From Lentinula raphanica (taxonomy: Eukaryota; Basidiomycota; Agaricomycetes; Agaricales; Omphalotaceae): DNA of 64,000 nt. The notes under the pieces were generated by a model. That model saw only the letters and a program-made list of their open reading frames with translations. It had not been told where the DNA came from and did not search any database. Position 1 is the stretch's first letter. Each line of letters begins with the position of its first letter. The stretch is from positions 744,001 to 808,000 of the forward strand of contig JANVFP010000009.1 of assembly GCA_027919835.1 (NCBI GenBank), written 5' to 3'. The position numbers and the translations under genes were made by a program. Shown here piece after piece: positions 1 to 64,000 of this stretch.

Positions 1-196
1 GGACGAGAAAGACGTCAAAGATCATCAATTGCCTGCCTTTAAAGTAGTATGGCCATGGGCCATGGCCTGTGCTTTGTTTCGAATTCTATGCACAAAGCAC
101 AAAGGCAACCTATAAATACTCAGAGCAAGAGTGCTCTCTCACCTCCCCATAATCACTCTCCACGACCTGCCTCATCAGAATTAGCCACCAACCATC

Positions 197-2016
197 ATGA
201 CTAGTGACACTGAATGTAACGCGGAGCACAGAGCAGTAGGTGTTGTGATCATTCATCAGGCTTGTGACGACTCTCACCTCATGTATCATCTGAACAGAAA
301 CATCCAAAGCTTGATACCAAGCGTACTGAAGAAAGCTTAGAAGCTCAAGTTCGTCGACTCTATTCGGAGAATCAGATACTTCACGACACAATACGGAAAC
401 TCAACGGCGAAAGCGAAACCCTAAGAGGCAAGGTGAGCAGGCTTCCTTATGATTAGAGAATTTATCCCGAAAATAACTGTGCTTCTAGGTCTCAGAATTG
501 ACTGCCAAGCTGCAGAATCTGAAGGTGCGGAGCTCTCAGAATCATCTCAGATCTCTAACCTGTACTGACAGTTTTTCACACAGAACTCAGATTCAAAAGA
601 AGCGGAGCGTCAACTATCCCAAGTCAAAGTGGAATTACAAGACGTTAAGAATCTGCTCTATGCTAGTGACAAGCACCGTCAATATGCTGACGAAGTCGCG
701 AAACTGCGAACAGAGCTATATGATTTGAGCAAGGAGTATTGGAAAGTGCACGAAGTGAGTGGCCCATGATCTACAGTGAGCTATCTCTCACATATTCAAT
801 AACAGGACAGGACGGCTCTTGGTCGTCGTTTACTTGGCTCTAGCAGCTTCTATGCGCCATACGAGCGGCCCCAAGTCAGCGCACTTTACTTGTTTCTCCT
901 GCATCACATATTGATCAAATTCCAGATTGCTAAAGCAGACATCGGTGTCCAGACAGAGGCAGAGGCAGAACCAAGTGATATCGACAAACAACATAACCAA
1001 GATCAGTTCGAAGTACGAGGGGTTCTTTCTTCTCATTCTTCAGGCAGTCCGACCGCTGACTGTATGTATTACTTTGTAGGAATTCCAGCTCCGTCAACCG
1101 CTGCCCCTCAAACCCTATCATTCGCTGCCCGCGCCTGCGATGAAGGTGAGCCTGCAAATCCCCCTTTGTAATCCTATCAGTGCATTGAATCTCAATGATG
1201 CAGGTTTCAGATCATCGACAGAATCTACTCACTACCTATGAAAACTTGTATGGCAACACACTCAACCCTCCAACATGGTTCCGTGGGGCCTTCAGAACAT
1301 TGAATGAAGATTTTGGGCCGAAATGGACAGCACTTTTGGAGCTTTGGCTCGCGTATGAGCATATCAATGGCTTTTCCAACGTTAAACACGGGCTAAAGGC
1401 TGCCAGTAGGCCGACCGAGCTTTCTGAATGGATGAAGAAAGAGCGGCCAGCTACTGGAGTAGCGCTGTACTCTCTCGACTCTATCTCGCTGTTCGTTGAC
1501 CGTTTCTGGACTTGGTGGTGTTCGCTTCAACCTAGCTGGAGATCTCCTGGGCTCAATAATCGACCGGGTCCTCTGGATGGATATGGCACCACATGGACTT
1601 CCCTTGATAAACCTGGCCAAAACGGATGGTTTGGGCTGATCATTTGCCTGAAGTGGTGGCATGCTGGCCTTGGCAACCTTCCAAATCAACAAGATGGAGT
1701 ACGCGCTGCCTTACAAGGAGACTGGAATGTGGCTGTCGAAGACCTTACTAAGATGCTCGGAGGGTTGGTAGATTGGCATCGTCAGAAGGTAAAAGCGTCC
1801 ACTGCCTCCTCCTCTCTTGAGTCATCCATAAACTCAAGGAGCAGCTTAATGGAAAGCGGGAAGGTTTGACGGGAAGGTTAGAAAGACTCGAACATGTAAT
1901 GAGCTTCTAGGATTCTATGTACAATGCAGGCTCAGAAAGAGGAGGAAAATGAATCATTTGTTTCTTGTCACTTTCTTATCTCTCAGCTGTGGCCCAGCGG
2001 TGGATCACTGCCATGA
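197..2016 (+). CDS. Coiled-coil protein with Agaricomycete W-rich 'WFRGAF' domain
   Basis: I start at the ATG at 197 because splicing at 236 onto the AAACATCCAAAG exon opens a continuous heptad-rich frame. Short introns (for example 460-488, about 524-579 and 755-806) join coiled-coil exons reading SELTAKLQNLK and ERQLSQVKVELQDVKNLLYA. The last large exon (1204 to about 1788) holds a tryptophan-rich block (WFRGAFRTLNEDFGPKW, LLELWLAYEHING, WTWWCSLQPSWR). I know this block from memory as a domain expanded in mushroom genomes, function unknown. Two short 3' exons end at TGA 2014-2016. The frame looks intact. The protein is probably soluble or part of a complex. No catalytic motif was seen. Confidence 0.6.
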
Positions 2017-2419
2017 ACAACCATTGATGAACGACATCAGTAAATCGACAAGTCTCCCATCATGTATTGTAAGAACAAACCTGCCATTGTCAGACCACGA
2101 AATACAGGCAATATCAATGGCATATTTGTGATGTATTATCATGAAATATCTCTGGCACAGGAAAGGGTTGGAATACACTACAGGCAAGGAGCGAGAACGA
2201 AACAGATTATATGATTGCAGCTAACATAGTGAAGTTGTATTGTCAGGTATGAGATTCTCGTATAAGTAGCTCTTCCAGTAACACTATTCCACTGGAAAAC
2301 CAGTCACCGATGCTGCCACCGCTTTAGCTGCGCGTTGAGATTTGAGCGCGTTGCGGAATGAAACAGCTGCTGTAGCTGTAGTGCCTCTGTTGCTCAAGGA
2401 AAACATGTCTATCAATTCC

Positions 2420-4981
2420 TCTGCATCTTCATTGGTCTCATCTCATCCATGAGATCCTCCGCCCGAGTTTCCTCCACAACTGTCTCCTGAGGATTTATTC
2501 CACCCACTTCAGGTTTCTTCTTCTCCGTCAGGTGAACGACGGTCGGAAACGCGGTCAAAGGCTGTAATCGCGGACTCAACGCGCTACGAACCAGACAAGA
2601 TTATGCCGGAAGCTTTCCGAAATCTCATCTCGAAGCATCAGTTGTCGAGTGGTCCGCGGCGAAGAGGGAGGTGCTGCCGGAGGTAAGTTATATGGGAACC
2701 CGAGAGGTTGAGGGACCTGCACTGGAGTAGTAGACGCCGGCTCGGGATGCATTTGAGACCGTTGTGGATGAGGTACTGCGACCAGGCTAGACTGCAATGG
2801 AAGTGCAGGCGGTGGCCCTGCTCGAGAAGAGCCAGAACCCTTCTTGGCAGTTTGTCGATCTGCAAACGCAGCCAGCTTCTCCACAACACTCTTGGAAATG
2901 TTATACGCCTCACGATCGTCCTCGCTTTCGTCCTCCATCTCTTCATCCTGAGGACGCTCCTTTGGTCGATACCCTCCTGCACCTCCGTTCGGCTCTTTCT
3001 GACGTTCCTTTCCTTTGCCCTTCACTTTCTCCGCAAGGAGATTGAGGCTCGATGCAGTCACCGAATTAGCGACAGGTAGAGCTACGGCGCTTTTCGTAGG
3101 TTTCAAAGGCGCAATCTTCGAAACGCCTGAAGCCGTGGAACCTGCGTTATGTGATATATCGGCAGCGGCCGCGGGGGGAGGTGGTCTAGCAGCAGACGGT
3201 CGCGGTGCCCCATTTGTGAGATTGCTCACAGCACTCCGAGTTTCCTGATTCCCAGTGATACTACTCATAGGTTGAATATCCAACCGAGCAATTCCACTCC
3301 CATTCCGACCACCAACGGTAACATCGCCACTTGAATACCCTCTCCGATACGGATGGTCACCAGGGAAGATATTAGGATCAGGATTCATCAGTTGGCTGAG
3401 AAGCCCTGATCTCGATCGCGTCGTGAGGTTCGAGTAGTTCCGTTTTGGGACTTTGGTGAAGAGCTCGCGCTGGCGCTGAGCTTCCAATGCAGCATCTCGG
3501 AGTTTTTGCTCGAGATCCTGCAGATGTTTGTGCTCACCGCGACTTTGTGCTCACCGCAACGCGAGCTGGTTCGAGATGGGCCAGGACGGAATTGCGATCG
3601 TTCTCCACCAACGTCCCGCCCTTCTCGGCGTCAATATCACTCTTCCTGTCATCCTCAAACTCGCTATCAAAGTCCAGATCCGTTTCCGTCTCGTCCCAAT
3701 CGTCATCGTCATCGTCAGCAAGGACAACTCTCTTTGTACGTGGGGCCTGAATTACGGCCTCGGCGGCGGATAGGTTGGATGTCGCGTGGGGGAGACCGCG
3801 CGGGAGACGAGGACTGGTGATGGGTGGAGGGCCCTCGTGAGTAGGTGGATATGCTTTTGGCGGAGCATGGGATGTGGGTGGAGGTATACGATCCTGTGAG
3901 GGAAGCTTACTCCCGGAAGGAGCCGGATGAGTTTTGGCAGGTTCCGTCGAACCTGCGCTGACGAACAATCGAGTTTGGTACGCCGGGATTGGGTCAAGTG
4001 CTGTGGTCAACGCCAAATTGGGCTGGCGCCTGTCTCAAGGCAAAGACGGTGAGTCGGGAGACATACGTGGTGGAAGGGGTACGTGTGTGTGCCCGACGGC
4101 ATCAGGACCCAGGATGGGAGGAAGTACAGGTGTAGCCGGTGGCGTAGGATGAGGCGTCGGGTTAGGAGTAGGATTCACGACGACCACGAGTGGGAAGGGT
4201 GAAGCAAGTGCGTTCGAACCCGAGTTGGAGGATGATAAGTTCGATTGGAGTGGAGAAGCATGTGATCCGATTATTGGAGATACCGACTTTGGAGTGGCAC
4301 TAGTGGTACTACCACCGGATATCTGAGCAGGGACGGCGGTAGTGGCAATAATCATTGTTGTGGGCCTGCTGTCGACTTCACCATTGGAATGAGCAGGCGG
4401 AATGACGGATATCGAAAGCGACGACTCGGCAGCAGGTGTAGGAAGGACAGAAGCATTCTCAATCTCAAGCTCAGCCTTTGAGGGCTTCCCAGGCAGAAGG
4501 AGCCTGGGGTGTAAAGACTGTGATGTGTGCGGAGAGGATGGTATGAAGTCGGCAAGGATTTTTCCTATCAGTTGTTGGTGAGAGCGACCTGTCCGAGCAT
4601 CCTTAAGAACAAAACGGGAAGTAGTACCTGTACTGAAAGTGAGATAACCAGCACCAGTATCATCCATGAAAGAGAAGCACCTGAACCGAGACTGGATACG
4701 CCGTCTGACGGAGAGTCCGGAGTCAGAGGTCTGTACTTGAGAGACTTTCCAGCTATCCGCTGGGACCATAGACGCCAGTATTCAAGGCGTCTTCCTTCGT
4801 TCAACGAAGACTGGCATTTGCTGAACACTTTGAACCAAATAAGTTGTGAGTGTCAAGGACGAAGGCTTGCAGAAAAAAAAGACGTACGAAACCAAAGGCT
4901 AGCCAAAGCCTCAGTACCGTCGAGATCCTTGAGAACATCAACGGAGATGTTGAGGACTGGGCTCGATATATTGTTGAGCAT
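2420..4981 (-). CDS. GATA-like DUF1752/DUF3295 fungal protein
   Basis: The N-terminus starts MLNNISSPVLNISV and, after an intron with donor GTACGT near 4887, continues VFSKCQSSLNEGRRLEYWRLW. That is the areA-type GATA-like (DUF1752) signature, although the usual ENLSWRLW is shortened to EYWRLW. A Ser/Pro-rich middle follows, then a strongly acidic run near 3700. The C-terminal DUF3295-like block has KRNYSNLTTRSRSGLLSQL and PDPNIFPGDHPYRRG, and ends with the SPRTTRQLMLRDEISESFRHNLVW region. The family is often linked to nitrogen or TOR-responsive regulation, but the exact role is unknown. Some joins (about 4640, 4030, 3530, 2570) were not resolved and could hide a frameshift. The hAT end lies only 100 bp upstream of the ATG and may have replaced its promoter. 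Confidence 0.65.
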
Positions 4982-5080
4982 CTGGCAGTCGAGGACAAAA
5001 CGGTGAGCCCGAGTTGTTGAGGGAGAACGAGGAAGGGTAGCGCAAGGGAATATTTACTCGAAGGTGATGGTCGAACTAAA

Positions 5081-5098
5081 CTAAGGCTCCAACCTATT
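5081..5098 (+). repeat. hAT left terminal inverted repeat
   Basis: The sequence CTAAGGCTCCAACCTATT at 5081-5098 pairs with the inverse copy at 10391-10408; about 16 bp match. Confidence 0.8.
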
Positions 5099-5175
5099 AT
5101 ATTACTATTACAGATGACCTAGTAATTAATAGTAGTAGGTTGTATACATATTATAATAGTAATAGTAATATGTAA

Positions 5176-8100
5176 TTAATTAGTTTTCTGAGCCTTCTTG
5201 AATTGGCCAGTAATTGCCTTGAAAGCATGAAAATCAAATAAACCATCATGCAACCAGTGTTTTGCACACATCGACTTGGTAGTAGTGTCCGCTTTCATTG
5301 AAGAACGGAGATCCGAGCACAAATGGCGCGACCCTGAGAATAGGCGCTCAACAGAGACGCTAGCACCAGGAATCGCAAGAAAGTCTCGAGCAATGCTCCC
5401 AATGATGGGAAACCCAGGTATACCCTCCTGAATTTTTGAGTGAACCTGAAAAATTGTGTTGAGTAAGTAGGTGGTCATTGTGTGCAGTGAGTAGTGAAGG
5501 GACTTACTCTCCACCAGTCAAGTGGCCTGCTAATTTCCCCTTCTCCTCCTTCTCCCGCAATATAACGCTCAAGTTCGGACAGAGTTTTGTCAGGAACAGC
5601 CATAGTTTGTGAGCTGCTCAAAATAGAGCCAGTGGCGGACTGTGTGCTCTTCAATCGGAGTAAGAAACTTGCACTTGCTTCTAGAGAAGGCATAGTCGCT
5701 GGTTTTTGAGGCAATAGGTCAGGTCCAGATGCCGCAGCTACCTTGTATTGGTCATAGACTGTGTCAAGAATGGTTCTGGCATAATCGTAATCTCCAGGCT
5801 GCGATGACTGGAACCAGTTTAAGCGAAAATGTGGGTGACATACTACAAGAATCAAAGAATTTTGTTAGAAACATTGAGGTCAACCGCAAGAATCACGTAC
5901 TCATTGCGATAACATAAAACTGGTTCCGTTTTGCAAGCTCATGGTACTTTGCCAGCTTCTGTAGACCTACTGTAACTGCAGCTTGAATCGAAAACAGCAG
6001 TGTAACATCGGCTTCTAGCTCTTGAAGGGTTATCTCCATGTGACGGTACATGGGCAGTACATAAGGAATTGTAGGCGTATCCGAACGAGACATCTGGAGT
6101 GTCACAGATGTGAAAACCTATCAGGAAAGTATAAGCTAAAAATTCTGTTTTGGGAAGAAGCTCACCTCTAGTACACGCTCGATCTGTTCAAGCTGAATCC
6201 AATCATTTTCTCGAAGTGAGATAGCTCTAAAATCTTTGTTTCGAAAAGTCCATTCATCAATCGCCTATGTAGAAGGAATATCAGTAATCTGATGAATAAC
6301 TTAACTTCAACTAATGCTTGTTTGAACGAATATACCTCAGATAATAGACGGCCCCGTTTGATCATTGCGTGAGTAGAGTTCCATCGAGTTGCAACGTCGC
6401 GTATTACCATCAGCTTCTCCAGAGGTGTTCCACTTGAATTAGTAGGCTTCCCCTGTGACGTATAGACTGTGCGAGCACATTGGCGAAATGATTCCCTCCG
6501 CTGAGGAGATGAAGAAATCTTGGTAGTTATCAGTCGAAGCTAAGATATAATTGCTGTTAGACAGAAGCAGTATAGAAGCGCTAAGATATCATACCCGTTT
6601 CAAAGCACTCAATGTTGGTGCATTTGTTGGTAGATTGACATCTCCGTCATCATCGCTTTCCTGAGCATCACCGACTTTATACACTTCGACTTCCATTTCT
6701 TTCAATTCTGCATCGTCATCTTCGTTGTAATGGATTGGCTGATCTTTGTTGAGTAGAAAATAATCTATGTCATCGCTCGAATCAGCCTCATCCAGAGCTT
6801 TTAGGATAGCCTGAACAACAAGATTGACAACGTGCGCCAAACACCGTATACGGTTATTCTCTGAGTGGAAGTGAATACCATACTTATCATGGAGAAGTTT
6901 CCCAAGAGCTTCAGCAAGTGTATCACAAGCGGAGGCATTATCCATCACAATGGCTAAGAAGTATATACTATACGTTGATTAGCCATAGTGTAAATAGATA
7001 TTGAAGAGTTCGAACTCATCTTATTCAAACCTCCGCGTGCGGCAGCAGCTCGCACGAATGCCTTCGCACCATGCTGACCGCTATGTTGCTGCTTCTCTAG
7101 ATGCTGAAAATCAACGAGCCGCTCAACCAGATTCCAGTCATCGTCAATCCAATGAGCAAGGATTCCAGCAAAACTGAAAACCATCTGGCGCGTTGTCCAA
7201 GAATCGTACGAGTAAGCGATTTTACACGGAACACTCTAATGAATCATGAGAAAACAAGCTACAGGTAAAGATTGAATTCCTTACTGATAATTCCTTGATT
7301 ACCTTTTGTTGTAGTGTTTGAGTTATCGTATTCAGTGTGCGCCGAACTGTTGTATCCGTTGGCGGTGTGAAGGCAACATGTAGATATTCAAATAGCCTTC
7401 GCAAAGCAGGACTTTCACCAGTAGTGAAAGGCAGACCCTCTTCGAAAACCCAGGCAGAAAACATCTGGTAAAAGCCTTTTTCAGTAGGCTCAACAGCGGG
7501 ATTCAACTTCCCCTTATCAATGAAACTATGCAGGAAAGCAGCACTGGCAGCCAGAGGATCAGGTGTGTCTTCAGAGACTTCGGTTACTTGATTGCGGTCG
7601 GGATGTGCTGATTTTAAGTGCGAAGTGAGATTTGAAATGTTTGGCTTAGGGTGTTCGTCTTCGAATGTTTGACAACCGACTGTGGCTGGAAAGCGCCGTT
7701 TTGTAATTTTGGTCCTATCCAGCCATGATCAACTTGGAGTCCAACAGCACCAGTGAGCAAGATTCACATACTTGCAAAGTTTGCACTTAAACTCCCATTT
7801 TAGCTTTCCGTCCTCTTTGACTAGACGCTCACTCCAGAAATGAAGTGTATCCGTCTTCGGACCACGGCGAGAGCGTTCAACCTCCTCAACTTTCTGCATG
7901 GCCGAAGTTCCATCAGATTCATCTTCTGAGCTAACAACCATATCATCTGATCCAAAACGAGTAGAAATCTATAATCAGGATTAACCAAGAGTAAGAGTCA
8001 AGACTAGTAGAATGAGTTGAGACTCACCTTGATGGACCTTTTCGCAGGATTCCGGTTCTTCTTTACAGGAACCTCTTTCATCTTCCCTTTGCCCTTCGAA

Positions 8101-9349
8101 GAAACACCAATGTCACTATCACCGTCTGATGAAACTACAACCTTTCGCCTCTTAGTAGACGGCAACTTAGCTTGCTCCTCCGCAACAATTTCTCCACCTT
8201 GGGAATCATACATAATATCACCGACTTCAGCAGAACTTGAACGATCATGATGTGGATGGTCAACGTAATCTTCGTCATCCTCAGAGTCACCACCAACAGC
8301 GTCTGGATTGGAGGTGTCATGACTACCTCCTGCAAGGTAACGGAGCTCATCGCGTAGACGGACAAGTTTTCCCGCAGCAAGATCATGCGGGAAATCTATA
8401 TCGGCAAGGTGGTTGTCGACAACGGAGGACAAGTAGGTGTTCACGAAGTCCATTCCATGGGTACCGCGCATCAAATACTGGAGCCGCCCAGCACTGTTAC
8501 GTGTATCGTCACCAAAGGCCCGGTCAAAGAACTTGTTGAAAGTCGCCCAAGCAGATTCTGCGTCAGTATCGAGACTAACAGCAATTTTGCCATCAGGAAG
8601 ACCAGTAGGTATGGAATTAGGCAGGTTCCGGGTCAAACGAGCAATCTGACGAATCAGTGATTCAACCGAATGAGGAGCGTCATCTTCTGTCCTTTGCCTA
8701 TGTCCACTACTTCCAGCTTTTGCTCCTCGTCCCTTTGTCTTTGTCTTCCTCGGCTTAGGGCTGTCACCACTATGGTGCTCAGCTTGAAGGGCAGCTTGGA
8801 ATTTGGCGTCTTTACGTTTCCGTTTTCCGAGTGTTTCATCTGAGAATCATCAGAATCTCATTGCGACATAAAATCAAACACCCAGCATACCATTAGCGCC
8901 GCCTCGGAGATTGAAACGGAGCTGGATTGTTGCAAGCGAACCAAGACCAAGACTTGCTAAGGTTTCGGTGCCTATGAGGATTTTGTACCGCTGAGGAATT
9001 GTAAGAAAACCAGCTTCTGTTATCCAGAAGTCAGACGGAAGAGCTCTGGCTACGATGAGATGTTCCTGAATATCAGAGACAGTGGTCGATGGCAAAGCAA
9101 CTAGATTCAGACTCAGTAATAGTATGGAGGCAGATAAAAAGACAACACTGCACGAATTGGGATAGTCGCTGAGAAACCTTGAACAAAGACCGTGAATACT
9201 GGCTCTTGAAGCAGTTTTTTAAGGTGATCAATTCGCGTATGTGAGATATGTGAACGGTGAAAATGAAACTGGATGGTCTGTACAACGCGGTGAAGATTGA
9301 TGATATGAGCATAGAAAAATTGAGCTATCGAGACGATAAGAATGAGCAA
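5176..9349 (-). CDS. Ubiquitin-like / BED finger / hAT transposase fusion
   Basis: Spliced exons run 3'-ward from about 9349. A ubiquitin-fold domain (about 9240-8892) goes from FTVFVQGFSATIPI through STTVSDIQEHL and LASLGLGSL to LRFNLRGG. A basic, acidic-patched linker follows (8839-8028), then a BED-like zinc finger (FKCKLC, then HLKSAH after an intron at about 7771-7715). The RNase-H-like transposase core has DNASACDTLAEAL, IRCLAHVVNLVVQAIL and RDVATRWNSTHAMIKR. The C-terminal hAT dimerisation block (5514-5176) has FLAIPGASVSVERLFSGS. Introns use GT/AG, and no stop lies in the chosen frames, so it may be active. The true start is unresolved; 9349 is the first ATG in frame with the UBL exon. 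The UBL may help contact host factors, which is inference. Confidence 0.75.
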
Positions 9350-9599
9350 GAGGGAAGATATGACATATACACATACCTAGCACAAATCCTAGTCCTATCA
9401 TATATCCATAAATTCCAACAAAGCCTATAGCACGTTCATCGAGGCCAAAGCTGGTGAGTTGGTTGGTATCCTTCTTCAACAAGCAGAATTTATAGTTTAT
9501 AGCAATGAAGAGCAAAGGCAGCGGCCAAATTGAGAGGGTCAAAAGGCAGATGAACCAGTGCCGGCTATGCAACCCAATACTTTTGCTTGTGGACGGCAA

Positions 9600-10264
9600 G
9601 AGAATTGGTCGCCAATGCCTGAATTTAGTGCCTTATCAAGAATCGTTAGCATCATCATCCACTATCTTTTAGCCTAAATAGCAGTATTGACCACGCACCT
9701 GTCTCAGGAGATTCTGTAAGCTTCTGCAGCATAACAAGTTTTAGCAATCAAAGAGATTCTTAAAAGCTTCGAGCACAGATGAGTGGGCTGAATGTGTTAG
9801 GAGTACCTGTCGCAGCAATTTGCGAGATTATTAAAGCGAAACTTTGCTTCCGTTAGATGCTGTCGTCCGTTCAAAAATGCAAGTGCAATCAATGGACCAT
9901 GGTACTGTTGAACCAGATGCTAGTTTGTGCTCAATGGATGGGAGTTAAGTTGAAAAGCATCATATTCTGAGGTGCTCTAAGTGGAAGAAGTGATAAAGGC
10001 TGTAAGAAAGACCATCTCAGACCCAACCTCAACACGTTCAAGGATTATATAAGCACGGAATTGTCGGATCATTTCCATGCCGTTTGCGGCTGAGATTATA
10101 TCTCCATAGACGCTAGTCATGCTACCATTGCCTCTGTTTAACTTAAACAATGCATTGGAAGAGAAAACTAGAAAGTGCAAATGGACGCTCAAAAAGGAAG
10201 GTAGGCCTGGGACCTCAAGTCAGTTGCCTAATTGAGCGACGAACAGCAGAATCAGGCGCCCAGC
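9600..10264. other. Non-coding interior of the hAT element
   Basis: I see no recognisable gene here, only short frames on both strands and AT-rich sequence toward the right end. It probably holds the promoter and 5' leader of the transposase. Confidence 0.4.
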
Positions 10265-10390
10265 TCAGAAAAATATTTTTCAAAGCTATTAATTACCTAT
10301 TATAAATAGGATAAAAACATACTATAGGAAGGACCTAATAGTACTAGTAATAGTAATAGGTAACAACCTAGTTAATAGGTAATAAATAGT

Positions 10391-10408
10391 ACTAGGTTGG
10401 AGCCTTAG
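10391..10408 (-). repeat. hAT right terminal inverted repeat
   Basis: The sequence ACTAGGTTGGAGCCTTAG is the inverted partner of the left end. It is preceded by about 130 bp of TAGTA-rich subterminal repeats (10265-10390). Confidence 0.8.
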
Positions 10409-10444
10409 ACTGCACATATTGAAGAAGGGCATGGTGTTTCATGA

Positions 10445-10600
10445 AATATTTCACCACGATTGTGCTCGCCGGCATCAACGGTATGATATTGCGCACAACA
10501 GGGTTTGAAAGGTAAGCACCTTTTGATCCTTCGACTGAAAGCCGAAAATAGTTGCTGAGCTATCCGATACAGCCGCATCTTCCAATGTCGGCTTCTGAGA
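10445..10600 (-). pseudogene. Cytochrome c pseudogene (heme motif broken)
   Basis: On the minus strand this stretch aligns base by base with the intact cytochrome c gene at 61.9 kb. The exon reads KRCLPFKPCCAQYHTVDAGE where the intact gene has [17 protein letters not shown]. The second heme-ligating cysteine codon TGT is now TAT (Tyr), so covalent heme attachment in the normal way is lost. Just upstream, sequence matching the intact gene's first intron is kept, including the GA(C/T)AGCTCAGC block and the TTTCAG acceptor. It is therefore a DNA-level duplicate, not a retrocopy. Homology ends about 40 bp from the hAT right end, so the rest of the gene is missing. Confidence 0.75.
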
Positions 10601-10609
10601 TGAGGATGA

Positions 10610-11331
10610 AGTTGAGGAACGAGGCATAGATTTTGAAGACGTTCCGAGCAGAAGAGACGGGTTATGCCATTGTGATCACTCCAGAGACCAGAATCAGGAC
10701 AGCGTTGAGCGAATATTCAAGATACGCACTATACTGGTTCACTGCGTATGAGCAGACGTAGACATATACTTCAATAACTAGCCCAGAGTCGCAACCCTAC
10801 GAGCTATTAGAGGTGCCGGTGCATATTAGAATATGTAGCAGAAAAGAAGGCAGCAAAACTCACACGCTTACTTCAACTTTCCATCCACCACGATCCATTC
10901 TTCTAATTCAGTAAGCTTTGCTTACAAGAGTCTGCCTAGGGGAGACTAGAGACGCGGCGAGAACGCATCGTCATATGTCTTGTGCTTGTTCCAGCAAGCC
11001 CGATTTCAAAGGATATGTAAGTAGGTGACCGTTGTCAGTGTCAAATTTGCTTTGATGGAGAATTTCATTTGGAGGCATTCGTCGGCGGTTATCGATGAAC
11101 GATCTAGAAACACTCTGACACGGTGTTTGTGTGGAAGCTTGTTTAACAACTGTGTATCCGCAGTTAGCAGATGACTTATGCAACATGAAAACCATGAGGT
11201 GTAAACCTTGATACCTTCTGATAAGGTTCACATCTGGACTCATAAAAGCAGTGGGTTGATAAGACCCTCGTGTTCTTGCTCTCTTTTGCCTTGACTCTCA
11301 AACTTACATCGTGCTATCTGCTTTATTGAAC
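10610..11331. other. Intergenic, no recognised gene
   Basis: A 90-codon minus frame (10971-11243) has no family features I recognise. Otherwise I see nothing but the upstream region of the sacsin-like gene. Confidence 0.4.
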
Positions 11332-14300
11332 ATGCCAGTCAGTTGGCGTGAACGAGTTGATACTGCCTCTGCCATCAAAGGGATCTTGGACAGCTATCCA
11401 AGCAATTCCATTTTACGAGAAATATTGCAAAATTCCGATGATGCCAAGGCAACAAAACAGGTAGTTGGAGACTGTTATCTCCTCAAATCCATGCTGATCA
11501 CATGCGGAATAGGTATTCATTCTGGACCATCGTCAACACAAAACAGATACTGTTGTAGAGAATGTTCTCAAGAGGACCCAGGGTCCTGCCCTACTGGCAT
11601 TCAATGACAGCATCTTCACTGACAGTGATTGGGAAGCTGTTCGCACTATCCATGGATCAAACAAGACTGCTGATGAAACGTACGAGAATTCTACATCCAT
11701 AGCATGATGTTATTTTATACATTTCTCTGTTCTAGGAAAACTGGAAAGTATGGTTTGGGAATTCGAGCTTGTTATCATGTATGTTCAAACTTGCACTTAT
11801 TTCATATACAATTGTGGATCCTTTTTTCCCTTTAGGTAACTGATAACATCCACATTCTCTCTGGAAACAAGCTGGTTATTTTTGATCCTCATGAAGAATT
11901 TGAGGAATTTGGAGGAGGTCTGTCTGTTACAATGGATGAAGCAGTCAACAACTTCCCAGATCAAATTTCACCATTTTCCAGTGTGTTCAATGAGGAGACT
12001 TCATTATCATACTTGGATGCTACAGTTGTGCGCTTACCTCTGCGTACAACTGATGAAGCTCATCGAAGCAAGATCAAACCTTTGGCTGTTACAACTTCCA
12101 ATATTCAGGAGTTGTATGAGGGCTTCATCAATAATGAGCTCTCAGTTGCACTTCTATTCCTCAAGAACATTTTATCTATTGAGCTTCGAGAAATTACAGC
12201 TGATGGGGAAGACATCCTCATTGCTAAAACAGCAATATCAAACATTGATGTTGCTTCAAAAAGACAATTTTATCCAGGAAATAAAGCATCTTCTGAAACT
12301 TACAGACTAGATATCATAACTACCAGCTTGGGCTCTGATGCTACTCTTCAGAGCTGGCGCTTGGTGCATGATGTCATTTCTGAAGACACTATGAAGGAAA
12401 AGATGCAAATGCACCTGCAGTATAATGTAGGAGATCATCTACAAAAAGATAAACTTCTGCCACATGTTGCATTGGCTTTTCCACTTTCAAAACAGAATTT
12501 CCAAGGCCACTTGTTTACCCTTCTTCCATTACCAATCTCAACAGGGTTTCCAATCCATATCCATGGTGTCTTTGCTCTGACACCCGACCGACAAAGTCTT
12601 CGGAACCCAGAAGAAATGGGTATTGGTCTTGAATCTAGAGAAAGGTAAGACATTGATTAATCAATGTTAAAGTCAACAAATTCATGAATATATTTTTGCA
12701 GACTTCTTGTAGCATGGAATCAAATGCTATTTGAAGAATTGATTCCTAAAGCATGGGCTACTTCTTTGCTTCCTGTAATCATACATGAGGATGAGATAGG
12801 CAATATTTGGTCTGCATGGCCACCTGAACATACTATTGTATTGCAAGCAAGTTCCATGCTTGCTGCAGTAGCTAAAGAAGCTTTGGAAAATACCAACAAT
12901 ATTTTTCCAGCTCAATTAGCTGGAAATCAAACATTTGTTGGGTCAGGTACTGCAGCCTTGATTGCATCAACTAATATTGATCAAGACATAATTGATGCTG
13001 TTTCAAGAGCTTCAATACCTGTGATTTCTCCTCTGGAACATATTTTTACTGCTTTGCAAAAATCTGGATTCAATTTCGAAGGATGTGAGTTTAAATCTTT
13101 TGGTGAAAAGAATCTTCACACTTTTCTCATTGTAAGTATTATCTATAACTCTTATCTATTATCTTTGAATTCTGATGTTGTAGAAGCAGCAAATAGATGC
13201 AACTCATGCACTCTCTTTGTCTTCCAAAGTGGACAAGTCAATCATCTTAGAATATTTAGTGCCCAAGTCTATCAACTATATCATTGATCTGCCACTTCTT
13301 CCAACTGTGGGTGGTGAATATGTTTCACTTTCAAAACCCACCTCAAGATATATTCTTGCTACTGCTCTAGAGGCAGAACTTTTTTCTGCATGGGACCCAA
13401 CCATGATTGTGATCACATCTATACCAGCCAGAGCTCAATCTCAGATTGCATCCTGTGCCCTAAGAAAGAAGTTGAATATCATTCCACTAGGGCCAGTTGA
13501 GTTAGAAAGGCATTTGATGAAGATACTAGGCAAATCTACTGGAAGTCCATTATCAGTGCCTAATATTAAATGGTTTTCATCATTTTGGAAATGGATAGAT
13601 GGCCAAGTTACAGATTCTGGTGATTTTCTGCAAATAATATCAGCATTTGATCTCTTGCCTATGCTAGACCCAAAGTCACTTCAACAGGTTTCCAAGAAGA
13701 TATTTCTTTATTCAAAATCACAAGAAGAATTATGCAGAATTCTAGAAGCTATTGGCATTCCATTCTTGCATCCTGAAATTTCTTCAATAACAGCTCTCTT
13801 AACTGCTGGGTTTATTTTGAACATTGAAGAATTGCCCAAGCTGCTGAATTTTGTAAATGAGGATATAGCCTTCTTGCAAGATTTAGACCCTCTTTTGCTA
13901 CAGAAACTGCAGAAACATTTCATTGATTGCATACAAATCAAGCAACCTGTCCTAAATTCAAAGCAGAAAAAGATTTTCCAGGGACTTTCAATATTTCCTA
14001 TATGTGTTCCACAGGTTCCCATACCTGTATCAAAACTTGGTCCAGCAACAGGCCTCATAAAATTTGTTGCTGTTGGCAACAACTTTCCTTTACCTGTAGT
14101 CAAAAATATGACCTTCATTGATATGTCTCAAACTTCTCAAGTCCTTGGCTTGATAATTGACTCTAAAGCCAAAGCTTTGACTTTAGATGAAATTGGGATT
14201 GTTAAGCTTGCAATTGAAAATATTTCCACACAACCAGAAAATTTACAAGATATACTTATGGAGAAAATTATTTTCCGGTTGTTGGATCCTAGCATTTCTC

Positions 14301-17300
14301 AAGATACCAGAGAAAAATTAAGGCACCAAGCTTTTATTCCTACTATTGGGTCCAAAAAGAGACAATCACCTGATCATATCATAGATCCTGAATCTCCACT
14401 TGCTATTATTTTTGAGAATGAACCAGGATGGTTTCCTATGCCTCCTTATTCAAATCACAATTTTCTATCCATAATGCAAGCAGCTGGCCTTTATACAAAA
14501 GAGCTTTCTCCTTCATTACTTGAAAATCGAATTCAATATATTTCATCTAAAGACCCTACTGATGCAATCTGCTTGAAGAAAGGGGAAGAACTTATCAAGT
14601 TATTGTCAAAAAATTTGAATCCATTATTCAATCAAATTGTGCAAACAGCTGAACACATAGCATGGATCCCTACCAAAGAAAAAATACTAGCACCAAGGCA
14701 AAAAGTTAGGGATACAAATAGTAAAATGCATCATTTTACTTTTGACTTTGTTTTTGCACAAGTATCATGTCATGTTTCTGAAGAGTTTCAAAATATACTT
14801 GGTTGGGATTCACTAAGCTTTGATAATATATATCAGCAACTCGAATATACAATTTTGAATTCTGATATCACGGAGGCACACCACTCTCAAAGGCTATTAG
14901 CCCTCATTAAATATCTTGCATATCAGCATTCTATTGGAATACTGAAATCATCTGATATTGAGACATTGCAAAATTTAGTCCAGAGCTATCAATGGGTTCC
15001 TCTTTCAGAATCTAGAGTTTTACTCACTGAGCATGCACTATTGGGACCAGAATTAAATATTGGTAACATGTTTGTATCTGTTCCAAGAAAATTACTTCAA
15101 GATAAAAGCTGTGTTTCTTTTCTGAAAGCTATGGGTCTTAAAGAACAGTAAGTAAATATTTGCTATTATTTTTGGAAAAAGCTGATTGTCATTTAATAGA
15201 CCATCAATAGACTCCTTGATTCAAGCACTCAAAGATATTCAATCAGAGAAACTTAATGAGTCTCTTGACAGTGATGCTATAAATAAGCAGATATCCATTC
15301 TCTCAGAGCTTGCAACACGAACATCTGAGATTTCACAAAATCAACAGAAGAATATTTGTGCACCTGATAGATTTTTTGCCAATCGGAAACTATCAGAGCT
15401 CTACTATGATGATATTAACAGAGGCTTTGCTGATATTGATATAATAAACAATATTACACCTCTTCATTTTGGAATATCATCAAGAGTTGCATCTCAATTA
15501 GGTATTCAATTTCTATCTTCACTGCAACTTGATGAGGAAGATGATTTTGATCTTGATGAATATGATATGGCTGAATCATTGATTCAACGGATAAAAACTG
15601 TTTTAATAGAATATGACATACAATATTCATTCAATGAGTTTCTTGCCAATGCTGTTGATGCTGGAGCATCTCAGTTCAATATTCTTCTTGATACAAAGCA
15701 TTTTCAATCATCTTCCATTCTTAGTCCAGAAATGGACCCATTTCAACATAGGCCTGCTCTAATATTGCACAATAATGCAGTTTTCTCTGATAATGACTTC
15801 AAAGGTATTCGTGCAATAGGAGAAGGAGGTAAAAGAGACATAAGTGGAACAATTGGAAAGTTTGGACTAGGTGCATTGTCATTCTATTACTTTTCAGAAG
15901 TAAGACTTTGACAGCAATATTCTTAAATTACATCTAATTGATTCTTTTACAGGTTGCTTTTATCATATCTAGAGAGTACATGCTCATATTGGATCCATTG
16001 GGATTGCATTTACCTAAAAAAAAGGGCCATATACGTAGATCTATTCGAGGAACTTTGAGAAACTTCAGAAGGTTTGATTCTTTCTTTCTTGTCACTGATT
16101 CTTTTTCTGATTTCATAGTTTCTTAGAAAGTATATTGGCCATCTTTTGCCTTTTGATGGTTTATTCAAATTTTCACTTCAAATGAATTCTTATCCTGGTG
16201 TAAGTTTCAGCTATAGCAATAACAAAATATCATAACTAATTCCAATGATACTAGACTCTAATTTGGCTTCCACTGAGGGTGGAAAATCAAAAGTCAACTC
16301 ATACTTTGTTCAAGCCAGCCACATTATCTCAATATCAAGAATTACTTACTGGGTCATTTCATCAGCTTGCTCAGACTGCATTGCTTTTCACATCACTCAG
16401 AAGTATAGTGGCATATGAACGGATGAATGATAATATTAATACTCTCTGGGCTGTAAAAGAATCAGCAAATTCAGGTTCTGAAAAGCCTTATGATTCTCAA
16501 TATACTGGGAGATCCATTGAGCTTACCCATTCACAAATATATGAAACATCATATACAGAAAGATGGTTTATCATAAACAATACTGTGCCAACAACTGATA
16601 TACCTTCTTCATTTATGAAAATTGTTCATCAGTTGAAGGTTATTGATGGCATCAATGTTTCTATGGCATTTAATCTGGATCACTTCAAGTCTAGCAAATT
16701 AGAAGCAGATAAAAATGCTTACTGTTATTTGTTTTGTGGACTGCAGCTACCAGAAGTTCACTCACTCCCAGTTCATATCAATGCACCATTTGCAATTTCA
16801 AGTGATCGTCATAGCATAAGATTTGATCCTCCAGATGGAAATGGAAAACGATCTGTGTTACAATCAGAATATAATGCATGGCTGCTTTCACAAGTCATTC
16901 CACCACTTTATTATAATGGACTCTATACACTATTCAATATTCTCTATACTCAGACTCGCCATAGTGAATTTACTAATTGGTGGCCTAAAGAAGCTAAAGG
17001 CTCTATATCAAGTGAAATTTTGGTTGCCTTTTACAAGTCTCTTTCTACAATTTCTATCCCAATATTTCCAAATTTATTTCATCAATTATTGGTTCCTTGT
17101 GATGCAATTTTATCACATATTGATCGAGAACCTCAATCTATGCGGGATCTATTTTCCCATCTAAAAATCTCAAAATATATAATTTTCCATGTCAAGAGCA
17201 AGCATATATCTTCACTATTACTAAAGTATGGACAGCAACTTTGCTTTCTTGATGTTCCAAAAGCTACTAGTATTTTGCAGGAATCTGATGTTACAAAATC

Positions 17301-20089
17301 ATTGAAAAAGCTATTCAGTCAAGAAATCAATATTTGGAAAAGATTTCTTGAAGCAGAAGTAGGATCAATTCCAAGAATCATTGGATGGATTGATCAAACA
17401 CTATACTTCCTTCTTCAGGGAAATACCCTTGGTCACTCTCTTCCTCTCTTGATCACTAGTGATCTAGAGCTGCATAACTTCAATGAAATCAGTTCATCAA
17501 TATATTGTTCCTCTGAAGATTATCCAGATCAATTATTCTCTCAGTCTCAATTTTTATCCAACAATATTTCTATGTCAACTCAAAAGTCACTTATATGCTC
17601 ATCCTCATACAAGATACAGAATTTTGATTGTGCAGCAACTTTATCTTTTGTTGAAAAAAATGCTGGAAATCCTTGTGATAAAGCTTACCATTCATTGAAG
17701 ATATCACAATGGATCTCCTTATTCTGGAAATATTTTAACTCAAACAAACTTCCTGTCAAATTATCAGATATATCTAGATATCCACTCTTGCCGACTTATG
17801 GAAGAGAATACATATCAGAAGAGAAATGTCATTCTGGAAGTGTTCTTTTTGACCCCAATAACCCGGACATTCCAGAGCTTAGGGATATAATGGCTTTACT
17901 TCAAATTTCAGTATTGAAACCTCATCCAGCACTTTTATCTTTTCAATTCTCTTTCAATAATTTCCTAGACTGCATTTTGAGCAGGGGTGGAAATCCATTT
18001 CAATCTCTTACTCAGACTCACTCAGATTGGCTTACATCCTGGATTAGAGAACAAATGAGATTTCCAGGGCTTCATCATCTCAAGCCTCCCCATCTCTCTC
18101 TTCTGGCTGGCCTTCCATTATGGAAGTCAACTCAGAATGGTATGCTCCAGACACTTAGTGCAGATGAGCTCCATCAGCTTCCACATGATATTGAACTTGA
18201 TAAGATAGCCTCCTTTCTAAATCCAACTTTATCAATTGCAGAATATTCATGGGAGTTGCAAAGACTATGGTCTGCTTTGAAAGATAATCGTGCAGACTTA
18301 ACCTCAAATGTTCTGTATCAGAAATTATCCCAGATGCTCCAATTACCTGATCTACTTCCAGTAGACAGAATCTCCAACTACAAGTATCTTCTCACAAAGT
18401 TTGTGAATCATATGCCCCATCAAGAAAGGAATACTATCACTTTATTGGTTCCAAATGGTCAACTTTATCTGAAACCTGTTCATCATTTCTTTAACAGCCA
18501 GTCAGAATTTTTTAGAGCTGCATTTCATTATAATCATAATGAAATGTTCATACATCAGGAATTCAGAAATTTAGAGGATCGGCTTGCAATCAAGAGAAAC
18601 ATCACCATTGATATCTTTCAACAATGTGCACAGGCAATTCATGATGATCAACTTGATGGGAGGACCAATGAAATTATTGCAAGAGCTACTACTATCTATA
18701 CATATTACAATCACCAGCTACCCAGCCAGATTATGTCAAGAATATCAACATGGGAGACAATAAGTGATATCTGCTTCATTCCACATAACAATGAACCTTT
18801 GGAAGGTTTTTCATTTGATGCATCTGTGTATCTTGCAAATCCAGTTCCTTTTGTGGTATCTCCCCAACAACTGCTCCGAAATGAATATAAAGATATTGCA
18901 TGGACCCAACGTGTCAGGTTCCTTATTCCACCAACAGCAGATCTTGTTGCTGTTTATTCAAAAATAGGATTACCTACAGCAAAAGATGTGGTAAGTTAGA
19001 AATGAATAATGCTGATTCAACATATCTGATGTCTCATTCATTCTCTTTAGGTTTCTCATCTTGTAGTTCTTGCAACTCAAGTTTCTCATGATCATCCACA
19101 TGACGAAGGCCTTGTTAGGAGTCTCAAAGCTACTTATCAATGGATTCAAGATAATCATACCCTTGCTAGACCTGAATTGAAGAAACACCAGTCACAGAAG
19201 ATCTTCTTGAACATTGATAACATCGATAACTTTTATGAGGATTGGGAATGGCGCTCTGCTAATGAGCTCATACTTGATCTTGTGTATGACTCTCAAAAAT
19301 GTTTCTCTATCCGGCCATTCTTAGCTGGTTACAGAGACCTCTTAACTGCAGCAGGTGTAAGAAAACAGGTTGATGTTATCCTTGCCGATGAAACACAATT
19401 TGGAGATCTCAATTTTGAGAGGCTGAGGATAGGAGGAAAGCTCTTGGATATTGAGTTGTGCCCCAGTCATGTCAAAGAGTATGAAACTGTAGATACTTCC
19501 CGACTCAAGGCACATGCTGCATTCCTTGCTGCTCATGTACCTCACATTGAAGAAGGACTGACAGGAGGATGGAATGAAGGTGTATCAGGCACCTTTACTT
19601 TCCCAGGCACATTTTTTGGTGCTTGTACTTTTCTAGGTATGTATTTCAAATTTCTAGATGCAATTACATGCTAATATCTAGTATTGTTTTTGGAAAGATA
19701 TTTTATACACAGGAGATACAAAGATCACACGACCACCTGTAGTTGAAGATGCGATGAGGCTGCTGACTGATCTATTGGAAATGTTGGAAGTTGCAGACAT
19801 TTGGGATCTTCCAGCACTGAAAAAAAGGTTGGCATGGCTTATAACATCCAAATACCTGTTTATTCAGCCAGAGACAATTTTAATCAGTAAGTTTCCTGTT
19901 ATACAATAATCAAAAGGTTCTAACCTCTGGCATTTAGTCAAACAGGCAGCATTAGATCATAATGCTCCAGAACTGATTCAGGCATGCAGAGAATTTGAAG
20001 AAAAGAATGCAGAAATCTTGCCTGATCTGGATGATGATGATGATGCTGATGAGGATGAGAATGAACATATGTTCTCCAGATTTTGTTAG
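11332..20089 (+). CDS. Sacsin-like GHKL-ATPase repeat protein with C-terminal BTB domain
   Basis: Thirteen exons give 8082 nt, exactly 2694 codons: 11332-11460, 11513-11679, 11736-11778, 11836-12644, 12702-13131, 13184-15147, 15200-15899, 15953-16071, 16127-16199, 16255-18990, 19051-19636, 19713-19886, 19938-20089. The first HATPase/Nov domain has LREILQNSDDAKA (residues about 33-43) and KYGLGIRACYHVTDN. The second (about 1325-1400) has FNEFLANAVDAGA and IGKFGLGALSFYYFSEV. Each is followed by sacsin-repeat sequence (TLIWLPLRV, HIHGVFALTPDRQSLR). From about residue 2517 a BTB fold follows (LKAHAAFLAAHVPHIEEGL, FPGTFFGACTFLG, LLEMLEVADIWDLPALK), ending in an acidic tail. Sacsin-type ATPases act as Hsp90-like chaperones; BTB usually links to Cul3 or to other subunits. 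A chaperone tied to ubiquitination is inference. The gene is clearly more AT-rich than its neighbours. Confidence 0.85.
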
Positions 20090-21378
20090 CTTTATAACTT
20101 GTCACTGTGGCTTTACCATATGATTTCACTTGACTTGCACTAATTGATAAGCCGACTTTTGGTAGGTATGTACTACAATTCCCAATGAAGTTATCCTATA
20201 TTATAAAACCTCTGGGCGCGCTTAATCCCAGAAGCTTACTTAATAATTACAAATCATTACAAATCATTTTGGGCGCTTTTCTTCTTGCTCAGTGCTCATT
20301 TCTAAATTCTCACTGCCATCAGTGTTCATTAACATTTCTTGGGCTCTTCTCTTTCAATCCAATTGCAGCACACTGTAGCAAGGAGGCTCAAATTTCTCTT
20401 GATTCAATAAAACTCTATTTTTCCATTATAATTACAACACATATTTCTTCTGGCTTCATTTTTTCACCTTGAACTCCATAGTAATTTGGTAATTTTGAAC
20501 TTTCTATGGGCTTTGTGTATTTATTTTCTGGATTAAAACAAGTTTGTATAAATTAGAATGCATATCCTACCACTCCTTACTGCTTACTGCTCAGAGAGAT
20601 TAGAAATGTAGCACTGCAGATTTCTATCTTTACTTGAAACTTGAGAGTCAAGAAGAATCAAAGATATTTGAGTGTAAGAATTTCAGGTGGTTTGCCATTT
20701 TAATGCTGACACTGGGATGTTTCTTATTTCTCAAATTTTAACAAATAAATCATAAGATGTTGATAGTCTTTTTGAAGAGTAATAGTTATTGGAAACAATG
20801 AGGTTGGAAGTTGAGATTAGTAAATAAACTAAAAAAATCATTCAAAAATAAGTCACAATTGCTAATAAAATAAAATTCAAAAATGCAATAAAAATAAAAA
20901 TAAAAAATCAAGAAACCAATTGCCATACAAGTGTCATCAATGGGAAGAGAAATTAATGGATGATTTATTGATCCAGTATTTGTTAATTTAACTTGAATGT
21001 AATTAGACTGGGGAGCTCAAGAGTAGCTAGGGCACCCCAGATCCTTAACTAAGGCTACTTGATCCCAAACAGAGTGAAGGATAATGAACATCATTGGAGT
21101 TGAGCATACCCACATTATATGCACATGTCATATAGAATTGATTTTGGAAAACTGAGAGATTGGGAGTTATAAAATAATGAATTGGGTGTCAGAATGAACT
21201 GGGGAAGTGAAATCAGAAGCAGAAAAATCAGGGGGAGATTGAGAGTCAAGGTTGAAGGAATAGAAATTAGGTGCTGGGAAATTGGATTGAAGGGCAACAA
21301 ACTATGAGCTGAGACTGGAGAGTTGAGTAATTGTATTAAATATGACTTTGCCTCAAACTGACAGTTAAATGTACAGGT
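20090..21378. other. AT-rich intergenic stretch left of the CACTA end
   Basis: There is no gene here I can support. The sequence is AT-rich with A-runs (20820-20910) and purine-rich GAGA/TTGG tracts (21140-21320). Short frames lack any family signature. Confidence 0.5.
21376..21378. other. Target-site duplication GGT (left copy)
   Basis: GGT lies directly before the CACTA terminus and is repeated at 60267-60269 directly after the TAGTG terminus. A 3-bp duplication is what CACTA insertion makes. Confidence 0.7.
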
Positions 21379-21840
21379 CACTAGGCGGGAGGTCAGTTAT
21401 TCCCGCCGAAATGATGCAGGAAAACAGCGGGGTTATATAAGTCCATTTTCGTAGTGAATTTACAGCAAAAAGAAGTTATCATTTCCTCTGAAAAAAATGA
21501 AGAACATAAAAGGTCATTTCGGGACATATTTCCTAGGAAAATTTTTGTGACATTACTTTTTTATTTCTCTTGGAATAAAGTATTATTTTCCCTTGAAAAC
21601 CAAACTTAATTTCCACTGAAAGATAAATCCCAATTTGATGATTATTTCCTAAAATATTACAAAGGAAAGTAATGCTTGTTTTCTCCTGAAAGGAATATCG
21701 AGATTGCTGGTCTTTTTTCTTTGTAAATGAAGTACAATTTCAAAGGAAATACATATCGCCCAAAATTGGGCAAGCACCGGGCACAAAATTGGGGATATTC
21801 CCAGATTGATTACTAACATTATTTTCGGAGAGAATCGGCA
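21379..21840 (+). repeat. CACTA left terminal inverted repeat (462 bp)
   Basis: It starts CACTAGGCGGGAGG and ends near GAGAATCGGCA. It contains about eight short imperfect palindromes of the TTTCC-N2-GGAAA or TTTCC-N2-TGAAA kind, such as ATTTCCTAGGAAAA, TTTTCCCTTGAAAA and TTTCAAAGGAAA. These resemble CACTA subterminal repeats bound by a transposase accessory protein. I count about 12 differences from the right copy. Confidence 0.85.
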
Positions 21841-21889
21841 GCGCGATTAGTATTAGCGCTTGTTCATTGCAATCTCCCAGCCTTCAGCT

Positions 21890-24800
21890 TCAATCCTGGG
21901 GACACAAAATCAAAACCACATTCGCTGATTCATATATATTGATGCTTACAGGAGGGAGAGCCAGAACAACAGCTAGATCTGAATTCAAATTCCACCTCGC
22001 AGTATGGCCTATAATGCGATCAAGTTCCAGAATTTCCAAGGTCTCGGAGAGTTCTGAGGATACTAGTTTTGCCTCAAAGCCATCAAACCAAAAGGCCTTG
22101 AATGGGTCTGGATCACACAGTCGCTGAGGAAGATTGCAACGTACAACCAACTTGATGCTGTGATCTTCTTCAAAAATATACTGGATGCGAGCCGCAACCC
22201 ATTCAGACCCTTGACTGTCTTCAGGGAAGTAGTATATGTAGGAATTTCCTTCTCCAGGAGTATTTGGAATGGTGAAGAAGCCTTTTCCAGACGGGGCTTT
22301 GATTCGAGCCAGAAATCGCACATGGGTCATCAGCCCAAGGCCAGGTATGAATCGGTCAGATGAATAAGGAATGGGTAGACGTGCGTTGTCTTCTTCGGGC
22401 ACTTCTTCCGATTCGGATCCAAATATCTTATCCAACAACTTCTGGCAGGATTTGACCAACGGTGGACAATCAGGGCGCCAGAGCCATCGCCGAAAAGCGG
22501 CTTTCAGTGAAAAGGAGTGCAGCAGTGTGCTTTCGAATTTACCTAAAAAGATCCTGAATGCTCATAGCCAAATGGTTGAAGGGCGTAGCGAACACACCAG
22601 TTTTATGATTAGTAGGAATCTGGCGAAGTCTTTGAATCAAGTTTTCCCCAGGAAAGCACCACCAATTACGGACATTGCTAAAGAGATCCATGAAATCATA
22701 CATGTGAAAGGCAAGATGGTGACTAGGGAGTGCAAAACCTGGAAAGCTTTGCTTCAATCCAAGGATATGTCTCTGCAGCAGAGTCTGAAACCTGTCTCTA
22801 CAGGCCTGCGTCAGATCTTTCTTCATCATTGCTAAAGACGCACATGTTAGACACATGCTAGTTTGGAGCGCCGGAGCCATTCGCATAGCATCGGGACCCG
22901 CCAGAGGAGAGCTGGGCTGCCAAAGACTGAGCTGTGCAAGGGGTAGATAGATGTCAAACATGGTACGCCAATGGTCTGCCTTCAAGGTGCCTACTCTGGC
23001 AAGCCCAGACCCCACGGGTGGTTTACGAACCCAGGCTGGCACTATGACCTCCTGTAGTGCACGATGGAGCCGATCTAGTAAGGCAGCGGAGTCTACAGGC
23101 ACCTTTGATAACGGGGTAACTGGTTTATGAGATCTCTGTGGAGCTGGAGTTAAAGCGTCTTCCAGTGGTAGAGTTTCCTCGTAACTTACCCATCTGATCA
23201 AAGCTTTTACCATGTCTTGCTTAGATGGGTTGCCTGAAGGGACAGCGGGAAGGCAATCAAGTTCTGTGCAGACATACTCTAATGACGGTTTCATGGCGCG
23301 ATTAAGCTTTGCTGACAGCTTCGCAGCACTGACTACTCCTTGTTCAGAGTCCTCCAAAGGTTGACACAGATATCGGTGAAGATCGCCAACAGCAATCAGT
23401 GAATTCAGGTCTAGCTGACGGAAGAGATTTTCCAGTGGAGGTGCATTTGAGATTGCCTCAGTATTGAGGATCGCAAGGTCAGGAAATAGGGGGAAATCAT
23501 GATGAAAGGCCAAGGAAGAGTTATGATGGCTCGACTCTGAACCTTTGTCATCAGGATTTTGCAGGCCTAAGGCATGTCCGCTACGGAAGAAGTTTTGCAT
23601 CAAGATGAGAAACATTGTGTGCATAGGATCGATGGTTATCTGCCTGCTTGGACACCAGTAAGGAAGCATCCAGAACGCAGAATAGCGAGTACCATATAGG
23701 TTGTACACAGAATCACGCTCATCAGTTGATTGAGCTTGTCGCCATTTCTCCGCCCCTTCCCGAAGCCTCTTGTCATTTGCATGCCCAAAATCTGAGATGT
23801 CAGTCCTTAGCGTATTGGTTGGATGCCAAATCTGACAATAGAAACACCATTTTCTATGTATCACGTCGGAGAGTCCGCAGAAAGGTCGAGACGCTTTCAG
23901 GTCCATTTTGATACAAGCAAGTGCAATCCTATGGGTCCTTTGATATGGAAGATGCTCTTTTGAATTTGGATCAAGGCTGTCGGAGGCAGAGGCATAACAG
24001 GTGACCCCCCGCTCATACCCAATCACTAGCTCTTCCATAAGTGGCTTCAGGTAGTGCTGATGTTGAGCTTCCAGTGTGCTAGGTTCATGCGGACCAGCTA
24101 TGAGGCCAAAGATCAGCGTGAAAGCTGGATCTTCTCGAAGGGCGATAGGAAGATTGAGACAGGTTATTGACAGGACGCCAGTGGAGTTGACCTGCTTCCC
24201 TTGAAGATTCCCTTCAATGTTGAAGAAATCCGCATGTAAGCTGAAAAACCATCTTCCCTCTGAACCTCGATCTGCTACAAACAGACCTCCCTGGCTATCT
24301 GTGAATTCGCGGTAGAAACGACCATCAGAGGTGCGCTTCTTATCTCCAGGAGACTCTGGGGTTTCGTCTATCTCTTCACAGAAGGAGTCGCCATATCGCT
24401 CAATACCGGGCAGTGCAAGCAGACGACCAAACCATTCAAAAAAGGAGTAGTATTCAAACGTCTTTATTGGACTACCTCTAACATCCACCACAGGTGCACC
24501 GCATATTCCTCGAAATTCAGCAGATCGATTTGAGCAGTGGGCCTGGTATACAGGTACGGACTTGGGTCCACCGGGGTAGGAGGGTTCATATATAGCGCAG
24601 CACGTAGGGCAAACCGCATATGGGATGGTAGGGACATCGAGATTGAAACGTCTACCGACAGTTTCGATTGTATCTGGGATTTCTTCGAAGGCCAGTTTCT
24701 GTTGAAGATTCGGTCCGCCGGACAAGGCTGTAACAGCGTTGCCGAATATCTTCATGAACCGCAAGGTGAGTCCAGCAGCTGGGCTTCCGATCCCATAGAA

Positions 24801-25873
24801 AATTTGATCAACCAGTGCTTTCATATAGGCGATCAAAGCGACTGTACTCCGACTGCAGCCTGGGTTGAAGAAGGATGCCTCTGTAAACTGATTCAGTCCG
24901 AATTATATTGCTATGAAGGTTTGTTGACTGACTGTTGTTAATTCTATGGGGAGTCAAGTCAGGAAAAGAGGCCCTCCAATCGGCGAGTTTTTGTTTCAAG
25001 GCGGATGCCTCTGCAAGCACCTCAGTAACAGCTGTTGTAGTTCCTGCGTGATGTATTGAGTTGACTTCTTCAAAAATCGAGATGGATGCCGTTTCTATGT
25101 CTGCTAAGATGCGTTGAAAAGCTGGCTGGTCAGGATTTAGACCGTCAAGACTTTTGAGGTAGTCCCGTATCTCGGTTTGGAGACTACGAGCCTGAAAGAG
25201 AGCAGACCGGGTTGAGTTGCTGCTGAGCATGGGATCACCGTAAGGATGGGTTGAAGTTGCGGTTATGCTTTGAAGCTGATGTGCCCGAAGATTAGAATGG
25301 GTAAACGAAGGTGAGTAAGACCCTTCTTACTGCTATTTCCCCTATTTCCTCCATGATCGATTCATATAAGGACACTGGTTCTTCATTTGCGAAATTGCTA
25401 GCAGGGGCAGTTATAGAAGGATCAACCAACATGGTGGAGGAGGAAGATGCTGCGAATGGTGTGGTTGGGAAGGTAGCAGTTTTCACGAGATTGGCAGTGA
25501 TATCCCGTTTCCCAAAAAGCAAAGGACTTGAGGAGCGTGTCTCGATGTAGGTGGGAGTATTTTGCATGGAAAGCATGGATGGAGAAGGGTTCGATGGAGA
25601 AGGGTTCGATGGAGAAGGGTTCGATGTAAGAAAAGGAATTGAGGAGTGCGTTTCGACGTAGGTGGGAGCATTTTGCATGGAAGGTGTGGATGTGGATGGA
25701 GAAGAGTTCGATGTTGCAGACAGAAATGTGTTGGTAGGAATAGAGGCCTGTGAAGCTGATGTGTGAAGTTCTTGCCTTGGTTTCTTGCTTTGGCCAAAGT
25801 AGCTTTCAATGAGCTCAGCATGTCGGTCTCTTTTTCGGTGAGCCATCAGGCGATGTTGGTAGCAAGGTCTCAA
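21890..25873 (-). CDS. Tnp2-family CACTA transposase
   Basis: There are four main exonic blocks: 25873-25292, 25230-24808, 24836-22539 and 22459-21890. The start is unresolved, since the N-terminal LRPCYQHRLMAHRKRDRHAEL frame runs upstream past 25873. It has a CPTC...C zinc-like segment near 24620. The core reads EYYSFFEWFGRLLALPGIERY, SLHADFFNIEGN and NLPIALREDPAFTLIFGLIAGP. A second cysteine cluster (WCFYCQIWH) follows, then LPYWCPSRQITIDPMHTMF, the Tnp2 DPMH block. In relatives I recall the YW residue pair is usually followed by Asp, but here it is Cys, which may affect catalysis. The gene reads toward the left end and stops 50 bp from the terminal repeat. Divergent transcription with the WD40-like gene leaves a promoter gap of only about 140 bp. 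Confidence 0.85.
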
Positions 25874-26014
25874 GCAAGCCTCAATCCACCTCAGCGTCTA
25901 TGGCCCCGGCCCTTTCCTCCGGGTTACTGATGTACGTGTAGCGCCTCGTGTAACTCCTCCTTTGTTTTTCATATATGCTGTTTGTCCTTGAACTATCATC
26001 TCATTCGTCAAACT

Positions 26015-27711
26015 ATGCCTACCTTTCAACGGATGGCTACTCTTCCTGGACCTCAAGATTCTGTCCATGCAATTGCTTTTTCTGCAGACGCCAAGTACCT
26101 CGCAGCAGTTGGCAAGTCTTGTAATGTTTTTCCTTGACTGTCGACTGACTCGTTGCCACTCGTTGCCAATAGGGCCCTTTGGAATCATTGCCTGGGATCT
26201 TAGAGCATTGACACATTTGAAAACACCAACGAAGCGTTGCAAGACTAGAAAATATCTGACATGCGCTTGGCTTGAATTCAAGACCGATTCCACAAACTCT
26301 CAGCACGTTCTCGTCCTCGGCTCTCTGGATGGCCAGATCACTGCTTGGGATCTGAACGAAGAGGACAAGGTACACATCAACACCTTATTTGCATCTTCCT
26401 AGTTCTCATCTTGCTCAGGAATTTCAATGTACACGCCATCCCGCCCCGCACATTCCCCCGGAGCAACTAATTTTATGCCTTGATTCTTCTACATCTGGAG
26501 CTGGGCGAGCATGTCGCGGGCAAGTAGTTGCGAGCTTTGCCGACCGAACAGTCAGATCTTGGTCTTTGTTTGTCAATGGTGGTTTCAACCTCATATTCTC
26601 CATGGAGTTCGAAGAAGGCTTCCTTCCGAAGACCGTATGCATTCACCATGAAACTCGAAACATCTACGCTTTCGCTTTGAAAGGGGGGAAACGGTATGTC
26701 GTCAACTAAATAACATAACCTTGCTAGTTTCTTTGCTGACTATGTGATCAGTGCGATTTTACATCATCGGTCTGGAATCATTATAACATCTACTGAGAAT
26801 GGATGTGAAGACATGTGCGTTGCTCAGTACACTTGTTTGGCTTCCATTTATATGCTGCTTCAGGACGTATGTTGCTCTGGATCAATCTAATGACCGTTTT
26901 GTCACTCGCACTGGGGATGGTTATCAACTATTTCGCGCAAGTAACCTTTGCCATGTTCGTACCTTCGAAGACTGTGCTACTCTGCCCATCCAACATCCAT
27001 GTCAAGTGGCTTTTGTCGAAGACGGGCACAAAATTGTGGCAGGTACAGATCAGGGAAAGGTCTTGATTTTCGATAGCGACACTGGTCATTTGGAACAAAC
27101 CGTAATGCACCCAAAGAGCAAAATGGTTCAAACAGTCGCGGTAAGCATTGATATCATCATCCTATTCATCTTCGGCTGAGATACTCATGTTTTTGGCAGA
27201 CCTGTACTGTCTCCAATGGCCACTACATGGCCATTGCAGGTTCCTCCCCAAATCAAACATCAGATGTTATCGTCTGGCGTAAGAAGGTTCAAGTGTTGCC
27301 TTTCGACTCGAAAGCCGTTCTACAAAAGGACAAGGACCCTATTATTTTCTTGCTTCATAGGTCGACCGCCACGCTCTTGTGCTATGCCTTCATCGGCATT
27401 ATGTTTTTAGTCTTTGCCATTGTCATCAGTCTTCCCAGGGTTAGACTCGAGGGGTTCAATAATCGAGCCAGCTTGATAAAGGGACTAGTTGCAAAACACA
27501 TCTCACAGGCGCTCACCCAGCTCCTCGAATATGACTTTCACAAACAGCTGGGGCTGCGATATATCCCGGCGTCAGAGGTAAGTATGTTTACTGTGTTCGA
27601 TGAATTCTGACTCAACAGAACTAGATTTTGCCTGTACTCACGCAGTATTTCGAGACAAATATCTTAAATCGACTGGGTTTACAATTTGTGAATGCCAGGA
27701 ACAGGGACTAG
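26015..27711 (+). CDS. WD40-like beta-propeller protein with C-terminal membrane segment
   Basis: Seven exons (26015-26111, 26173-26369, 26419-26693, 26752-26814, 26864-27140, 27200-27577, 27646-27711) sum to 1353 nt, or 450 residues. Repeated blade-like strands are visible: SVHAIAFSADAKYLAAVG, GIIAWDLRAL, HVLVLGSLDGQITAWDL, VVASFADRTVRSWSL and KVLIFDSDTGHLEQTV. A single hydrophobic segment near residues 356-382 (TLLCYAFIGIMFLVFAIVI) suggests a membrane anchor. Intron 1 appears to use a GC donor (GCAAGT). No enzyme motif was seen. It lies head-to-head with the transposase, so it could be an accessory protein of the element or captured cargo. Confidence 0.65.
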
Positions 27712-28090
27712 GTTTTGAAATCTGCAGTGTACTGTATTGCTGGAGACGTTCTTCGTAGTCGTCATCAACTTACACTTCCCATCCCTATAACAAACCCGCG
27801 ACGCAAATACCATGTACCAAATGAAATCAAGTTTGAGTTCCCCTGTACACTCGAAGTTACTTGAAATCAATTGGACGAACAATGCAAGAAGATATTAGAT
27901 TAATGAACTGTCCAAGAAGAAGGACCTGCGACAACTGACTCAAATGATGGTTCTATGTGAGCGCCCAAGGTAGGATTTGACAAAATGGACGGGAATTCAT
28001 GTTGGGCAGTATGAGAGTCGGGATGCGGTTCTTTGAATATGTTCAGAACCAACGACACCAAGTTGCATGCCAACTTCGCCAGCTCTCCTG

Positions 28091-30494
28091 TTACCTTCTG
28101 GTTTGTCTTCGCCTTCTGTGTGGGATTGTCTTCAGTAATTCGAATTTTCCGCAAATGTGGCTACGCACCCGCACAGCATTCAATATGCTCAACGCCACAC
28201 CAGACAATGCCTCCAGCGAATGATCATTCAAAGCAGATGCAAACAGATTCTCGTCGGCACAGTTGGCCTTCCGGGCAGCTTCTTGTCGAACCTTCAATGG
28301 AACTTTTTCCCAGTAAAATTTCTCCCGAGTTCCCTGAACAAGTTCAGCAGCTACGTATCGTGGGGATGAGGTGGCGTCGCTACCACTCCTATTAGTGTTG
28401 ACGCCCCCTGCATCATCTAGCGGCGTTTCCTGCATCACAAGGTCCTCCTTGAGACGTTCGACGAGGGCAAGCGCATTCGAAGATGAAGCGAGTCGGAGAT
28501 GACAACAGTCTGTTCCTTTGGTGTAGTCGACGTAATCGATAGCAGACCGTATGTCGAAATCTCTGCTATTGTCGGTGTCGCCACTCTTGCTCCTCCGTGA
28601 GAGTATGTTAGTGAAGAACGCATGAAGAATGCACAAAGAATGCTCGAAGAGTTGTCTTGTTAGTCCCAGGATGGATGTTCCGGATGAAGACCAGACAGTT
28701 GGAAGGATACGGTGGTGTGTGCGAAGAGAACTGAGTTGAAGAGACAGACGTAGGATGAAGAACTGGAGCATTTGTCTTTGACGGAGATGCAGATTAGGAG
28801 GAATCGGAAGACGTCGCCGGCGGTTCTGAGCGAGACGATGTAGCATTTGAAATACTCAGGACTTTGCGAACAGCTTCCTGCCTGACCTTCATCGGCACTT
28901 TCTCCCAATAGATCTCCTCCTTCTTTCCTTGAATACCTTCCACCTCTATATGCTTCGATGCACCAGCTTTCTCTGTGCCGATGGTAAGATCATGCACGGT
29001 ATGATGCCTCAAAGAGTGCTTCTGCAGCGCAGGAGCATGGGATGGAGAGGAAAAGCGAACATGACATGTGTCCATTCCCTGGTTGGCTACCCTGCTGAAG
29101 TCCTCCACTGGCCAGAGCCTTACTGAATAGAGAACGAAGTGTAGTTTTGTTGGTTCCAGGATGAACGTTGCGAACGAATACGAGACAATTCTGAGGGTAG
29201 GAGGAGGAGGAGGATAACTGTGATGAAGGGAGGGCAGCAGATGACGACATCAAATTCGAATCGACCTTGCTTTTTAAAATGAAGTTCTTCGTCACCAAGC
29301 TCTTCCTTCATCTGAGAAGCCAGTTCCTCTTTCTGTCTATCCTGCTCTGCCAAGACTTGTTCCCTCAGCTGTTGTTGCCAAGCAAGATACTCTTCCTTCA
29401 GCTGCTCCCATCGTATTTTGGGAAGGGCACGAAAATCATGCTTCCGAGCCTCCGAAATGGTTAGCTCTGCGTTTGACGGTGTGTCTGACGCGCTAGCAAA
29501 CGAAGAATCTGTTTCTACTCCTGCCTTCGACTGGCGACGTTTCCAGTCCCACGTCGTACAGAACCGGTCGACATCTTCCAAAGTCGAAAAGACGACAAAC
29601 GCAAACCCTTTGCATTTCGATCTCAAACTCGACCTCGAAGATTGAGGATCAGATGGTTCGATCTCAAGGTCAAGATGGTGTGAGGGAAAGGAGATACTCT
29701 GAATCTTGAAGGAGTCTGATGAAGAACTGAGATTCCATATGAGATGAAAGATGCCATGCGTGGTTCGATGATGCAAAGGTATGTTTTCCTACAGGAGTGC
29801 AGTGAGATTGGACTGATCCATGCATCTGGAAGTATCTACTATCACCTACGATGTAGACAGTCCGTTTTGCCCAGTAGTCTCTCGTGTACGTGACTTCTAT
29901 GCCTTCCAACATCCTTGTTCTCGACCGAATTTCGTACATCCCTTCATCTGTATTCGTCGACCGACGACGATGGACCAAAATTGGACCATGTCAGTCCTGA
30001 AAGCAACATCCTGACTTCGACGTGATTTTCTGCATGTTTCCGGAGAGCCTTTACTATCGCAGTTTCAGACAATGATTGCAGCTGTGACTCTGGGACAAGT
30101 GGTGAATGCTTCAGGATATAACTGAGGGGAACGACTAATCAATGAGGTTGAATATGCTCATACAGAGGAGGCGTAAAGCGAGACGTACATCCGTTTTCAT
30201 GTTCTGTAGTCTGTTCGATCCGTCTTCGCATATCCCCGTTGGCCCATAGTGCATATTCTGTCAAAGACAGCGCGAGTAAGGTCGAGATTTCTTCTACAAG
30301 CACTGATCCTTTGTCCGTATGTGATGTCAAAGACGCGGTGGTACTGGGTACAGGAGGAGTGTGAGGAAAGGTATTTGTTGCGACTCCTTTCCCTTTTGAA
30401 TCCACGAGATTTGAATTTCATGCTGCTGAGTTCGAGACCTGATTTTTTTTTGCATTTTCTTACCGACGTTGCGGGGAACGAAGGCAAACGACAT
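28091..30494 (-). CDS. LARP7/Pof8-like RNA-binding protein with tandem xRRM copies
   Basis: It starts MSFAFVPRNVG (30494-30464), then exons 30392-30189, 30134-29850 and from 29788. The La motif has ISTLLALSLTEYALWANGDMRRRI, VPLSYILKHSPLV and LSETAIVKALR. RRM1 starts YWAKRTVYIV and carries RNP1 KGFAFVVF. Two C-terminal xRRM-like copies follow: NCLVFVRNVHPGTNKTTLRSLF...MDTCHVRFSS...YWEKVPMKVRQEAVRK (about 29190-28800) and NCLVFIRNIHPGTNKTTLRAFF...IDYVDYTKG...YWEKVPLKVRQEAARK (about 28700-28200). LARP7-family proteins bind 7SK-like, U6 or telomerase RNA; Pof8 assembles fission-yeast telomerase. Copy 1 has a one-base frame break near 29110 and then a stop, so only one copy can be used per transcript. 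The splice near 29270 is unresolved. Confidence 0.7.
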
Positions 30495-30916
30495 CTACGA
30501 TCAGCCACTGGCCCAAGCAGAGGATGTTGAACAATGAAACTAAACTTGAAACTTCGTGGAAGTTAGAGTCCAAGCTTACATACGGCTGTTCCTATTTGGG
30601 ACCCCACCACAAGTGGAGCCATGTATAACACATACAACATAAACAGCCCTCCTCAATTCTAGTATATTCGCAAGCATTATACGTAGGGCTACATCGCAAG
30701 CATGTACATAATGCAAGTACCAACCATGAACATTCTACTAAATCCCATGTTGACCGAAGACATCAATATTCAAACCTCGGATTCGAGCAAACAGCGTCCG
30801 CCGAAGGTTTTTCAGTCGACCTTGTCCATGTACTGTGAATGCCACTACTGTGCGTTGCAATAACCGGAAATCGGATCTATTGAGTTGTTTCTGAGTTCCT
30901 GGAGACCAAGATGAGT

Positions 30917-31722
30917 TTATTCGACGACGCCAAGATGCTCTTCATTTATTGTGCCGATAGCGAACTACAATTGTATGTTAATGAAACCGATTTAAGCAGA
31001 CCAAAGCCAGAACTCACAATTTCCGTTGCATCTACACGCGTACCGACGATTTTTAGCCGTATTTTGGTGTCCTTTTCGATGATCTTGAAGCAAGATGGGT
31101 ATTTGTCAGAACGCGGTAACTTGAACCATGAGTGCATGCGACCTCACCTGTTGTTCCGGAATCCGAAGCGAAGGATGGCGGGTTCGAATTTGGTTCGAAT
31201 TTCATATCAGGAGGAATTAACTAAGAGGAGACCACAGTGAGGTTTTGAAGACGAGATGGTCGGAAAAGACTAACTTGATGAGCGACGAACACCGTCAATG
31301 GTCCGACGTCCGCAAAGAATCCCATCTATCGAATAGGAATTGAGCATTACTAGTGAGAAAGACATGCTGGACATGACAAACACACCTTGGCCACACTGGC
31401 AACCACACCATCCACAACCTCGCCTTTAAACGGCTTAAACACGATCGCTCTGTATCTCCTTATAAACTCGGCCTGCCCTGTCCCACTGATGACCATTCCC
31501 TTGCCAATGTCCAAGATAGAAACAACAGCGATGATATATCCAAACTTTCCAGAACATGTGCCTTCGACGTCTGAGTAAAGTTTGGATTCGAGGAAATTCA
31601 GCATGCGGGGGCCGAAGTAGGACGGGTGGAGCAGGATAGGGTGTGTCAATTCTTTCTGGGGAGTTTTCAGCAAGAATTCATGCATATTGTGTCCAGAAGG
31701 GAAAACTTACGATAAAGAACAT
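30917..31722 (-). CDS. RPB7: RNA polymerase II subunit Rpb7
   Basis: The exons read MFFI, then KELTHPILLHPSYFGPRMLNF through SDVEGTCSGKFGYIIAV and FIRRYRAIVFKPFKGEVVDGVV, then MGFFADVGPLTVFVAHQ, LIPPDMKFEPNSNPPSF, EKDTKIRLKIVGTRVDATEI and FAIGTINEEHLG, stopping at 30917. All introns can be placed with GT/AG ends and the frame is open, so the gene looks intact at the usual length (about 170-180 residues). With Rpb4 it forms the stalk of Pol II that binds nascent RNA. An essential single-copy gene inside a transposon is unexpected, so this is either a second copy or the host gene trapped between element ends. Confidence 0.9.
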
Positions 31723-31925
31723 GGTGGGTAGAGTGAGAGTACCATCGAGCGCCTGTTCAACAAACTTTCACTCAATTGCTTTAGGCGCTCGAAACTAGCG
31801 CTTGTGTTGCGCATTGTGCAGCGTGCTCCAGTCAAACAGTGTTTCTTCCGCTCAGAGTCTTACTAGAGTAGGGTTGCTTCATACAGATGATTGTATATAG
31901 GTGTTATATAGATACATGCAGCTAC

Positions 31926-32740
31926 TCAGAAGCCCTTCAGCTCCGCTAGCCTAGCTTTCATCCGTGGTCTGAAAATGCAAACTCATCAGTCAATTCCCAA
32001 AACCTGACAACGTTAGCAGTGGTCGGACTTACACATCCGATAACTTGGCCTTGAGGGCTTGCTTCTCAGTTTGCAGAGCTAGCCGCTTCTCTGCATCCAG
32101 TTTAGTACTACGGTGTACATGAATAAGCGGAGAAGCACAGAGAGCCTGAGAGGAACGAACTCACAATACATATCCACCTTGACCGTCATAGTAGTGTAGA
32201 ATCATTGCATGGTATTTCCACAAGGATGGTCGATGGGATACCGTAAGCAGTGTTATTCCTAGCTCTGTGGCATACTCCATCATCCGGCCTTCCATTTCTG
32301 GTGGGACCAGGGAGGTAGCTTCGTCTAATATAGCATACCACAATCGGAATACATGAGCACTCAACCGGAGTAAGGGAGTCGGGACGACAAGATCTCTTAC
32401 CTTCGGACGATGATAAATTAACCTAGCCCAAGCAATCTTCTGCTTATCACCTCCGCTCAGCGCATCTCTCCACTCTCTCACAGAGTCCCAACCACCTTCA
32501 TGTTCGATGACATTCTCCATTTGGATTACTTGTAATATCTTCAGTAGATCGTCGTCAGTGATTCCTCCTGTGAAGGAATTTCAGCCTGTCTAGACGTGCA
32601 CGAATCAGTTCATGTCGGCCTCACGGTTTATTATTTCCTGCTGGTTATGTGGATAGATGACTTGATCTCTCAGAGTTCCAGATGTAAGGTATAGTCTTTG
32701 TGGGATTAGAATGAACAAAGATACTGGAAGAATTAAAATT
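31926..32740 (-). pseudogene. ABCD-type peroxisomal fatty-acyl transporter, 3' fragment
   Basis: Only the C-terminal nucleotide-binding part is present: IPQRLYLTSGTLRDQVIYP, then [26 protein letters not shown], the ABC signature [15 protein letters not shown], Walker [11 protein letters not shown]-loop [14 protein letters not shown], and the tail ALQTEKQALKAKLSDV with a conserved last intron before KARLAELKGF. This matches the Pxa/ABCD half-transporter family. Upstream of about 32740 the homology ends: there is no Walker A and no membrane domain. The fragment still has its stop and last intron but no start, so it is a 5'-truncated copy. The missing upstream part is replaced by unrelated AT-rich sequence next to the RING gene. 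Confidence 0.8.
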
Positions 32741-32939
32741 GCATTGTGAACAATTTACGATATGAAGAGTAAAGTAGAGTACGTTTTAGGAGGTGAAAAA
32801 GGAAAGGCTACAAGCTGGAAAATTAAAGGCTGTAATTTTTGAGACGAGAATGTTGCATGAATAAACTTTGAGACGATGATAATGGAGCTATCGTCGATAG
32901 CTAAGCCAGACGCTCTATCTATCAACGGACTAGTCGGGA

Positions 32940-33972
32940 CTAGTCGTCGTATAGGGGTACTGGAAATGGAGCTGGAGCTGGATAGACCGAAGCAGGCGGG
33001 ACCGTTTGTACTGGGCGAGGACGGGGGCGGGGGCGGGGGCGGGGCACAGGCGCTTGAGCTGGTTCTAGTGAGGGGTTGACAGGATAGCTTCCTTCACTGT
33101 CTGTGTATGGAAACGTTGTCGACGGTTTCTGGAGCACTTCAGGCCACACCAACTTCTCGCGTTTGGAACAAGAAACACCTCTGGCTCTCATGAAAGCCTC
33201 AACCTGACTCTGCATTGTGAAATTCGGAATGGGGGTAAAGTGACCCTGGACTGCGCGACATTCGGGACAGGAAATGTTCTTTCGGCTGTTAGAAAAGATG
33301 ATTGCCAACTTGTTCACGCAATTGACGCAGAAGGAGTGCCCACAGGCAAGACTAAGATGACCAATGAGGACAGGGAAATTAGGTAGATGATTGTGTCACG
33401 AACCTGTACGGTTGGGACAGAAAGTCCAGACAAGTGGTACACATATAAGGAGCTTCATCACCCCCCTGAAGAACTTGAACCTCGTCCTTGACACTCTGTT
33501 GACCTCACTGTAAGCAACCGAAAGATGAAAGATACGAATGCGTTGTTACCTGGAGGGTCTGCTGGGCTTCGACAAGCTCAGCGTTGACTTTCTGGAGAGT
33601 CTTTTTGACTTCGGCTTCCCGAGCCATCAATCGAGTAAGGACTGGGACAGGAGGCTCGTCATCATCTGAGTCAGAAAGAGACGACAGAGACGACAGAGAT
33701 AACAGAGATGAGCATGCAGAGGGAGCAGGTTCTGCGTCCGAAGGAGTATATTCGGATTCAGATTCAGGACTGCTGCGAAGTTGTCTCTTGAAAGTGGAAG
33801 GACGGTTAGAGGATCGATGTGTCATAGGACCCAAAGACGCTTTCTTTCTTCCAGCGTACGTGACGGTTACACGGGGAGATGGGGAGGAAGATCCAAAGAC
33901 CTCGCGCCGAGTAGGATGCGAAGTGGTTTGTCGTGCAATGCGAGTTGATTTCGGTGTTCGCTGAGCAACCAT
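32940..33972 (-). CDS. RING-finger protein (putative E3 ubiquitin ligase)
   Basis: It starts MVAQRTPKSTRIARQT at 33972. The N-terminus is basic and Ser-rich with an acidic SDSDDDEPP run, then a short coiled coil (EAEVKKTLQKVNAELVEAQQTL). The RING is split by an intron: MCTTCLDFLSQPY, then LACGHSFCVNCVNKL and ISCPECRAVQGHF. The cysteine/histidine spacing fits a C3HC4 finger. The C-terminus has a Pro-Arg repeat encoded by a GC-rich simple repeat (32995-33050) and stops at 32940. RING proteins recruit E2 enzymes; the substrate is unknown. The gene looks complete. Confidence 0.7.
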
Positions 33973-34074
33973 GGTAAGGGAAGAGCAATCAAGGGAAGAG
34001 ATAGAGCAAACAAGTCTGTGGAGCAGAGTGGAACGACTGAGATGAGTTGAAATTCTTGAACGATTTCGTTCCAT

Positions 34075-34961
34075 CCTTTATAGTCACATTCGAAGTCATG
34101 GTAAGAGAGAAACTCGCGACGCAACTAAGTTCGAACAATGCCTTCCTGATTGCGTGACTCACAAAGGCAGGGAATCCGGACCGGACCTGCGCCTTGTTCG
34201 TTTGTTTTCATCTACCCTCGTTTTCTTTTGTCTCTGCGCGAGCTCAACACGCTGGTGAGCCACATTAATTCATGTGAACCTTTGAATAATGTCACAGTAT
34301 ACAGTTTTTTCTGTATTATCACACTTCAGGTGAGTAGATGTGATTTTCCATCTGCCTCGAGGAACTGATTTCTTGTTGTTCGTCGGTGTTTTCTGTATTA
34401 TCACACTTCAGGAGAGTCGATGTGATTTTGTGTTGCCTCAAGGAACTCGATTTTCTGCTTCATCAACCCAAAAAGTCTTCATTTCCGGCACTGAATTCAT
34501 AAAGTGAACCACCAGGTTGGGGCGTGTTTCTCTGGGCCCACGGCAAACTCCTTCAAAGCTTGCAATCGACCAACTCGTGGTCTATCTAGGCGTCATCTTT
34601 GCTGCATGCTCGCTGGCACGATGCAAGAATAAAGCAGCAAGCGGACTCTTAAGGAGACTAGTCTTGACATATGCCATGAAAAAATAAGGGTCAATTCAGT
34701 TTGGCCGATCGAAATTTCGGTCGAACTTTGTTCTTCCAAAGTCTGTCGGTCCCCCTTTCACAGAATAATTGCTAACGTGTTCAGCTTCACCCCGTTCTTT
34801 TTGCCATCTATTGAGCACATTCCTTTGCCTGTCGAAGTCATATATAAGGTGAGTAGAGCAGACCGTTTCAATATCTTCCCAACACTAAGTGTTTTTCTAT
34901 CGAACCTATCCTTCTCACAGAACTTCATCTCATCTTCTCGTATCCTCACTCACTCTCGTCA
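34075..34961. other. Intergenic with a degenerate direct repeat
   Basis: There is no gene here I can support. It carries two copies of an approximately 65-bp unit starting TTCTGTATTATCACACTTCAG (from about 34308 and 34391), which looks like a tandem duplication. The last part is the promoter and leader of the BTB gene. Confidence 0.5.
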
Positions 34962-35730
34962 ATGGCTTCTTTAAACGCTTCTGCATGCATGGAGATCGAC
35001 GTTCGTATCGACTGCCTCGATGCCAAGTGTTTCAATCCCAATTGTGAGACCGTTTCCCCCGCTGTTCTGCCCTGTACTAATAGCTTGCTTCCAGTTCCCT
35101 ATCAACCCGGATATGCAGTCTTTCATTCAGAGGATGGAATCCTTTTTGCGCTCGATGTGGAACGTCTCTGGATTGCCACAGGTCATAAGGCCTTCGATAC
35201 CAGCTGCTCTTCGATACCAGGTGTCGCCGATGTTCCTTATCCATCTCACATCCTCGAAAGACTCTTTCTCTGTCTTTACCCAATGCCTTTCACTTCGAAT
35301 AATGAGATGGACTTCGAAGAGCTCATCCTTTTTGGAAAGGCTGCGAACCATTTTTCCATTCATTCTGCAACTGCGCTTAATCTCGCATATCTGAGGTACG
35401 AGACCTTTACGCTTCAATAACCATGAGCTGACCAGTGGATGATATGTACAGGAATTTCATCCCTCAGTTCCCAAAGGCTATACTCGCGTTTGCCGTGCAT
35501 TGCGACTACAGCTTTTTGATCGAGGAAATTGCGTCCACCGACTTTGTGAAAGCGCCGCTGTCCGAAGTAGCAGCTATTTTGCCCGATCCTCTATTTAGAG
35601 CATGGGTGAGTTTGTTATAACGCTTTCACTCTCTCTCTTGTTGCTCATCAATATTTCATGATCCCAACAGTCTTTGTACCGGGACTCTGTCATGAATGCC
35701 AGTGGCAAATTAGAGTGCCTTTCTCAATAG
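34962..35730 (+). CDS. BTB-domain protein, 215 residues
   Basis: The exons 34962-35395, 35452-35605 and 35671-35730 sum to 648 nt. The core reads FHSEDGILFALDVERLW, then HILERLFLCLYP, MDFEELILFGKAANHFSIHSAT and ILAFAVHCDYSFLIEE. This is the divergent BTB/POZ type (DGI...F..H/L, LERLL..LYP) common in mushroom genomes as large families. The protein has no second domain. Function is unknown; BTB folds mediate dimerisation or Cul3 binding. The gene looks complete with standard introns. Confidence 0.7.
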
Positions 35731-36711
35731 ACGAAGCCGATGCTTCCTCGTTCACGACTCACGACCATTCGTTCCCTATGACTTGAACTGTATCAATACT
35801 GGTACATACGGTACCATCCCTGAGAGCTTGTTGTATTATATCGTATTGTATCGCCTGATAATAATTGTAGCCTGCATTATAGAAACCCGCTGCTTGAATT
35901 ATCTGCACCGTAACTTTTTCCGTTCTGGCTGAAAGTAACGTGAAGTTGGCTAACCTGCCAAAGATTCAATATTCAGCAACCGAAGGCGTGAGAATCTGCC
36001 GTTTCGGAAAAGTAGCGTAGTGACGTAGTTCGAGTTGTTTACTTCCTCTCATCATACTCGCTCGTTCAACGCGTAGCAACAAAGTTGAAAACCAATTTCT
36101 CAACAGAATTCACATTCATCAGCAAAGATCGCAAAGTTTTTACAGTCTTCATAGGCTAGGACGGCGTATAAGCTTGTGTTTACATAGTCAACTCGATTCA
36201 ACAGTTCGCAACATCCACAATTTTTTCATTCATCAGTTTCGCTATGCCGCGCGGTACTTGGTCTCATAACATCAACAATTCGCCGGCGGCCAGGATGTGC
36301 ACACTCAACTCACAGTTCCAGTCGAATCGACGGGGTGAGCCTTCTGGGACTCGACACTCGGAACCACCCTCGGAAGGTCCTAGATTCCCTGGGGGTATTG
36401 ATGATATGGCTGCTCCTCCAAACTTACGTTCACCGTTTCTGGGATCTCGAGATTCCAGGCAGCAATTCCAAGGGCCTTCTCATCTCGAATAGATTTCAAG
36501 GTGGAAAGTCCAAATTTCGGTGCATTTTCTGTAGAGGAGAGCATCATAGTCGAGGACACTCTACGTCCAGCGGCGACTATCTCAAACCCGACGACAGTGG
36601 TGTATACCGAAATTCGAGCAGAAAACGAGTCTGTTTTTATTAGTATTTGGGCTTATGGATTGTACACTCAATTATGTATGTTGGAATCAAAGAATTTATT
36701 TGTTCATGAAG
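35731..36711. other. Weakly coding stretch, no recognised gene
   Basis: A plus frame from the ATG at 36244 gives 82 codons rich in Pro, Ser and Arg. An overlapping frame has a CIFCRGEHHSRGH segment. Neither is recognisable, and the region may be a fragment of a captured gene. Confidence 0.3.
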
Positions 36712-38222
36712 TCAAATGAGCACATACTCTTGAAGATATTCGAAGCCACAATGATGATATCTGCTTCAAGTTGAAAATCATCAATAGTTGCCGAATTGAG
36801 ATTCGAGACAGTGGATAGGACAAGGGTTTTAAAATGTTTGCCCGTAAACTTCCGAACTTCCGAATCCCATTGTCTGGTCAAGTGAGGAGGGACAACGACA
36901 AGTGTACCCTAGTGAATTTGGGAAGATTGAGAGAAGCTGCAGGGGTGAAATTGGTATCAAGTCGCCATGAGAGCACCGGCTTCTCTGAGCGTCCGGCAGA
37001 AGGCAAACGAGACAATGCACGGTGCAAAAGCGAAGGCACGTTGATACCGATACGCACGGTTCCCGTTCCATCGTCCGACAACAGTAACTGGGTCAGGAAA
37101 GGATTTGGACGTCGCTTCAGACGACGTTCAGACGACGTTCATACTCGCCGGCCTGTACAGGGTCCTCCATACCAACAATCTTTGCACATACTCGATACTT
37201 GGGGCCGTCGGGGCGCAACGTTCGCAATTGCAATGATCGACGTCTTCGACTGTTTGCCAAGAGTGAAACCTTCCAGACATCCTTGATTCGTTCGAGGAGC
37301 TAGGCGATCGAACGAAAGATTTCTCTCTCATCTGACTTGTTGACCTCGCGCCAAAATCCCAACGGCCATTCAGAACCACTTTGACCTCGAAAGTAGCACC
37401 GTGGCATGTTGACAAGCAAGATTAGAAGAGCAGACTTGAGCTCCATTTTGCAGTGGGAAGGAGGAAGACGAGGATTCGCAGCGATATCAATCGGTTCTAT
37501 GTTATGCTCGGGTCGACCACCACATCTCTTACCAAGACGATGTGCCACAGTCCTTGCATCGAGAAAGAGGCCTTGATGTGATGTCCGTCCGTCCTTCCAT
37601 GAGCAGAGGCGGACTGTCTGCAATGCGACCTTCAAGAGATGTTTCAAGTCTTGATTTCCAGTGGCGGCAAGGTCAAGGGGTTTGAAGCTCAAGCTCTCCT
37701 CCCCAATGATTCGTTTTCCTATTGGAAGCTCCGCGGAGTCAGCAGCGACTTCTGCATCTTCCATCTCAACGTCCTCCAGTTCTTTCAATCCTCCGCCGTA
37801 AACAGTTCTATCCTTCCCGTCCATGAAGAGTCATTGGCTGACTATTAGAGAGCCAACAATGCCAGCGCCCACTACGGTTGTAGACATTGGATTCCCTGCA
37901 AGGTCGACGAGCTGATCCTCAGTTTCCCGAGTCAACAACAATCTGTCGACGGGAAGACCTTGCATAGAAAGCGCCTCTAATCCAACCATGGGTCCACCTC
38001 GATTCGTGATATAGGGAATCATAGAAGGTGTAAGGCAGGGACAGATGCCAACCCTGTTCGACCCAATCGTCCTATCAACATTTTGCGACAAATTCCAAAC
38101 TTGCCTGAAGTCAAGCACGCGCAGAGTCAGTCAGACTACATTCAGAATGAATCACCAAACCACGCTTACGTCTTGTAGGAAGGATCCATACCTTTCTTCG
38201 CATCACGCAGAAGACTGATATC
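36712..38222 (-). pseudogene. DNMT5-like cytosine methyltransferase-SNF2 gene, internal fragment
   Basis: Read on the minus strand, this begins inside a C5-methyltransferase C-terminal part: PCLTPSMIPYITNRGGPMVGLEALSMQGLPVDRLLLTRE, then LVDLAGNPMSTTVVGAGIVGSL, the motif-X-like end. A linker follows with a CGGRPEHNIEPIDIA segment and a CNCERCAP cysteine cluster. It reaches the start of an SNF2 ATPase, GTLVVVPPHLTRQWDSEV (motif Ia), and stops after IIIVASNIFKS near 36712. Both ends are missing: no catalytic PCQ loop, no Walker A and no helicase C lobe. The MTase-to-SNF2 order fits the DNMT5 family of fungal maintenance methyltransferases, by recollection. It cannot encode a working enzyme. Confidence 0.65.
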
Positions 38223-38396
38223 TAGTAAATCCCAGATGCGCTCTGTACGATGGTTGGTAGTGGTAGGTTGAAAGACTCGCCCTTAAGATGGTCCTTATTA
38301 ATTATTATTAATGCTTTGTGTGGGTCCGGTGTCAGTCCTGGATCTTTACTTTCATTCGTCCTTTGTCTATTTCTACATCTTCGTTGTGTTTTGGCT

Positions 38397-41300
38397 ATGA
38401 AAGCATTTTCACCTCCAATGATCAAGGCTATTTTGCACGCTCGTGCCATGAAAATTACCGGACAAGCTTTGTTTGATCAATTATGGGATTTCTTGGTGGA
38501 AGAGGATGAGCATTTAGTAAAAATTGATTTCTGATAGTTTTTTTCTACTATTAATTGACGTTCTTGTAGGTTGAGAGTGTTCTTGCTTGGGTTTCATTGA
38601 ACCTGGGGTTGGATATTTCTGACGTTACATATCCCGGCCGTGGCGTACTCATATCCGTTCTGAGTACGCTCATGTCGTACTTGGTTTGGGATAGGTTTGC
38701 TGAAGCAGAGTCGACTTTGAATCACTTCAGCAAAATGCTATCTGATTTGAAAGTAAATATTATCGATAGCTTTCCAGTTTATGTTCTGACCATTCACTTT
38801 TTCAGTTGGAACATTTTCCCGTTCGCCCACAGACAAATTTGTTCCAACTCCAAGATCTTGTTTCAAATGTGTTGGATTTTCTTCCCATCCAGGAATCCCC
38901 TGAGCCGACGTATATTCAATACCAACCTCCGATCACCGACTTGGATTACCGCAACACCGTAGCTGGTTGGCTGGCTGAGGAACACACTGTACTGGTTACA
39001 GATAATGAGTATATGTCTCACGCGCTGGTCGCTCAACGGTGGAAGTTCATGTTGGAGAAGGCAAGGTTCAACTTCACTAATTTTGGAACCATCTTTTTCA
39101 TTGTTCTCACAAGGTTGTATACACCAAATCCGACTTATCATTAGCTGCGATAAGAGATGACATTGTCGGTGTTCTTCAAGAAATGAAAAAGGTGTCGAAG
39201 AAAGCGTTTACACGACCTCATTTCCGACGAGCTATTAAGGTATGCATATGCAGCTTTTCAGTGAAGATCAGTGATGTAATGGTATTCAGGATATTGGACT
39301 TACTTCCGTGATCGAAACAATATGCAAGCCAACGTTCCTTTTGTCAAATCGTGACACGAATCTTCTACATCTTGAACATGTGTACCGGGTGGGCGATCAA
39401 TTAGCTGAAATTCTCGATAACTGGACACCGACATTCATATCTCGTTCCTGGAATACACTCCCAGGTCAGTTCATCGCTCAAAAGGCAAGTCGTCAATGTA
39501 ATGTATAATATCAAAGGCGTTAATGTTTCCAACTCTCAGGGTGGAGCGAAAACTATAACGTCGGCAAAGGAATTCTTAGATATTTTCGACACCAATTCTG
39601 CATTCGTGCCGGGAGTAGAAAATATCTCTTACTGCTTTTTCTTGACCAGTTTCGAAAACTTTCTCTATAATTACAATCGTTGGCTGGGAAATTTTCTCGA
39701 AAATCAAGACTACAATGTAAGCATCTATAATGGGTGGGACTTTCACTGATATGTTCACTTCTCCAGATAAAGGAATTCAACGACGTTGATGTCCTACAAG
39801 ACTTCTACTCTCAAGTTATATGGTTGATTCGGCATTGGTGCACTGATCGGCAACGAACCAAAGATGGAGTTGAAGTGTATGCTATCGATGTCAAGCAATT
39901 TGCTAATCCCCGTTGGGAAGTTATCGTCAAGAAAACTGGTTGGCTTCGTGGATTAGCAAAGAGATCAGAGGAACGTGCAAAAGCTTTGACGCACTGCACA
40001 ACCTGTGTAGGTCTTCCGACTTCACACCGGTGTTGTCAGTACTCGTACATGCCTCATATTACCAACGGTCTCTCAGATGAAGCCAAGCTTCAGAGATTGG
40101 CGGTTCTTAGAGAGGAGTTGACGGGCTCCGGTGTTACAATGGTCCCCCCTGATCTGCAAATCAAACCTAATGTTTCGAAGGTGGTTCATTCACAGCCCCT
40201 TTGGTCGTTTTGTCTAATGTGTAACACTAGGATGAGGAACACAAACGTCACCAATATTCTTCTGCGACCTATCATCCACACTCCATAGGAAAGACAGACC
40301 CGTTCGCTCTGAAAGGCCTTGAACCTGACAGTGATATTGTTGAACATTGCGGGCATCAGCTACTACTGGTATTGGATCAGAAGCGTCCGTTGAAACCATC
40401 GGAAGTTGAATGGAAAACTGTGCGAGACAAGGTAAATATATATGGCTGCGGTTGTAAAGTTCATGCTTTGACCACTGATTGTTAGAATGTCATTGATGTG
40501 GTATGGTGGGGTGCGTTAGATCAGGAGATGCTGGCCATCTTGCAGGACAACATCGTAGCAAGTACTGGAGTCCAAGCGGTCAAACGAGGAGACCAATTTC
40601 GAACATTCGGAGCCGGAAAGATGGTTCCTTTGGGGTCCCAGATGCCTTCTGGAGGGCGAGCTGGTGATGCTTACACATCTTACTCTGGCATGGATGGTTC
40701 TACTGCGAACGGGTTGGAGATTCTGTTCAATCAGGCTGCTGTATGTCATCTGTCATGTTGGTGTATTTTCTTGCCTGACTATTTCAGACATCCGTTATCC
40801 TGCATTCTATGGCGAAGCTTGTTCATAAGACTCTAGCAAAAGATATGAGGGATCTCACTGTTGAATGTGATCGTCTGGGAATGACCGGTGCTAATATATT
40901 CAACTGCACTGGTTATATGGCCCCAATCCATTCAGACAGAGACGCGACCAGAGGATTATGTGTGCAAGCACTCCTTCACGCAGACTCGCGTTACCGAGAA
41001 TTCAGCTTTTGCAACATAGAATATCAATACTATATTGCCACCTCATCGAATTGTCTTTGGTGAAGATTTTGGTCAAATCCTCAATTCGGTCACTTAACAG
41101 TTTTGACAGGAGTTTCGACTCACGTAATCTTCATGGAACCATGCTACCTTCAAAAGAGACTGTTCAGAACTTGAATAGTCATGCCATAGATCCCAATCGT
41201 GCTGTCTCCTCCAATGATAGCGAGACTTCTAATGTATCGAGCCTCGGTGCACAGGAGCGACCGCGGAGACGACCTCAAAGGCAAGTTATAGCAGGAGCGC

Positions 41301-41473
41301 CAGTACGACAAAGTCACAGACGACTGGCTGGTGCCAATCAGGAAGGACCTAGAGTTGCGGTCAGCAATGGCGCACACGTAGCTGTTCCACACAGAAATCG
41401 TGCCCATGCTGCAGAGAACGCTCGTCGCCGAGGTCAATATGAGGAGCGAAGCAATGTTTGGAGACGCGATTAA
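38397..41473 (+). CDS. Large mushroom-specific protein with TET/JBP-like 2OG-Fe(II) dioxygenase candidate domain
   Basis: Eleven exons (38397-38516, 38570-38752, 38806-39060, 39114-39239, 39290-39484, 39540-39716, 39767-40180, 40231-40431, 40486-40740, 40788-41059, 41110-41473) give 2562 nt, or 853 residues. A cysteine cluster HCTTCVGL...CC lies near residue 428. The C-terminal block GYMAPIHSDRDATRGLC has an HxD pair near residue 690. It is followed by FCNIEYQYYIATSSNCLWSF and, across the last intron, NLHGTMLPS with a distal His near residue 740. An HxD...H order is the iron site of 2OG dioxygenases, and TET/JBP types are expanded beside transposons in basidiomycetes. The assignment is by motif only. 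The tail is Arg/Ala-rich and basic. Two introns appear to use GC donors. Confidence 0.6.
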
Positions 41474-41735
41474 CGGTCAAGTGTTGTATTGTTTAGTATT
41501 CTACTATTCTTAAGAAATCAGGATTACATTCGAAAGAACGAAAACAAGCTGAAAGTCATGCCGGGTTAGAACATAGAAACATGACATTCAGATACCCAAC
41601 AAGTCACTCTTTCAACCAGTCCTCCTGGGCCGCGAAATTGTCGAGCGGCAGTAGCACCAACGGCGTCAACACCATCCTTGACTGCGATGTAAACCGGTTT
41701 CGTTTCACTCAGAAGCGGCTTATTCCCACCACGAG
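41474..41735. other. Degenerate continuation of the carrier fragment
   Basis: Minus frames continue past the carrier fragment (KPVYIAVKDGVDAV and onward) but no longer match the family. No separate gene was seen. Confidence 0.3.
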
Positions 41736-42170
41736 ATTTGAAGAAAAGGAGGTCGTCGCTTGCGTTTCGGGTTCAACTTCAAAAACAGTTCTTTACAATG
41801 TTGAATCGCAGAAGGATGAGAGGAATCTCCGAGGGGCTTGTATCTGTTGTCCCCACCATCACCTTCTGTCGAAACAACACCTACATCCTGTCTGCCTTCC
41901 TTTCTGGTGGGAACAACATTCATTTCATCGCACGATTCCTCTTTTTCCTTGTAGAAGTAAGCGCCCAAGACCACAAGCGTTACTGAGATGGAACAGGGTC
42001 CAGCACACTCCAGAGCACCTTGGATGGGATACAGGTGCTCCTCTAGAGTATGCTGAACAGAGGGAAACGGCGCAACGATGATCGACAGGAAGGCGGTGTA
42101 TAGAGGCACTGTCATGAAATCTGTGAACCCATGCCAGAGTTTCGACAACGGGTGCAACTTCAAGAAATAT
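41735..42170 (-). pseudogene. Auxin-efflux-carrier-like transporter fragment
   Basis: The minus frame reads LSKLWHGFTDFMTVPLYTAFLSIIVAPFPSVQHTLEEHLYPIQGAL, then CSISVTLVVLGAYFYKE. This is the central membrane part of the fungal auxin-efflux-carrier (AEC, PF03547-type) family. The expected N-terminal helices and the C-terminal membrane helices are not found in frame on either side. Frames from 42200 to 42720 on the minus strand give no clear continuation. I read it as a truncated copy; a gene with many unresolved introns is less likely. Confidence 0.6.
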
Positions 42171-43850
42171 CTTCGGAAGACAGTCGGATGAGAGTGAGTA
42201 GAGCATGCTTGAACAATGGATGGGTATCAACGATGGATGATGGATGGGTATCGGGTGGTCAGGTGAACACTTCCGTGTTACTAGCACCATCTTCTTCTTC
42301 CATCAAAGGGCGCTCCTCTGCTATCCTAGTGTTGTCTGGATCCTGAAGCAACATTTTCGACTGGTTGTGAGTTCGGGAACAAGCGATAGAAGTATGTTGA
42401 CCGATGGAGATGGCTGTTTAATAGATCAGGACAGGCGCGAAGAGTAGCATCGTTATCGTATACTTTGGCTGGTGGAGGTGGAGGTGATGGTGTTGACTCC
42501 CTTGTGAACGAATCATCGATGACGATATGTCGCCTCTCTTACACAGCTCACTTTAAGATTGAGCATGGGGGCTTTCCTGTCTCTGGTCTCATCAATGAGA
42601 ATGAAGTGAACGACGTGTCAAATCCAAGCTGGGTACACCCAGAAGAGATTCAAACGGAGGTTGCCTTCGTCACAGTCGACATGGTAAGGGGAGGTAAGGG
42701 GTAATGGAGGCGTTAGAAAGCGTGACACCACGGGAACGGATCCGGATAGGGAAGATTTCACCAACGCAGACCCAAGCGGCTGGTCTCCAGGTGGAGGCGA
42801 AGAAGAAGAAGTCTATGAACGCGACCTCAGCGTAAACGGCCGAGAAGTTGTTGACGAACGTGTTGCTGGCACAGACAACATGGTCTCTGTAATATATACG
42901 TGAGTCACAAAAAGAAGTTAACAGCGTTTAGCACTGACTGTTGAAACCCACGGAATCACCGACAGCACCGACGATGATCTCGCAGTGACAGTCTCTAGAC
43001 CTTCTCCTACCTCCATCCTTTTTATTCTTCTTCTCTTCAGCAGCCTCAGGACAACCCCTATGCCTTACTTTCCTTCAAAGAACCTTAGCAAATATGACAG
43101 TTTCTTCGTCAAATAACGCCGAGCCAGCGAGAACATCCTTGACTGGAGGAGAGTTTGTGATTGAAGTATCGGGTTTTGAACGATGGATAGAGATAAGAAA
43201 GCGCTGCGGTGCCTTCTGAGTAAATTCGGACTTGGACATCAGTTTCGTGGTGAAGTGACCACGTATTGTTTGATTTCTGGGAGATGTGTTAGTGTTTGAA
43301 TGGAAGGATAGAATCTGGACTCACAAATCATCAACATTGACTTCAGACGCCTGTAAGATTTCTTGTTCTTGAGACTGTATGTCGTGTGGACAGAAAGACG
43401 ATGGGTCCACGATGTGGCGTTTCACGTGTCGCGCTGCTGCAAACCGTTATCGCTCTTCCGCATAGATTTACAAGACTACGTTATCATAATCAGACTCGAT
43501 AGAGCATAGACGGAGGAAAGAACTCACAATAAATATAGTCTACAGCACATGAACAGGAGAAAGTGACGACCACCATTGGCCGTGGATACGTCAGAACTGA
43601 CATCGTAAATAAGCACTGACAGTGGTTGCGTGAACATTCGGAATTTTTGGTCTTCTCTGAACCGATGTGGGGATATATTCCTGAACAAGAGACTGGCTCT
43701 ACGCCACCTGGGCGCAGTCAGGAATAAACACATCTGTGGTGGAGAGAGAGACCAAGATTATATGCTTTAACCCTCCACTTATATACCCTCAGTCACGCGT
43801 CTTCCACTACGCGTCAACAGTGTTAGGTGGTATGACCGAAACGCGTGTCT
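42171..43850. other. Unexplained region with a short conserved-looking minus-strand reading
   Basis: The minus strand at about 43430-43090 splices to HIVDPSSFCPHDIQSQEQEI and RGHFTTKLMSKSEFTQKAP, which read like protein from a real gene, but I do not recognise the family. No start or stop was found. The rest shows only short frames. It may be another captured fragment. Confidence 0.35.
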
Positions 43851-44164
43851 CGTGACTACGTTTCTTCCCACGACATCTTCGTTTAAACTTTACTCATGAC
43901 CACTCGATATCCTGAAAACCGCGAAGTCAATTCCACCTTCTCTGTCCGGGAGTCTATCCAATCTGGGAAGGCCATCTACATCATTTGGAGCTGTCTGTAA
44001 ACGAGCGCGCAGTACATCGAAATGGAAAGAAAGACAAGCCGAAGACTTCATCAGCTCCGAGTATCTTCAAGTTTCGAGAACTTCAGCATTCAGGCGAAAT
44101 GCTTTTGGAGTATCCAGAAGAGTCAGTTCACATTTTTCTATGATATGAAGCATCCTAAACTCCT

Positions 44165-44650
44165 TATCCCTCTAGCGTTTTGCCACGGAAACACTGACTC
44201 CGCCCAAGAAGAAACCACGGATCGTGCGCAGAATATTTTTAGCCACCACTGCCCTTACTGGAACCATCTACGTCGGCAGTGCCTTCCTCGCGTTCAATAA
44301 TACCGACTACTACGACTTCTTCTCAGAGCATGTTCCCCTTGGTCAATCGATGAATACGGCGAAGCCAATCACTGGGACACAATGACAGTACATTCTGCGG
44401 TTGACGTACACAGTCCGTACCGCAACCTCGATCAAGGACTTCATAGTGGAAAAGGTCAATGGTGCCCCGACGTCGGTCAAAGAAGTCAAGGAGAGGGTAG
44501 AGAAAAGCGCACACGATGCTAAAGTCACTACTATCAGAACTGTCGAGGCTTCAAACGAGAGAGTGAAGGATGTTGCGGCCCACGTTCGAACTAATGTCCA
44601 GAAGGAGGAGGGCAACTGGTTGAGGGTCTTAAAGACTCCGGCGGGAATCT
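44165..44650 (+). pseudogene. MIC60 (mitofilin) N-terminal fragment, frameshifted
   Basis: The plus frame at 44177-44380 reads TPPKKKPRIVRRIFLATTAL, then TGTIYVGSAFLAFNNTDYYDFFSEHVPLGQS. That is the inner-membrane anchor and start of the MICOS subunit MIC60. The frame then stops at ACACAATGA. The next bases give EYGEANHWDTMTVHSAVDV in one frame and TSIKDFIVEKVNGAPTSVKEVKERVEK in another, so at least two frame changes interrupt it. After about 44650 the homology stops, and the long coiled coil and mitofilin signature domain are missing. It is a broken 5' piece. Confidence 0.75.
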
Positions 44651-45300
44651 ATCAAATCGTGAGGGAAGAGGGAGGAGGTAAGGCTGGCCGTAGGCTTCAG
44701 TACATGACTATTGACCCTCAGTTGATTTTTCAGGCAGAGTTTCCCTCGTCATCTTCTTCGCCAGTCACGCATTGCCATTCCACCACGCCTCTGATTACTT
44801 CTTCTATGCCTTTCAATCATATTGGTCATCCTAGTGCGCTAGCCAGGTTTTACCGTGATCGAACATCCAGCTTTGAGCCAGTCAAATCTAACGTGTTTGA
44901 GGACAGCCGTCGAGTCCTGGACTGCTACTTCTCCTCACCCCTGAACCCTCCTCGTTCCACCTCAACCTTCTTCTCTCAAGCTCTTCCGTTCGCCGACAAT
45001 CTTCATAATTTGAGAAGACATCAAGTCCAATTTTATATGGGAGGAGTTGTGAGGACTGGACGATGGAAGACGAAGTCTGATCGAGAGCAAAATGTTAATC
45101 TTCAATGCGGCGAAAGATGCACAAGGACACATCACCGAATGGGGTTTACTAGCTTCGCTTGTAGGTTTCACCTCAGATCATTGCTTCGCTCAAATTATTG
45201 ACCACGCATCATTCTCCGTCAAGCTTTCAACCCAGGTGGAACCAACGATTTCAGGCTGTCCTTGTCAGATGCGAAAATGATCATCGTATCCCTCCTGCGT
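44651..45300 (+). other. Open frame downstream of the MIC60 fragment, unrecognised
   Basis: The frame stays open to 45201 with Ser/Arg-rich sequence, but I see no domain. It is probably readthrough of non-coding DNA. Confidence 0.25.
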
Positions 45301-45393
45301 AGGTAACGTGAGCCTGCAAGTCTTTCGTTATGCTTGAAATGTTCACAAGCGCTCCTGAATGACTTTAGACCTGCACTCTAGGGGACAGACATC

Positions 45394-45490
45394 TCATCGC
45401 AATGTCTGGCTCCTCCGCGCATTTTAATCGCAACGTCTAGCTCCTCCACGCGTTTTCATCGCAACGTCTAGCTCCTCCACGCGTTCAAGT
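45394..45490. repeat. Tandem repeat, about 32 bp x 3
   Basis: Three consecutive units share the core TCGCAACGTCTAGCTCCTCC (the first unit is slightly diverged: TCGCAATGTCTGGCTCCTCC) followed by a CGCG-T run. No gene is involved. Confidence 0.75.
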
Positions 45491-45944
45491 GTCGTAGTCT
45501 GGTGCAAATTGCGAAAGGAGCATGCGGTTGCCTTCTATCATTCTGACGGCAAGCTTCTGACCTGCGTACTTCGAGCCAGTGCGATCATGCTAGCCCTTGC
45601 ATTCTTTGTTAGGAAGGGCTTTTTTGTTCAAGGATTTTAGGGTCGAATGGTTCAGCGATAACAAGAGAAAGGAAGGAGTTCCCTGTCCGCGTAGATGAGT
45701 CTGACCTCTTTTTTTCTGGTCAGGCGGGAGGAACCAAATTGAAAGTGACAGGCGCCCCGAAAAATTACTTTCGATCCACGTGATTTCTTCTGAGGATCTT
45801 CGGGCCGAAGATTTTGAGCGGAATTCTTTCAATGTTTAGTAACAGTAGAACGCAGCATCTACTTCCTTCCCTCTCTCCAGACTCACCCTTTTCAAAATCT
45901 CGCATGTCTCAGCTCGGCGGCGTAGTTTCTGAGGCCAAATTAGT

Positions 45945-47170
45945 TTATGTTCCGCATGAATAAAGCAAGATAGCTACCAAATGTCGACTAGAAGTAGCGG
46001 CGCTCAGCTTTTTTCGGTGAGCATGCTCGCCTAGCAGCCGTTTTCTGATATCGGTGGGTGAGTCGCCGTTATACAGGGGTTGGGTCTTTACAATTGCAAG
46101 GAAGATCCGATAGAATCGATCCTCGACCAGTTCATCCCAGTCAATGGGCTCTTGCCCGAAGCGTTCTTTGTCAGGGCAGATGTTGACCAGATGCCGGCAG
46201 TGTTCTGCTATTCGATGAATGAGGTCCTGATTCCACATTGAGCCCATCATACTGGCAGTGTCAAAGCAGTCGCTTTTGTCGATGGTGGTATTTACCAGTC
46301 TAGGACGGAAAATCCCAGGATTTATGGTGTGCTGCCGAAGACGCAAGGAGCTTGTTCCTGGAAGCATGATGGCCTCAATGGTGTGACGGATGCCTACTGC
46401 TTGGCGAACCAATCGCCGACCCAAATACTGAAGAAGAGAAGTGTCATAGGAGGAGGATGACTAGATCAGTTTGGGGGGCCTACCGAGATTTCCCGCCTTT
46501 GTTCATCTACAGTCCAACCACCCTGTCTTATTCCGGAATTCTTGTACACGAAAGTGATTTTACAATCATCACTCTCCAAAGGAGGAGAGGTGTTGCCTAG
46601 ATTGGGGGCGGTACTGCCAGCTGGCACAGACGTGTTGCTGCCAGTGTTTGAGCCAGCTTGGCTGGAGGTGCCACCGTCTGGCACTGTTTCCTCATTCCCA
46701 CCATCCTCATCATCATCTTCGTCCAGCTTGTCCTCCTCATCGCAGATGTCCAAGATGGCGTTGATATCAACCTGGGGATCCTGTCCTTCATTCTGTCGCT
46801 GCTTTCCCTTGTCACGGTTTCTAGGAAGGTTGCTTGGCGTCTCGTGCTGCTGATCTGGAGGCAGATTCATCGAAGGCGGGTTTGCGGAAGGCGTGGTATT
46901 AGATGTTGTGTGAGGCGGATCTGGACCTGGACCTGGAGGCAGGTTTGTGAAAGGTGTGCTATTAGACGTTGTGTGAGGCGGATTTGCAAAAGGTGTACTA
47001 TTTGAATTCAAATTTGAAGTTGTGTGCTGCGGTTGAGTTGGGGCTGAGTTTCCTGTATCGTCATTTGGAGCGCTAGCGGGAGCAGGAGTACTGGTTTGAG
47101 GCATAGAAGTTTCTCCTTGGCCCTGGCCAATGGTCATGAAACAAGAAGCGGCTCGGTAGAACAAGATCAC
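45945..47170 (-). CDS. Agaricomycete protein with Pro/Thr-rich acidic region; perhaps 3' exons of the coiled-coil gene
   Basis: The first block (47170-46466) is Pro/Thr/Asn-rich with near-repeats of PPHTTSNSTPF, then an acidic stretch (DEEDKLDEDDDEDGG) and CKITFVYKNSGIRQGGWTVDEQRRE. After an intron, 46424-45945 reads LGRRLVRQAVGIRHTIEAI and IDWDELVEDRFYRIFLAIVKTQP, ending at 45945. An in-frame TMKNRKRPSLAAQTWASW exon near 47220 could join it to the coiled-coil gene upstream, making one long transcript. No known domain was recognised. It could be a DNA-binding partner of the transposase (TnpA role), which is speculation. Confidence 0.45.
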
Positions 47171-47399
47171 TTACCCAACTAGCCCAGGTTTGTGCAGCTA
47201 ATGACGGTCTTTTGCGGTTTTTCATAGTCTGAGGGCAGAATCAAACTCTGGAATGTTCAGAATTCATCTTTGGACCTACATATGGACTGCGTTTTTCTTT
47301 GGGATAAATGTTAATGACTGGTCTATAGGGAGCTGATCCCATGGCCTTGGAGGAAGGAGGTCAAAAATGAGTTATATATTTCTGCTGATCCAACTCACT

Positions 47400-50300
47400 A
47401 GTTCTTCCCTTACGTTCGCAGATCTGAGTGTCCTTCTGTGTATTTCCTTCATGAACTCCTGTGCAGCAGTTTCAGCCATGGAGGGGGTAGTCTGCGCAAA
47501 CGGAAAGGTTGAAGAGCTGGACCCTCCATTTTCAGGTTGAGCAGAAGCTGTGAATCCAGGTTGAGGAGCAGACCCGCTGAATCCAGGCTGAGGAGGGGAT
47601 GTGCTGAATCCAGGTTGAGGAGCTGACGCGCTGAACCCAGGTTGAGGACCGGACGCGCTGAACCCAGGTTGAGGACCGGATGCGCTGAACCCAGGTTGAG
47701 GACCGGATGCGCTGAACCCAGGTTGAGGACCGGATGCGCTGAATCCAGGCTGAGGACATCAGCAAAACTGACCTGGTGCCTAGGCTGCCTAGAGATACCC
47801 CCCAAAACCTCAGCAGCACAAAAACTTTGAATTTGCCTGAAAAAGCCTGAGCAAGCCTGAGTTTGCCTGGAAAAGCCTGGGCAAGCCTGAGTTTGCCTCA
47901 GATTTCTTTGGGTGCTTTGGGAGAGCCTAGGTTTTGGGGGGTATCTCTGGATTACCTAGGCCAAGGGTACTTTTCCTGATGGACCGGACGCGCTGAATCC
48001 AGGCTGAGGAGGGGATGTGCTGAATCCAGGCTGAGGACCGGACGCGCTGAATCCAGGTTGAGGACCCGACGCGCTGAACCCAGGTTGAGGACCCGACGCG
48101 CTGAACCCAGGTTGAGGACCCGACGCGCTGAATCCAGGTTGAGGACCCGACGCGCTGAATCCAGGTTGAGGACCCGACGCGCTGAATCCAGGTTGAGGAC
48201 CCGACGCGCTGAATCCAGGTTGAGGACCCGACGCGCTGAATCCAGGTTGAGGACCCGACGCACTGAATCCAGGTTGAGGACCCGACGCGCTGAATCCAGG
48301 TTGAGGACCCGACGCGCTGAACCCAGGTTCAGGACCGGACGCGCTGAATCCAGGCTGAGGAGCGGTTGTGCTGAACCCAGGTTGAGGAGTGGACCCGCTG
48401 AACCCAGGTTGAGAAGCAAAGCCACTAGTAAACCCTCCAAACATCCCCTGTCCAAACATTCCAGGGAATTGCATGGCAAAATTTCCACAGCTGGGTTGAG
48501 TGGTAGAGGGTCCAGCCTCAGGTTGAGTGGTAGAGGGTCCGGCCTGAGAGGAAGGTTGGGTGGGTGGTGGGAATGATGATTGGGTGGAGGCTGCAGGTGA
48601 AGGTTGATTGGTGGAACAGCTTTGCGCAGCAGAGGATAGTTTCTGAGAGACAGTTCATTTCTGTCAGTTGGACTAAAGCCAGCGATATTTAACTCACCTG
48701 TAGCTGTTCCTTCGCAATGAAATGAGCTTTCTGAAGCTCTGACTTGTCTTGCAAAGTTTGTGTATGAAGTTTCTGTAGTAATTTCAACCATTAGGGCTTG
48801 ATTACTCAAGGAAGACAAAATGTTTCCCAACCTTGAGTTCTTCATAAGCAGCTTGTAAAGCATCATGCCTAGTCTAAAGCAAAGGTGAGTCCTGACTAAT
48901 AGGCAGCACTCATAACGCACTTTGACTACAAAACCTGAGTTCCAAGGACTGATTGAGGTTTGACTCATCTGCCTCTCCAACTCTTCGATATGATTTGATT
49001 GACGCTGAATAGCAAAGTCCGAAATCGCGTTAGTTAAAGCATTCGGTTATAAATCAAGTTTATCCAACCTGCATTTCTTGACACTTGAGCTGCAAATCGG
49101 TTTGGGCTTTAAATCCAGCGAGGTCCATTGAGGCGACCTTTTGCTCTAGGTCGCCAATCTTGTTCTCTAGTTCCAGTCTGATTTGCTGGAAGCTCTCTTG
49201 GTCTTTGTGCTGTTTTGCTCTCAGTTTTGCCGTTTCAGCTTCAGCCCTCTGGGTGGATTGTTGAGCCATTTGAAGTTCGCTCTGAGCCTCATCGTCAGAA
49301 CATCACCAACTGAGATGAAGACTGACAACTGACCTCTCTGCGTTCTTTATCTAACTTGTAAGTCTTCGCCTCCTCAGTCAATGTCTAGACAACAATCAGG
49401 GTCTACCAAAAAGCAAAAAGAGCAAATTAAATCATACTCGTAGCTGAGTGGAACCGTCTTGCGATCTCTGGTTGGAGTTTTCATATAGAGTCTTCCAATG
49501 AGTCACAGAGGCTTGAGCTTCTGCAAGAGAGTCTCCCTGGGTTTTGTGTTCGTTTTGAAGGGATGTAAATTTTCTCTGAGCATTGTGGGAAGCGGACACC
49601 CTTTTTAAACGAGAGAGCTAGAAAGAGAAGAGCAATGAAATGCCTACCTCGAGGTCTTCTTTTCCAGACTTGAAGGAATCCACATCTCTCTTGAAAACCT
49701 TTAGGGATGCAGAAGTTGCGCGGTGATCTTCCTGGGGAAGAGTTAGTAGGAAGCCAAGGTCTGGCTGTAAGTTTATCTCACCTCTACTTTGTCTTTCTCC
49801 GCCCGAAGTGTCTCCAACTGCTTTTGAAGACCTTCGACCTTCAACACGGCATCCTCATACTGTGTTTTCCAGCTCGTCCCTGAGGTTTGAGCCTCTGCAA
49901 GAGACTCTCCCCGGGTTTTGTGTTCATTCTGGAGGGATGTGTATTTTCTCTGGCGTATTTTGAGCGACAAAGCTGTAGAAGAGAAGAAGGATGGATACTT
50001 ACCTCGAGGTTTTCTTTTCCAGACTTGAAAAATTCCGCGTCTTTCTTGAAAACCTCTAGGGATACAGAAGTCGCGCGATAATTTTCCTGGGGAAGAGTTA
50101 GTAGGAAGCCAAAGTCTAGCTGTAAGTTTATCTCACCTCTACTTTGTCTTTCTCCACCCGAAGTGTCTCCAACTGCTTTTGAAGACCTTCAACCTTCAAC
50201 ACGGCATCCTCATACTGTGTTTTCCAGCTCGTCCCTGAGGTTTGAGCCTCTGCAAGAGACTCTCCCCGGGTTTTGTGTTCATTCTGGAGGGATGTGTATT

Positions 50301-53300
50301 TTCTCTGGCGTGTTTTGAGCGACAAAGCTGTAGAGGAGAAGAAGGACGGATACCTACCTCGACGTCTTCTTTTCCAGATTTGAAAAGTTCCGCGTCTTTC
50401 TTGAAAACCTCTAGGGATACAGAAGTCGTGCGATAATTTTCCTGTTGCAGAGTTAGTAGAAAACCAAGGTCTGGCTGTTTGCTATCTCACTTCTACTTTG
50501 TCTTTCTCCGCCCGAAGTGTCTCCAACTGCTTTTGAAGACCTTCGACCTTCAACACGGCATCCTCATACTGAGTTTTCCAGCTCGTCCCTGAGGTTTGAG
50601 CCTCTGCAAGAGACTCACCCCGGGTTTTGTGTTCATTCTGGAGGGATGTGTATTTTCTCTGGCGTGTTTTGAACGACAAAGCTGTAGAGGAGAAGAAGAA
50701 CGGATACTTACCTCAAGGTCTTCTTTTCCAGACTTGAAAAATTCTGCATCTTTTTTGAAAACCTCTAGGGATACAGAAGTCGCGCGATAATTTTCCTGGG
50801 GAAGAGTTAGTAGGAAGCCAAAATCTAGCTATTTTATCTCACCTCTACTTTGTCTTTCTCCGCCCGAAGTGCCTCCAACTGCTTTTGAAGACCTTCTACC
50901 TTCGACACGGCATCCTCATACTGAGTTTTCCAGCTCGTCCCTGAGGCTTGAGCCTCTGCAAGAGACCCTGCCCGGTCTTGTTGTTCAATCTGGAGGGTTG
51001 CGTATTTTCTCTGGCGTATTTTGAGGGACAAAGCTGTAGAGGAGAAGAAGGACGGATACCTACCTCGACGTCTTCTTTTCCAGATTTGAAAAGTTCCGCG
51101 TCTTTCTTGAAAACCTCTAGGGATACAGAAGTCGTGCGATAATTTTCCTGTTGCAGAGTTAGTAGAAAACCAAGGTCTGGCTGTTTGCTATCTCACTTCT
51201 ACTTTGTCTTTCTCCGTCCGAAGTGTCTCCAACTGCTTTTAAAGACCTTCTACCTTCGACACGGCATCCTCATACTGAGTTTTCCAGCTCATCCCTGAGG
51301 CTTGAGCCTCTGCAAGAGACCCTGCCCGGGTTTGCTGTTCAATCTGGAGGGTTGCATATTTTCTCTGGCGTGTTTTGAACGACAAAGCTGTAGAGGAGAA
51401 GAAGAACGGATACTTACCTCAAGGTCTTCTTTTCCAGACTTGAAAAATTCTGCATCTTTTTTGAAAACCTCTAGGGATACAGAAGTCGCGCGATAATTTT
51501 CCTGTTGCAGAGTTAGTAGAAAACCAAGGTCTGGCTGTTTGCTATCTCACCTCGGCTTTGTCCTTCTCAGCCTGGAGCGTCTCTGTTTGGCTCTGGAGAC
51601 CTGCAACCTTTGACACGGCATCCTCATACTGAGTTTTCCAGCTTGTTCCTGAGACTTGAGCTTCTTGTAGAGAACGATCTTTGTCCTGTAGTTCTCTCTG
51701 ATAAAAATAGAAGTCAGGAATTAGCAAAGTGCATCTCCCAATCAGAACCTCTTACAGAAGCAGCTTCAAATTTACACCGCCAATCTTGAGCTGCTGTATG
51801 GGATTCTTCAAGTCTGTTTTTCTCTTCTTGAGCTTGAGTTAACCGGACTTGAAGATTCTGGACAGCTGAAAGGTGCTCGCTCTAGGTACAGGTGACTAAG
51901 GTCGGGACGCCAGTGCGAGAAGAGGAGACTCACCTCCAGCTTGAGTTTCTCTTCCTGAGCTTTGGTCAACGCTACCTCGACAGACATGAGCTGCTCTTCC
52001 TGCTTAGAGGTGACTCGGCATACCGGTGAACCAGTCTCGACATGTTACTCACCTGCAGTATGTCCTTCTTGCTTATGTGTCCTGTGAATTCCTTTTGCAA
52101 GTTTTCCCGAAGATTGTGATATTCTTCTTGCTTGTTGATCAATTGCTCTTGTGCTTCTTTGAGAGAGTTTCGCAGAGTCTCTACTTCAGATTGTTGCGAG
52201 GCAAGCTCTTTCTATGTTGCAGTCAGATGAGCAGATGAGGCTGGCATTAATATGTCATTACCTCTAGGCTTTCTTTGCCCAGTCTGTAGTCATTTCCATC
52301 GGTCTTCAAGATGTCGAGTGAGACACAGACAGCGCGATGTTCTTGCTATGGAAAGAATCAGAAGCGAACCTACAACGCGTTCGTTCAGAAAGTTACCTCA
52401 AGATTTTCCTTCCCAGTTCGAGCTTCGTTTAACTCCCTTGCTAGGCTTTCTGCGGCAATGCGATGTTCATCCTGTCAACAGACCTAAGAGGGCGCAGTGG
52501 CAAGAGTGGTTTTGGGCTTAGCTTGCCTCCAGGTTCGCCTTCTCTAGTCTGGACGCCTGAAGTTTGTCCCGTAAAGCTTCCAACATAGACAACATACTGT
52601 GCTCCTTCTACAGAATCATGATCAGCCGAAACCAAGATTGAAAGACTCTCTGATTACCCACGTCCTCCTGTTCAGTGTCTGCCACTGACGCCCATATGGT
52701 TTCAGCCTCGGCTTGCAGTGCGGCAAGATTCTCCTGCAAGAGTAGTAAGTAAGCATGAGACCCTGAAGCAGTCCTTGAAGTGTACGCGCCAACAGTTCTT
52801 CGTGTTGTCTTCGCCATTTTGCAGTTGCAGAATTTGCCTCCTCCAGGGATTCCTGCAGAGCTTGTGGTGAAGCATCTTTGTCCACTTGCGGCTTTGAGAA
52901 TGAGTTGAAAACGAGGCTCAAAATTCTTGTGAGTTGGGGCTTACTCGAAGTTGGTCGGTTTCCACCTTATCAGTCTCTAATTGTTTTCGGACGCCTTCCA
53001 ATGATTCACAGGCTTTTCGGTGATCCTCCTATGGCGATGTGAGTACTGGTGTGTTGAACAGAAGTATGAACTTACGCTCAAGCGTTCATGCGAGGCTTTC
53101 CACTGAAGACACGTCCCTTCTGTGATATGGAGTAGATTGCTAAGCTGTCGATTCTCTTTCTCTAACCTCGCTTTCTCCCTTGCTGCGTTAAGTCCACCAG
53201 GTGTATTAGCCTGAATTAGATACTGTCAAGTCAGCTTCGATAGCTTGGAAAATAGGGCGCCACAAACGCACATCGAAAAGCCGCAAATCAGCGCGAGCCT

Positions 53301-53814
53301 GGTCCCGTTCTGACTTTAGCTGATTACCATTGATCAGCAACTTATCGCGCTCATTCTGAAAACTGATCAGTGACGATTGTATATACCAGTTTGAACTGAG
53401 CTTGCCTTCAGTCTGTTGTAGTCAGCATTCTATAATGAGTACAATGAGTTTAAATTTTCTTCTTCATGGACAGGTCCAGATTGACCTTCGATCCTTCTCT
53501 CAATTTCTTGTTCTCATTTTGTAGATTCTGCACGATTTGCCCCAGTTCTTGTACTTCCTGCTTGAACTTTTCTATCAGGGCTTCTTGTTCGACTGCGCGA
53601 ACCTTCGCTGGCTACAGCACCGAGAATGATGAGTTTTCAGTTCTCAGAAGTATTCTTGGAAAATGTATATAATGCTCACGTATAGGTTTGGTTCGTCATC
53701 TGTCACGTTTTCAACCCGGCCTCGCTTTCCGATTGTCTAAGAATACATTTCAGCAAGGTAGAGGAGATTTCTGAGATTAGAGCCACTCACCGGAGGTGGT
53801 TCAGAACTAGACAT
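47400..53814 (-). CDS. Long coiled-coil protein with duplicated exons and PGFSASGPQ repeats
   Basis: It starts MSSSEPPP (53814), then TIGKRGRVENVTDDEPNL and PAKVRAVEQEALIEKFKQEV, and runs through more than 20 short coiled-coil exons. In the middle, one exon (SLAEAQTSGTSWKTQYEDAV...LQKQLETLRAEKDKVE) is present about six times at a spacing of about 354 bp. The C-terminal part is a 9-residue repeat, PGFSASGPQ, encoded by a 27-bp minisatellite. One duplicated exon has a CAA-to-TAA stop (51239-51241), and a 223-bp inserted element interrupts the 27-bp array. The full protein is therefore made only if that exon is skipped and the insert is spliced. Function is unknown; the composition suggests a scaffold. 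Confidence 0.55.
47541..48420 (-). repeat. 27-bp coding minisatellite (PGFSASGPQ), about 8 + 15 units
   Basis: The plus-strand unit is close to GGACCCGACGCGCTGAATCCAGGTTGA. About 8 units lie at 47541-47757 and about 15 at 47981-48420, separated by a 223-bp insert. Units vary at a few positions (CCG/CCC, AAT/AAC, GGTT/GGCT). Confidence 0.85.
47758..47980. mobile_element. MITE-like element in the 27-bp array, 223 bp
   Basis: It starts ATCAGCAAAACTGACCTGG and ends with the imperfect inverse, CCAAGGGTACTTTTCCTGAT. Inside lie near-perfect arms AGAGATACCCCCCAAAACCT and the inverse AGGTTTTGGGGGGTATCTCT. It is flanked by GGAC on both sides, a 4-bp duplication within the repeat unit. Short GCCTGA/GCAAGCCTGA repeats fill the centre. 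It contains no coding sequence. Confidence 0.75.
49430..51560 (-). repeat. Tandem exon-intron repeat, about 354 bp x 6
   Basis: Equivalent points at 49887, 50242, 50596, 50948 and 51302 are 352-355 bp apart, with a more diverged unit near 49520. Each unit holds one coiled-coil exon and its introns. Some neighbours differ by only a few bases, showing recent unequal crossover or conversion. Confidence 0.85.
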
Positions 53815-54180
53815 TGCGTTGAACAATCATGTACAGCAAGTACAGCTGTCCCGAGCCCATGCGCCAGATGCAGTGTCACATGTCATTGGGTCCTAGGTAG
53901 TCCTGGGCGTCAATAACTTTGGCGCCAATTCAGAGAATTCCTATTAGCTATCCCTCATCTATTCCCTTGCTTTGCCCTCAATACGCATTGGCCTCAGCTG
54001 TATCTCTCGGTCAAAGTCAGCTCATAATCCATAGCATATGCATAGCTGCATCTCAACGCCTTGTAATTGCCAAAAGTAAGTGTTATTGCAAAATCTGCCA
54101 CGCGCTCAAGCATCCCTTTGTTAGGTTCAGCCTTTAAAAGAATGGATTAGTTCGATCCTTCATCTCTTTCTCATACCACC
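53815..54180. promoter_or_regulatory. Divergent promoter region
   Basis: The coiled-coil gene leaves to the left and the GRGGYN gene to the right, so both share this 366-bp gap. No clear motif was picked out. Confidence 0.35.
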
Positions 54181-54867
54181 ATGCCTTGCTGTTTTTGCAC
54201 ATCTTCCCAATCTCACTCTGTGAACCCACCTTATCCTTACCCTCATATCCAGGCCAATGCTATGCCTCCTCCACACCTTCGCACCTTGGCCACTGAATCC
54301 CCCTATCCCCACCCTCACCTCCAGGGTAATCTCAGAAATCCCTTGCTCGCTGAGCAGATTACAGCTATTAGTGAACCTCAGGCATTGATACCTAAACCAA
54401 AAGGGGAGGTATGCAGGCCGGGTCGAGGCGGTTACAATCTAGAACACGTACTTGGGTGGGACAAAGACGACCTCGAAGAAGTCAAGGTCAGTGATATCAG
54501 TTCAGGTTTATCATACATGTAACAGCAGCTTACCTCCTGCTTTTCAGAGAAGCGTCAAAGAGGTTGTGGCACAAAGGCTGGATTGTGCTAAATCTTTCAC
54601 CAAGCAGTCCACCATCTCTTTGGAAAGCGCGAGACAGGAGGCAAGTCACTTAACCCTTATCGTTTACTGCCGTATCTTAGCTGATTCCACTAGATTCTGC
54701 TCAAGTTTCCAGGATTGCAGGTGTATGCCAATCTCTGGGTTATCAACGACTTGATTCGAATCCGCTTGATGTACGAGAGGACCGCACTCAAACGTAGAGA
54801 GATATCAGCACGCGATCGCGCAGCGAAACGGGAGGCCCTCTTGAAGGCTTTATCTGAAGTGGTATAA
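54181..54867 (+). CDS. Small 'GRGGYN' family protein, 181 residues
   Basis: The exons 54181-54486, 54548-54640 and 54721-54867 sum to 546 nt. The N-terminus is Pro/His-rich; then comes GRGGYNLEHVLGWDKDDLEEVKRSVKEVV, a helical region with LDCAKSFTKQ, and a C-terminal VYANLWVINDLIRIRLMYE helix. From memory, this GRGGY...LGW layout belongs to a small multi-copy family of unknown function in mushroom genomes. The second intron uses a GC donor (GCAAGT) if the frame is right. The gene looks complete. Confidence 0.6.
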
Positions 54868-55974
54868 GCCAATGCACAAGTTACCATCACACGCTCCTCT
54901 AGCTACTTCGCCTGTATCTCCCTCCACAATGTACATGCACTCGCTACAACTTACCATAACAAACTCCTCGCCTTTACTCTAAACATTTGCAGACATACAC
55001 GCAATACCAGACCTTCCTTAGACCCTTAGAATACTGCCATAATCTTCCGACATTCATTGTCTTTCCTGATGTTACTCTAGCAAACCCTTTGATCAAGATA
55101 AGATAATAATATTAAATCATCTGTCGACTCGAATATTAATATATAAAACTAAGCGCTCAAGAGAAGTTTTGGGAGTTCGACGTCCACATTCTCTCTCTTT
55201 GAAGCTTCGCCACTGTTCTTTAATCCTCATGCTAAGTTCTGGCAACCTGTGATCTTTCTCTCAGTTCAGAATAACATGGGCACTGCAACACCCGGAGAAG
55301 AAATCGCAGCCAGCTCACCGCTCTTTCCATCTGTCACTTCCAGCAGCCCCTTCAGGGTACCAACACGTTGCGAACGATTGCAGAATTCCTCATGGCGGGT
55401 CTATGGACACCTGTCTTGACGCAGTGTGATTGTATACGGAGAGCTGAATTCAAACCAGATGTGATTTTCCATTTTGGTCATAAAGACAACACCGGTACCG
55501 GAAGTCCTTTCTTCATGGTCACGAAATTCCGGAAATGAACGTTTGTGGCAATGCTTTTCGGGCTAAGGTCGACATGATGCAAACACAATGGGGTGCTCGC
55601 AACGTCCGTAGGCACACCGATCGTGACGCAGTGTGATAATATAGAGGGGTGTATTCAAATCGATGTGGTTTCTTTGGTTTTCAATCTCTCACAGTGGCTT
55701 GTCGCCTTGCGAGCTTGCGGTCGGACTGCTTTCCAGGGTATTCAAAACCCCATCAAGGAGCAAATCGTCTATCAAAAGCTTAGTGGTTAGATTACTCTGA
55801 GGACGTTGATCCAATCACCTCTATACAGAACTCAAGGTTCTTTGAGAAGCGCCTCCTCAGATTGTACTTCACGAAGACCTTGACAGAGGGCGGAATCTGA
55901 AGGTTCTCTGAAGTTGCAAGGCAGGGGTCATTCGAGATGCTCTTACCTCCGGGGTGCACCTAACAAAGAATCAT
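54868..55974. other. Intergenic, no recognised gene
   Basis: Two stretches (about 55425 and 55633) share a CGCAGTGTGAT...TA(T)A-GAG context and look like a degenerate local duplication. No frame has a recognised family. Confidence 0.4.
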
Positions 55975-57851
55975 ACTGAAATCATCGAGTCAAAAGTCGT
56001 ACGATATGAATAAAGACATCGAAACGTACAATCGTTCTCAGAGCTATGGACAGGAGAACGTTTAGCCTGATGAAAGTATTGAAAGCCGAGACAGAAGAAG
56101 GCTTTCCGGGTGGTTGTTTGAAGGCCAATGCTGGATTCGGATGCTCCCAATATTCGTCGTCGCATTCGATGGGCATATCCAGATCATAGCTAAAAACATT
56201 TCTCAGCGAATGAATAATACGTGGAATAAAAGACTGACTCTTCGTCTTGTATGGCACATGGTCTACCCAAACCTGTGCTGAACAAACGATCCATGCAAAC
56301 CAAGACCCTTATCCAAACGAACGTCAAAATCAAGCACTGACGTATATGACGAACCCGTACTCACCAGAACGCCCTCTTCCATAGCTCATTTTCCACGGTT
56401 AAAGGCTTGTCCGCTTTACGCCGGTGTGCGCCTACATCCTGAGCAAGACGAATCCCAATACCGACCATTGTCCAGCATGAATGGGGTGCGGATGAACCTT
56501 GAAGAAATTGTACTGAGAGCTACGGAACGCCTAAGCAACGTGAGAATCGAGATGAAAATAAACACGTACGCAGTAAAATTGGAGGTCATACAGCGTCGGC
56601 GGTGCCAATAACGACTTGCGCACAACTTGGACTTGGTTGAAATATTTCCAGCCGCATGAATGCCAGGAATCGACTCCATCAAGTAAAACCCTATGGTCAT
56701 CGACATACCTTGACGCGACCGCACAGACTAACAAGACGATAGCGGCGAAACTTTCATTGTGGTAATGCAGCTTTTCGAGTACGGACCGTTCAAAAGTCGG
56801 ACGATGAAGGACAGGAAGTATGATATTGACGTTGTCGAAGTATGCGTCGATCAGAATGGTTCAGGAAAGCTGTAGCTAGGACTCGGCTTGTCAGAAGTGT
56901 TATCTTTCCACTTTTCACGAGACACGTAAGCCAAGGTTCACACAGCAGGAAAACATGGACGACATACAGGAAAGGGACGCCAGAATTCCGGCCTCCGTTC
57001 TCCCAGCACGATAGGTTTCATGTCAGTTTCCTTTCCAGTGAACTCCTGTTTGAGGTCAATCGCTGTTTTGATAAGCATAGCACCGCTCGATTTGCCGAAG
57101 AATCGATATTCGCGAGAGTCAACGTTCAGGCTCTTGAGATTGTCGACGAGCTCTAAGTGCTCCCTGTCGTCTGTGATTTGTTGGGAGGAAAGACCTGGGG
57201 ACATATCCCATCGGCGGATCGCGCTGATAGCGACTTCAGTAGTACTGTTCCGACTTGCTTCCTGGGGCGGATGTTTACGCTGCCATACATTCGATTTCGC
57301 GCTTGAGAACCCTGATTCCAGCTCTTTTGCTAGATCCAACTCCGGCATGAGATTACGGAAGAGGGCCGTCATTTTGTCTATCCGGTTTTCTAGACTTTCA
57401 ACGTATCTGAAGGCCTACGAATGAGCTGAACGAATAGCATGCAATAGTAGAAGAGACAAAGGCTTTCGGTGGTCCACGTTTCTGAACAAACCCATGAAAC
57501 CGTTTCGTATCAAGATGAGTCGACACGACACAAACCTTTGCTGCCTCTACGTACGTGCATTCAAAATTGTAGGCGATACAATTCGAGCATTGACTCCCGG
57601 GCATCTGCGTTCCATCGCCTTGCATAACGACAGAATTTAGCATCAACGTCGAACCAGGAAAGATATATGGACGTACATCGTACTACAGAGAAAAGGGTCA
57701 GCTTAGCACTTCATCAAAACATATTGAGCCTCATCTGACTTTTCTTTCGACGACATATGTCGCATGCACGCTGTATCCTCCTCTTCTTGGAGCTTTGGTA
57801 CTGCTCGTGAAAGCTTTGGTCGTCGTTGAGATCTTCTTCGTTGAACGACAT
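55975..57851 (-). pseudogene. Zn2Cys6 fungal transcription factor, 5' part only
   Basis: It starts MSFNEEDLNDDQSFHEQ at 57851. The zinc cluster ACDICRRKK-IRC-DGTQMPGSQCSNC-C is rebuilt across a 6-nt microexon (57682-57677). Linker exons read KRGPPKA, then YVESLENRIDKMTALFRNLMPELD and RFFGKSSGAMLIKTAIDLKQE. The fungal_trans domain has NIILPVLHRPTFERSVLEKLHYH, SFAAIVLLVCAVASRYVDD and LPIECDDEYW-like DMPIECDDEYWEHPNPALAFKQPPG. The match ends after NVLLSIALRTIY, and a short unrelated tail stops, so the C-terminal third is absent. Without it, DNA binding may remain but regulation would differ. I score it as a truncated copy. Confidence 0.75.
57677..57682 (-). other. 6-nt microexon inside the zinc cluster
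   Basis: On the minus strand TACGAT is preceded by CTCTGTAG and followed by GTACGT. Joined to AAGAAAA before it and GCGATGG after it, the frame reads KKIRCDGTQMPG, restoring the expected third cysteine. The flanking introns are 57 and 58 nt. Confidence 0.75.
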
Positions 57852-59170
57852 GAAAGTAATTCTCAACGTATCGAATTAGCCGAGGAAATCTTAATAGTCT
57901 TCGGTTTTGTAAGCAGAATTACGTGAGAAATTCTGTGCCTAAATAGCCGCATCCGCGGTTCACCCGCTCGTACTCCATATTTCTTGTATCTTCTAATTTT
58001 CGATACTTGCTCAGCAATAAATATTCTTAGAATCACTCTCGTGGTAAGTAGCGACAGCTCCTCATAGTGCTTCTTAGCAACAGGCTTTTCTCGAGCCTTC
58101 CAAAGTTATACATACCTCGCTGATTACGGTCTGCATGCCAATTTTGTATAAGGTACACGCAAAGAACACGTAGCGCCAACATTACGCGGGTGTTCTTGGC
58201 CATCGTACGACCTTGGTCAGCTTGGTCATTTCAGCTCCACGTTGAATCAGCTGCGCATTATCACAGATAGATTCTTGTATCAGCTTCCAGCTAAGTATAG
58301 CTATCCGTCCGCGATCGCGAGTGAGGGTTGACGTTGGACAATGGAGGCCCAGAAAGATCAACACAGAAAAAAATGCATTGCATATTATTACACTGAAGTA
58401 CACATAGAAATTGAGCTATGCACAAAGATTAAACCCTATGACAGACATGGAGAAAGATGGAGAGATGGAAAGAGAGACTAGGACGACGAATCGAGGTGAG
58501 TAAGTAGTACTAGAGTACAAGCAGAAGAAGAGATATACGATGAAAGCGATGCATAGAGGACGTATGGTGACGAGCGAGCGAGTAAGTAGTAGAGTATGAG
58601 TGACACGGGATGATGATGATGATTGCAATATAGCGGAATGAGGAGAAGAAAAAAATTTTACCTAGCGAGGAGGTAGAAGAAATACAATACACGATGCGGG
58701 AACCCATAGAAAAAAAAACAAAAACTTACACTCAGAAGAAGAGTAATCAAAGGAAACCCTTTTGGTCCGGTGGTTCAAAGTGCTGTGAGAAAGTCCAATC
58801 ATATCCAAGAAATAAAAGAAGGCCTTTATCGCCCGCCTCCAGTATTTTGCAGCGTTAACATCGTATTTTGCAGCGTTAACATCGTAATTTGCAGCGTTGA
58901 CATCATATTTTGCAGCTGACGGACTTGATGTGAAGATGACCTTGGCAAGAGGCTGAAAGTCAAGACGTATCAGTGGTTTTTCACCTGAAAGGTGAGGCAT
59001 GACTCAGACGCATTCTTTCGACTTTTCTTCAAGTTTCAAGCTTCTTCTAAAGGAGCAACGGACGTTATGATCGCAAAGTGGAGGAATTGCTTCCACTGAT
59101 CATGAAGGGGTTAGATGATGTATATTTTCCGCGATGCACCACTATGCTCACCCACAAATTACACCTGAGC
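57852..59170. other. Intergenic with a 21-bp tandem repeat
   Basis: I see no supported gene. Near 58840-58915 the unit TTTGCAGCGTTAACATCGTA is repeated about four times. Purine-rich simple sequence occupies 58430-58660. Confidence 0.5.
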
Positions 59171-59305
59171 TCGCTTCACCCAAGACTGAATCTATCACAC
59201 CTCATAGACCCTCGATCTCTCATGTATCCTTCCAATGTGTCTCGTCCAGATATCACATACGCGACCTCGGCTCTATCAAGTAAATCAAGCTCGAATGAGG
59301 CCTAG
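59171..59305 (+). pseudogene. Ty1/copia reverse-transcriptase remnant
   Basis: The frame reads LSHLIDPRSLMYPSNVSRPDITYATSALSSKS, which resembles the conserved GSLMYL-N-TRPDI-YAV-LS end of copia RT. No other retroelement domain or LTR surrounds it, and the frame stops at 59305. It is a short dead fragment, perhaps picked up with other sequence. Confidence 0.55.
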
Positions 59306-59804
59306 TTGTGGAGTATTGACGACTTCATACGTTGTAGCTTTGGCTGCGGAGCATCCTGGGGGCCCGGTTTGCGGTGAGCGATACACAATAGGATACCAAG
59401 GCTCGATTTCAGGAGGCGAAGGAATCTGTCTCGGACGTAGTTATTTCCTAATTCTGGACCTAGCAAGACTCCCAAACTGGAAAAGACGAGGAATGGCTTC
59501 CTGTCGTCGATCTTGATGAGCGGCCAACCGGAAATGCTCGGAGATGCTTGGAAGATGCTCACCGTCTATTGCTGGAGAGAATATATACCGTTCCTTGTCA
59601 TCGTCATCGTCGTTGCGTTGTATCGCCTGCATCGTTCGAGTTCAACTTTAGAATTTGACTAATATCACGAACCTAAGTCGGACTCAATGACAGAGAAAGG
59701 ACCGCTAATGATCTCCATTCGAATGCGAGTTGAATGTTGAAGATGGTCGTGTGTGAACTTGTGAATGTTGAAGATGGAGTCGAGTTGATACAAGCGCTCA
59801 AGTT
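59306..59804. other. No recognised gene before the right terminal repeat
   Basis: Short frames exist on both strands with no domain. A GTTGAAGATGG pair near 59740 and 59768 is a small repeat. Confidence 0.4.
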
Positions 59805-60266
59805 TGCCGACTCTCTCCGAAAAGAATGTTAGTAATCAATCTGGGAATATCCCCAATTTTGTGCCCGGTGCTTGCCCAATTTCGGGCGATATGTATTTCC
59901 TTTGAAATCGTTTTTCATTTACAAAGAAAAAAGACCAGCAATCTCGATATTGCTTTCAGGAGAAAACAAGCATTACTTTCCTTTGTAATATTTTAGGAAA
60001 TAATCATCAAATTGGGATTTATCTTTCAATGGAAATTAAGTTTGGTTTTCAAGGGAAAATAATACTTTATTCCAAGAGAAATAAAAAAGTAATGTCACAA
60101 AAATTTTCCTAGGAAATATGTCCTGAAATGACCTTTTATGTTCTTCATTTTTTTCAAAGGAAATATTAACTTCTTTTTGCTGTAAATTCACTACGAAAAT
60201 GGACTTATATAACCCCGCTGTTTTCCTGCATCATTTCGGCGGGAATAACTGACCTCCCGCCTAGTG
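59805..60266 (-). repeat. CACTA right terminal inverted repeat (462 bp)
   Basis: This is the inverted copy of 21379-21840, ending CTCCCGCCTAGTG at 60266. The same TTTCC/GGAAA palindromes are present. Differences are scattered single or double substitutions, with no obvious indel. Confidence 0.85.
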
Positions 60267-60269
60267 GGT
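60267..60269. other. Target-site duplication GGT (right copy)
   Basis: GGT follows the terminal TAGTG and matches 21376-21378. Confidence 0.7.
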
Positions 60270-61498
60270 GCCTGGGATAAAGCATTTGCTAGCCTGGAAC
60301 CCAGGGCTCGTAAGGCCATCGTGCTCGACATGTTTGAAACTCCGACGCAATGCCAGGTGCTGCCGGTCGATCAATCTCACGTAACTGATATGACTCTCAT
60401 ACTGACTCTGAGTCTTTTTTGCCAATTTCTTCACTTACATCAAGCTTAATAAATACAGGAAACTGTGTGAACACAAGCCAGTCTCTGAGCACAAGACTCC
60501 CATGACATTCTGGGTACATTCCTTGCAGGAAACACCAATTTGGCCACCCAGAGCACTCAGCTCGGGCCGCTCAGCCAGATCGTACAGATGTCACTATGTC
60601 AGATTTGCATGGCTTTTACAACTCTTGCAAGTGAAGGGACTCCAAGAGAGAGCTGACAGGAGAGTCTGTCATGAAGCTGATTCATCAGCATATAAACTCA
60701 AGACAGAGCACATATACAAGTCTTACAAGTTGAAGAAAAGAGAATCAACGAGCGCGAGTGTGCTATTGCATCAAATTCTCACAGGCCGGCATCAAGCGGC
60801 AGTGTCAAAATATTTCAAATATGTCGAGCACGGGGATCTCAGGAGCCCTTGGTACCAGGCATTATTCAAGAACGACTTTTCTTCTTGAACTATTGCGGCT
60901 AGCCAGGCTAAGCATTTGCGTACTGGCGTGACGAAGTCACGGGTATCAAGCTTGTAGTAAATAGTTTTGTCTTGAACTGTACTCACATCATCCAATGAAA
61001 TTTCTTTGTCATCCCTACTAAAAGCTCCGAGGTAGGTGACCACTGACGTTACTGGGCGGGCCAGACTTAATCAGGCTTGAGCACTTGAGCCTTAGATGCA
61101 ACGACAATGAAAAGCAGAGATTATGAACGTACACACTGAGAAAGATTAGTAGTATGGAGATTTAGTTGCCATACAATGGAAAGCAGGCTCAGGCTTGACA
61201 TACGCTGCCAACTTGTGTTCACTGTAAGTGTTGGCGACAGCGTCTGAAGTTTTGGTCATGAGTTATTATAAGCGCGACCACAGGTGACAGAGTAGAGTTG
61301 GACCGGTGTAGAACGTCGGAGCGCATGCAATATCTGACATCACAAGAACGTACAGGGGATAATGATATCGTCTCTATTGAGTGGGGTGACGTAGTGTACT
61401 GCATACATCGAGCAAGGCGTGGATGCAGTCTAGGAGGATAGTCTAGTACATAGACAGTGATTAACCTAGGAATCCGGTGATATATAATATACGCGACT
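60270..61498. other. Right flank of the element, no recognised gene
   Basis: Plus frames at 60264-60449 and 60502-60888 and a minus frame at 60792-61043 give ordinary-looking protein, but I know no family for them. They may be decayed transposon or host sequence. Confidence 0.35.
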
Positions 61499-62039
61499 TT
61501 AAGCGGTCTGCAAAAAGAGGTTTGAGTACTTCTTGAAACGATAAAGCGATAAACGACGCACAGATTTCTTCAACCATGTAATGAGGTCGTTCCTGTCCTT
61601 GTCCTTCTTCAACCCAGCGAACGCCATTTTGGTTCCGGGAATGTACTGTAGCGAGAGTCAGTATTAAAAAGCGCGAACGTTGTACAGCGACGAACCTTCT
61701 TCGGGTTCTCAAGGTATTCGAACAATGTATTCTCATCCCATGTAACACCCTTGTTTACGTTGGCAGCGGTGTATGAGAAACCCTCAACTTGACCTGACTT
61801 GCGACCGAAGATACTGAAGAGCGAAATGAGTATTTGACGCATGATTCGACAACGACAACGTACCCATGAAGGTTAGGACCGACTTTGTTGGGCTCGCCAG
61901 CACCAACGGTATGACATTGTGCACAGCGAGTTTTAAAAAGGCCAGCACCTTTAGCTTCGTCACCTGGAAACCAACATCGCTCGCTGAGCTGTCCAACGAA
62001 AGACGCGTCGACCGAATACTCACCAGCAGAGTATCCCAT
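61499..62039 (-). CDS. CYC1: Cytochrome c
   Basis: The exons are 62039-62024 (MGYSAG), 61963-61864, 61813-61696, about 61645-61562, and a tiny last exon ending with TAA at 61499. The heme-binding motif CAQCH sits in [27 protein letters not shown]. Further marks are [27 protein letters not shown] and [26 protein letters not shown] with the axial Met. If the last 54-nt GTGCGT...TTGCAG intron is removed the protein ends LKKSTA, as in relatives. It carries electrons from complex III to complex IV in the intermembrane space. It looks intact, unlike the partial copy at 10.5 kb. The gene symbol follows yeast usage. Confidence 0.9.
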
Positions 62040-62599
62040 TTTCTAGATGTGATAAGTGTAGAGGATAGATGAAGGGGAAAGGAGATTATACAAAAGTAAA
62101 GGGTATTGGTTGAGAGTAAGAACTCGTTCAAGGAGTTGGACAAAGAGTGTGTGCGTCTAAATTTTTCGAAGCGCTTCTTCTTTTATGGGCGGCAATTTTT
62201 CAACCCGGGTTGCTCCTTCGACCAATAGGATTTCGTTGATTTTCGATCGAGGCGGAAATCCAAGCCGAGCCTGTTTTTTTCCGTTTGACTCGCGCACAAC
62301 TTTTGCATTCTCCCAATAATCTAGACTCGGTCCAAGGATCTATGTAAAGGATGACATGGACATTCTGCTTCATCTGACATCCAACTCAACACGGATGAAA
62401 TCGGAAACATCGAGCAAACGGCAACCTGTTTCTGAAGACACCACTCTTGCCATTGGACTAGATTTCACAAGTATGTAGTACGAATGGGGGATCTAAGAGC
62501 ATTGCACGAAATAACTATCCTCGTAACAAGTCACCATAAAGCAGATAACGAGTAAACCAAACCATGAAGGAACTGCCCCAACTTAATACTTACAACCAC
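62040..62599. other. Cytochrome c promoter side and intergenic
   Basis: This includes the 5' leader of cytochrome c (TC-rich on the minus strand). A short plus frame near 62358 (MDILLHLTSNSTRMKSE) is too short to name. Confidence 0.35.
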
Positions 62600-64000
62600 C
62601 TACAAGTCAATCAACAACGCTTCCTTCCTTTCCTCTGTATGCGCTATCCCTACCGGCAACGAGGGGTCTGGGCCATAAAGCGGGAACGCCTGTGGCGCTG
62701 TCGTCGGCGCTACCGGAAATTGTGCCAAAGACGTCACGCTGGAAGGAACCGATGAATTCTGGTACTGCTGCTGTGGTGGCTGCGACGATGCAGATGGCAC
62801 AGATTGCCTCGTAGGTCCATTGGTGTAAGGCTGAGAGGCATATGCCTGCTGAGGATTGTTCCGGGCGGGATGAGCAACGGTATGACTCCGGGCTAGTGAA
62901 GATGCGGGAGGCTGAGGTGTCGCAGAAGATGCATATGATACGGTGTTCTGACGGGACAGTGAAGCTGAATCCGACGTGAACTGAGACGAAGTCGGGACAG
63001 GAGCATCGGTGGTAGGAGCAGCATATTGCTGTTGCAGCAGACTCGAGTACTGTTGGACAGGGGTTGCAGAGGAATATTGCTGCGGTGAAGTAGCCTGAGG
63101 TGCATGTGGTACTGGGGTAGGTGAGACGGACGCAACTTGGGACAGAGGTTGCATAGGAGGAGCAGAGGGAGTGAATTGTTGTTGTGGGGGAATGGAATAT
63201 TGCTGTACCGGCGTAGAGGTATACTGCTGCGACGAATGAACCTGAGGGACAGGCGTAGGGGAAGTAGAGTTGAGTTGGGATGAAGGTTGGACGGTGGGAA
63301 CAGGAGCGGTATACTGTTGTTGCGGTATTGTCGAGTACTGCTGAGACGAAGATGTTTGGGGGACCTGAGGTACAGGTGTTGGTGCTTGATACATAGATTG
63401 AGGATATGTCGTTGAAGGTGACGCGGCCTGCGGCTGTTGCATCTGGGGCGAAATCGGCTGTTGAGGGTACCACTGCGACTGTGATTGTTGCGGCGGAGCG
63501 TTTGTAGGGAAATAAGACGATTGAGGCTGAGGCGGAGAGTTGGGGACCTGGTATGCAGGACCCCACTGCGAGTAGCCATTTACCGGAGGAGCATAGCTTG
63601 TGCTTGGGTTTTGGTACATTCCAGACGCCTCTGGTGGCCTCCAACGAGGATGGGCAACTTGCTGAGATAAAAGCTGATCATACAGCCTCACAGCTTGTGA
63701 TAACTGCTCGTGCATATCTGAGAGCATCTCTGCATCGAGACAATGAATGTTTGATATAGTGACTGGTAGAAGCAGGTATTGACACTCACGTTCTTTCCTC
63801 CCAGTATCATCCACACTCATCGCCAATTTAGGACGCAAACTGTTGGCCTTATCGTATAACTCGTTGACCGCGGGATAACGGGACATGTCGCGCCCACCCT
63901 GTGCTTGTACTTGCTCGACCGTTTGATTGAAGGTCAGTATCGCGTCCGTCTCTAATGGCTCCAGATCGTAATTTGGTATATTGGGAAGTGAAGGATGAGG
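62600..64000 (-). CDS. Vps27-like ESCRT-0 subunit, C-terminal part (5' end outside window)
   Basis: The frame is open at the window edge: DLEPLETDAILTFNQTVEQV, then MSRYPAVNELYDKANSLRPKLAMS. After an intron (about 63791-63732) it reads MLSDMHEQLSQAVRLYDQLLSQQ. This helical core is like the Hse1-binding/GAT-like region of Vps27/HRS. The rest is a long Gln/Pro/Ser/Tyr-rich tail (PQQQY, QQYS, QTSSSQQ) that stops at 62600. ESCRT-0 sorts ubiquitinated cargo on endosomes. The VHS, FYVE and UIM parts would lie beyond 64000. The partner protein Hse1 is the main alternative. Confidence 0.6.
   Translation of the reverse strand, partial: PHPSLPNIPNYDLEPLETDAILTFNQTVEQVQAQGGRDMSRYPAVNELYDKANSLRPKLAMSVDDTGRKERECQYLLLPVTISNIHCLDAEMLSDMHEQLSQAVRLYDQLLSQQVAHPRWRPPEASGMYQNPSTSYAPPVNGYSQWGPAYQVPNSPPQPQSSYFPTNAPPQQSQSQWYPQQPISPQMQQPQAASPSTTYPQSMYQAPTPVPQVPQTSSSQQYSTIPQQQYTAPVPTVQPSSQLNSTSPTPVPQVHSSQQYTSTPVQQYSIPPQQQFTPSAPPMQPLSQVASVSPTPVPHAPQATSPQQYSSATPVQQYSSLLQQQYAAPTTDAPVPTSSQFTSDSASLSRQNTVSYASSATPQPPASSLARSHTVAHPARNNPQQAYASQPYTNGPTRQSVPSASSQPPQQQYQNSSVPSSVTSLAQFPVAPTTAPQAFPLYGPDPSLPVGIAHTEERKEALLIDL

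Follow-up and report, generated by a model that had tools for sequence, protein, structure and literature searches.

A probable giant CACTA-type DNA transposon with companion genes and host gene copies in the mushroom Lentinula raphanica

Is a 38,888-bp (~38.9-kb) segment bounded by inverted CACTA ends in the genome of Lentinula raphanica a single transposon, or is it a piece of chromosome framed by repeats? The segment occupies positions 21379-60266 of the window, the whole 64-kb stretch of DNA that was analysed. CACTAGGCGGGAGGTC opens its left end at 21379 and the exact inverse closes its right end at 60266, giving termini of the form CACTA..TAGTG. These termini belong to a left terminal inverted repeat (21379..21840, plus strand), in which a palindrome resembling TTTCCnnnGGAAA recurs, and a right terminal inverted repeat (59805..60266, minus strand); the two arms are unlike at 12 of 462 positions (97.4% identity). 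The element is flanked by a GGT target-site duplication (unstranded) on the left (21376..21378) and on the right (60267..60269). The initial annotation had described exact inverse CACTA termini, 462-bp repeats about 97% alike and GGT on both flanks, and all of these features are borne out. The search that it had proposed for further copies of the repeat, run on the 49.06-Mb assembly, returned only the window's own pair: a 482-base query from the left end has two matches, which are the two arms, and the first 29 bases (three mismatches or fewer) occur only at the window ends, once per orientation, with no occurrences of the reversed control at the same tolerance.

Numerous short subterminal binding motifs are a feature of CACTA/EnSpm elements. 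In the 462-bp repeat, the TTTCCnnnGGAAA-like motif, a pattern picked after the sequence had been read, gives 12 overlapping matches that amount to eight separate sites, compared with 0.22 at the rate of the interior.

A second giant CACTA element, of 42,702 bp, resides in the same genome at C18:25560-68261. Its terminal repeats are 99% alike, its left repeat contains no copies of the TTTCCnnnGGAAA-like motif, CCA is duplicated on both sides, and it encodes a related transposase. The two giants have in common the transposase, a WD40 protein, a RING protein, a family lacking a Pfam match and a low-complexity protein, and the C18 element has its own matches (93-99%) to other places in the genome. 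Since this element combines its own 3-bp duplication with the shared genes, a chance pairing of the window ends is very unlikely. Two smaller relatives were also found, one of 11,244 bp with a TCT duplication and one of 1,252 bp with an ACA duplication; together with the C18 giant, they point to a family of giant CACTA elements with multiple genes rather than one odd locus. A further pair of ends 29.9 kb apart (C23:687072/716949) was rejected as a giant, its flanks being unlike and its left end alike over 34 bp only.

These comparisons bear on whether the locus could be an assembly artefact, or a segmental duplication with inverted repeats by chance. The assembly was taken as deposited, which leaves some room for such an error; against it, the 3-bp duplication matches in four of the five candidate end pairs examined, the window sits in a 1.5-Mb contig, and 200 kb of C9 outside the window, at E 1e-10, matches neither the C18 stretch nor the source pieces described below. 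We regard this explanation as extremely improbable.

The gene nearest the left end encodes a predicted transposase of Tnp2/CACTA type (21890..25846, minus strand; four exons, 1264 aa in our model), and its reading frame is open. The model ends at 21890, 50 bp inward of the left repeat, as the initial annotation had placed it. Specifically, in the numbering of the 787-aa central reading frame, the protein has D225, D334, C(2)C at 353, H..H at 728 and E753, and thus a DDE triad in which C(2)C and H(3-4)H follow the second D and precede the E, the CACTA residue pattern given in section 3.1.5 of PMC12730594. D225 and D334 are kept in all 18 aligned homologs, and E753 is kept in all 12 homolog rows that have a residue there. 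The earlier assignment to Tnp2 needs qualification: alone, the window transposase scores 16.4 bits against Tnp2 (PF02992; cut-off 28.6), whereas 12 of the 18 aligned homologs match Tnp2 at E 0.01 or better, and the predicted identity is therefore firm only via relatives. A weak structure model (mean pLDDT 57) has RAG1 as its best fold match, at a TM of 0.24-0.35. A near relative is present in another L. raphanica strain, F5878, whose protein P0001 is 91.6% identical to the window transposase over 1040 columns, gaps counted, and 97.7% identical over a single 217-residue block; we therefore rejected the idea that the element is private to the sequenced strain.

Several putative companion genes accompany the transposase. 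In particular, a WD40-repeat gene lies at 26033..27760 (plus strand; limits approximate, Pfam matches under cut-off), a RING-finger gene at 32940..34074 (minus strand), and a gene without a Pfam match, BTB-like by eye and present in two copies in the C18 element, at 34962..35620 (plus strand). The low-complexity gene (45945..48968, minus strand; exon model approximate) contains a 27-bp repeat array; a dispersed repeat of ~225 bp also lies inside it, at ~47738-47984. A candidate companion at 49060..53814 (minus strand; exon model uncertain) would encode a long coiled-coil protein with ~354-bp tandem repeats, for which the likeness between the two giants is short and weak, and a conserved reading frame at 54181..54870 (plus strand) is also found at C18:64856-65267. 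Exon borders in the element are approximate because the gene models relied on a length-favouring codon score, the plain codon score having failed on element genes. Among the shared genes, dN and dS are 0.13 and 0.59 for the RING gene and 0.31 and 2.22 for the BTB-like gene. Of 20 relatives of the RING gene, 17 lie within 30 kb of a transposase match and 13 within 15 kb, and all five WD40 relatives of the C18 copy are within 30 kb of other transposase copies. Judged from these comparisons of sequence, the genes under constraint are the companions common to both giants.

The interior also contains DNA of other origin, with ~7.9 kb of the element matching four other places in the genome, where the corresponding genes (LARP-type with an RPC25-like neighbour, SNF2 helicase, transporter-like and mitofilin) are longer or unbroken. 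The first captured segment (27883..32728, minus strand; source C18:624071-630255, 87-94% by BLAST) comprises a LARP-type xRRM gene in broken form and an RPC25-like fragment; frames at 32.0-32.6 kb that resemble an ABC-transporter ATPase by eye have no Pfam match. The second (36725..38244, minus strand; source C13:1245240-1248050) derives from an SNF2-type helicase gene and has internal deletions, and the third (41512..42527, minus strand; source C26:71818-72844, 82%) is membrane-transporter-like, with Mem_trans under cut-off and a broken frame; both are truncated relative to their source genes. The fourth (44080..44615, plus strand; source C29:210098-210650) is the N-terminal part of a mitofilin-type gene. 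The source genes were modelled by our own gene finder from sequence alone, and the C13, C26 and C29 models run up to the limit of the sequence taken from each source locus, or stop only a few bases short of it.

Two further segments, of 227 bp (45614..45840, plus strand; in common with C38:415040-415269, 97%) and at 55972..58842 (minus strand; part of a fungal transcription factor, in common with C38:419377-422263, 97%), may have been copied in either direction; we set aside the idea that they are simple captures, the C38 gene model being itself partial and its inner borders matching the left flank of the window. The assignments given here account for the interior apart from ~4.8 kb (38.2-41.5 and 42.5-44.1 kb) and smaller gaps. 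A long junction repeat suggested by a 14-base BLAST overlap at 28203-28216 was likewise rejected, the source letters sharing only a run of ~7 (CCTCCAG).

The LARP copy has five frameshifting indels and two stops, with splice sites and introns kept, whereas proteins from two other strains align to its C18 source in one stretch of 776-777 residues. The earlier statement that the element carries host genes thus stands as to the presence of copies, which are mainly decayed or truncated and have fuller forms elsewhere; as read from their sequences, the host genes in the element would mostly not be working cargo. Because the host segments copy genes that are fuller elsewhere, the interior is not an old chromosomal block. 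This weighs against a composite in which two partly deleted, opposite CACTA insertions flank 38 kb of ordinary chromosome, a reading favoured by the presence of just two copies of the repeat in the genome and by the host-like nature of much of the interior. The GGT on each outer flank also speaks against it, as does a second giant of similar size with shared genes and its own duplication, and we consider the composite very improbable. The ends, the GGT and that second complete giant support the proposal that the whole 38.9 kb is one unit, and we put the probability of a single giant CACTA/EnSpm-type DNA transposon at about 0.88.

A different possibility is a Starship-like vehicle that carries working host genes from one strain or species to another, to the benefit of the host. 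Its size, variable cargo and near transposase relative in another strain would fit, and in a tree the LARP copy lies outside the three alleles sampled from L. raphanica (support 71), and may thus stem from another lineage; local identities had hinted at an origin from strain EV361/F5880, which the tree, at a support of only 71, does not favour. On the other side stand the broken LARP copy, the truncated C13 and C26 pieces, an enzyme that is a DDE transposase and not a tyrosine recombinase, and the fact that no transfer event was seen in this analysis; we judge such a vehicle unlikely. Starships are likewise giant, cargo-bearing and fungal, but their captain is a tyrosine recombinase (PMC13066641, available part), whereas the Lentinula element encodes a DDE transposase, and its cargo, to the extent tested, is decayed; no tyrosine-recombinase domain was found among the reading frames scanned. 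The initial annotation's idea of a basidiomycete counterpart of Starships holds for size and capture, by analogy only; the enzyme differs, the cargo tested is decayed, and basidiomycete Starships have already been reported, with eight of 41.9-605.8 kb in Tremella fuciformis (PMC13066641).

Under the preferred reading of a single CACTA/EnSpm-type transposon, the closest known parallels include other CACTA elements. The soybean element Tgm-Express is reportedly a CACTA element with captured host gene fragments. Pack-CACTA and Chenopodium elements likewise contain such fragments (PMC8978399, PMC13317346). Compared with these plant elements, the present one is fungal, draws on several host places, keeps its transposase and has conserved RING and WD40 companions. 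Copies of host genes lie between its repeats with their sources still in the genome, as in transduplication, and since its transposase reading frame is open, the element falls outside Pack-CACTA in the strict, non-autonomous sense. CACTA elements reach up to 16.5 kb in C. quinoa (PMC8978399), and the EnSpm of the red alga Chondrus crispus, likewise enlarged with 4-5 reading frames, is 16-20 kb (PMC6431247), about half the size of the Lentinula element, which is thus ~2x the largest CACTA sizes found in the available parts of these two sources. Fungal EnSpm/Plavaka elements likewise have a CMCT-type transposase, and in rusts the EnSpm families end in CAC..GTG and are flanked by duplications of 3 bp (PMC12730594). 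Plavaka elements terminate in TGT..ACA or CATCA..TGATG (PMC12730594), and the CACTA..TAGTG termini of the Lentinula element set it apart from them. Some fungal EnSpm/Plavaka families carry TET/JBP genes, and the available part of that source (PMC12730594) describes neither elements of giant size nor the capture of housekeeping genes; no TET/JBP domain was found among the reading frames scanned. In Pyrenophora tritici-repentis, DNA transposons (hAT, Tc1/Mariner) likewise carry genes between repeats, but they belong to other superfamilies, with a long hAT form of ~5.6 kb and many near-identical copies (PMC3538342).

We infer that the transposase would bind the terminal repeats, perhaps via the palindromic motifs, cut at CACTA and paste with a 3-bp stagger, and that the companion genes (RING, WD40 and others) may serve the element. 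The host segments probably came in as DNA at different times, through faulty break repair or because adjacent elements fused, routes that have been proposed for Pack-CACTA in plants. Helitrons, which are rolling-circle transposons, are not known to have inverted repeats or a target duplication. Those of the mushroom Pleurotus ostreatus likewise capture host genes (PMC4289320).

Gene annotations near such elements need care, because the depositors list as proteins both the broken LARP copy (P0026) and C8R42DRAFT_719784 (P0121), in which the RING gene is fused to frames of a captured segment. More broadly, a fungal element with the marks of cut-and-paste DDE transposition can reach ~40 kb, and in such a giant CACTA several of the element's own genes stay under constraint while host DNA from several places accumulates. 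A cultivable mushroom genus thus offers a system in which to test the CACTA size limit, the purpose of companion genes and gene capture by DNA transposons. More tentatively, there may be a mushroom lineage of giant CACTA elements whose conserved accessory set (RING, WD40 and others) aids persistence and which gather host genes, making them DDE-based gene-shuffling vehicles of basidiomycetes; if so, the accessory set might act on host ubiquitin or silencing pathways.

The left end of the window element, at 21379, begins CACTAGGCGGGAGGTC..., its right end, at 60266, is the exact inverse of the left end, and GGT adjoins the element on both sides. The two arms, of 462 bp each, differ at 12 positions and form the single inverted-repeat pair found in the window in a search for repeats of at least 60 bp, bearing out the termini, terminal repeats and flanking GGT proposed in the initial annotation. 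Across the 75 contigs (49.06 Mb) of the assembly, the left end has two matches, both in the window element, and its first 29 bases, at up to 3 mismatches, are found genome-wide only at the two ends of this element (reversed control, 0). The suggested check for further copies with the same 462-bp repeats thus returns this element alone, but a second giant with related ends is present in the genome. An LTR-like repeat (by eye) lies at 60289-60911, ~20 bp beyond the right GGT, and has at least nine other long copies (96–99%). To the left of the element, 11263-20469 is a long AT-rich stretch (GC ~0.34–0.40) with plus-strand frames of up to 914 aa that are sacsin/HSP90-like by eye, the largest of which has no Pfam match; minus-strand frames at 5179-7728 carry what we take to be a hAT-like dimerisation motif.

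The transposase gene (25846-21890, minus strand; 1264 aa in our own gene model) ends 50 bp inside the inner edge of the left repeat, in the position originally reported. Its assignment to Tnp2 is less direct than had been claimed: the protein alone matches PF02992 weakly, at 16.4 bits (cut-off 28.6), and the match is carried by 12 of its 18 aligned homologs. Specifically, D225 and D334 are kept in all 18 aligned transposases, E753 in all 12 rows having a residue there, and C(2)C at 353 and H..H at 728 in every row with a residue at those positions (15–16 and 13 rows, respectively). This D, D, C(2)C, H..H, E pattern is shared with EnSpm, Transib and Plavaka, for which it is given in section 3.1.5 of PMC12730594. 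At E ≤ 0.001 the predicted structure matches five PDB chains, all of RAG1 (probability 0.99–1.00, TM 0.24–0.35); since the model has a mean pLDDT of 57, the likeness to RAG1 is a hint only. On the best reading of the observed structure of the element, a Tnp2/RAG-like DDE enzyme would move it by cut-and-paste.

The window transposase has at least 60 matches in the genome, counted per exon (57 of 97 candidates scored). Among the matches listed, the most similar one elsewhere is C18:39720-41981 (65% identity), and around it lies a complete second element of 42,702 bp, C18:25560-68261, with CACTAGG ends, inverted repeats of ~525 bp that are 99% alike, and CCA flanking both sides. The left ends of the two giants are ~59% alike across 453 columns. 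Their joint end pattern occurs at 22 places at up to 3 mismatches (reversed control, 1), and the nine places with up to 2 mismatches comprise the ends of both giants, of an element on contig C42 and of one on contig C2, and one C23 end. Matching 3-bp duplications are present in four of the five candidate end pairs examined; the C23 pair, having none, was dropped. The C42 relative (C42:280572-291815, 11,244 bp, TCT/TCT duplication) and the C2 relative (C2:596639-597890, 1,252 bp, ACA/ACA duplication) are probably non-autonomous, because no transposase match lies on either contig among the matches listed. The window gene at 1267-1692, outside the element, has a relative inside the C18 giant at 35.6–36.0 kb (64% aa).

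A palindromic motif, the pattern of which was picked after the sequence was read, has 12 overlapping (8 separate) matches in the left repeat of the window element, versus 0.22 at the interior's rate and a maximum of 5 in 1000 first-order resamplings, and is plausible as a putative transposase binding site. It is missing from the C18 giant's left repeat, and binding sites may therefore differ among lineages.

In translated comparison, the two giants have in common, besides the transposase, genes for a WD40 protein, a RING protein and a low-complexity protein, a gene that is BTB-like by eye and has no Pfam match, and a short frame at 54.4 kb; a coiled-coil protein gives weaker, short matches. 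Protein change is low versus silent change in these common genes (transposase, pN 0.22, pS 0.79; RING, dN 0.13, dS 0.59; BTB-like, dN 0.31, dS 2.22; WD40, protein change 0.40 with saturated silent change, over 64 codons only). The RING query has 26 matches in the genome. Once the six rows belonging to the two giants are left out, 20 remain, of which 17 (on 12 contigs) have a transposase match no more than 30 kb away and 13 have one no more than 15 kb away. The 30-kb limit was chosen post hoc, its zones cover 4.2% of the genome, and the places are not independent because several share one neighbourhood. The C18 WD40 gene matches five other places, every one with a transposase match inside the same 30-kb limit. 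Among the protein matches listed, RING relatives number six including the window's own, all from L. raphanica. The depositors' RING protein C8R42DRAFT_719784 (32032-33972) joins the element's RING gene to captured-segment frames, possibly as a new chimeric gene or through an annotation error. A dispersed ~225-bp repeat at 47738-47984 (more than 30 copies, 96–100%) interrupts the array of 27-bp repeats in the low-complexity gene.

Searching the element interior against the genome revealed four captured segments totalling 7.9 kb: 27883-32728 (source C18:624071-630255, 87–94%), 36725-38244 (C13:1245240-1248050, 91–95%), 41512-42527 (C26:71818-72844, 82%) and 44080-44615 (C29:210098-210650, 94%). 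Furthermore, 45614-45840 and 55972-58842, 3.1 kb together, match contig C38 at 97%. In the window outside the element, short pieces at 2412-2634, 4944-5081 and 10902-10952 match sources or C38. For 200 kb of the window's contig, C9, read beyond the window's borders, comparison with the source pieces and the C18 stretch found no hit to either at E 1e-10. Segments in the first 10 kb of the C18 element are 93–99% alike to C14, C38, C1 and C36; the genome search found none of that likeness outside the element itself for its 45–55 kb part.

The C18 source is an open LARP-type gene (716 aa in our own model, which ends before the gene's true end), to which LARP-type proteins from two further L. raphanica entries (783 and 784 residues, 92–93% identical) align unbroken over 776–777 residues. 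The copy in the element, where the depositors' protein C8R42DRAFT_719781 matches 27903-29788, carries two stops and six indels in its exons, of which five shift the frame; GT and AG are retained at both introns. This combination argues for DNA-level copying and later decay. The end of the gene is missing from the copy, which is joined at that point, through a shared run of ~7 bases, to source sequence ~1.2 kb downstream. Element and source copies alike contain an RPC25-like SHS2 domain (51.8 and 51.4 bits). Long open genes stand at the C13, C26 and C29 sources where the element has pieces: an SNF2 helicase gene, a transporter-like gene scoring below the Pfam cut-off and a mitofilin gene, respectively. 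Their lengths are partial, the models running up to, or almost up to, the edge of the stretch read. The C29-derived piece sits in a longer open frame of the element's own, which could be a chimera. Substitution-only identity ranges from 83.2% (C26) to 98.0% (part of C13; larger C38 segment), with C18 at 89–95%, a spread that fits several captures at differing times and to which constraint on the sources also contributes. Capture would have proceeded via faulty repair or fusion of adjacent elements; fusion of neighbouring elements is described for plant Pack-CACTA (PMC13317346). A possible further capturing element is a mosaic on C38 (C38:414901-415400 and 419101-422550), its outer parts matching the element interior and its inner borders the left flank in the window (2412-5081). 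A short minus-strand frame at 42682-42843 that matches the sugar transporter family (22.8 bits, just over the cut-off), and for which the genome search found no source, is maybe an older capture.

A LARP protein tree groups the native, EV360 and EV361 alleles to the exclusion of the captured copy (support 71). Unique sites number 34 in the captured copy versus 26 in the native protein. This weakly suggests that the capture predates the split of these strain lineages. Strain F5878 carries, on a 14.4-kb contig, a transposase with 91.6% identity (1040 columns, gaps counted), and the element lineage is therefore not private to the window strain.

No fungal CACTA element this large was found in the literature searched by title and abstract opening, a scope outside which bioRxiv and most subscription journals lie. 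A C. quinoa CACTA element measures 16.5 kb (PMC8978399), and Chondrus elements measure 16–20 kb with 4–5 frames (PMC6431247). Eight Starships are described in the basidiomycete Tremella (PMC13066641), so giant elements as such are known there. The window element belongs to a known superfamily; its novelty lies in how large it is, in the companion genes it carries, and in how many captures a single autonomous-looking element holds.
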